Source of the DNA: Amphibalanus amphitrite
Lineage: Eukaryota; Arthropoda; Thecostraca; Balanomorpha; Balanidae
Direction: 5' to 3'
Assembly: GCF_019059575.1 (NCBI RefSeq)
Contig: NW_024882321.1
Location: 186,001 to 250,000, forward strand
Length of the DNA: 64,000 nucleotides
Under the pieces are notes generated by a model. The model saw only the letters and a program-made list of their open reading frames with translations, had not been told where the DNA came from and made no database searches. A program made the translations under genes and the position numbers. Each line of letters starts with the position of its first letter. The first letter of the stretch is position 1. This document shows, in pieces, positions 1 through 64,000 of this stretch.

Positions 1-255
1 CAGAATTAAGGTAGCTGTTCGAGGTAGCCGGCCTTACAGCTCTGACCCCTCCTCCCCCCCCCCCCCAATGACCCACGCCCGGCCCACTGACCGTGACCTG
101 TCCGAGGAAGCCGGCTGTTTCGCTATGACCCCGCCCCCCGTCCCCCTAGGCCCCTACTGACCGTGACCTGTCCGAGGTAGCCGGCCGTGCCGCTTACCCC
201 CCCCCCCCCGCCCACTGACCCCTACTGACCGTGACCTGGACAACCTGATACTGAC
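1..255 (-). repeat. Junction-derived tandem copies after UBA2 exon 3
   Basis: The exon 3/intron junction (plus-strand block ACTGACCGTGACCTGTCCGA followed by GGTAGCCGGC, genuine copy near 246-285) recurs near 157-196 and 87-125 and, shorter and more diverged, near 13-45. The copies are separated by C-rich tracts. Each of the two better copies carries the last ~25 exon bases plus a potential donor. Confidence 0.8.
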
Positions 256-2327
256 CGTGACCTGTCCGAGGTAGCCGGCCGTACCGCTCTCCACCAGCGG
301 CACCTGCGCCGCCAGACACATCCGGTTCACGTGGTTCCGAGCCGCCCGGTTATCCAGCGCGTTCAGCACCAGCGTGAAGCCCTTGAAGAAGTTGACGCCG
401 TACTCCTGACTGGCGGGGAGAAAATAGCATCATTTGCATAGGGTGCACTAAACGAATAGAAGGCCACAACCGACACCTGTCATCAAGTCGTCAAGGAAAA
501 GTAAAGCAGAAGAGCAGTAAAAAGTGTATTTAAACTGTTTTAGTTTTAAACAGTGAACTTGAGTTCTTTTTCAGGTTTATATTCATGAGTTATGTGCCAT
601 TTAGTGTTCTCATTTTGATAACAGATGCATTGCAGACCACAGTCAGAGGACTGCAACACCACGCTAACCTCCACCACCCGACTGGAAAAAATGCACGCTT
701 TCGTCGAGAACTCGAGCGTAGTTGGGCGTTTGCGCCGAAAATTTTCGGCGTACTTCGGCGTAACTCGACGGCGTGCGCCGAAATTTTCGGCGTACTTCGG
801 CGTAAATCGCGAAAAAAAAACGTCCGGGGGGTGGCACCAACCCCCCTTCGGCCGGCGAGGGTTAAATGTCTTCGGGAGTTAAACATATTAAATATCACTT
901 ATCTTGTCTCGTGTTCGTCTCAGGGTATTTAAGTCATGTTCAGTGAACCTGATTGCGACTCTCCCACGGCGGGAACAGTTCACCGGTCCAGAGTGAGGTT
1001 ATGGATTGTCGGATCCCCTAGTTCAGATAACGTATGCTATCGTGTGCGTATTGACCGTTGTGATTCCTGTATTTCCGGCGTGTGGTTTGTGAGCGGACGC
1101 TGGCAATCGGTCCCGCGTGGCCTGGTATCTGCCCGATCCCATCGGCCGTGCTTGCACCATGCCCTGTTGTAGGCCCCGTCAGGCGTCAGTCACCGGCTGG
1201 GCACTACTGCTGATCAGAGCCGGGCAACAAAATAAAGGTTACGTTATGGAACATGCCAGTGAGTTTGTGAGTCAGGAGATTTTGTGATAGCGAACCCTGG
1301 TGCTCGGTCCCGCATGGCCTGCTGATGTCTTTTGTCTGCCCGATCCCGTCGACGGTGCCAACAACCGTCTGTAGACAGTAGTCACTGGAAGACAGTCACA
1401 CACACACGCCAGCCCCCCCCCCCTCGACGAAAAGTGCGTGGCTACAGCCTGCAGCCATCAGTAAGCCTTGAAAATTTTTGGCGCATCAAGCATGGCTTGG
1501 TAAAATAATTTCGGCGCATAAACCCTTGAGCCGAAATTTCAGCGCATCACCTCCGCCGAGAGCTTCAGCGTAGTGGAGGCATTTTTTCCAGTCGGGCTCC
1601 ACCATACCTCATGATGCTGTCATGGTGAGCCTTGAGGGTGACGGATGGGTTGAAGCCCAGAGCGGCCTCACAGGCCACCTTGGCCTTGGACTTGCCGACA
1701 TGCTGCCTTTGGAACAGAAACTGCCTGTTCAGGTTGCTCACGTCAATGGTGTCCAGATCAATCTGAAACAAAGTTTGAATGTGAATGGAGGAGTAAGTCA
1801 AGAAAATGGCTAAATAATGTCCTGGGTGGTGACTGGTGAAAACTGGAAATTGAAAGGTTGTGTCTGTGCCTCCCCCATACTGATCAATACATGATCAATA
1901 CATGATCAATAAAAATATACATACAATCAATAGATACATGATCAATGAAAACTGAACCAAGCCAAACTGGTAATCCACGGTCAAGTTCAGAGCTGTACCA
2001 CAATAGAGCCCACACATGACACAACTTAAAGAATAAAACCAGCGCCGTGCCACAGTGGAAGCAAATCCACACCACACCATGTACCAGCCGAGGGCAATCA
2101 CACTGACAGGACCTAGTCAAAATTATTTACATTGTCATGCCTTGCAATCTACGGTTATCTCAGTTAAGGCTATCAAGCACACTTACTACTTCAATATTTT
2201 TGAAACCTGAAAGAACCAGGTTCTTTAGAACTTCACAGCCGATTCCCCCAGCCCCAACTAGTAAAAGTTTTGCGTCGATGACAGACTTCTTCAAAGTGGA
2301 AGGTAAAATATCAGCAGGACCCTCCAT
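256..2327 (-). CDS. UBA2: UBA2 / SAE2, SUMO-activating enzyme subunit 2 (5' part, continues beyond window start)
   Basis: Catalytic subunit of the SUMO E1 heterodimer (with SAE1); it adenylates SUMO and passes it through a Cys thioester to UBC9. Three exons on the minus strand: 2187-2327, 1608-1762 and 256-409; their phases join exactly and give the first 150 residues. Seen: the start [10 protein letters not shown], the nucleotide-binding loop [18 protein letters not shown], then [25 protein letters not shown], and the exon 3 stretch [20 protein letters not shown] ending [10 protein letters not shown]. This follows the family closely. The catalytic Cys domain, ubiquitin-fold domain and C-terminus are outside the window. 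The end of exon 3 has two in-frame donors 6 bp apart; the GTCAGT one was chosen because it keeps VT as in the family. The intron after exon 3 holds copies of this junction (see repeat 1-255). Confidence 0.95.
700..815. repeat. GCGCCGAAA-word dispersed repeat, copy 1 (UBA2 intron 2)
   Basis: A GACTGGAAAAAATGC motif at about 680 is followed by three or four GCGCCGAAAATTTTCGGCG-type words. The same combination occurs at 1449-1600 (inverted) and 3060-3250. Probably a degenerate MITE family; no target duplication was found. Confidence 0.5.
1449..1600. repeat. GCGCCGAAA-word dispersed repeat, copy 2
   Basis: Contains TTTTTGGCGCATC, TTTCGGCGCAT, CCGAAATTTCAGCGCATC and ends with ATTTTTTCCAGTC, the inverse of the GACTGGAAAAAAT motif of the other copies. 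It abuts UBA2 exon 2 (donor at 1607). Confidence 0.5.
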
Positions 2328-3379
2328 AGTCGATAAAATTCTTCCAATTTCAGTTCTGTATTATACAACTTCAAGTCCTGCTATTTGTCACTTGTCGGTC
2401 CTTGTCCAGCAAAGATACACTCATGAGAGGGCATATACAAATCAAAAACACACAAAATCACAATCTATAATAGGCGAACGGCGTATCCTATGCATTCAGC
2501 CACCGGCACAGAAACACGACAATCAATCGAATGATAAATATGAAACTAATTAAGAATAAATACAGATAAATGACGTCATGAGTATGACTAATCGGCTTTA
2601 CGTGTTCCTGTAAAGTCGCTAGTGAAGATCGCTAGTATGCAATAGTGTCTGAAAAGTAAATTTGTTTCTGTGACGTCATCACTTAATATTTTGATACTTA
2701 TTTGATGTGAAAATTTGTAATTGCCGGTGCGGCAAATCCAGTGCGCCGTAAACGTAGTTTGAGAGAAACCACGTTGTGAGGGTACTGCCGTATTTATTTT
2801 ATATTTTACCGGTTTTAATACTTAGTAGATACTAGATAGTCATGTAGAAATATGTTCTTTATGTTACGATCTTTCAGACCAGTTGATTTTTGTATTAAGA
2901 TTGGCAAGTCCGGACAAATTCCAACCCAAGGCAAATTCTTCACCACCACTGCTACTGTGTCCCCTCCTAGCTCAGTCCCCTCAGTCATTTCCTTTCACCT
3001 TCAATTTGCTTTGTTCTGTTTAATGCCGCCATATCTTGCAAGAGAAGAGCACTAGACTGAATAGAACTAAGGCCAGACTGGAAAAAATACTCTTATGTCG
3101 AATATCGCTGATGTGTCCAGCGACCAGCATAGTGGCGGGATTGCACCTAGTGGCGGGATTGCGCCGAAAATTTAACCGTTCTCCGGCGTAACTTCACATA
3201 CACTGAATTCAGCGCATGACATTGGCTGAAGTTTTCGGCGCAGGGGCCAGGGCAGTAGCAGATTTTTAATGCAAAAGACGGTCTCCAAATTTAGTTGGCA
3301 CGCTGGTCAATTTAGCAGCAGATTTGCCCTGTGAGCGGCTGTGAAGAGCTTTCAGGGCGAGACGTCCCCGCCCTACCCG

Positions 3380-4016
3380 CGGTCATCACGTGCTCGAACT
3401 GGCGAGCCACCCTGATCAGTATACTCAGTGGAGGAGTGGCCGCCCAGGTGAGGCTTCAACCCTTGGCATGGAGATAGTTATGGAAGACCTTGTTGAACAT
3501 CGCCGAGCGTCGTTAAGTAATACCGCAGTGGGTTCCTGCCCACTACGGTATCGAGGGGAATGAGAGCGTGGACGACCTCGGACCTGGCGAAACGAGCGGC
3601 CGCACTCAAATGCCCGCTCGCTGACCAGGGCGGTTCATGGTGCGGCCTCGCATCAAGGCGCGACAACTGGTCTGAGTTACTATCTAAACCACTCCTCGGG
3701 AGCACGCCGCCGCTCCCTATCCCCGGAGAGGACCGAAAGGACGCCGTTTCGGTGCACCAGATGAGGGCGGGCCACTGGGGCTGCTCGCTCCAGTACGTGC
3801 ACCGAATCGGCTGTCTCCACTCCGCGGCGTGCCAGCAGTGCCCACACAAGCGGTGTCGCGCGGTGCTCTGCGCCGTGTGCCGAGAAGAGGCTGATGTCGT
3901 TGCCAGCCTCGAACACTGGGCCGGTTCCGTAGCTCAGTCGGTAGAGCGTTGAGCTCCGCGTGGTGAGAGCACGCGTTCCCGGTTATAACAGTCCGGGTTC
4001 GAACCGCGACGGGCGC
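3380..4016 (+). repeat. Dispersed repeat with tRNA-like 3' part (SINE-like)
   Basis: At 3922-4016 there is a pol III box A (TAGCTCAGTCGGTAGAGC, 3930-3947) and box B (GGTTCGAACC, 3996-4005), but spacing and stems do not make a clean tRNA, so a tRNA-derived SINE or tRNA pseudogene is likeliest. Upstream, TATGGAAGACCTTGTTGAAC (about 3479) and the next ~100 bp match 36327-36440 at moderate identity, so that part is repetitive too. An ORF across 3560-3952 has a Cys-rich stretch but no recognisable family. Confidence 0.45.
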
Positions 4017-4188
4017 GACTCCTGACAGCCTGACAGGTATAGTTGCAGTTGGTGGCAGGCCGTAGTAGCCAGGCGAGTACCTATCGGTAAAGTAACAAGA
4101 AGTGTTGGGAGATTTTAAAAAGTCTTGTGATATCAGACATCAAAATTACGAAGATGTTTTGTCATAACATACCTTCTTCCAAACAATA

Positions 4189-4592
4189 CACCTTTTTACG
4201 TTAGCTTTTGACCATTGGACAAAACATTTGTACACATTCGCCAAATAGGTGGCGCTACAAATGGGCGGTTGGTCACAAAGAATCACCATTTGGCAAAACT
4301 ATTCGGCGGTCCTCTACAACTCGACATTGAGCGAATGGTTCAACATTGTGCAAAGCAAATCGTCAATGGTCAGAACTATTCGTCATATGCCGAGCTGGCT
4401 CGCTCAATGCCGAATGCTGTCGAAGTGTTAAACTCTTTTGCAGATCGTTCATTTCAGCGTTCAATCTGTTTTGCTGAATGGCTGAAATGGAACTCACAAC
4501 GGCGGAATAGTTGGGCTCAATGCCAATTGCCGAAATGGCTCCTCAAAGAGTTATGGCGAATGGTTGAGTTCAAATGCAAAAAGGTGAAGTAA
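4189..4592. mobile_element. MITE-like element with imperfect terminal inverted repeats
   Basis: The left end CACCTTTTTACGTTAG and the inverse of the right end, CACCTTTTTGCATTTG, agree over the first 9 bases and loosely beyond. The interior repeats short words (GAATGG, TGCCGAA). ATTACTTCACCTTTT occurs at both the right end (inverse) and at 25725-25740, suggesting a dispersed family. No target duplication found. Confidence 0.35.
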
Positions 4593-5510
4593 TAGTGAAA
4601 TGCCTTTTGGGCAAAGAATGAGCGATCGAGAGAGTGAGTCCTGAAAACTGTTCATGGGCCCTGTGTGTGGTAGGACCGTACACACAGGCTCCAAGTCCAA
4701 GCTCCGCGCACTGCATCCCTACGTCAGCCTTCCGTCACCGCACACAGCCATGTGACGTCATACCGACTACCCCTCCTCTGCCCCACGCCTGCTGCACATA
4801 CGGCACGCAGCAGTGTGCGCAGCATGCCCACCTGCATGCCAAGTTTCATCAAAATTGTCACGATAATTGCCGAGCTGTTTGAAGAGAAACAAACTATTTG
4901 ACACATCTTTTTGCATTTAGCACTGTGCATGTGCAGTGGGGGTGACACACATGCATCGAAAGCATCTGATGTTTTGTTGAAGGGATGAAGGTAACTGTGG
5001 ACTATAACCTTACAAACCTGCTGCAAGTCAATTACTCCAGTGGTTGCCAAGATATAAGCTCTCAAAGTTACCACTTTAGCAGAGCAACACTCTTCACCCA
5101 CGTCCCACGGCTTTCCAAATGGCACTGGGCACGTGCCACGACGGTTACCCAGATGGATCAAGTAGGTGGTCAGTTACGAACTATAAGGGATGGGGCTACC
5201 CAACAAAAAGGACCGCAGGTCAATTCAATCGGCCAAGCGGTCGCTGAGTCACAAGCTTCTCAAATGCGTCACAGACCGGGCCGGCCGGACCAGGTGCTCA
5301 TACGGAGATTTTTCCTTGATGTTGAAAAGACCGCGCTTTGCTCGCACGTAATTAAAGCGAAAGTCTAAATCCACACGATGAAATGAAGCTTTTGAACCTA
5401 GCGAATTGTACTGTATTCGTATCCTCCAACTTGTCAATTGTTTTCCATTGATAATATGTATACCTGCACTAATAACGCTGCCTACAAATGACCCCTTTTT
5501 TTTCCTGCAG

Positions 5511-8500
5511 AGCTGGTAAGTGGTAAGGTGCCTCCACAGCCAATAGGCATGTCATTTTTGTTTGAAGTTGAGCATGGAAGGCAGTGGTTCCAATATGATG
5601 ACACCGTCCAAACGTATCTGCAGGAGGGGCCACAAGGTGAGCAGGAGCGGGTTTAAATGTCAAACTTTCCGCCATTTCCTTGTATGCTAAATGGGATCGT
5701 TCAAGATTTTTCTGATCTTACACCTAACTGTGACGAGCCACTAGTGCTGGGGAACTGCTGCTCATCTGTCCCATTGTGTCTGACTTTCTTTCCTTTGAGC
5801 TCTAGTTTCAAAATTTTACTCACTGCCGGAGATTTCGCGATCGGACTATGGACTGCACCAGTAGATTTCTCTTGGATTTGACGCTGCTTGTTGGGCGTTA
5901 TTTGGTATAGCGATTGAAATCTGAACTCGCTATTATTTCTTTTTCAGACGGTGGCACTACTGTGGCGCTGAAGTTGAACGATACGGATGTGACGGTAAAC
6001 TTTGAGGAAATGACGCAGGCCAGCTCGGCGGCCAAAAAGCCCACCAGGATCCGATGCGTGAAAACTGGTGGCACAGGTTTGTAACAAAAAATATTTAAAA
6101 AAAAAACTTGTAATGCGTCGTAAAGTGTAGGTACTTGAATTGGACCTGGACGGTGAAGACAAGTGATCGCAGATAGCGAGAGTTTGGACCAGCGGAGCAA
6201 TGTTTTTGCTTAATTTTCCACCTTAGTGTATAGACTTATCCAGGCGCGGATACAAGGGGGGGCCATGGGGGCCATGTCCCCCCCCTTGGCCGATTTTTGA
6301 TTTTTTTTTCAAAAATAAAATAAAAAGTTAAAAAGCTGAAAAGGGGGCCTCCTGAAAATAAAGTGGCCGAAATCCGATGAGTTTTTTTTTTAACCTACCC
6401 ACTTAGTTATTTCTCGTTCGTTCATTTATTTCATAATTCGTTTATTCATGTTGAGATGTTGCCTGAACAGCTAGATAAGCTCAATAGACGCAGTTTTTTT
6501 TTTTTGGGGGGGGGGGCCCAACAAGTGGGAAGATGGGGCCTCCAACAGGTGGGATTATGGGGGCCTCCTGGTTTCTAATGGCCCCTCCCTTGGAGATTTT
6601 CTGGATCCGCCCCTGGACTTATCACAAGACGGTAAAGGTAAATATAACATCGAATATGGAAAAACATTCTAGATAAAACTTTCTTAGGCCTTAAAAATCG
6701 ACTTACTGCATAAGTTTGACGACAGGTGAATGGCGAGCATATCATGCATTCATATTAATGGATTTGATTTATCGTTTATCCAGGCAGCTTCAGTTGGAGC
6801 ATCAAGGAGGGCAAGAAGGAGACGTATCTGCCCATGTCCATCATTGAGCTGCTGGAGGACGCGCTGGCGAAGAAGAAGGCCAAGTTCGTGCGACAGGGGG
6901 TCACCTACGACCTGAAGAACATGGCTCGGAAGAAGAAGGGCGACGTCGATATGGAACTGGTGCGGGTCACCTGCTCTGGCAAGGCGTACGACGCCAAGCA
7001 CAAGCCGGTGGCGGGCCTGAAGCCTGCTGATGCTGCGGGTGACGCCCAGAACGGCGCTGGAAATGCCAAGAACGACGCTGGAAATGCCAAGGATGCCGGC
7101 GATACCGCCAAGAAGGACGCCCCTGCCAAGAAAGGCAGCAAGAGGAAGAACGCCGCCGCGGCAGCCGCTGACGGTAAGGATAGTGTTTTTCTGTATTCGT
7201 TGCGGTAAAGTTTCAGCGATTTCGGCTTAGTTCGCAACGTTTCAGTAAAGGGTCATTTTGCTGGTTCTAGCGTATCCGCGCGCAAGCACATGCACTGTGT
7301 GGATATGCTCAATCAATCACCACAATTGACTTATTTATGGCGGATCGCGGTGACGAGTGGGACGACGGAGGTGCTGTAAGCCGGTGCTCGGACGATATCT
7401 TACCGCTGTGCCGCTATGTTCTCCGTGACGATGTAGTTATGGACGCCAACAATCACCGCAATCCTGGCACCCTGAACCCCCCAATCACCACCGCGGCGAC
7501 GTCTTCTCCACGACGACATCTTTCCATGACGATTTCTGACGCGCTCTGTCTGGTGACGTCTCTGTCTCTGTCTGGTGACTATGTCTGAGATGCTCCGTCG
7601 ACGTCTCCCCAGCCGACGCCGACGCCGGGCCTCAGATGAAGTCAGTGGTGCTGAAGGGCCGCGCGCCCGTCGACACCGAGTGTCCCGTGGCGGCCGCCAA
7701 CCACGTCTACTGCGAGGGCGACGACGTCTGGGACTGCATGCTGAACCAGACCAACATCGGCAACAACAACAACAAGTACTACCTGATCCAGCTGCTGGAG
7801 AAGGACGGCAGCGGCTCCTACAGCGTCTGGATGCGCTGGGGCCGCGTCGGCTTCAAAGGCCAGAACAGCCTGACCACCTACGGAGCCAACCTGGAGGCCG
7901 CCAAACGCGTGTTCGCCTCCAAGTGAGTTGGACTTTTGGGATCATTTTGTGATAAGGGTCAAATTCTTGGTGTCCTAAAGGCGCAGTGATTAGCTTTTAT
8001 CGTCTTTGCCGTCATATGGGCGTTATCACAGTTGATTGATGCATTGCAAATTGCCGAGAGCGTAGTCAAAGCCTTTGCGATGATTATTTGCGGTAAACAT
8101 GATGCAATACGCCACTGTTACCCGTTGCTAAGCGTGGTCCTCCGTCTTTGAGTGGTGTCGATTTATCCACCATCGAGGCGCCTTGCGGGGACACTGGACG
8201 GGGCATGGGGTCGCAGAGACTCGTCGGCTGTATGACGACAAATTATTGCGCTCTTAGCTCTTCGCTCAGGTTAATCCGATCGTAGATTTGTCGGATCTAA
8301 TAACCAAATAGCGATGGGTTCATCTTAGCATGGGTAACGTTATTAGTGAAATAGTAGATGGTTGAGACCGCGCTGTTTCTCCACAGGCTGCGGAATCTGA
8401 CAGTATCGTTTGTTTTCAGGTTCCAAGACAAGACTAAAAATGCGTGGCGGAACAGGGCCGACTTTGTAAAGGTTCCAGGGAAGTACGATCTGCTGAAAAT

Positions 8501-11500
8501 GGATTACGCCGAGGATGAACCCGACGCCAAGAAACTCAAAACCGAGGCCGAAAAGAAGAAAAAGAAGGAAGTAAGTGGCCTCTTTAGTCTTTTTACCTTG
8601 TATAGCTCTGTGTAAAAAAAGAATTTCTTTAAATAAGAATTACTTAGTTGACAAACTTAAAACTTGACCAGCTATCGAATGAGTCACAATTAAGGAATTA
8701 ACAATGAACTAGTCGCAAAAATAAAATATATAACCTCGTGTGACGCCAGCCCACCGTGCATCCCCTCATCAGTAAATAATACTGTGGCGGCATATGGCGG
8801 TGACTTCAGTGGCAGAGACGTCTGACAAATTTATAGCTTCGAAAAGTCTGCGAGTGTTCCGGTTCATTCAATTGTATCGCGTTACTAGGCGTTACTTATG
8901 CATCTTTGTGAATCGTCTGCGCTTCAATTTGCTTATAATCCTGATTACAGTTAATGATTCTTGCCTTTAAATTAGCTCTATTAACTGGTATTAACCTGAA
9001 AATGTAATGTTTTTTTTAGATCGCTCCGTGCTCGCTGGAGAAGAAGGTGCAGGACCTGATCGAGCTGATCTGCAACGTCAAGGCCATGGAGGAGGCCGTG
9101 ATGGAGATGCAGTATGACGCCAAGAAGGCGCCGCTGGGTGAGAATTCGTGCGCCGCAGAACTCTTCGACTCCAGTGTATGATGAGGTCGTGTGTTCGCAG
9201 TTGGTGTAGGAGTTGGCTTGGACATCAGATTTTTATGAAAAGGTTCAGTGGCAGGCCAGCAGGCATAAGCGTACCGTCAATTTGTCCAATCAGACCTTTT
9301 TCACCAACTGAAGGAATCCTACCAGTGAATTTTCGAATGATGCCGCTGGTTGTGACGCGTCCTTTCCGTGTTTTCCCCGGCCGCTGTCTTACTCTATCTC
9401 TGATTCCCTATCCACCCCAGGGAAGCTGACTGAGGATCAGATCAAGGCTGGGTACGAGGCGCTCAAAGAGATCGACGAACTCATCAAGGCCAACAAGACG
9501 GGCAGGGAGCTGGTGGACGCCTGCAGCGCCTTCTACACGCGCATCCCACACTGCTTCGGGTGAGCAGTCGGCACAGGATGTCTCAGAGGAGGGGTGCATA
9601 GGCACTCGTTGCTCGAAATCTCTAGTTTTTGATCGTTTTCATACGCACAGCATGGTCCCTCACGTACTCTGTCGACATGCGCTCCTCGATAACACCCAGG
9701 GCCGCGTTGTTTTACTCTCGATCTTCATAACCAACCATAGACCACTATATATTTATGTGTGGCTTATGTGGTCTATGTCATTGCCTATGCCTATTTCTTA
9801 ACTAAAACTCTGACGCCACCAGCTCCGCCGTGTGCCGTCGAACAGGATGCGTCCTCCGACCATCATCCGCACTGCGCACGAGGTGAAGCTGAAGCTGGAG
9901 CTGCTGGAGGCGCTGGGAGACATCCAGACGGCGCTGAAGCTGATCGGGGAGGAGGAGGAGTCGGGTGACGGCAAGGCGCGCCACCCGGCTGACTCTCAGT
10001 ACCACGCGCTCAATGTGGATATCAAACACCTGTCGCCCAGCGATCAGGTGTACAAGGTGCGTACCGGGTGGGGTACAAGGTGTACAAGGTTCCGGATGGG
10101 GTATAAGGACAGACATGTACAAGGTGCGTGTCGGGTTTGGCACAAGGTGCGTACAAGAAAAGTTGTGATAGGAATAGTTACGGAGCGAGCGAAGCGAGCG
10201 GAGTCTTACGTAGAATAACGGAAATTTCTGAGTATGAGCGGCCGGCCGGCCGGCCGGGCGGCCGGCCGTGCGGACGCTTTTGCGAGGCTTATATCTCAGC
10301 AACCACTTGACCGATTTACATGCGGTAATTTTTGTAGGGTAGCTTCATTCCTTCTACCAAGTATTGGACTATTCCCGATGCATGTGGGTGACCCCTTATG
10401 CACGTGCCACGTGCAAAACGAAGAGGTGTCAGTTTTGTAATTGTTGCAATATCTCGGTAACTACTTGGCCGATTGCGCTGAAAGTTGGTATGTAGGTAGG
10501 CACCCACTAGGCACTGCATATCCATGTGCCAGAGTTGGGGTGCTGCTGCACGTGCGCACGTGCAGGGGTCGTTTCCAGATCTCGAGAACGGCTGGACCGA
10601 TGGCGCTCAAAGTTGGTACACAGTTAGGGACCAGTTAGTAGGGTGCCGTGTACAAGTCAGTTGGGACCCATTTTGCACGTGCGCACGTGCAGGGTGCCGC
10701 TCCCAGATCTCGAGAACGGCTGGGCCGATTGTGCTCAAATTTGGCACATCGCTAGAAACCGGTCAGTAGGGTGCCGTGCACAAGTCAGTTGGAGGTACCC
10801 CCTCGAAATTTCGCACGTGCAAGACTCACCCCCTCGCTCGCTCCGTTAGTCGCCCCAAAAGGCGCTATACTGGTATTAGTGTCTTAAGTTATAGTGCACT
10901 GTAATTCCAGCTGCAACTACGGCTATGACGCACAGGCTGAGGACTGTGCGTTGCGTGGGGAGGGGCTCGCTAGGTCAACTTCCTCCCCTCGCCTTCCACC
11001 ACCAGGAAGGTTATGTGAAAGCACACTACCTAACATGGCTTTGAGATGTTTTCATTTTTCTGTCAAATGAGGCATTGTCCTACCTCGCAAACTGGGTTTA
11101 CGTACGACTCCTGCGCCATTTCCATCGTTGATCCTTGATTCACGAACTCCGATTTCTTCCTGGCCAGACGCTGGAGAAGTACCTGGAGACCACTCACGGT
11201 CACACGCACATGGGCTACGGCCTGAAGCTGCTGGACGCCTTCTCCGTCACCAAACGCTCAGAGGAGGAGCGCTTCGTCGACCACGGCAACCGCATGCTGC
11301 TGTGGCACGGCAGCCGGCTCACCAACTGGGCCGGCATCTTCGGCGCCGGACTGAAGATCGCCCCGCCCGAGGCGCCCTGCACCGGATACATGGTAAATAG
11401 GGGCGGAGGGGGGGGGGGCGTGATCCGTGAGGTGGCGTGGGTATGGCGCTTTGGCGAAATACGTGAATATATGCCTCATTTCGTTTCACTCACTCATTGA

Positions 11501-12937
11501 TTTCTAATCGGTTTATATGAAATGCTGATATTGAATGGAAATGATTTTACTTCTTTCGGTGATTGTTCTTGGAAGCACAATAATATATAAGTCGTGGAAA
11601 GTACCGCCCATCTGGCCTTTACGCGCTCTTATGTGGGTATTTATTCCGCGAGCTGACCGTGGGTATCACATTCCTCGTTTTCAGTTCGGCAAGGGTATCT
11701 ACTTTGCCGACATGGCCAGCAAGTCTGCCAACTATTGCTGCGCGTCGCGCTCCAAGAACGAGGGTATCCTACTGCTCTGCGAGGTCTCGCTGGGCAAGGT
11801 GGGTGTCTCTTTCTCTCTTCTCTTTCTTGGGGTGAGTATCTCTTTCTTTGGATGAGTGTCTCTTCTGTCTTCCACCGTGACACTTCCATGTGAGACTGTC
11901 TCTCACGATGGGTGTGACTGCTGTGACTGGGTGATCAAACAGGGCGAGACGGAGTGAAGGCACTAGTGTGGATCTAGGTTTTCCGTGTTGTTTTTGTTCG
12001 ATTGGATGAACGGGTAATGCTGCATTTTCTTCTCTTTTTTTTGTATGGAGAGTGAATCGCAGACGTTAGAAGAATGATCAATGAATCTCACCAGTTTCGG
12101 CCTTACATATAAGGCGTTTCTTTTTCTTTTATTAGCCGTGGTGCACTTATTCTCTCAGAACGAATGAAATTATATTTCTCAGTTGCGCTCCCTTGCCGAA
12201 ATCATCTATCGTCATCACGTTTCTGCATTGGTGCTTTACCCAAAAAAACTCGTTTGTCTCATTTTTTACTTTATGATTCAGCAGCTGCCCATTATCTAAG
12301 CGACGTTTTCTCCCATTCCACAGCCGAACCAGTTGTACAACGCTAACTACAACGCTGACAAGCTGCCCAAGGGGAAACACTGCACCAAGGGCATGGGCAC
12401 GGTGGCCCCGCCCACTACTAACTACGTCACACTGTGAGTGGCACGCGATTGGTCGGAGGTCGAGATTGACAGTAGGCCTGACAGCGACAAGTGTCCTGCT
12501 TGATAAGAACTGATTCGATTTCCTGTTGCTCTGTCTATTTTGAGTTTTGGTTTTGGGGTTAGGAGTATATTGTGTCATTGCTATGTAACTGCTGCATTTC
12601 ATTACGTGAGGAAATATAAGGACTGTCCCAGAGCCTTGTAAGCGCGCACCCTTGGTATTTTTCTTCAGCAGTGGACAGTACTGTCCTAGACAGCACGTTA
12701 TTCCTCAGTCTTAACAGTCACTGTTACCGTGGTCTTATGTGAAATTAATTCCAGCTGCATTCTCACCCTGTTTTCTTCCGTTTCGACAGTGACGACGGGG
12801 TGGTCGTGCCGATGGGGCCGGCGAAGGACACCCCCGACAAGAACAAGGCCTGTCTGATGTACAACGAGTACATCGTTTACGACGTGGCCCAGGTGCGCAT
12901 GCGCTACGCCCTGCGCGTCAAGTTCGCCTTCAAGTGA
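5511..12937 (+). CDS. PARP2-like poly(ADP-ribose) polymerase with two N-terminal WWE-like domains (first exon not found)
   Basis: Transfers ADP-ribose from NAD+ to proteins, normally on DNA-break sensing in the nucleus. Exons: 5511-5636, 5948-6076, 6784-7173, 7613-7922, 8420-8570, 9020-9137, 9421-9559, 9846-10056, 11168-11392, 11685-11798, 12324-12433, 12790-12937; all phases join, giving 722 residues. Domains in order: WWE-like 1 (~15-85), WWE-like 2 (~87-160), Lys/Ala-rich NLS-like tract with KKGSKRK (~190-215), WGR domain (~235-365, motif [12 protein letters not shown]), helical regulatory domain (~370-520), ART catalytic domain (~525-722). The H-Y-E triad of true polymerases is present: His in LLWHGSRL, Tyr in GKGIYFAD, Glu in NEYIVYD. 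WGR through catalytic domain match PARP2. The WWE assignment rests on spacing and on [20 protein letters not shown]; it is less certain than the rest. The start codon lies upstream in an unidentified exon. Confidence 0.9.
6233..6623. mobile_element. hAT-like MITE in PARP intron
   Basis: Element 6241-6615 starts CAGGCGCGGATAC and ends GGATCCGCCCCTG (imperfect inverted termini), and is flanked by a perfect 8-bp duplication GACTTATC at 6233-6240 and 6616-6623. An 8-bp duplication and CAG...CTG ends are the hAT signature. The interior has G-rich GGGGCCTCC words and no coding capacity. Confidence 0.85.
10057..10165 (+). repeat. Junction-derived copies after the PARP exon ending at 10056
   Basis: The exon end GTGTACAAG plus donor GTGCGTACCGGG recurs within the next 110 bp as GGTACAAGGTGTACAAGGTT, ATGTACAAGGTGCGTGTCGG and GCACAAGGTGCGTACAAG, so about four further AAG/GTGCGT-type donors follow the real one. 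Confidence 0.65.
10178..10874 (+). repeat. ~0.7-kb modular repeat, copy 1 (PARP intron)
   Basis: Starts TTACGGAGCGAGCGAAGCGA and ends GGCGCTATACTGGT. Inside are four related modules beginning at 10293, 10451, 10579 and 10707 with the pattern ATCTC(N)AAC..CTTGGCCGATT..GCTCAAATTTGG, followed by GCACGTGCGCACGTGC palindromes. Two other copies lie inverted at 17438-18421 and 32413-33093. No coding capacity. The ends share an ACGGAGCGAGCGA motif in inverted orientation, as in a non-autonomous DNA element; target duplications were not resolved. Confidence 0.8.
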
Positions 12938-14089
12938 GGCGGTCGGGTTGAGCAAGCGGCGGTCGGTTGGTGGGTCGACCGACGGGTGAACGGGCCACCC
13001 AGTGATCTGTACGTACCGGTACCTGTGCGTGAGTACCCGTGGCCAGAGAGCATTTGGGTAGTGCAGTCACGGGTCGCTCTCAGTCGCCACAGCAACGCCG
13101 GGGAGGAAGCGTGGCTGTACATCGGCCGAGATAGTCACATTTCCAGGGAGTGCCGAGCTCATTTCATCGCGCGGAGTTGGCGTCGTTTTACCGAGTTTTG
13201 TTGGCGCAGCTGTGAGTTGTTTGTGATCTGTAGGCACTGTGTGGTGCCGCCATGCTTAGTTAGTCATGTGCCTAGAACGTGTCATTATATCTGTGATTCA
13301 CCTGCCTTTGCGCCAGCCTGTTCAGTGCGCGCTACAATTCGCTTCGGGTGTGGCATTGTTTCTGTGTGGTTAGGATAGTATTACCGTTCCTTTCTCCACT
13401 CGCCGTTTTGTTTGTGGTTGATAAAGCCGCTTTTCTCAGGCTGTTGTGGATCAATCTTAAACGATAGAAGTTCGTTGCCCATACATGTACTCTTATTCAC
13501 ACCTGAGGCTCTGATTTCAATTACATTTCCGAACCATCGATGTCGTATTAACAAAAAAGTGAAAGTTCGCTCCGGGCCAACTAACAGTCCTCGCCGTTCA
13601 CAAATTAACCTGACATGATGAAAAGCACGACTACCATACAACTTAGCGATTCTCTGTATACAGACACATATATACCATTTTAAATATAACAAGCGGCTCG
13701 GACACTTCCGTGGCACGCGCATCACGTACCACAACGTAATAACTTTATGATGGAAAAGCTGGCGTGGAAGAACTTAGGGCCTCGGGCCTGTCATACCTCA
13801 GTACTTTATACCAGGTCCCCGCGGTACACACCAACAAAACCATTACCATTTGCGGCGGACGAATTAGGTACCTATATCATCTCATGTTTTGTCGTGTCAT
13901 CATCACACTGGAAGCTCCCTGGACGTATTCAGCGCCACAGAACCACTTTCTACACTTTCTCACCAGCCAGGTATCGCACCGTCGCCCGTGGGTTATCGCC
14001 CGTGCCCCTCCTGTGTGTATACCCCTCCCCCCTGACCTGTCCATGACCGCTGGGTACAGAACATATCCGCTATATCGTATCTGTCCCTC
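12938..14089. other. Tail-to-tail spacer between PARP (+) and UBE2G2 (-)
   Basis: Presumably the 3' UTRs of both genes. No ORF resembling a known protein, no repeat shared with the rest of the window, and no RNA gene recognised. Confidence 0.5.
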
Positions 14090-15482
14090 TCAGGGCGGCG
14101 GCAACCCGAGCGACTTACGCACCAGCCGCTGGGCGATCTTCTGAAACTGTTCGCGGTCTTGGCGCCACATTTTGGCGGCGTCCACGTTCGCGCCACTCTC
14201 GTCGTTTGGCTCTGTAGGACACAGGCCGGGAGTCGTTATAGTGGAGGTCATTGGCACATCGTGACTGTTGACGTGCCAACGAACAAATAGTAGTTAAAGT
14301 CGCAAAACGACATCAAACAATGACAGAACGTGAGCTAGAAGCACACACGAATGACGCATTTGCCGGTATCGCCATTTTTACTACAAGCGTGCACGGATGG
14401 CTTTACATCAATCGGTTTCGTTTTGCCGTTTTGCCGCTCCCGCGATGTCTTCTGTTCAATCACCACCCACTGGCCGCTCAGTGCTCACCTGCCAGCATGC
14501 TGACCACCGAGAGCAGGATCTTCTCGACGCTCTGCACGGGGCTCCAGCGCTCTGCCGAGGTCTCGTAGCCCATTGGGTCGTCGCCCGGCGCGTGCAGGAT
14601 TGAGATGCACACACGGCCGTCGGCGTAAACTGGCGCGGAGGGGTTGTGAGTCAGGAAACGGGTGGCGAATGGTTTGATAAATGAGCTTGTGACTTGCTTC
14701 ACCAAATTTATGGTATCTGGCACACATATATTATTAACATATGGCTGTCAAATGTGTTGGCTTTATGTTTGGCAGATGTAATGACATTGTGACCTGAAGA
14801 TTTAGAACATAATATTCATGAATCAAGGAAGCAAAAGCCTTACTGTTGGGATGAAACATTTCACAGCAGAATTGCATCTTGGGTGGGTTCAGTGGGTAGT
14901 CTGGTGGAAAGGTCAGCTTTGCCGTGAACACTCCTCCATCAAAGCAGGTCCCCTCAGGTCCTCTGAAACACAGTGAACATGAAAAAAAAACATTCAACAT
15001 AATTAAGGCAAGTGAAAAATATGACCCCTGCCCTGCAATTCATCTTTAAAATTGGAGATTATTAAACGTAACTAAGCAGCAAGCAACCACTCAACTACAT
15101 GACTTGATAAATTACTTTCAAGGAAAAATTGAACACAACTACCACTTGACCATCAGTTTGAGTAAAATGAAATGATCCTGATCATTACTTACGTAATGAG
15201 TGCCTCCCACTCAAAAAAGTTTTCTTCATTGATGGGCCCAGCCAATATTCCCTCGGGTGGATTCAGGGTAAGCTCTGCAAAAGAAAGCTCATTCAGTTGC
15301 TTGTTTGTCAATTGCCATTGGTGCTCATCCTATGGTGACCCACAATATTCATACATATATTTTAACCAGTGTAAAATGTGAAAATTAATCTCATTAAGCC
15401 TGTTTGTTTTCCCATTTAACGTGAAAAACAAAAACTTACGTTTGTACTCCGCCATCAGACGTTTGAGTGCATTGCCAGCCAT
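14090..15482 (-). CDS. UBE2G2: UBE2G2, ubiquitin-conjugating enzyme E2 G2 (Ubc7 type)
   Basis: E2 enzyme of ER-associated degradation, working with RING ligases such as gp78/HRD1 to build K48 chains. Five exons: 15440-15482, 15193-15274, 14844-14962, 14489-14629, 14090-14211; joined frame 168 residues against 165 in human. Seen: start [40 protein letters not shown], the HPN motif in [18 protein letters not shown] with the catalytic Cys, the acidic-loop segment [20 protein letters not shown] typical of this E2 class, and the end RLVRKSLGL followed by an extra PPP. Upstream the gene is head to head with CLPTM1L. Confidence 0.96.
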
Positions 15483-16625
15483 AGCTAATGAATTAAAGCT
15501 GCACCCAGAACCATATAACTTTTCCCGAAGTTTTCCGCCCTAGTACAGTTTCAGCCTCTTATACGGCCTTGGTTTCAGCCAACAGAAAAATTGCGAAAAA
15601 ATCAAACACAGTACAGTCGCCCGTGTACGTGTTGTGTGTGTGTTGCGTTGTTTGAGTTCAGTGGTTGTTATGCTGATGCTGCATGTAATCTCAAAAAGGT
15701 AGAACTCACAAAATTCTGACGTCAAAAAAACAAATGATTTGTTATATCTCTTGCCGTGTGCGTTTTGAGAGTTTCTCATCCTGCACTCTTTAAGAACCCA
15801 AGAACTTCTTCAATAATGATAGAAATAAAACAACTTTGTAATGAATCATCAAAAGAAAATAATAAAATTGAAAAGAAGTATTTATGCCGGAAAACTAATG
15901 ACGTAGCAGTTGAATGAGATACTCAGAAAATACACTAATTTGTTTTCGGCGCAGTACAGACGAGCGCTGCGCAGATGTACCGGTGGGAAATTTTTTTTTT
16001 TTATGCGCCCTACACCAAAACAACAACAACAACAACGGAAAAATTTTCTTTTTTCATGTATGTCATGTGTGTTTGATGTGTGTGGTTTTGTCGTATAGTC
16101 TGTTTCACTCATCGATTTCGAGACATGATAATTACGTGTCTTCCGATCGCTTGTTGTATGATTCCCTACGGCTGGGCTGCCAAACCTGCATCCTCACGCC
16201 ACAATGAACTGACCTCATGGCTCATTTCGGCTCATTTCCTAGTCCGGCTCGATGTGAGCATCGAATAGACCGTCTAGTACAGCTCACTAATGCTCAACTT
16301 CAACAACCTCAACTACGCATTTAGGTATCAATGATTTTGTTGCACGTTAGATATGACGTCAGCAATTTGCACAGCATCAGCATTAGTCCATTTGACTTTG
16401 TGACCAGGCGTTCAGTTCATTTCATTCAGTTACCGGAAGCTTAACTTACCTTCTAGTACAATGTTGAATGTTAGCTATAGTGGTACCTACTGGACCTGCC
16501 ACAAAGGTGTGCTGGTGGGGTATGCCCTGCGGCTGGCCATGCCACCGCAGTGCGTGCTTGCTAGGCTAAAATGGTGAGATCTATTTTAATATTCATGACA
16601 TGCCATCTGCTTTCAGGAATTAATC
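15483..16625. other. Head-to-head spacer of UBE2G2 (-) and CLPTM1L (+)
   Basis: About 1.1 kb likely carrying both promoters. The CLPTM1L start codon is preceded by a good acceptor (TGCTTTCAG ending at 16617), so a 5' UTR exon probably lies here. A TTTTCGGCGC word near 15945 recalls the repeat at 700-815. Nothing else recognised. Confidence 0.45.
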
Positions 16626-19600
16626 ATGCAAAGACCAAGTTTTACACTGGTGCTGTCTGGGCTGTTTCTTGCCTACATTCTCCATTCCTTATGGACAATT
16701 GCTTCTCTGTTCTTACCTCCAACATGTCATGAGACATCAAAGGATTGCATTCAGTCTCATCTTAGCACCAAACCAAAACTACAGGTAAGGTTATTCAGTT
16801 ACCCTATTTATCTTATCCAGTTATGGTGCAGTGGTAAAAATGTAGATGAGATAGAATAAAAATGATTTGCTTGAGCAATTTGAGCTGTGTAGGTAAAGTA
16901 AATGTAGCCTGGTTCAACATGCAGTGTATAGTTCATAGTTTCCTTATTCAACGAACAACTTATATTTTCTTTGTGTGGAAGCTTACAATGGGATAGTTGT
17001 AATGTGTGTGGTAGGGCACCCAGTTCTCTAGACTGGCCTGCCTTTGACCCATGACCATGGTAGCAGCCAACTTTTACCATGGATACTTTTACCTTTAGCT
17101 GTATTTTGAGCATTTTCACACATTTTTCACCATCAGTTGTTCCTCACAGCTTTAGAATGCTTTGTGGTTTTGAAACATAACAATAATGTGTTTTCCAGTT
17201 TTTGCTGTATCTGTCCAACTCAGCAAACATTCAAAGCCAATCAGAATTGAAGTTCCTTGGAAGATGGAAGGATCTGGATCTCACAGAAGCAAAGGAAGAG
17301 TAAGTGCACATGCTTTTACTTCCATGAAAACGTGGAGCTCAATATTGTGAAACCAGAAATGGTGGATCATGTTGGTAAGATGTAAAAAGTTTTGATGCTG
17401 GTTTAGTAGCATTCCAGGGAGAAGCAATTGTTCTAAGACCAGTATAGCGCCTTTTGGGGCGACTAACGGAGCGAGCGAGGGGGTGAGTCTTGCACGTGCG
17501 AAATTTCGAGAGGGTACCTCCAACTGACTTGTTCACGGCACCCTACTGACCGGTTTCTAGCGATGTGCCAAATTTGAGCACAATCGGCCCAGCCGTTCTC
17601 GAGATCTTGAAGCGGCACCCTGCACGTGCGCACGTGCAGAATGGATCCCAACTGATTTGTGCACGGCACCCTACTAACTGGTCCCTAACCGTGTACCAAA
17701 TTTGAGCGCCATCGGTCCAGCCGTTCTCGAGATCTGGAAACGACCCCTGCACGTGCGCACGTGCAGCAGCACCCCAACTCTGGCACATGGATATGCAGTG
17801 CCTAGTGGGTGCCTACTATTGGTGCCAATCGGAATTTCTTTTCTTGGAATTCCAATTTTTGTCCAATTCCAATTTGGAATTTGGACGGAATTCTTAACAT
17901 TTTTTGGAAATTAATCGGAACACAAGGCCTTTAAAATTTAAAATTTTAAAACGGAGGCCTTTAAAACGCTTTTAAACACTTTTAAAATTTACGCAAAAAA
18001 TGCAAAAATCGTTAAAAATTGGAATAGCCCCCGCTTTGGACAAAATTGGAAATTTACTTGGCAATTTCTTGGAATTGGATCGGAATTGGAATTGAAATTT
18101 CATGAAATTGGCACCACTAGTGCCTACCTACATGCCAAATTTCAGCGCAATCGGCCAAGTAGTTACCGAGATATTGCAACAATTACAAAACTGACACCTC
18201 TTAGTTTTGCGCGTGGCACGTGCATAAGGGGTCACCCACATGCATCGGGAATAGTCCAATACTTGGTAGAAGGAATGAAGCTACCCTACAAAAATTACGC
18301 CGTGTAAATCGGTCAAGTGGTTGCTGAGATATAAGCCTCGCAAAAGCGTCGGCCGGCCGCTCATACTCAGAAATTTCCGTTAATCTAAGGAAAGACTACG
18401 CTCGCTTCGCTCGCTCCGTAATAAGGTAACATATCGTTTCATGCTCTGATATGTTGGTGATACCTCAAAGGCCACTCTCTTCAAGCTCAAGGGAACTAGG
18501 GTCAAAGTAGGTCAGCAAATGGGTCATCCACCGAATTTAGCGCCATACTTTTTGGAGCCAAAATCGCGGCCGAAGAGATTTGACATTGTATGGTGCCCAT
18601 TACCTGCATGCTTCGTTCAATGCCTAATCTTCGATGTTATTATTACTCCATCGCATTAACATCAGGAGCTTCAAGATGCTTGGTAAACCATTTGTATGAT
18701 CGTTTCTGGTCCAGATGGCCTGAGAGGGTTATGGATTGCTATTTATGTACACTGTGGCTCAAACAATCATATATGGATGAGCAGTAATGTTTCTTAATGT
18801 GTTGCAAGGAAATGGTATTGGCATTCTATTCAATCTCGGTTCCGCGAATCTGTGAATTAATCGAATGGCTGCCTACGTGGGTGCATATCGACATTTCTGT
18901 CCCGTTTCTTAACTGCCACATGGCCACCACCATTCGGCCCTTCGCCTGCCCCTACCACCCCCCCCCCCCTCCCCGCCGTTCTCTCTCAGGCAGTACGTAC
19001 CCAGCCTACCTCCTCGCCCCGTCGCCCCTCGCTGTTAAACAGTACGTAGTACGTACCCAGCCTACCCCCTCCCCTCCCCGCCGTTCTCTCGCAGACAGTA
19101 CCTACGTATCCAGCCTACCACCCCCTCTCTGTCTTTGTCTCTCAGACAGTACGCGGTCACTGTACCGGGGCTGGCCCAGCAGCGTGCCGGCACCCTCCAT
19201 CTGCACGCCTTCGTGTCCCCGATGCCGCCTCCGGGCCGGCGCTACCAGGACATGATCAGCAGTCCGGTGGCCGTGTACGCGCGCGCGCCGCTCATAGAGA
19301 ACCACGTGCCGCAGACGGAGGCGTTCAATCTGCTGGGAGGGGATGAACAGGTACGGGGAGGGGAGGGGAGGGGTGTAGGTGCTGGTGGCATTGTGGATGG
19401 CTCAGATAGAACTAGAAGCCGGAAAATAAAAGCGTGCATTATTTTTCCGTAACTTGTACGCGTGATTTGCTACCAATGCGTTCGTCGTTCATGGCAATCG
19501 ATCTTTTTTTTTTACCACACTAAATAAGCCATTCATTCATGAGGACATTTTTTGAAGCAGCTGCACTGGGAACTGATGATCTGAGTCATTATCTGGAGGC

Positions 19601-22600
19601 GGGCGTTTTTGCATTCATATTCCCGCTCCGCTAGCAGTGACTATCTAAGCAGATACACCGCCCCCTCCCCCCTCCCCCGCAGAGTGCGCCGCGCTCGTCC
19701 CAGTCCCCCGGCCCGGACGGCCGGCCGGTGCCCCACCTGCGCTCCCACGTCCCGCTGCTGGTGCTGGCAGAGGAGGCCGGCCTGCCGCGCAAGGACATGC
19801 CGGCAGACATCGCGGCCATGGTGGCCCAGCGGCTGTCGCCCGAGGGCAGGTCAGTGACCCAGAGGGCAGGTCATCAGGGGGGCAGGTCAATGACCCAGGA
19901 GGCCAGGAGGCGGGTCAGCGGAGGCAGGTCAGTCGGACACAGAGGGCAGGTCACTGGAGGGCATGTCAGTGACACAGAGGGCAGGCCAACGGAAGGCAGT
20001 TCAGTGACACGTGTGTGTGTGTCGATCGTGAGATAAGCCATTTTTATTCTTCAATGTCTATTAATCGTGCTTCTGATCTTGACCTGAAAGTGACAATGAC
20101 TCATTCCACTCATGACTTTGATTGTGGTTGAATCGTGGCCATGGCGTGACCTTGTCCAATGCCGCGACCTCTATCATGACACGACCGTGACCTAACTACG
20201 ACATTGTCTCTCGATTAGAATTTGACTCTGATCTAACATGTGACCTGACACTGACCAACCGAACTTGGCTTATCTCACCCAACATTGACCCGACCCTAAC
20301 TCTCCTCTGACCTGACCTGACCTGACCTGACGTTGACACATCTCCAGATACCTGCCCCTGCTGCGCGTGGACCAGCTGTCGACCCGGGTCAAACATCTGA
20401 CCCGCATCACCGCCGCGCCGGGAGAACAGATGAACGTCACGGTCAGACTGGAGCCGGCCCGACTCGGTAAAATGAGGTCAGTCCGGGTACTCAATTTGAA
20501 GTCTGTCCGGGTCGGTCTGAATGATATCAAATTGGTACCCTTCAGTGTCTGTAATCTGGTGGAAATGATCGAACGCCTGTGAAAAAATGCATGCTCATCT
20601 GGTTTTCTTTCATGTAGTGATGGCGTGATACCGGTCAACCGATCACAGAACGTTCATCTCACTAACTATGCTGTACTTTGTCCCGGGTGATGACGATTTG
20701 CACTGTCGTTATCTCCACGGCAGGCTGTGGATGCAGTTTGAGCTGGGCATGACGTCGATGCAGCAGCTGGGTTTTTCGGCCAAGGACCTGGACGAGGTGA
20801 AGGGCATCTTCACCGAGACCAACATGGTCCTCCTGTTGGTCACCATGTTCGTCTCCGCCGTCCACGTGAGTAGGCGGTGGACATCCTGCCGCGGAGGGAA
20901 GAAGCTAAAGGTCGGGAGGCCGGGGTATAGGTACTGGTCAGTGCGGAATCTGTGATGGTGCTGGGAATACAAGTGATGTTTTTATGATTGATTTCGTGCT
21001 GTTCGCATGGAAGGGTGGATAATGTATCCATATGGATGCTATTTTCCCCCACTAGTCCCATTGGGATAACAAAATGAAACTACTTCGTCTATCTTATTCA
21101 GATACAATAGCTGCGTTCGTCTTCCAGCGCTACCATATTTTCCCTAACAACAGTCCAAAAATCACGCCCCTTCCCCTGTTTGATCGCAGCTGCTGTTCGA
21201 CTTCCTGGCGTTCAAGAACGACATCGAGTTCTGGCGGCGGCGCAGCTCTTTCGCCGGCCTGTCCACGAAGGCGGTGCTGTGGCGCGCCTTCTCACAGGTG
21301 GTGGTGTTTCTCTATCTGCTGGATGAAGAGACCAGCTACCTGGTCATTGTGCCCATGGGTATCGGCACAGTCATTGAGGTTAGTGCTGATGGGGAAGAAG
21401 AGGTGGTGCGGTGATTTAGGATATGGAGTTATGGATGTGGCATCTCGTGGTGACCTGACACTTCGTGTGTGTTTTTTTTTTGTGAGATGCCGATGTTAAT
21501 TGATAATGATGTACAAATGCTGGCCAGCTGCTCCTTGAGTTGCTAATATATTCTCATATTTTCCGGGAGTGAGTTCGTACCAGAGGAATTTTAGATATCC
21601 CTGTCCCATTTCATACTTTAAACCTCAAGGATGCCGTTTCGTCATCAGTTCAGTACCGTAGCACACCATCTTGTCCCCCTACCCTTCCCCTGATCACCCC
21701 CCTCCCCCTGTCGGCAGATCTGGAAGGTGTTCAAGGCGTTCCACATCTCCATCCGCTGGGGCCTGGTGCCGCGGCTGTCGTTTGGCGCCCGCACCTCGGA
21801 CGAACTGCGTACAGCCGCGTTCGACTCTCAGAGTATGACCTACCTGTCGTATCTGCTCTATCCGCTGTGTGCCGCCGGAGCGGTGTACTCACTGCTCTAC
21901 ACGCCACACAAGAGGTGTGTAGGGGGGGAGGGGAAGACTTGGTAACCGGTGTTTTTGTGTGGGCTTCGGGGATGTCGTTTGTGTGTGAAGCTGGGCCAGA
22001 GAGTCGCTATATGGAGACTGGTTGATTTGGGATGGGAGGTATCGGGAGGTTATTGATTTCTGAAATCCAAACGAGAGTTTCATGCTCACAGGTAATGCAA
22101 CCACTAAGGTGTAGAGGGTGAGGGGGGGGTGAGGGGAGGGACGTGGTGACCGGTGTTCTTATGTGGGGTTCGTGGATGTCGTTTGTGTGTGAAGCTGGGC
22201 CATAGAGCTGCGATATGGGGACTGGTTGTTTTGGGATGGGAGGTATCGGGAAGGTATCAATTTCATAAATCCAAACGAGGGTTTGTTATGCTCGCAGATA
22301 ATGCAACTAAACTAAGGCGCATACATACAACCAGCGAAACTTTAATGGGTTTCAGATCGGTAACATTCAGCTTAATATCAGGCATTGCCGTATGTAAATG
22401 GTCCCCGAGAATTTACGACTGGTATCATGTTTTACATCTTTTTGGCAGCGATCCTGACCTGACCTGTCCTCCCCCCCCCCCCCCCTCCTTCTCGACAGCT
22501 GGTACTCGTGGTGCATCCAGAGCGTGGTGAACGGCGTCTACGCCTTCGGCTTCCTCTTCATGTTGCCGCAGCTGTTTGTCAACTACAAGCTCAAGTCGGT

Positions 22601-23124
22601 GGCCCACCTGCCCTGGCGCGCTCTCATGTACAAGGTGGGTGCCAGCGCCAGGATAGGGCGGAAACTCTGTCAGGGATAGGCGAGGGCTGCCAGACAGGGC
22701 TAGGAAGTTTTATGAGGATTGAGAGGGGCTGGCTTTTGACTAATTTTTTCTTGCGTCAAATCAAATTTTATCCGTACCTTTCTTCTAGTTTCAAAGCCTC
22801 TTTCGTGTCCGGGTTTGGACCTCACGCAAAGTAAGTGAATGTTGCTACTTTTCTTAACGCGCATGGTCCCGCCACTACCCCACCCTCCTCACGCAGGCTT
22901 TCAACACGTTCATCGACGACCTGTTCGCGTTCATCATCACCATGCCGACGGCACACCGCGTGGCCTGCTTCCGGGACGATCTGGTGTTCCTGGTGTACCT
23001 GTACCAGCGCTGGCTGTACCCGGTGGATAAGAGTCGACTGGATGCCGCCGCCAGCTTCGCCGAGAGCAGCGAGGTGTCGCCGCCGCCGGCAGAGACGCCG
23101 GCTCAGCAGAAAAAGCAGCAGTGA
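16626..23124 (+). CDS. CLPTM1L: CLPTM1L (CRR9), multi-pass membrane protein of the CLPTM1 family
   Basis: ER/plasma-membrane multi-pass protein; the human protein has been reported as a lipid scramblase in GPI-anchor synthesis. Ten exons: 16626-16784, 17199-17299, 19146-19350, 19683-19849, 20348-20476, 20724-20865, 21190-21378, 21718-21914, 22499-22634, 22897-23124; joined frame 550 residues against 538 in human. Seen: N-terminal hydrophobic helix ([20 protein letters not shown]), luminal domain, then conserved [89 protein letters not shown] and [20 protein letters not shown]. The C-terminal tail is Ala/Pro/Gln rich and not conserved. Intron 2 carries a modular repeat with a nested hAT element. 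Introns 2, 4 and 8 carry junction-derived duplications. Confidence 0.97.
17438..18421 (-). repeat. ~0.7-kb modular repeat, copy 2, interrupted by a hAT-like insertion
   Basis: Inverted relative to copy 1: starts ACCAGTATAGCGCCTTTTGG and ends TCGCTTCGCTCGCTCCGTAA. All modules are present, but split at 17817-18119 by a younger element (next entry). It lies in CLPTM1L intron 2. Confidence 0.8.
17809..18127. mobile_element. hAT-like MITE nested in modular repeat copy 2
   Basis: Element 17817-18119 with ends TATTGGTGCCAAT and inverse TAGTGGTGCCAAT, flanked by a perfect 8-bp duplication GTGCCTAC (17809-17816 and 18120-18127). The empty site GGGTGCCTACCTAC is intact in the other two repeat copies, which confirms the insertion. 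The interior is made of GGAATT/AATTCC words. Confidence 0.9.
18970..19145 (+). repeat. Acceptor-edge copies before CLPTM1L exon 3
   Basis: The genuine acceptor and exon start, TCTCTCAGACAGTACGCGG (19137-19155), is preceded by two relatives: GTTCTCTCAGGCAGTACGTA (about 18980) and GTTCTCTCGCAGACAGTACC (about 19083). Each includes a pyrimidine tract, CAG and the first exon bases. Confidence 0.7.
19850..20010 (+). repeat. Donor-edge copies after CLPTM1L exon 4
   Basis: The junction GAGGGCAG/GTCAGTGACCC (19842-19860) is followed by about seven relatives in 160 bp: AGAGGGCAGGTCATCAGG, GGGGCAGGTCAATGACC, GGAGGCAGGTCAGTCGG, AGAGGGCAGGTCACTGG and others. Each keeps CAG/GTCA, a plausible donor. Confidence 0.75.
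21911..22316 (+). repeat. Two-copy ~200-bp tandem duplication starting at CLPTM1L exon 8 donor
   Basis: The unit beginning AGAGGTGTGTAGGGGG and running through GTCGTTTGTGTGTGAAGCTG and ATCCAAACGAGAGTTT is repeated from about 22110 with roughly 85-90% identity (AAGGTGTAGAGGGTGAGGGG onwards). The second copy begins with a donor-like AAG/GTGTAG, again duplicating the splice junction. Confidence 0.75.
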
Positions 23125-32174
<9,050 letters not shown>

Positions 32175-34920
32175 TTGAGCTGCCCGATCGCGGCCACCGG
32201 CCGGCGCCGCACCGCGTGAGTTCGGGGGGGGGGGGGGGTTGTTTGAGACGGGTAGATCTACAGCTGACAGGTGCTGCAGGTCTACTTGGCAAAATGCGTA
32301 TGCTTGTTAATCGTGAATCCTAACACAGTTTATTGGCAAACATTGCTCGTGCTTATTGTTTCCTGTACTGCACTGTCTGTGCGTAGATTATGAAACAATT
32401 CGAAGTGCTAACACCAGTATAACGCCTTTTGGGGCGACTAACGGAGCGAGCGAGAGGGTGAGCCTTGCACGTGCGAAATTTCGAGGGGGTACCTCCAGCT
32501 GACTTGTGCACGGCACCCTACTAACCGGTCTCTAGCGATGTGCCAAATTTGAGCACAATCGGCCAGCCGTTCTCGAGATCTGGAAGCGGCACCCGGCACG
32601 TGCAAAATGGGTCCCAACTGACTTTTGCACGGCACCCTACTAACCGGTCCCTAACCATGTGCCAAATTTGAGCGCCATCGGTCCAGCCGTTCTCGAGATC
32701 TGGAATCGACCCCTGCACGTGCGCACGTGCGGCAGCACCCCAACTGTGGCACATGGATATGCATTGCCTGCCTAGTGGGTGCCTACCTACATGCCAACTT
32801 TCAGCGCAATCGGCCAAGTAGTTACAGAGATATTGCAACAATTAGAAAAGTGACACCTCTTCGTTTTGCACGTGGCACGTGCATAAGGGGTCACCCACAT
32901 GCATCGGGAATAGTCAAATACTCGGTAGAAGGAATGAAGCTGCCCTATAAAAATTACCGCATGTAAATCGGTCAAGTGGTTGCTGAGATATAAGCGTCGC
33001 AGAATCGTGACCACGGCCGGCCGGCCGCTCATACTCAGAAATTTCCGTTATTCTACGTAAGACTCCGCTGTCAGTCCGCTCGCTTCGCTCGCTATGATGT
33101 CCTGAAAATTTATATCATCCAGACAGCTAACATAATTGGAAGACGATCAGAAATGATCCTGCATCTACTAGATGGAGTCGACGAAATAAGTCTAAGTCTA
33201 AAGTAATTACCTTTTTTCGTTCTGTGCTCATCCTGCCTCAAGCATTATACCGGGCAAAGTCAATGTGTGGGTTTGTTGGGTTCCTCACCCGATTCCCGCT
33301 AGCCCTCACGTGTCCACTTTGTCTGACTTGTTGCAGTCGTTCTACACCACTGGTGGCTCGCTGCCGCAGAAGTTAGAGGACCGGCCTAACTGAATATGGA
33401 GAGGGGACTTCTATGGAGCAAAACGAACGTCGACTCTGTCCGGCCGTCTCTGAAGAATTGGTGACGTTAGGAACGGGAAAAGTGACGTCACAAAAAACAG
33501 TGACGTCAGCTACAGACTTGGCGATCCGGCGCTGTTCTGAACCGTTTGTCGATTCCCCGCGCCGGTATCGTCTCTGTGCGGGAGCTGGTCCCGGCGCGGT
33601 GCGTCATTTCTGTGGAATTATGGCAATGAACTGGCGCCGGTGAGGGTTCATTGTCGATACGTCTCGCATTTCCGCGTCCTGAGGTACTACACGCTCACAA
33701 TATGCGCCAAGGCGCGCGGCGTCGGATCATTTCGCCTATTATGTGTGGTGAGCGGCTATTTTTACGGCCGGAAAGAGGATGCAGCCAGATAAATACTTAG
33801 TGCTATCGTATCGCAGAGGCTTGTAGGGGTGAGAATGACATGCTGCCGCCGTTTCACAAACAGCACGGTACTAATTTAATGCTATATTATAACCCACTGT
33901 ATTGTTTCCAGTTATCTGCTATCTATCGTCTCCCGGTGCTGTCCGCTGTCTGGTATCAGAGTGTCGCCGCACTGGCGGTGACCGCCGGCCAACACACGTG
34001 CGCTGTCGTCTGTATGTGCTTTCAGTCTTGATGCTCGCTCACCGAATTCCCAAGTCGGCTCAGCAGGTGCCGCGCATTTTTACTTTAGTACTTTGATGGG
34101 CTCCTAGCTGCCCGCCTCTCGGCTGGCGAGCCTGTCTAGTGGTCGGCGGGGGGGGGGGGGGGGTCGCCCCGGGGATGGAGGGGAGGGCGCCCGGGAGGGA
34201 GGGGTGACGCGGCGGTGCTACTGATTCGGCCGCGTGTCCGCGCGCCCTGCTGGACGGCCGACGGTGTCACAAAGGATGATTTCGTTGCCCACTGGCGCTG
34301 CCTTGTTCGAGAGAGATGGATCGAAATGGAACTGGTGTGCTGTCCGTATTTGTATCGGGAATACAGAGGAGGCGCGGTCGGCCGCCGCCGCGGCAGATAA
34401 TGGTGTTTGTGTGGAATTCGTGAGATTGATTCCTCATGTCGTGGAAGGGGAGGCACTGAGTGAACACTGATTACGTGGATAGGTAGTATCTGATTCAGTG
34501 AGGGCAAGCACGTATGAGTTAAAGGAAGATCACAGGGGTTTTGACTGGGTAGACGCGCTGGTGTAGTAGTCTGTTACATCTGACATATTTTTAAAGGAGC
34601 TAATGCTGTTAGTGCATGAATGGGTCAACCATTGTTGTTTGACGACTCGGCTGATATTTGTAGCCTTGCATTCGATCAAGAGCGACCCAAGATCATGACG
34701 AGCATCAAACCCGAACCAAGATTCCTTTACTACCCCCGAACGACCGTAAAGGTTTTTCCCTATTATCGGACGGGCTACCATATATTTTCTCTTGCGTGTT
34801 GCTGCCCCTGCTGACACTTGTTTTTTATACACAGCAAGTTTACAGCCGCCGATTAATTGCATTTTGTTTTAGTTTTTGTGCAAATAGGAAGTAACTGCAC
34901 ATATATAACTGTGCTAAGTT
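32175..34920. other. Cdc42 3' UTR (probably with an intron) and ECI2 promoter region
   Basis: The donor GTGAGT at 32216 lies 41 nt after the Cdc42 stop; the acceptor TTGTTGCAG ends at 33336. The putative intron holds copy 3 of the modular repeat. Beyond 33337 no coding sequence is recognised. A G-run sits at 34148-34163. The ECI2 promoter should lie near 34700-34920. Confidence 0.45.
32413..33093 (-). repeat. ~0.7-kb modular repeat, copy 3
   Basis: Same orientation as copy 2, uninterrupted: starts ACCAGTATAACGCCTTTTGG, contains GCACGTGCGCACGTGC and the four ATCTC...CCGAT modules, and ends CGCTCGCTTCGCTCGCT. It lacks one internal CACGTG palindrome near 32598. Confidence 0.8.
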
Positions 34921-41529
<6,609 letters not shown>

Positions 41530-43359
41530 GGGGTCTTGATACGGTATGCGTAAGTATGCCCGGTACTGACTGGCAATGGCGGCGGGGCTAGAGTGGTCAC
41601 AGGGAGCCTTGGAGGGTTTAGAGGCCGGAGCCTTCGTGATTTTATACCCCAGAGAAGATGTGTTGAGTATCGTGGAGATGATTCACAGTGGACAGTCTGA
41701 TGGTGTTCTGATATGGAACGGATGCTGTTGAGGGAAGGCTGTCAGCATGCCTCTCGAAGCAGTGACTGTGATGGTTCTGGAGGCCGCTGGACTCGGCAAT
41801 GAGTGTGGGGAGTGAAGAGTGAACCCGAGTCGGAGTTTGTATCGGAGAATATGACGAGGTTATGTCGTTTGGTCAGTGGCTGGCCGGGTGGACCGGTCAC
41901 GTTTCAGCAATGCAATTTACACAGTACATCAATATATAGACGACGATTTACTAGTTTGTGCTGCTTCCACAAAGTTGGGCTTGCAACGACCTAAAAATGC
42001 ATTGACCACAGACCCATGCCTAATTGTATTTCCATTTCATGTTCCATGACAGTGATGTTTTAACTTGTCAACAATGACGGAAACATGCTCTGACAGCGGC
42101 CAAACTAGGACGGAAACATGCTTTTGCGCTGTCATGGAATCAAGCACCTGAATGTCCTGTAAATATTACACTCACGCCCTCGCACACTACATATTGATCA
42201 TAAGTTCTAAACATTCAAATAAGCTATCTTGCACCTCAAACACTTTGTTACAAAACAGGCAAACCGATCAGAAATACTGGTAACTTGCGGCAGCCTGTGT
42301 GTAGAAAGGCAGCATGATACGACACTCAATCATGAAACAACGCCAAATCACTCGCTTTGCAATAGTTCCCACGGGGACAATCCGCACGGAAAATCGGCAT
42401 TCAACCTGAAACAACACTAGGAAACATGCGGCATCTCTGTAGTGGTATCTCTAGTCTAATGGCAATATTTGTAACACCGGTACCTGTTTTGGCCCCTGAT
42501 AGCCCGCGGTAGCCGGGCCCCTGTCATACGAACAGAACAGCGAGTTTTCTCTGGGGAAGTCGCGCGCACAACCCATCATGCCGGACTTAATATTCAGTCA
42601 GACTTAACTAAGACATGATATTCAGAAGTCTCCTCAAGTCATAACAGTGCTATTCTCTCAAAACGTCTAAACCCGTGTAAAGAAGGCAGTTGCAAGACAG
42701 TGAAAGAAAAATATAAATGCTAAGTTTCTACTGGCCCCTAAATAATACTACTGATAACAAAGCACACCAAAAATAATTTACAATCGCCGTAAAACGCTCG
42801 TATAAAATAAATACTGTTAAACAATACATCGACGTGTCCATACGTCTTCATCCAAGGTATGTGACAGTTATGCATAAAATGTTTATATAAAACTAATAAT
42901 TCTTACAGAAAGTGCGTGGTACCATTTCAAAACCCTAGTCATAATGAGGCAGTTCCCTAGAACTTGGGGAAACTCTGGCCAAGGCAGGTAGATTTCAGAA
43001 AATGAAAGAACCTTTCCGTCTGCATAGCGTCAGAACACCTGACACCCGACTTTGAACTCTGCCGAGTTTGATCTCTTACTAGAGTCTCTTTCAAATGGGC
43101 CATCTTTGGGCAGGATTCGCGGCGCTATATCTAGCCCTATGCAAAGGCCAATGGAGTCCACAGCGTCGTAGGCTGCTGGTAGAACCTGCGGAATCACAGC
43201 TGACAGCTGTCATGTTGCTTGCATGGTCATACATAGATGCGCTCTGTACAGCCGCCACAGCATCAGGGGATACTTGAACCCACAGGGGCCACAACCTGCG
43301 CCCTGTAGTCTTCGTTGTCTCAGTTGAGCCATTTACAACTGGCAGTAGATTCATCTGTG
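41530..43359. other. Tail-to-tail spacer between ECI2 (+) and ABCB (-)
   Basis: Should hold both 3' UTRs. No reading frame, RNA gene or repeat shared with other parts of the window was recognised. Confidence 0.5.
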
Positions 43360-46300
43360 TCAGAGTTGCGCCCTGTATAGCTGATAGTACAGCCCCCTGG
43401 CCGCCATCAGCTGTCTGTGGGTGCCCGTCTCGGCCACCCTGCCCCGGTGCAGCACAGCGATACAGTCGGCTCCCTGTACGGCGCTCAGTCGGTGCGCCAC
43501 CACCACACAGGTTCGTCCGCGGCCGGCCGAGTCGAGCGCCGACTGTACGCAGCGCTCGCTCTGCGCGTCCAGGGCAGAGGTGGCCTCGTCCAGCAGGAGG
43601 ACGGCCGGCCGGCGGAGCAGGGCGCGCGCGATCGCCACGCGCTGCTTCTGGCCGCCAGAGAGCTGACGAAAGGGGGCGGGGGGGGGGGGGAGTCAGTCAG
43701 TTCAGTGTTCAGAGGATGGGGCGGGCAGAAAGGAATGGCACATCCACCTGACGGATGGATGTAATTTCTAAGAGCCAGAACATTACACCAGCATCAGATT
43801 TTTATCAACGGGCGCAAGTAACACGAGGAACAACACTGATCTCGAATTTCGACCCTCATCCCGTGTACCCCGCCCATCGAACCTGAGTGCTGGGGGAGGC
43901 CCCCAGCCGTGTCTCGTACCCCCCCCCCCCCGTCACCTATAAATATAACTCCCTTACCTGTGTACTAGAGGAGACCCCCAGCCGGGTCTCGTATCCCGCC
44001 GGCAGCGCAGTGATGAAGTCGTGCAGGTTGGCCGCCCGGGCCGCCTCGATTATCTCACCCATAGCCACCTCCCGGCTGCGGCAGAGCAACATGAACAGAC
44101 AGTGTCAGAGATACGTCTAGAGGTGAGGCGAGCATTGGACAGCACAGGTATGAAGACAACTATTTCAAAGGAAAGGTAAGACTATAAAGTAACGCTATTA
44201 ATGCTATGATTTATACCATTAATACCAGCGGAATAGCATAACACGGCCCAATACTCTTATTCCTCTGAGCGGAACTCGTATAGTCCGATCGTCACACGAC
44301 GGCAGAAACCATTCGATTCAGTTTTAGTGTAACTCTGGAGGGATTCAATGGTAGGGACCAAGTGACTCCGAAGGTACCCACGGTAGAAGACTGAAACTCT
44401 GTGCGACTCTTGTGACTGAGTGTAACAGTGCGACAAACTAGTAGTTGGGCGTGACCCAATGATTGTCCGCTGACCTGTTGTCTCCATATGCGATGTTCTC
44501 GGCGATGGTGCGGTCAAACAGCTCCGGCTGCTGAGCCACCAGAGCCAGGTGGGAGCGGAGCCACGGCACGTTCAGAGAGCCCAGCTCGTGGCCGTCCAGG
44601 GTCTGAGGGGGGGGGGGGGGGGTTGATACTCATGTGACAGGGGAGAGCGGAGCCAGGGCACGTTCAGAGAGCCCAGCTCGTGGCCGTCCAGGGTCTGTGG
44701 TATAGGGGGGGGGGGGGGTGAGAGAGACCACGGCACGTTCAGGGAGCCGAGTTCGTGACCGTCCAGGGTCTGTGGTATAGAGGGGGGAGGGGTGAGAGCG
44801 GGGGACGTTCAGAGAGCCCAGCTCGTGGCCGTCCAGCGTCTGTGGTATAGAGGGGAGCACGGGAGGGGTGAGCGGAGCCACGGCACGTTCAGGGAGCCCA
44901 GCTCGTGGCCGTCCAGGGTCTGAGACATACGCGGGACACGGGACTGGTAAGAGCAGGCGCCAGCGGCGGACGAAAGATAGACGAGACCGCAGCTGCATAA
45001 TCAGCTAAATTCTACAAACTAAAGGATTCATCTTCGTCTTCATCTTATCTTCATAGGTATAAACGAACGAAAGGATGGACTCATGAACTGTGAGTGGCGA
45101 GTACTATCGTCAAACGTCTGTGTATCCCAATTGAATCCCTCATAATCCCAGCCGAGCAGACACAACTCACCACGGCGCCCGAGTCGGGCTCGTAGAACCG
45201 CAGCAGCAGCTGCAGCACGGTCGACTTGCCGCAGCCCGAGGCGCCCACTAGCGCCACGGTGCGGCCCGGCGGGAAGCTGAAGTTCATATTTCGGAGCACA
45301 GGTGCCGCTGGCCGGGACGGGTAGCTGAAGGTGACATCTTGTACGGCCATTTGACCGTCAACGTGCGGCTGGAACAAGACAGCGGACGTGAAATCAGTGC
45401 TGGTAAGTGCTTACAGTGTTTAATGGGTTCAATGTGTGCTCTACTTTCAACAATGTATAAAAAAAAAACACTAAAAGCAGCTGTAAATCTATCTTTAGCG
45501 ATGTCGAACCAATCGACCACGCAGTTCAAAATAATTTGTAGCACTAGCACTGCTAATTAATAATTCCCAGTTAACAATCTAGCTAACGAAACTTCATTTC
45601 CATATCTAATCCATTACAAAGGTCTCATCTATCCCATTAACCAACCACCCAAGAACCGACTCTCAAGTCTCACTTCCCGGCTTCAGCTCACCAGTTTGAG
45701 TCCGGCACTGGGCGACGCCTCGATGGCAGTTTTCCGGTCCAGCAGGGCAAACACCCGGGCCGCTGACAGCTTGGCGTTCTGGAAACTGGGCGCGAACGCC
45801 ACCGCCTGGCCGACCATCATCGTACCGAGGATCAGCGACTCACCGACTCTGGGGGATGGGGGAACAGTCAGTACAGAGACTCACCCACCCTGGGGAGGGC
45901 GAGGGTGTGGGGGGGGTGGTGGGGGGGGGCAGTCAGTATTAGCGACTCACCCATCCTGATAAAGAATGGAATATGGTCATATTGGTCAGTGTGCGACACG
46001 GGGAAATTAACACGGATCGCATTCTGCTGATTGTCAATCTTTTCTTAGCTTCGTATAAAGAACTGACATTATCCAATCATCTGAACAGGCTGCTGGTATT
46101 TTTATCTTGTGCAACATTATGTGCAATATTGCATCATGCAGCTCGGATCTGAAATGCCAGTCTGTAACCAGCGGCGACTCACTTGAAGACGTTTTGGAAG
46201 GGCAGCTCTCCGTCACCCACCAGCCGGCCGCCGTAGCCCATGGTGGCAGCGTACGCGAAAAACGGCACCGCGTTGGCGAACCCGAACGCCAGTCCTGGCC

Positions 46301-49300
46301 GGGAGATACAGAGACAAGTCAGCTCATATACAGACGGTACCAGCATGTTCATAGGCGGTTTGTTAGCTGTTTTAAGACCTTTCCGCCAGATCAGCCTAAC
46401 ACATCCCTTGGGGGTTGAACACATCACCAATTAGCTGCAACCGATCCATGATGAACGACCTATTCCTTTCTACAGGCCCTTCCTCCGAATATCTCTTTCC
46501 TCCCAGTTACCATTATACCTTCAGCAGCTCCCGATCCCCACAGTCCCATCCCTCCAGCATCTCAATCAAAAACCACTCCATCCCATTACCCAGTCTTCCC
46601 TTCCTCCCCCGACGCTCCCTTCCGTCCAACCGACCCACCTCTGATGACCGATATCCGGTAGTAGACTCCAAACGCCTTCTCCAGAGTGTCCACGTACTGG
46701 GAGTGCAGCGTGCGCTCCAGGCGCAGTGCTGCCACCGTGCGGATATTGCGCAAAGCTTCGACCACCGTCTGCCGCCGCCAGGGGTCAGTCAGTGTCACGA
46801 CGGACAGACGAATGAAGGCAGTAGGCACGAATGGAGGCTGCTGGCTGGTAGAAGGGTATGGAAAAAGAAGGATGAGAGAGGAAGACATGTTTGTCTCTGT
46901 GCTTATAGAATGGATGTTGGAATTTCGCGATGTTTTGGAGCAGCACCATGCCACGACCGTCTAGTACACACATGCATGGTGTGGCGTGAAATTAAACGGC
47001 ACCGGAAAATGTCAATTTAAGTTAGCACATCGCACGCCATTAACTCGTCTCCTAGCAAACATGTCATGTGTGACCCATACACTGAAAGAGCAAGTAAGAC
47101 GGATACTGGTACCCGCGGTTTGATAAAAAATGGTCATACTTCACCAGAGTGCCATGAAAGTGGGTGAGTGATCAGTGAATGAAGGTAGCTCGTGCAGCGG
47201 ATACGTAAGTTCAGGGACGAAGGCGTGCAACACCATGCAATCATATCAAAAGTAAGATATAGCACCATGCAATCATGTAATAGCATGCCAACTTCTGCAA
47301 AATGAAGATATTCCAGAGAAAGGGAAGATAAACATCACATTACTATATGATAGATATCAAGCTAAAAGAGAGGAGTGCATACACAGCATGACCGTATAAG
47401 TTAGAATGTAACAGCGTACCACCCGTGCACAGTCCCACCACCGACCTTCATCTCTCTCCAGTGCGTTCAGTGCATGCCGGGCCCGGCTCCTGCGGTGTGG
47501 CGGGGTCAGCTGTATCATCGACGAATAGAAAACGTAGAACTTGTCCACAGTGTAGAAATATTCAACACAATGGACGAAATGCCACGTTTAAACAGGTAAC
47601 TGACACAGAACAACACGACATACAATACGATTCAAGTTTCGATTTTCGGATATTACGATACGGCTTTCCAGACTCACGTCACTCAGCAACTGAGACGAAT
47701 ACCACAAACTGGTCATGAAAACCGCCTCTTTTTTCATCCCACTTCGACTCCCCCCCCACACACACACTGACACACACACTCACCCCACTGCCACTATCTA
47801 CAGCAGCCATCTGGGTGAGCTGCTGTCCGGTGGTGAGCGCCGTCTGCAGCTACCCCCCCCCCCCCCTGAGACACACACACTTACCCCACTGCCACTATCT
47901 ACAGCGGCCATCTGCGTCAGCTGCTGTCCGGTGGTGAGCGCCGTCTGCACTTATCCCCCCCCACTCCCCCTCCCCCACTCACCCCACTGCCACTATCTAC
48001 AGCGGCCATCTGGGTGAGCTGCTGTCCGGTGGTGAGCGCCGTCTGTAGGTAGCAGGCTACCAGTACCAGCGGCACAAACGGCGCCAGTACCAGCGCCAGC
48101 CGCCAGCTCAGGTAGGCGGCCACCGTGACAGAGAAGGCCAGCGTGGAGACCGCCTGCGCCACCGTGCCCAGACGCGGACCGCACGCCTAAGGGGAGGGAA
48201 GGGGGGTCAGAGGGTACAGAGGGGGACCACATGCGGGGAGGAAAGAAGAGAAGAGATGATCGGCCTCAGGACAAGACGCCTACCTGGGGACTGGGGAGGG
48301 GAGCGTGAGGGGTTATCAGCTGCGAGCGCATCAATCAATATTGGTGCTTTCTCAGACAAAATGGCATTACTTAGGAACCAAATCAAGTTATCATTTGTTT
48401 TGAAACGTTATAATCAGTTCAAACGATATCGTTACAACAAGAACAGCTCATGATAATTATCAGACATGACTACCGACTTTTCCGCCAAGACCCCAAGCCC
48501 TTTCAATTTCGTCCTTGTTCATCCATTCCCACAACCCTAGCCTTCATCCTCTACTCTGCCACTCTGTCTGCCACTTACCTGCGGCGCGGCGGGGTCCCCT
48601 CTGAGCCCCTCTGCCCCTTTCCTCCCCCTAGCATCGGCTACCACCACTCACCCCGTGAATGTTGGACGAATCGGTGGCCAGACGGGAGCACAGTGCGCCC
48701 ACCGAGTTAACCGGGTCGTCAAAGAAGGCCATCTCCTGGCGTAATATGGCAGCCATGGTGAGGCGCCGCAGCCGGGCGGTCAGACGCAGGCCGGCGATAC
48801 CGAACATGGCGCTCTGCGGGGTCAGACGAGGTCACAAAGAGGTCAGTGGAGGTCATAGGAGGTCAGCAGAGGTCAGCATGGGTCAGGAAAAGTCAGGAGG
48901 TCAAATGGAAGAATCCAGAGCGGGAGCAGTCGTGACTCGCGCGGAATACGAATGTGCCGCGTTCAGGTTCGGTCCCAGTTCAGTGTGACACTGTGACAGT
49001 CCGACAGACGATTCAATTATGTAATTTGGGGATGGATGAGGGTGATGCTAAATCACATAAAGCAATCACTGGTTGGGACAAAACAACGTTGATGACCAAA
49101 GAGACGCGGATCAGAAAATGAAGGTGTAACGCCCGGCAATGACGTGCCACACGAAAACGTCCGACCCTGGCAGGACTCGAACCTGCAATCTTCGGATCCG
49201 GAATCCGACGCCTTATCCATTAGGCCACAGGGCCACGAACAATATCGTGCTCCATACCTGGAGAAACATAGCTGTGCCGAGTCCCAGGCCGACCATTAGG

Positions 49301-52300
49301 AAGACCACTGAGTAGAAGTCGGCCTTTTCTTGTGCCAGTTGCCGATCGGACTCTGCCAGATTCTGCAAACAGTACAGGCTGGGTTAAATAGTAGTTCAGA
49401 CTCCAGGCGGGTCTCCACCATTGTCTCTAAAGCAGTATGCATCTACCGATGATAAAATGAACATAAATGGAAACTAAGAAATTTTCAAATAAACCACTGC
49501 AGCATGAATAAGAAAATCATATAAATCGTTGAATGAAGAAGTCTATAAACTAACCATTTGGTATAACTCCAATCGGGTGCAAAAAATCACATCTGATCAT
49601 ACCATCTTTTCATATCAGGTCCAAGCCTCAAGGCGACGTCGTAGCTCTTGCATAATAGGTACCTACACAAATCACGACTTTACAGTCTACCTAATTCACC
49701 TTCCACTTCGCCCTCACTCACCGCCAGCACGTCTCCGAAGAACAGGGCGTAGACGGGGATGGCGCAGCCGCAGACTGCCGAGGCCAGCACTCCGAGCAGG
49801 ACGAACGGCCACTCGGGCCCGCTGAGACGGACCAGACGCCACATCGAAACGGCTGGGTACACGGGCTCGCCCTCGGCGGGGACCGCCACCTGAGGAAGGA
49901 GGAGGGGGGTTAGAGCAGACTAGAGACCGGCGGGTACACGGGCTCGCCCTCGGCGGGAACAGCCACCTGAGGAGAGGGGGGAGGGGGTTAGAGCAGAGAG
50001 ACGGCCGGGTACACGGGCTCGCCCTCGGCGGGAACAGCCACCTGAGGGAGGGGTGGTGGGGGGTTAGAGCAGAGAGACCGCTGGGTACACGGGCTCGCCC
50101 TCGGCGGGGACCGCCACCTGGGGGAGAGGGGGGAGGTTAGAACACAGACAGTGGGGTAGACTGAATGGCCTTTGAATGGTACGGCAGCTCCGGAAAGTGG
50201 CGCAATTGGAATAGAAAAGAATATAGAACGGTAAATACAAATAGAACGGTAAAACTGAGTGTAAGACAGATAAGTCTAGCCAGGGGTCAGAAACGGGTAA
50301 CGCTATCACCGATCACGTGAAAGCCAAGTTCCGTCACAAGAGCGCCCGTCCCTGACACTCTCCGGCGGGCCTCCTCTACCACCCTCCCCCTCTACCCTCC
50401 CCCTCTACTCACACTCCGTCTCCTCAGTGACCGTCTCCGGACGGAGCCATGGGCCCGTCCGAGTCACCCCCCCCCCTCCTCCCCTCTACTCACACTCCGT
50501 CTCCGCAGTGACCTCCTCCGCACTGAGCCGTGGGCCCGTCCGAGTCCAGTAGCGGCCACCTGGCCCACCACCTCTGCTAGACTGGCCGGCTGCTCGTCCT
50601 CGGCCGGCTCAGAACTGATGGAGACGGTGCGGCTGGCCGGCCGGCGGCGGCGGCGCGGCGGCTCCGGCGAGTAGCCGCCCCCGCCCCCGCCCCCGCCGCC
50701 GCCGCCGCCGCCCGGGGACCACACCGGGTCCACGCCGTCCGGTGGAGCTGAAAGAGGGGAGAATGAGAGAATAAACGTGAGGGATTTGAACGTTGAACGC
50801 GAATTGAGCGTGGTATATGAATGGAGTGGGCCCCAATTATGGCACGGCCATTTACGACTACGATGCCCGGCGTCAAGCGATTGCACACTTCAATACAAGT
50901 TCGATGGCCCGCAAGCAATGACAGGGAAACAAATCATTCGTGATCGAGAGCCGTAAACGACATTCAGTTCATTCAATTTCCATGCAACAACGAAATTAAA
51001 AAGCCAGTATTCAGGTCACACGACGCAAAAATACCGTTAATTGGCTGCAATAAGACGCATACGTAAAATGGACGTTTGCGATGAAGAAACCCTATTTGTA
51101 ACGATCGTAGTGAATCGTTTATAGCGTGAGTGGACAACTCACAGTTCAAAACTCACAACTCACAGCGAGTATTGAGGGTCAGTCACATCATCCCTCTCTA
51201 ACCTGTAGCGTCGTCGGCCAGGGCCTGCGCGCTGACCAGCCGGTGGTAGAGTCCCCGTCGGTCCATCAGCTGCTGGTGGGAGCCGCGCTCTGCCACCCGG
51301 CCCTCCCGCAGCACCACGATCGAGTCGGCGGCGCGCACCGTGGACAGGCGGTGCGCCACCACCAGCGTGGTGCGGCCCGAACGCTCCTGGGGGAACGGGG
51401 GATGTCAGACGGGACAAACACAGGACAATCAAAGGATAGACACATGGCCCTTAAAAGCCGGGGCTGGGCTAAGGTTACGAAAATTGCAATATGTTTTCTA
51501 TATGCATTCAAAAAAGGCACGCAACAGTTATATCAAAAGTATCTCACGCTAGTGCAATACATATCACAAGTCGTTCCCAGAAACACCGGTGTACCCACTG
51601 TCAGTTTCCCTCTCCAACAGCTACCTCCTATCCTCCCAATCTGATCTTCCTTCTCTACGCCCTCTCCCTACCCGCTACATCCGTAAACCTGTCCCCGCTC
51701 CCACCTCAGCCAGTGCGGTGAGCAGTCGCGCCTCTGTGGCCGTATCCAGTGCCGACGTGGCCTCATCCAGTAGCAGCACGGCCGGGTCGGCCAGCAGCGC
51801 GCGCGCCAGCGCCACCCTCTGGCGCTGGCCGCCCGACAGCTGGCCGCCGCGCCCGCCCACCGTCGTGTCCAGCCCGGCCGGCAGGGCGCTGATGAACGGC
51901 CACGCCTGGGCGGTGCGGGCCGCCCGCTCCAGCTCGGCCTCCGAACAGCCCGGACGGCCTGGGAGGCAGCGGGGAGCAGGCGGGAATGTGAGAGAAGGTG
52001 GACTTGGGATTTGGTGGGATATATACCCGACTAGACTACCCGAAGGGGAACATGTGAGCATAATGTGTCAAGATAAACCAAACAAAATGATAGTATCATA
52101 AATATTTCATAAAACGAACACTGAATATGCAGCTGGTCAATCGGCAAGCTATGCCCAACCTAGCCAATCATCAATCTGACCAAAGCACCCTCAAACAACT
52201 TATGTTGGCTATAATCTCCACTGATATTCATGCCTATCGTCCTGCCCCAGGACATGGTCCTCTACCTCCTTCACCCAGTCTGTCCGCTCACTGCGGACGT

Positions 52301-55300
52301 CCCGCTCACTGCAGGCGACCCGCCCTCTCACCGTATCTGATGTTCTCCCGGATGGAGACGGGGAACAGGACGGGCTCCTGGGACACGACGGCTAGCTGAC
52401 CGCGCAGCCACGAGACGCGCAGGTCACTGACCCGCCGACCGTCCAACAGAACCTAAATGTAAGGGGAGGGGGTCAGTGGGGATGACCGCGCAGCCACGAG
52501 ACGCGCAGGTCACTGACCCGCCGACCGTCCAACAGAACCTAAATGTAAGGGGGGGGGGGGAGGAGGGTTAGTGAGAGATGGTGGGAGACGAGAGCTGGGA
52601 AATTGGGGAGGTGGGAGAGGGAAGAGTGGACGTTGGTAAGCGAGAGACGGGGGACGCAGGTAAAGAAGACGTCCATGGAGATGAATAAGGAGACCGGGAA
52701 TGATGAGACAGCGAGAGAGGGAAGACTAGAGTCAGAAAAAGAGAGATAGGACTAGGAGACGGACGAGATGCGGAGATGCAACGATTGCAGAAAATAGAAT
52801 GACAGTTTATGTTCAATGATAATGCCGTGTCGTTAAATCGCGAACGAAACTGCATATCGAGTGACACACCTAAAACACAAAACAAAACTAGCATCGGTCA
52901 ACGATCAACACGCTTTCCTGCATGTGCTTTCCGTGGTTACCTGTCCGTGCTAGGGGTCGTACAGTCTCAGTCCTCACGTCCTGTCCGTGGCCAGGGTCGT
53001 ACAGTCTCAGCTGTCCGTGGCCGTACAGTCGTACAGTCTCACCTGTCCGTGGTCGGGGTTGTACAGTCTCTATCCTCACCTGTCCGTGGTCGGGGTCGTA
53101 CAGTCTCTATCCTCACCTGTCCGTGGCCGTACAGTCGTACAGTCTCACCTGTCCGTGGCCGTACAGTCTCTCTCCTCACCTGTCCGTGGTCGTACAGTCG
53201 TACAGTCTCACCTGCCCGTGGTCTGGGTCGTACAGTCTCACCTGTCCGTGATCGTACAGTCTCTATCCTCACCTGTCCGTGGTCGGGGTCGTACAGTCTC
53301 TGCAGCAGCTGAACACAGGTGGATTTGCCGCAGCCGGACGGCCCGACCAGCGCCACAGTCTGGCCGGCCGGGATGGTTAGATTCAGACTGTCCAACACCT
53401 GGGGGGGACGGGAGTTATAGTGTCAAACAGTGTATGATGCTGAGAATGTCTTTTTTATTTATCCATGTTTCCTGGGAGCAGATACGGGAGAGACGTTGGC
53501 GAAAAAAGACGATACTGCTGCATCCTGCACCAAAAGTCACAAATACCAACATCTTTGAGCTGACTATCAAGGCACAATGGCATGCCTGCGCAGCCGACCG
53601 AGTCAGGGATGACATGCAAAACTCCACTCATTCCGGACGGAAGTCGTGTAACCGGTCAAAACGACCAGTCACGTCCCGTAACGTCACTTGTATCATTGTC
53701 CAGCGTCACCACAGAACATTACCGTCCGTCACGACAGGATATAACTCCCCGCCATGACCGGCCAATAGTGACCAAGACCGTGGGAGTCCTGAGCAGCGCA
53801 CTGCACGACCTTTCCCTCACCAGTTCCACATCCACCAGCAAGAACACTAGCCAACCCACATCAGCTGACAGGCTGAAGCACCAGCCCAGAGACCCCAACA
53901 TACACACGTCAACAGTCGAGTCGACAAAGGACATACACCGCACGTAACCGACCTGACCTTCCCCGACCGATCCGTAAGCTTGGTCATCCCTGCTTACTAC
54001 TGACCTCTCCGAATCGATCAGTGATCACTGTCCTCTGTCATATCCACCGGGCTGCCCAGCCTCCCCACTCCCTCCCCTGCCCTCACCTGAACGTCCGGCC
54101 GGCTGGGGTAGCTAAAGCGCACGTCGCGGAACTCGAGTCTCCCGGCCACCGTCGGCGGCGTCTCACCCGACTCACCCAGAGGGTCAATCTGGGAGCGGCG
54201 CTCTGTCGACGGAGGGAGGCCGGGTCAGATATGGGTGATTGCTGGGTATTATAAGATGCTAGCAGGATGAACGATTGAAGAGTGTTATGTTGGTGCCTTT
54301 TATCAAAGCGTTCACGAGCTTCTGAGGGACGTTTCAAGAGTTTTACGAGTTCGCTTTATGAGTGCACAATGAGAGATGTACTAAAAATCGAGAACGAACA
54401 ATGTCTAAAAAGTTATTTAAGTGATCAGTACCCACAAACCACAAACTGGAAGGGTCAAATCGCAACAACTGACCGTCGTTTGGCCGTCTCATTAACTTCC
54501 AGCGACTAAGAACGACTGACCTATGACGGCGAATATGGAGGCGGCCGCGCCGCGCGCCTCGCTGAACGAGGAGAGGTGCAGCGCTGACTGTCCCAGCTGG
54601 ATGGCGCCCATCACCACACTGAAAAATACCTGCGGACGGGGACACCACGGGAGATGGACGTCAGAAACATCCTGATATCAGTCACACGGTCATAGCCGCT
54701 ACATTGGCCTCTTGGAAGGCACATATAGCAGATGCAGTAAATATAAAACGAAAACATAGCAGATCTCTGTTATTTCACAGCTCACATACTCGATGGCATG
54801 AAATAATCAAATATGTCGGCACTCGGCAGCGCTTGTCTCACGCCAGGACGTTTCAAATTATTCCTGCTCACTTGATCTGCAATGACTCGGCATCCGACAG
54901 TCAGCAGCAACAACTAATCAAAGTTAACTTATCCTGACTTCACCGGTACTCCAGAACCAGAACGGAGTCGTACAGTCGGCGTCGTGCCACGTACTCACTA
55001 TGGTCGACGGTCGTACCCAGTACTCACTAGTCACTATGGTCAGGGCGGGGTCGTATTACCTGGGCGGTGTCGTACAGTCGCTGTCGTACCCAGTACTCAT
55101 TATGGTCTGGGCGGGGTCGTATAACTCCCCATCCAGTACCATGGCAGTGTCGTACATGCGGTGTCATACTCAGCACTCACTATTGTCGTAATCGGTGTCC
55201 AGGGCCTCGTTTCATAAAGCGAGTCCGTAAATTACGCCGGTTTTTGGGCTTGTATTGCAAGCGCATGTAAAGCGATAAATTTATTTCCCCTTCTCTCTTC

Positions 55301-58300
55301 TGTTCTTGCTTGCAAGATAAATAAATTCAACGATTCAAACTATCGTCATCGCTTCACATGCACTTGCAACACAAGACCAAAAACCGGCGTAAGTTACGGA
55401 CTCGCTTTATGAAACGGAGCCCATTACTCACTATGGTCAGCGAGGCGGGGTCGTACTCCCCGTCCAGTATCAGGACCGTGTCGTACAGTCAGTGTCGTAC
55501 TCACTATTGTCAGCGACGCGGGGTCGTACTCCCCGTCCAGTATCAGGACCGTGCCGTACAGTCGGTGTCGTACTCACTATGGTCAGCGACGCGGGGTCGT
55601 ACTCCCCGTCCAGTATCAGGGCCGTGCCGTACAGTCAGTGTCGTACTCACTATGGTCAGCGACGCGGGGTCGTACTCGCCGTCCAGTACCAGGGCCGTGC
55701 CGTACCAGAACGCCAGCGAGTAGCAGGCGAACACCACACACCAGGCCAGACCGGCACCGAGGCCCGTCAGCGCAGAGTTCAGCAGCCACCAGCGGCGGGC
55801 GGCCAGCAGACACCCAGAGTACCTACAGGTCACAGGTCACAGGTCATAGGTCAGAGGTCACACCAGCGGAGGGCGGCCAGCAGGCACCCAAAGTACCTAC
55901 AGGTCACAGGTCACAGGTCATAGGTCAGAGGTCACAGCCACCAGCGGCAGGCGGCCAGAAGACACCCAGAGTACCTACAGGTCACAGGTCACAGGTCACA
56001 GGTCATAGGTCAGAGGTCAGAGGTCACAGCCACCAGCGGCGGGCGGCCAGAAGACACCCAGAGTACCTACAGGTCACAGGTCACAGGTCAGAGGTCACAC
56101 CAGCGGCGCGCGGCCAGCAGACACCCAGAGTACCTACGGGGCACAGGTCACAGATCATAGGTCAGAGGTCACAGCCACCAGCGGCGGGCGGCCAGCAGAC
56201 ACCCAGAGTACCTGCAGGTCACAGGTCAAAGGTCAGGTCACAGAGGTTAGAGCCACCAGCGGCGGGCGGCCAGCAGACAACCAGAGTACCTACAGGTCCG
56301 AAATCAAAGGACAGAGATTACATGCAAGACATAACAATCCAATATGTCGACCACTGACCACATTAGCACTTCCACTGTTATCTCACCATTCCACGTATCT
56401 AGTCCTCCGTCATTCCTCACCTGTCCACCTCCTTTTGCTGTCCACCGAAGGCCACCACTGTGCGGATGGCCGATATGATCTCGGCGGCCACGTCTCCCGC
56501 TCGGCTGTAGCCGGCCGTCGCCCGCTGCATCAGCGTCGACTGGGCCTGGACGGTAAAACAGGGGGAGGGGGTCACATCGGGTTAGGGAGGGGGTGGGTTG
56601 GTAAGCTGGTGAGTGGATGGGCGGATGACGAAAAAAATGAGACAAACTGATAGTTGTTGAGGTTTTTATCAGCACGTTTTATACAACGATATAATTATGC
56701 AGTCTTTTCGTCGTTTCCTATCGCTCATATTAGGTTATAACTCTCAGCCGCCGTTGAGTTATCTTGTATCTCAGCATTTCAACTCACGATCGCTTTTACG
56801 ATCAAGTTGAGGTAAAATTCACGTTAATTTTAGTTCGTATGTATATAATCGATTCGCATGTTATAAAACATGAATAGCGGTTTACGCAACTGAATCGCTA
56901 ACCAAACAGCGGCAACATCCACTGCCGATTTCACATCACTACAACTGCTTACCCCAATCTCAAATACATGTCAGCCCAGCGACACCTATTCCCCACATGC
57001 CGTCCGTACCTTTGCGATGGCGGCCAGTATGGCCACCAGGACGGGTACGGCCGTCAGGATGACCAGCGTCAGCCTCCAGCCGTGGTAGAAGGCGTTACAC
57101 ATCGAGATGACGAACACCGACACCATGAACACAAAGATGCCCAGCTTGTCGTCAATGCCCGCCTGCACCTTGGCCAGGTCTCTGTCGGAAGGACGGAGGA
57201 GGGGTCGTTCGTTAGGACAGACCAGTGGAGCAAGTTGTAACTCGATCATGATCATGTTGTTGGCACTTAGCTGCATGAAGCATTATAAGGGTTGTTACTG
57301 TTAGCAATGTTACTCAACATTCAGCACACCAACTTGTTGCTAATTTCTACGACTATCATGCAAACTTATGTGTCACATCACACTAAAATTGATCCTTAAA
57401 AATCAAACTTTTTATGGAAGGCATTGTCCAAAGTTCTAGAGACTGTACAAATTGAACGATACGATTTCCGCCACCGACTGGGTCATCTGCACTCACTCTG
57501 TAGCCCTGGTGGCGAAGTCTCCGGCGCCGTTAGTCTCGAACCAGCTGATCTCCTGTCTCAGTACTGCCTGCAGGAACAGCCCTCGGATCCGCTTCACCTG
57601 AGGATGGGCGGACGGAATTGGTCAAGGGCGGAGCGGGGACGGGTCGGAGACAGTATCGAAGGACTGTCAGCGACCCTAAGTGCATTATCACGCATTGAAA
57701 GAACGACAGCCCGTCATCACACAGCTTTCTAGCATAACACGGGCTCTGGCGCCAACTGGTGAATGCCACTTAAATCTATTCAGATTTGCGTGACTTCTAT
57801 CTATAGCTCCACTGATCTTGCTAACCAATTCAATTGCATAGCCACGTGAAGCAGAATGACAAGACACAGGCATCTAACGCTGAATAAACTTATTGACACC
57901 ACCACCCTCCATCGACTTACTTGTCTGGCCGACGAAAAGTCCAGGCAGAACACGAACAGGGCCCCGAAGGTCGCCTGTAATGAGCCGGCCACGCAGCTGC
58001 CGACCAGAAACACCCACACGTGCTGGGAGAACGTCTCCGGCGCGGCGCCGTCCGGCACCAGCAGCTCCAGCGGACGGGACCTGGCCGGCCAGGCAGTCAG
58101 TCAGATACGGTGGGAGGGTCAGAGCGAAATCGGGTAGGGGAAGCGAGTGGGTCAGATACACACTCTGATACAGACGAATGGGTTAGGGTGATTAAAAAAC
58201 ACAGAAAAAAATGATAAACGAATCGGGTATGAACGCACTTTAGACGAAACCGAACGGCTCTCCAGTCTCCAAGGACACGACTGACGACGAGCATTGAGCT

Positions 58301-59358
58301 GATAGTGGTTTAATTGAAAGGTGGGATGAATCCCGAGAAAAGTGAAATGTCATCGGGGGGAGTGTCAGCCCGGGATTCTCTTCCACACCCACTCTGAGTA
58401 TCTCTACTAACACCGTGCGGTTGGAAAGGGCCTCCGGTGCCGTGTCGTTTAGCGCCGCCGCCGCGTGGAAGCCGACAAACGCGTTCGTGAGAAGGCCGAG
58501 TAGAACCACCATGGCTGGCAGACAGATCGACGAGAGGACGGCACACACCAGACCGCCCGCCACCAGCGCGCGGTCGGTGCGGTCAGCGTACCGAAACTGG
58601 CGATGGAAGATTACAGGGTAAAGTGATATGCTAGGGGGGACAGAACATGAGCCGTCAATGCAGGGACTTTTTACTACCACTAACTAATGAATAGTGATGC
58701 TGGGTGCTATTAGCATCACATTTTCATGGACACGTGTTAGAACTGACAGCCATGGTCACATTATTGAAATGATGAATGACAAACAATGAAAATCTTTGGG
58801 AGTTGCTGTTGTTAAACACGGCATGTCAAAGAATAAAAAGCATTAGAACGCCTTCATTTCAATTTACATTTTGTAAATTAAGGTTCATAGTTCATAGCTT
58901 CATAAACACATATTTCTGCAGTTTATGTTAAAATAATAAAAGGTATCTATCTTACCAGTTGCCAGTATGCCACTGGTGGGGGTGCATCATTTTTTGGACT
59001 TTTACTTATCCTGAAAATTAGTAGAAAAGGTTAGCCAGCAGGAATGTTGTATCACTCACACATGACACTGGCATATTATATGCCAGTCAACATGCATCAC
59101 AGACAAATATGTATGTATCCCTGCATCAGATAGAATTAATGACACAGACAGAGTTTCAAGTCCATTACATGATGGTCCTCAAAATTCTATTAAATTAGCT
59201 CAAAATTAGAAATACCACAGCTTGAAAAAGGTTACCAGTGATACTCACTCTTTCAGCTCCAAGCCCTCTGCATCACAAACAGTATCATGCTTTGCTAGGC
59301 CAGCAAAGGATTTTATGCTTCCATTTTCATTCACTGTGTCTTCTTCCCTGGGTGCCAT
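43360..59358 (-). CDS. ABCB-type full transporter (P-glycoprotein / MDR family), 26 exons
   Basis: ATP-driven export pump of the plasma membrane with two transmembrane domains and two nucleotide-binding domains. Exons in transcript order: 59249-59358, 58956-59010, 58412-58596, 57921-58080, 57497-57597, 57010-57181, 56421-56545, 55651-55822, 54521-54629, 54087-54202, 53273-53398, 52332-52452, 51705-51958, 51203-51386, 50494-50747, 49722-49889, 49258-49362, 48652-48813, 47983-48186, 46639-46768, 46183-46294, 45692-45848, 45171-45368, 44475-44602, 43958-44075, 43360-43662. They total 4029 nt in one frame: 1342 residues. NBD1: Walker [11 protein letters not shown] loop VSQEPVLF, signature LSGGQRQR, Walker [14 protein letters not shown] loop VVAHRLS. 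NBD2: [44 protein letters not shown]. Both sites look competent. The linker (exon 15) has a run of about 13 Gly, five Arg and RRRSLRRRS, a possible kinase site. Many introns carry copies of their own splice junctions. Paralogue identity (ABCB1-like versus other ABCB) cannot be settled here. Confidence 0.96.
43880..43921 (-). repeat. Copy of ABCB exon 25 donor edge
   Basis: ACCTGAGTGCTGGGGGAGGC plus CCCCAGCCGTGTCTCGTACC is a diverged copy of the exon 25 end and donor at 43956-44000 (CCTGTGTACTAGAGGAGACC plus CCCAGCCGGGTCTCGTATCC), separated from it by a poly-C run. Confidence 0.7.
44603..44935 (-). repeat. Four extra copies of ABCB exon 24 acceptor edge
   Basis: The plus-strand block GCACGTTCAGAGAGCCCAGC, CTCGTGGCCGTCCAGGGTCTG (genuine at about 44567-44605) recurs at about 44660-44699, 44732-44772, 44805-44842 and 44884-44924. 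Each unit holds roughly 40-55 bp of exon start, the CAG acceptor and a short pyrimidine tract (CCCTCTATACCACAG on the minus strand). Confidence 0.9.
45828..45960 (-). repeat. Two extra copies of ABCB exon 22 acceptor edge
   Basis: ATCAGCGACTCACCGACTCT (genuine, 45832-45851) is followed by GTACAGAGACTCACCCACCC and GTATTAGCGACTCACCCATC at about 45876 and 45936, with G-rich spacers between. Confidence 0.65.
47778..47976 (-). repeat. Two extra ~70-bp copies of ABCB exon 19 donor edge
   Basis: The block CCCACTGCCACTATCTACAG, CGGCCATCTGGGTGAGCTGC, TGTCCGGTGGTGAGCGCCGT (genuine 47983-48045) is repeated at 47783-47848 and 47884-47949 with few changes. Both copies keep a donor (ACTCACC or CTTACC on plus) and an open exon frame. 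Confidence 0.92.
48814..48905 (-). repeat. GGTCA-rich array upstream of ABCB exon 18 acceptor
   Basis: Directly beyond the exon edge GGCGCTCTGCGGGGTCAGACG there are eight or so AGGTCA-type words at 10-14 bp period (GAGGTCACAAAGAGGTCAGT, GGAGGTCATAGGAGGTCAGC and so on). Confidence 0.6.
49162..49234 (-). tRNA. tRNA-Arg (anticodon CCG)
   Basis: Minus-strand cloverleaf of 73 nt. The acceptor stem GGCCCTG pairs with CAGGGTC (one G-U) with discriminator G; the D arm is GGCCTAATGGATAAGGC; the anticodon arm is TCGGATTCCGGATCCGA with loop TTCCGGA, so the anticodon is CCG; the T arm is GCAGGTTCGAGTCCTGC. Boxes A and B are canonical and a TTTT terminator follows (plus AAAA at 49155-49158). It lies within the ABCB intron between exons 17 and 18, on the same strand. 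Confidence 0.96.
49890..50120 (-). repeat. Three extra copies of ABCB exon 16 acceptor edge
   Basis: The exon start on plus, GGGTACACGGGCTCGCCCTC followed by GGCGGGGACCGCCACCTG (genuine 49855-49892), recurs at about 49931-49968, 50007-50044 and 50083-50120. Each has CAG plus a C/T-rich stretch on the minus strand, so each is a potential acceptor. Confidence 0.92.
50411..50466 (-). repeat. Copy of ABCB exon 15 donor edge
   Basis: ACTCCGTCTCCTCAGTGACC and TGGGCCCGTCCGAGTC repeat the genuine exon end and donor at 50488-50543 (ACTCCGTCTCCGCAGTGACC, TGGGCCCGTCCGAGTC), including the ACTCAC donor. Confidence 0.88.
52453..52545 (-). repeat. Copy of ABCB exon 12 acceptor edge
   Basis: A ~63-bp block containing GACCGCGCAGCCACGAGACG, CGCAGGTCACTGACCCGCCG and CCGTCCAACAGAACCTAAAT at about 52484-52545 is an essentially exact copy of the exon 12 start and acceptor (about 52398-52460). 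Confidence 0.93.
52930..53272 (-). repeat. About ten extra copies of ABCB exon 11 donor edge (NBD1 Walker A exon)
   Basis: The unit CCTGTCCGTGGTCGGGGTCG plus TACAGTCTC (genuine 53272-53300) is tandemly repeated at a 30-38 bp period across 340 bp. Most units keep the donor (CTCACC on plus) and the codons for YDPDHGQ at the exon end; some have lost 7-9 bp. It is the largest junction array in the window. Confidence 0.93.
55000..55650 (-). repeat. Copies of ABCB exon 8 donor edge
   Basis: The block ACTCACTATGGTCAGCGACG, CGGGGTCGTACTCGCCGTCC, AGTACCAGGGCCGTGCCGTA (genuine 55645-55704) recurs at about 55428, 55500 and 55574 (period about 72 bp), with more degenerate copies at about 54990-55190. 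A palindromic MITE (55202-55422) interrupts the series. Confidence 0.9.
55202..55422. mobile_element. 221-bp palindromic MITE inside the exon 8 donor array
   Basis: Left arm GGGCCTCGTTTCATAAAGCG, AGTCCGTAAATTACGCCGGT; right arm inverse GGGCTCCGTTTCATAAAGCG, AGTCCGTAACTTACGCCGGT. The arms are about 75 bp, leaving a short AT-rich centre. Target duplication not clear. Confidence 0.85.
55823..56300 (-). repeat. Copies of ABCB exon 8 acceptor edge with AGGTCA direct repeats
   Basis: The exon start on plus, GGCGGCCAGCAGACACCCAG followed by AGTACCTAC (genuine 55797-55825), recurs about six times to 56300. Between copies run AGGTCACAGGTCACAGGTCA-type stretches in which AGGTCA hexamers follow one another with 1-bp spacers (four to seven per stretch). 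Confidence 0.92.
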
Positions 59359-60816
59359 TTTGACAAGCCAAAGCGGTGCCTTTTGCTCTACGATCCAATA
59401 CCAGGCACCTTATTCATTCAAAGAATAAGGACCTGTAACAAAAACAAATAGTAGTAGTGCCACTTTAAACATCAAGGAAGAAATGTTATTTAAAACACAC
59501 TAAGACTCAGTGGGTAGAGTTAGACCATACTGATACAAATCCATGTCTCCCAACTCCCAAGTCCCAAGCTCAGCAGCAAAACCGTTCAACCGCGCCATAA
59601 CAATAATCAATATTCAGTCAAAGGTTTACTACTCACAGCATTGGTTCATCACGACCTTGGCAGTGTGGGTGATATTGGGCAATCACCACAATATCTTCCC
59701 ATGGTGTTTCAGAGCGAGACACATTCACCTCATCCCTTGAGCATGCCTTCTAAAACTGGCACACGAACCCGTTATGTTTACGAAATTAGAAAGTTTTAAC
59801 TGTCCCAGCTGCGCTGAAAGTGCCGCAAAATACAATGCTTTATTTCTCAATAAAGCAAATATGTAAATTGACCGTTATTAATGGCAAATTTTGATTTCAA
59901 AATAGTAAATGGAATAATTAAAGTTAATTGAATGAATATGTGATGAAAGTCAAAACAGTGTTTGCAAAATCAGTAGAAAAGATAAAGAAAAATGAATTAT
60001 TTATAAACTTGGGAACGCTTCTGCTAGCTGGCTTATGACCTTGAAACTTTCGAAATGTGTATGTTTGGCAAGATTACTTTACTATGTTTGGTAATGGTTG
60101 GTAAAATTAGTTATATTTGTGTTTTATTTAGTCAGGGGTCGAGTCAGGGTGCATGGTCTTCAATGGCTGTGGGCTGCCAATCGCCATAATACTTTGATTG
60201 GAACTTTGCTCTTTCCTTGTTGCACGAAATTTTAATAATACGGAGACTGAGACTAGCATCCAAACTCAAATTGTGGAATCTTATTTGCATAGAAATAAAC
60301 TTATTTGGATATTTCATATTCGTAACGCCAGACTTTAATTTGAATTAATAAATCTAAACGGATCGGATTCCCTCAGATCCGTTCAGCGTTCATATAGTTT
60401 TGATTATCTGAATTGTGCGATCGATCTGCATAAAGACTTGTTGGACTAGACTAGCACTTCCTGATGATCTGATCCTGGATCCTGTTCCTGCGTGCGGCAC
60501 GGAGCAATTCAGTTGGATTCAGTGGAATTGTTGCCGGTGTCTCATTGGCCGTGTCTCATGTTCGAGGTGGAGCCGAGAGGGGGGGGGGAGCGGGGGAGAG
60601 CTGGCGCGTGAAGGGATAGCGAGCGTTGGTTGCGTTGGACTAGTGGTTCGCAATAAATTTTCATTACTATTTGAAATTATGATCCAAAATAATTTAAGTG
60701 TTACAGTGAGGCTCGTTGCGTTGCAGAGGGAACCTGAATGAATATCACTTTTCAGGTTACGGGTGACATAGTGGTGCAGTTTTCAGCCGCTACCCACATC
60801 AGCACAGCGCGCACAG
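59359..60816. other. Head-to-head spacer of ABCB (-) and C18orf63 homologue (+)
   Basis: About 1.46 kb of AT-rich sequence expected to hold both promoters. No ORF of known type and no repeat shared with the rest of the window. The C18orf63 side becomes GC-rich from about 60540, including a G-run at 60580-60590. Confidence 0.5.
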
Positions 60817-63424
60817 ATGCCGGGCGGTCAGCAGTGCGTGCCGGTGCAGTTTTTCGCCGGCAGTCCGCGGCTACATAACCTGACCGCGCTGCTGGTCCTA
60901 TTCGAGAAGCCGGGAGACGAGGCACCGGGCAAACAGGTGCTCAGGTGTAGGTAGGGAGTAGGGACGGCTCGGGGCTCGGGCAGCGACGGTCTGCGGCTCC
61001 GCGCTCGGTTTGTGTGCTGGGCAGTAGTCGGAGGGTAGTCGGGGTCAGTAGCTATACGTATATGTAGACTTGTAGAGTGTAGACCCTTGTTTTACGCGTT
61101 ATTCAATTTCCAAATGCAGTATTGTGTGTACGTTTGAGCGTTTATAATGACTGTTCCGTCCGGTGTACGAAGCATTTTGTGAAGTTCCTGGCCGAGCGTT
61201 GCGTTTCCCTCTATTCAATTCAGTGTAGCTTGCAAAGCACTGGATGCATATGCTAGTAAAGTAATATTGGATGCCTATGCGGAGTAATGGCTTGTCATTG
61301 TCGCGATGGAATGCCCAATTATATTTAATGTCGTCACTTACTAGATCCACGTCCCTCCCATTGCTATACAAATGACACACCCGCCCTTGTCAGTGTGGCT
61401 AAATTCATTTTGCGTTAGGGGGAGGATGTAGAAAAGAACCTGTAGAGGATGTCATTGTTTTCACAAAACTTGACTATCATGGCATTTTAGGTGCTGTTTT
61501 TACAGGTATAACTAGAAAAAGATGTAGTCGTAGATAGAAATATTAAACACCGATAAAACTTTAAAAGCTTTCTGATGTTTGGGAATCGGGATGATAAAGA
61601 CGAACTGTTAAAGTCTGGTCATATATTTGAACATTTTGGCTCAGATCATTGTTGTTTTAAGTCGTAAAGATGTTATTATTTATATTTTAGGATGTCATTT
61701 TACTTTTGATTATGGGTGAATTTCCCCGCAACATTACAATTTTGGACATACTGGCCCCTGTCGTTCCCAGGGAGCTGATTTTCCGGTGCCCGGTGGTGCT
61801 GGCCTCTCCCTCGGACGATGCAGAGGCGGTTCTGGTGGTGGTGCCGCGCGCGTTCAGCCTGTTCCCGACGCTGGCAGAGATGAGGGCCAGGGTAGGCGCG
61901 GCTGTATGTTTGTCTCGTATCAGTGGATACTGAGATGGTATCGCATTTGTCTCAGTATCTGTGTTATCTCAATACCTAGTCTGCGAGGTTCTGGTTAGCT
62001 AATATGAAGCCGTCACTGGCAGTCCTAACGGTACACGGGTCCAGTTCTGTTTATTGTTCTCATTCGGTTTTTTGCTTATAGGTGGATCGCTTTAACCAAA
62101 TAACTTGATGCATCTAACATAACACGATTTGAAAAAGCGACATCAGTTGAATGTACTTGCATATGCAAGTCAAATTATGTACGTCTTTATGATGCATATT
62201 GTATGCTGCTGTCTAGCCAAGTTTCATAAATGTTTCATTCATCTGCAGTTTTACGTTCTTGACCCTCTATCCCATTCCCAGCACATTGTCCCTGATGCCG
62301 TCGGACCACCACTGACGGCGCCGGGCGCCGTGTGTGTCTGTGTTCTGCAGGTGCTGGGTGAGCGGCCGGCCGGGCCGGACGACTTTGCCTGCTGCCTGCG
62401 GTACACACTGCAGGCCAAGCTGGCGCCCCAGTGGAACGTGGTCGGTGAGCTGCTGCTGCAGGGACGCGACTTCCTCCAGGTCACCGGGCCCGTCAACGGG
62501 GTGCGGCTGCAGGTCAATGTCACAGGTCAGTGGCAGGTCACAGGTCACCGCCATAGGTCATTGTCACAGATCAGCTGTGGCAGGTTGCAGGTCACTGCCA
62601 TAGGTCAGCGGCATGTCACAGGTCAGATCAGGTCACAGCTCAACGGCAGGTCATAGGTCAAAGCTCACCATAGGCCATATCTACATGGCTATTCATTCAT
62701 CACTCATATTTCGACGCTGACAGTCACTTGTGGATTATGGAACACGTGCCAGATACTCCCTGTCGGCACGGGTCGCTCCTGGGCTAACCCTGCACTAATA
62801 CCCGCACTGATGACGGTCGTACCATCACGGTTCACTGCATATAGCCGTCAGTTGACACATGCAACTGTCCAGGAGATTTACCGTCAACATACGTTATACG
62901 TAATCCGTTACCTATTAGTCACTTCTCCGATGACGTTTTATTTTAGCTCTGTTACATTACTTTGCATCGAAGAAACTGTCCCCGCAGTTTTACCTTTATT
63001 GTTCCTCTCGAAATCGTTCAAGTCTCGAAAACCTTCACCGAAACTAATCGGCAAGCCCCCCCCCCCTTCCACCTCCCTGCCGCCACCCTAACCGTTTCAC
63101 TCTGCTCCGTAACCCGCGTCCTGCAAAACTCAACCCCTCTCCTCTTCCCCGTCCCTCAGAGGAGGACGTGTGTCTGAGCGCCCAGGCGTGTGTGGTGCGC
63201 CTGCCGCCGCTGCGGCTCTAACGCTCCCCTCCCCTCTCCTCCCGCATACATTCCTCAGAGGAGGACGTGTGTCTGAGCGCCCAGGCGTGTGTGGTGCGCC
63301 TGCCGCCGCTGCGCCTCTCCGATCTCGGGGCCTCACCGGTGGCGCTGGTCGACTTCAACGCCCGCCTTACTGACGTCATCAGCGAGAGTCAGCTGACCGG
63401 CCGCTGGTGTCACATCCTGCCCAG
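60817..63424 (+). CDS. C18orf63 homologue (DUF4708 protein), 5' part, continues beyond window end
   Basis: Function unknown; the vertebrate C18orf63 proteins share a DUF4708 domain. Four exons: 60817-60944, 61771-61891, 62351-62525, 63259-63424; phases join and give 196 complete codons, then two bases of the next. Seen: MPGGQQCVPVQFFAGSPRLH, then RELIFRCPVVLASPSDD, then YTLQAKLAPQWNVVGELLLQ with GRDFLQ, and EEDVCLSAQACVVRLPPLRL, ending GRWCHILPR. The LAP.WN...L..GRDFL and VCLS..AC..RLPP patterns with the WC..LP end match the human protein as recalled, in the same order and spacing. Exon 1 uses a weak donor (GTGTAG), chosen by phase. The rest of the gene is beyond 64000. Confidence 0.8.
62526..62670 (+). 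repeat. Donor-edge copies after C18orf63 exon 3
   Basis: The junction GTCACAG/GTCAGTGGCAG (62519-62536) is followed by CACAGGTCACCGCCATAGGT, CACAGATCAGCTGTGGCAGG, GCAGGTCACTGCCATAGGTC, GTCACAGGTCAGATCAGG and similar, about eight AGGTCA-type units. Confidence 0.75.
63150..63222 (+). repeat. Copy of C18orf63 exon 4 acceptor edge
   Basis: CCTCAGAGGAGGACGTGTGT, CTGAGCGCCCAGGCGTGTGT, GGTGCGCCTGCCGCCGCTGC at 63155-63216 duplicates the genuine acceptor and first ~57 exon bases (63253-63314) almost exactly; it then diverges into a C-rich tract. Confidence 0.95.
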
Positions 63425-63439
63425 GTGAGGGGGGGGGGG

Positions 63440-63475
63440 GAGACTACTGGTGCCACATCCTGCCCAGGTGAGGGG
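63440..63475 (+). repeat. Copy of C18orf63 exon 4 donor edge
   Basis: CTGGTGCCACATCCTGCCCA plus GGTGAGG (63447-63473) repeats the genuine exon end and donor (63402-63428) after a G-run, giving a second perfect donor 45 bp downstream. Confidence 0.92.
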
Positions 63476-64000
63476 ATGACAGCCTGACAGGGCCCAGTGA
63501 CTGGTGTGACATCCAAATTACTCGTCGGGGCTCGCCGAGGGCAGGCTGTCGGTGGCTGACTTCCTTTGAATGCCATGAAAATGCACTCCGCGAGTATTGA
63601 ACGGCCGGCCTGGCGGGTTCCCGGTACACACTCTGGACTGAAAAGCTATAGGGCTGGCCATTATATTTACAACCCGGCCGCATGTAATCATCACCTTTCA
63701 TTCACCCCATTTAAGCGTCCCTCTAGAATGCCGCGCCGGCCGTTTTAACAAAAGAGTGTACAACTGTTAGCGGTGACCACTGCGATCATAAAATTACTGC
63801 CGTAAATCAACAGCTTTCATTTGGAGTCCAGCTCGGTGGATAGTGGATGGGTTATGTGGTGACCCCGATCCGATGACCGTATTTTATTGCGCCGAGCTAA
63901 TGGGCGGCACTCGGCGAGGTCCCACCGTCTCCACTTTGTCATCCTTCATCGATATGGGTGTCGTGCAGTGTGACCGTCGACACCCAGCGGTCCGCCGGGT

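Follow-up and report, generated by a model that had tools for sequence, protein, structure and literature searches.

Tandem copies of exon–intron junctions lie within the introns of several genes in a 64,000-nucleotide stretch of Amphibalanus amphitrite DNA (the window, that is, the whole stretch analysed), raising the question of what these copies are and how they came to sit at exon edges. Here we examine them using spliced gene models, a repeat scan, local alignment and a comparison of haplotypes. On balance, we regard the arrays as probably being young, fast-changing, length-polymorphic minisatellites that were seeded by short, junction-spanning tandem duplication, have been reshuffled by unequal exchange or conversion, and serve no function.

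Junction copies in the window

Junction counts in the window are based on eight spliced gene models containing 132 junctions. The CLPTM1L gene encodes a protein identical (100% across 550 aa) to a RefSeq A. amphitrite protein, for which no PDB match was found, and the ABCB model agrees exon by exon with the annotated protein P0001, except for residues repeated in P0001. A scan with 24-mers (at least 20 of 24 identical, offset 15–600) gave 37 local-repeat clusters, 15 of which, ECI2 among them, were flagged as crossing a junction. Intron clusters in UBA2 (676–1595), PARP (10170–10880), CLPTM1L (17430–18425) and ECI2 (38545–39056) were set aside as transposon sequence, a visual judgement based on terminal inverted repeats and dispersed matches.

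Gene models, scan and alignment, followed by inspection, confirm that exon junctions are copied into introns: 16 of the 132 junctions have copies of the exon edge and splice site in their own intron, with at least six exon bases in the unit. The original prediction of about 17 junctions in six genes therefore stands for these 16 and fails for ECI2, whose array copies no exon edge; its statement that donors and acceptors alike are involved is borne out (10 donors and 6 acceptors). In two extra arrays, which copy no exon edge, the repeat starts at a donor or close to one; these are listed as edge cases, ECI2 exon 2 and CLPTM1L exon 8; the latter had been taken for a junction array, and begins 22 bases within the intron.

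10..295, minus strand: UBA2 exon 3 donor array; about 33 exon nt plus the donor; three intronic copies (two in haplotig C927)
10046..10140, plus strand: PARP exon 8 donor; weak 67-bp repeat
18960..19153, plus strand: CLPTM1L exon 3 acceptor array; unit about 56 bp with 8 exon nt; 6- and 19-base insertions in C927
19835..20010, plus strand: CLPTM1L exon 4 donor array; units GGGCAG/GTCAGTGA; longer in C927
21936..22309, plus strand: CLPTM1L exon 8, two-copy 204-bp repeat beginning 22 nt 3′ of the donor, without exon edge (edge case)
38524..39217, plus strand: ECI2 exon 2 donor repeat; 34-bp unit from the GT; one exon base by alignment, no exon edge (edge case)
about 38545–39056: inserted element interrupting the ECI2 exon 2 repeat
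43890..44001, minus strand: ABCB exon 25 donor; one intronic copy, 43 exon nt
44544..44931, minus strand: ABCB exon 24 acceptor array; 75-bp unit; four intronic copies; one unit fewer in C927
47768..48054, minus strand: ABCB exon 19 donor array; 101-bp unit; two intronic copies
49842..50130, minus strand: ABCB exon 16 acceptor array; 76-bp unit; three intronic copies
50395..50549, minus strand: ABCB exon 15 donor; 81-bp unit; one intronic copy
52392..52562, minus strand: ABCB exon 12 acceptor; 86-bp unit; one intronic copy; 98% in TRF
52936..53305, minus strand: ABCB exon 11 donor array; six intronic copies
54962..55708, minus strand: ABCB exon 8 donor array; 73-bp unit; five intronic copies
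55779..56306, minus strand: ABCB exon 8 acceptor array; unit about 78 bp; six intronic copies
62505..62660, plus strand: C18orf63-like (DUF4708) exon 3 donor array; GGTCA-rich
63148..63313, plus strand: C18orf63-like exon 4 acceptor; 99-bp unit; one intronic copy; absent from C927
63399..63480, plus strand: C18orf63-like exon 4 donor; 43-bp unit; one intronic copy with a poly-G joint; absent from C927

Each unit comprises the exon edge, the splice site and a short piece of intron, and the units lie head to tail, as do the roughly 10–100-bp units of minisatellites or VNTRs. For 15 of the 16 junctions, local alignment found a copy that includes at least six exon bases; at the exception, PARP exon 8, about nine exon bases can be read by eye but the alignment recovers no copy. 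By alignment, arrays hold one to six intronic copies (at least two in eight arrays, one in seven, none at PARP exon 8), which gives up to about seven with the exon included rather than the 11 or so first estimated. The GT or AG dinucleotide is intact in 36 of 37 copies, mildly above expectation (P = 0.02), in alignments that favour intact ones.

As had been claimed, copies never take in a whole exon: none of the 16 arrays has one inside its unit, and each unit holds one junction only. Exon duplication and mutually exclusive exons, which need units holding an entire exon and the splice sites on either side of it, are thus rejected (0 of 16 units fit). The copies in all 16 arrays share one intron end only, unlike those expected from intron gain by tandem duplication. 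A transposon or introner-like element was also rejected, as the queried arrays have no dispersed related copies: three queries covering four arrays (the ABCB exon 8 donor, 55425–55705; the UBA2 exon 3 donor; and the C18orf63 exon 4 acceptor with its donor) matched only their own locus and the haplotig, C927 in the case of ABCB, in a search that skipped very common words and scored the best candidates alone.

Variation between haplotypes

The copy number of the arrays differs from chromosome to chromosome, again as in VNTRs: 6 of the 15 arrays compared differ in length or presence between C824 and haplotig C927. At the ABCB exon 24 acceptor, the 454 aligned bases contain 0 mismatches, and C927 is shorter by precisely one 75-bp unit plus a single G from a run. 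Neither of the C18orf63 exon 4 duplications, acceptor or donor, is present in C927; the CLPTM1L exon 4 donor array is much longer there and the exon 3 acceptor array carries insertions. The UBA2 exon 3 donor array has three intronic copies in the window and two in C927, their sequences differing beside an identical exon. The exact-unit difference, together with the 101 repeat clusters found in 210 kb of blindly placed genome DNA, speaks against the suggestion that exon edges are what is left of old repeats, having diverged more slowly than the rest. The other nine arrays (eight in ABCB, and ECI2) show no unit difference, with at most a 2-base indel and one mismatch. These nine sit within nearly identical haplotype stretches.

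Coding signature of the intronic copies

Differences between intronic copies and their exons number 12/28/55 at codon positions 1, 2 and 3 (14 arrays). The 76 unique changes, which are not fully independent, comprise 49 synonymous, 26 nonsynonymous and one stop, where 28% synonymous is expected (P = 4e-11), and changes private to one intronic copy show the same bias (27 synonymous and 11 nonsynonymous, P = 4e-8, 12 arrays). This predominance of synonymous differences suggests that the copies descend from sequence recently under coding selection, namely the exon edges of other alleles or times. Six allelic CLPTM1L exons provide a comparison, with 4/2/26 differences by codon position (27 synonymous and 5 nonsynonymous): third-position rates do not differ between copies (55/496) and alleles (26/304; P = 0.28), so that, by sequence comparison, the differences of intronic copies from their exons appear to resemble allelic diversity. 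In a congener of A. amphitrite, fourfold-site diversity is about 20% (PMC8270832).

Positions 1 and 2, however, diverge more in copies (40/992) than between alleles (6/607; P = 0.0003), which indicates that part of the divergence postdates the copies becoming intronic. A pure snapshot model, in which copies are frozen while the exon drifts, is mildly rejected, both by the third-position share (47/76, where the model allows at most one half, P = 0.025) and by the private changes (P = 0.007). No intronic-copy variant matched a sampled exon allele, and the UBA2 exons are identical across both haplotypes although the arrays differ, which counts against exon exchange.

Origin of the arrays

The origin that we favour would begin with a template switch in replication or repair, or an unequal exchange, that duplicates roughly 30–120 bp. 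A unit spanning a single junction would be nearly neutral, whereas intra-exon or whole-exon duplications would be purged; the junction-spanning duplication would be tolerated because the exon-adjacent copy still yields normal mRNA. Unequal exchange and conversion among the copies, including those of other alleles in this very polymorphic species, could then expand, shrink and reshuffle the array and swap sequence with the exon edge, so that each copy would be a snapshot of that edge from another allele or time. The intronic copies themselves would have no function of their own. Any excess over intron interiors would, we propose, arise because diverged alleles pair on exons, which would serve as conserved islands; GC-rich intron ends with runs of G or C may help this pairing. 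As a tentative extension, the intronic copies drawn from many alleles could form a private library, a reservoir that repeatedly rewrites exon ends by conversion in this hyperdiverse barnacle, nonsynonymous versions being selected out each time they reach the exon.

Whether such an excess exists bears on a simpler account, in which there is no junction bias: minisatellites arise everywhere, those spanning a junction are tolerated like intronic ones, and the window is a chance extreme picked by its reader. We consider this account unlikely. Among the 18 non-transposon arrays with a unit of at least 30 in the window, 16 carry at least six exon bases against 4.3 expected at random (P = 4e-9) and 12 carry at least 15 against 3.7 (P = 1.7e-5), on unit lengths and exon shares entered by hand from tandem-repeat and 24-mer results; these P values are optimistic because the window was selected for the pattern. 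All 132 repeated intron-interior anchors likewise fall within these 18 arrays: the 16 junction arrays account for 109 and the two edge cases for 23. The test omits short-unit arrays, among them clusters 11818–11865 (unit 20) and 52284–52325 (unit 18) and others reported by TRF, and some of the short-unit arrays are intron-internal (for example, 6511–6565 and 31972–32025), as expected if there is no bias.

The pattern recurs outside the window but is rarer. In 44 kb of other genes, junction copies occur at 3 of 122 predicted and partly redundant junctions, well below 16 of 132 (P = 0.0036), and the window may therefore be an extreme. This count used a laxer exon score of 6, Pfam places overlap only part of the exons concerned, and among the 122 junctions are pairs from two haplotypes or paralogues, with six pairs of stretches aligning at 85–95%. 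A myosin gene has junction copies at one donor and one acceptor. Three of the four arrays outside the window with a unit of at least 30 lie at junctions, which argues against the absence of bias at P = 0.08 on approximate probabilities. The suggestion that duplication is targeted to junctions is thus partly supported for such units in the window and less firmly elsewhere, and a genome-wide excess is unproven.

The blindly placed 210 kb contains little that is recognisably genic, and its 101 repeat clusters (83 with a median offset of at least 30) favour the account without bias. In its first pass, our ab initio gene finder predicted 275 junctions in the window, recovering 114 of the 132 true ones along with many false ones; with a strand filter and an exon score of at least 15, at least one edge was correct in 45 of 46 internal exons, training and test window being the same. 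At that score it kept 23 exons in the blind DNA, with six edges flagged within clusters. On inspection, the donor in L021, of an exon that we take to be DPP-like, was the only clean case; L008 looked weak, and L004, L006 and L010 were left out.

Junctions might instead be fragile, in that G-runs after donors, C-runs before acceptors or transcription structures there bring replication to a halt, and the ensuing break repair duplicates the site directly by switching templates. A run of G or C of at least five occurs in the 60 intron bases beside 10 of 16 array junctions and 18 of 116 others (P = 1.4e-4), although this flank takes in the arrays themselves and six array junctions have no such run. 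The joint of the C18orf63 exon 4 donor duplication is poly-G, but the unduplicated allele has four G where the duplicated one has twelve, and the run may therefore be a product of duplication. In Caenorhabditis elegans, a helicase is reported to prevent tandem duplications (PMC8654963). Taken together, we judge targeted damage to be quite improbable.

Far less probable is that selection keeps the copies as spare or regulatory splice sites or that they are spliced as extra mini-exons, as the original prediction of splice redundancy would have it. The retained GT or AG, the coding-like constraint on the copies and the annotated proteins agree with it: 18 residues of P0001 come from the copy at ABCB exon 12, and P0002 carries extra residues at ABCB exons 12 and 24. 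However, the dinucleotide excess is mild, several unit lengths (101, 76, 86, 73 and 43) are not multiples of 3, so that splicing at an outer copy would disrupt the reading frame, and the C18orf63 acceptor copy lying upstream reads, by eye, into a stop. Copy number and presence vary between haplotypes, and the Pollicipes protein P0003 has no extra residues. An assembly artefact, to which the presence of the extra ABCB exon 24 unit in one of two contigs only might point, is scarcely credible, because the copies differ in sequence from one another, arrays are present at other loci, and P0002, which repeats residues at ABCB exons 12 and 24, is annotated on another A. amphitrite contig (560,451 bases).

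Relation to known tandem repeats

Hypervariable minisatellites differ in copy number between haplotypes by whole units and carry internal variants, and the barnacle arrays share both features. Unlike minisatellites in general, the barnacle unit holds a working exon edge, one copy of which is under coding selection while the others bear its imprint. In 2007, Zhuo et al. reportedly described human introns derived from tandem arrays as alternatively spliced new introns within exonic arrays; these have in common with the barnacle arrays that splice sites lie within tandem repeats.

The idea that no named phenomenon matches the pattern was too strong. According to De Grassi and Ciccarelli (2009, PMC2812944), human paralogues have variable internal tandem repeats at exon–intron boundaries, for which unequal crossing-over and slippage are named; the barnacle repeats similarly span such boundaries and vary between gene copies. 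Whereas the human repeats are found in recent segmental duplicates and can create novel introns or altered exons, the barnacle arrays adorn introns that already exist, do not alter the predicted mRNA and differ from allele to allele. For intron gain by tandem genomic duplication, a review (PMC3443670) describes how a duplication containing a splice site is tolerated, as splicing removes the extra part, and the barnacle duplications would be tolerated in the same way. In contrast to the process described there, the barnacle unit is one junction of an existing intron, the intron ends are not mutual copies and no intron is created. A search of open PMC papers, limited to the best-ranked matches where there were many, found none on exon-edge copies in barnacle introns.

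If the pattern is general, exon ends would be sites of active recombination wherever a genome is highly polymorphic, and a fossil record of exon alleles could be read from the introns of a single genome. The arrays would allow the birth and loss of duplicated splice sites, the proposed raw material for alternative splicing and intron gain, to be watched directly. They also suggest how automated annotation can put repeated residues into proteins.

Splice junctions copied in tandem

In the assembly that holds the window (807.6 Mb in 2,644 contigs; the window is 186001-250000 of contig C824), we modelled eight spliced genes with a total of 132 splice junctions in this region. Some of the gene names are provisional; a ThiF domain was found in UBA2, UQ_con in the UBE2G2-like gene and DUF4708 in the C18orf63-like gene. 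The CLPTM1L model translates into a protein identical to the A. amphitrite RefSeq protein (550 residues), and ABCB matches a Pollicipes protein at 80%; its matches among A. amphitrite proteins lie on two contigs, one of 328,052 bases and one of 560,451.

A scan for local repeats returned 37 clusters in the window. Sixteen junctions (10 donors and 6 acceptors, in five of the eight genes) carry what we denote junction arrays, in which the repeated unit includes the splice site and at least 6 exon bases; local alignment confirmed the copies at 15 of these. The originally predicted copying of exon edges into their own introns is real. It holds for UBA2, PARP, CLPTM1L, ABCB and C18orf63 and fails for ECI2, also named in that prediction, where the repeat at the exon 2 donor starts at the GT and the exon edge is not copied. 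The 204-bp repeat at CLPTM1L exon 8 starts 22 bases into the intron.

Array junctions per gene in the window scan
ABCB: 9 of 50
C18orf63-like: 3 of 7
CLPTM1L: 2 of 19
UBA2: 1 of 5
PARP2-like: 1 of 23
ECI2: 0 of 13
UBE2G2-like: 0 of 8
Cdc42/Rac-like GTPase: 0 of 7

Position of the arrays relative to exon edges

The 16 junction arrays and the two edge cases at ECI2 and CLPTM1L exon 8 make up the 18 non-transposon gene-body arrays with a unit of at least 30; arrays of shorter units, some deep in introns, were excluded. When units were placed randomly such that no exon was swallowed whole, 4.3 arrays were expected to include at least 6 exon bases and 3.7 at least 15, against 16 (P 4e-9) and 12 (P 1.7e-5) observed, in the same window that suggested the hypothesis. 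In an anchor test on this same window, a nearby copy turned up for 12 of the 132 anchors at junctions, 132 of the 1,445 inside introns and 5 of the 417 inside exons. By frequency alone, junctions are repeated no more than intron interiors (both 9%); the key point is that the interior repeats are part of the junction arrays: the 16 account for 109 of them and the two edge cases for the other 23, leaving none elsewhere in the window.

Variation between haplotypes

The haplotig contig C927 is an allelic copy of this region. Six of the 15 arrays compared (PARP exon 8, CLPTM1L exon 8 and C18orf63 exon 3 were left out) differ between the haplotypes. At ABCB exon 24, the 454 bases that align are free of mismatches, and C927 is short by precisely one unit of 75 bp plus one G. 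Differences also occur in the CLPTM1L exon 3 and exon 4 arrays, and C927 carries by far the longer version of the exon 4 array; the acceptor and donor of C18orf63 exon 4 are each single-copy there; and at UBA2, C927 has two intronic copies where the window has three, next to an identical 154-nt exon. The remaining nine arrays, the one at ECI2 and eight from ABCB, lie in stretches that are nearly identical and show no more than a 2-base indel and one mismatch. A single-copy allele fits gain or loss of units alike, because contraction would recreate the single-copy state.

Coding imprint on the intronic copies

The least expected part of the finding is a coding imprint on the intronic copies. 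Across 14 arrays aligned to their own exons, copies and exons differ at 12, 28 and 55 sites in codon positions 1, 2 and 3, an excess at position 3 that persists within the CpG, other-GC and AT site classes. Unique changes comprise 49 synonymous, 26 nonsynonymous and one stop, compared with 28% synonymous under random mutation (P 4e-11), and changes private to one intronic copy are likewise biased (27 synonymous to 11 nonsynonymous in 12 arrays, P 4e-8). No such bias is expected of a copy that sits unused in an intron. The imprint is uneven, nearly all changes being synonymous in ABCB exons 15, 16, 19 and 24 and not in UBA2 and ABCB exon 11.

The CLPTM1L alleles differ at 4, 2 and 26 sites in positions 1, 2 and 3 (six exons), a third-position rate to which that of the intronic copies is close; for a related barnacle, a fourfold-site diversity of about 20% is reported (PMC8270832). 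On the simplest reading, other alleles would have supplied the copies from their exon edges or traded sequence with them, and some neutral change would have come later, since at positions 1 and 2 the copies differ more than alleles do. The evidence against a model in which the copies are frozen while the exon drifts is only mild (P 0.025 and 0.007). At the ABCB exon 8 donor (55429-55631, minus strand), the three nearest intronic copies read ...LILDGEYD, as does the Pollicipes homologue P0003, and the exon reads ...LVLDGEYD; these copies may preserve an older codon.

Why junctions, and whether the copies function

Duplication of a single junction would keep the mRNA intact when the exon-adjacent site is used, and duplications inside an exon or of a whole exon would alter it. 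Selection against such change would thus account for the absence of whole exons from the units, although not for the excess over introns. A partial answer to the latter may lie in the substrate: intron-side GC is 0.64 at array junctions and 0.51 at others, and a G run after the donor or a C run before the acceptor occurs at 10 of 16 array junctions compared with 18 of 116 others. The run may itself be a product of duplication, as the C18orf63 donor has four Gs without the duplication and twelve with it. Exons could also serve as conserved stretches where diverged alleles pair; CLPTM1L intron 4 is hardly alignable between the haplotypes.

The proposal that the copies provide splice redundancy under selection was not borne out: unit lengths, presence across haplotypes and the Pollicipes comparison gave no evidence that they are needed, as several unit lengths are not divisible by three, array presence varies and the repeated residues are missing from Pollicipes ABCB. 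In A. amphitrite, two annotated ABCB proteins contain extra residues from exon 12 or 24 copies: P0001 has 18, most matching the intronic copy at 52485-52529, and P0002 has shorter extras at both exons. We take these as annotation misled by the copies, although the copies may occasionally be spliced into ABCB mRNA. The description that suits the arrays best is that of polymorphic minisatellites, anchored at junctions, in a genome of very high diversity.

Arrays elsewhere in the genome

The genome is rich in minisatellites, as 21 stretches of 10 kb placed blind to genes held 101 repeat clusters covering 16.8 kb. In a further 44 kb, made up of 19 stretches that surround exons of ABC transporters and myosins from a Pfam search, 3 of 122 predicted junctions carry arrays, a lower frequency than in the window (P 0.0036); not all of these junctions are independent, because in six pairs of stretches one member is a haplotype or paralogue of the other.

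L038: ABC acceptor, few exon bases
L045: one donor and one acceptor of a single myosin gene

Three of the four arrays there with a unit of at least 30 lie at junctions (P 0.08, the four placement probabilities being approximate), a count that omits an exon-to-exon repeat in stretch L035. The predicted junction excess thus holds in the window against random placement and the pattern recurs elsewhere, but these numbers do not establish an excess across the whole genome. Outside the window, stretch L010 has 2,500 bases given as N alongside dense repeats, and gene-finder output in L013 resembles a retrotransposon polyprotein.

Other elements in the window

676-1595: element in a UBA2 intron, bounded by terminal inverted repeats as judged by eye
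3920-4076: dispersed repeat, tRNA-like by eye, with an 86% match on contig C1 (stretch L006)
17438-18421: dispersed element in a CLPTM1L intron, without a counterpart in C927
28348-29609, minus strand: intronless carbonic anhydrase gene (PF00194, E 4e-49), antisense and nested within a large Cdc42/Rac-like GTPase intron
38545-39056: element with inverted termini, judged by eye, whose insertion splits the ECI2 donor repeat
49161-49235, minus strand: tRNA-Arg(CCG) within an ABCB intron

From the haplotype comparison, the element in the CLPTM1L intron is a polymorphic insertion; its relatives lie at 10178-10878 and 32413-33093 and on other contigs.
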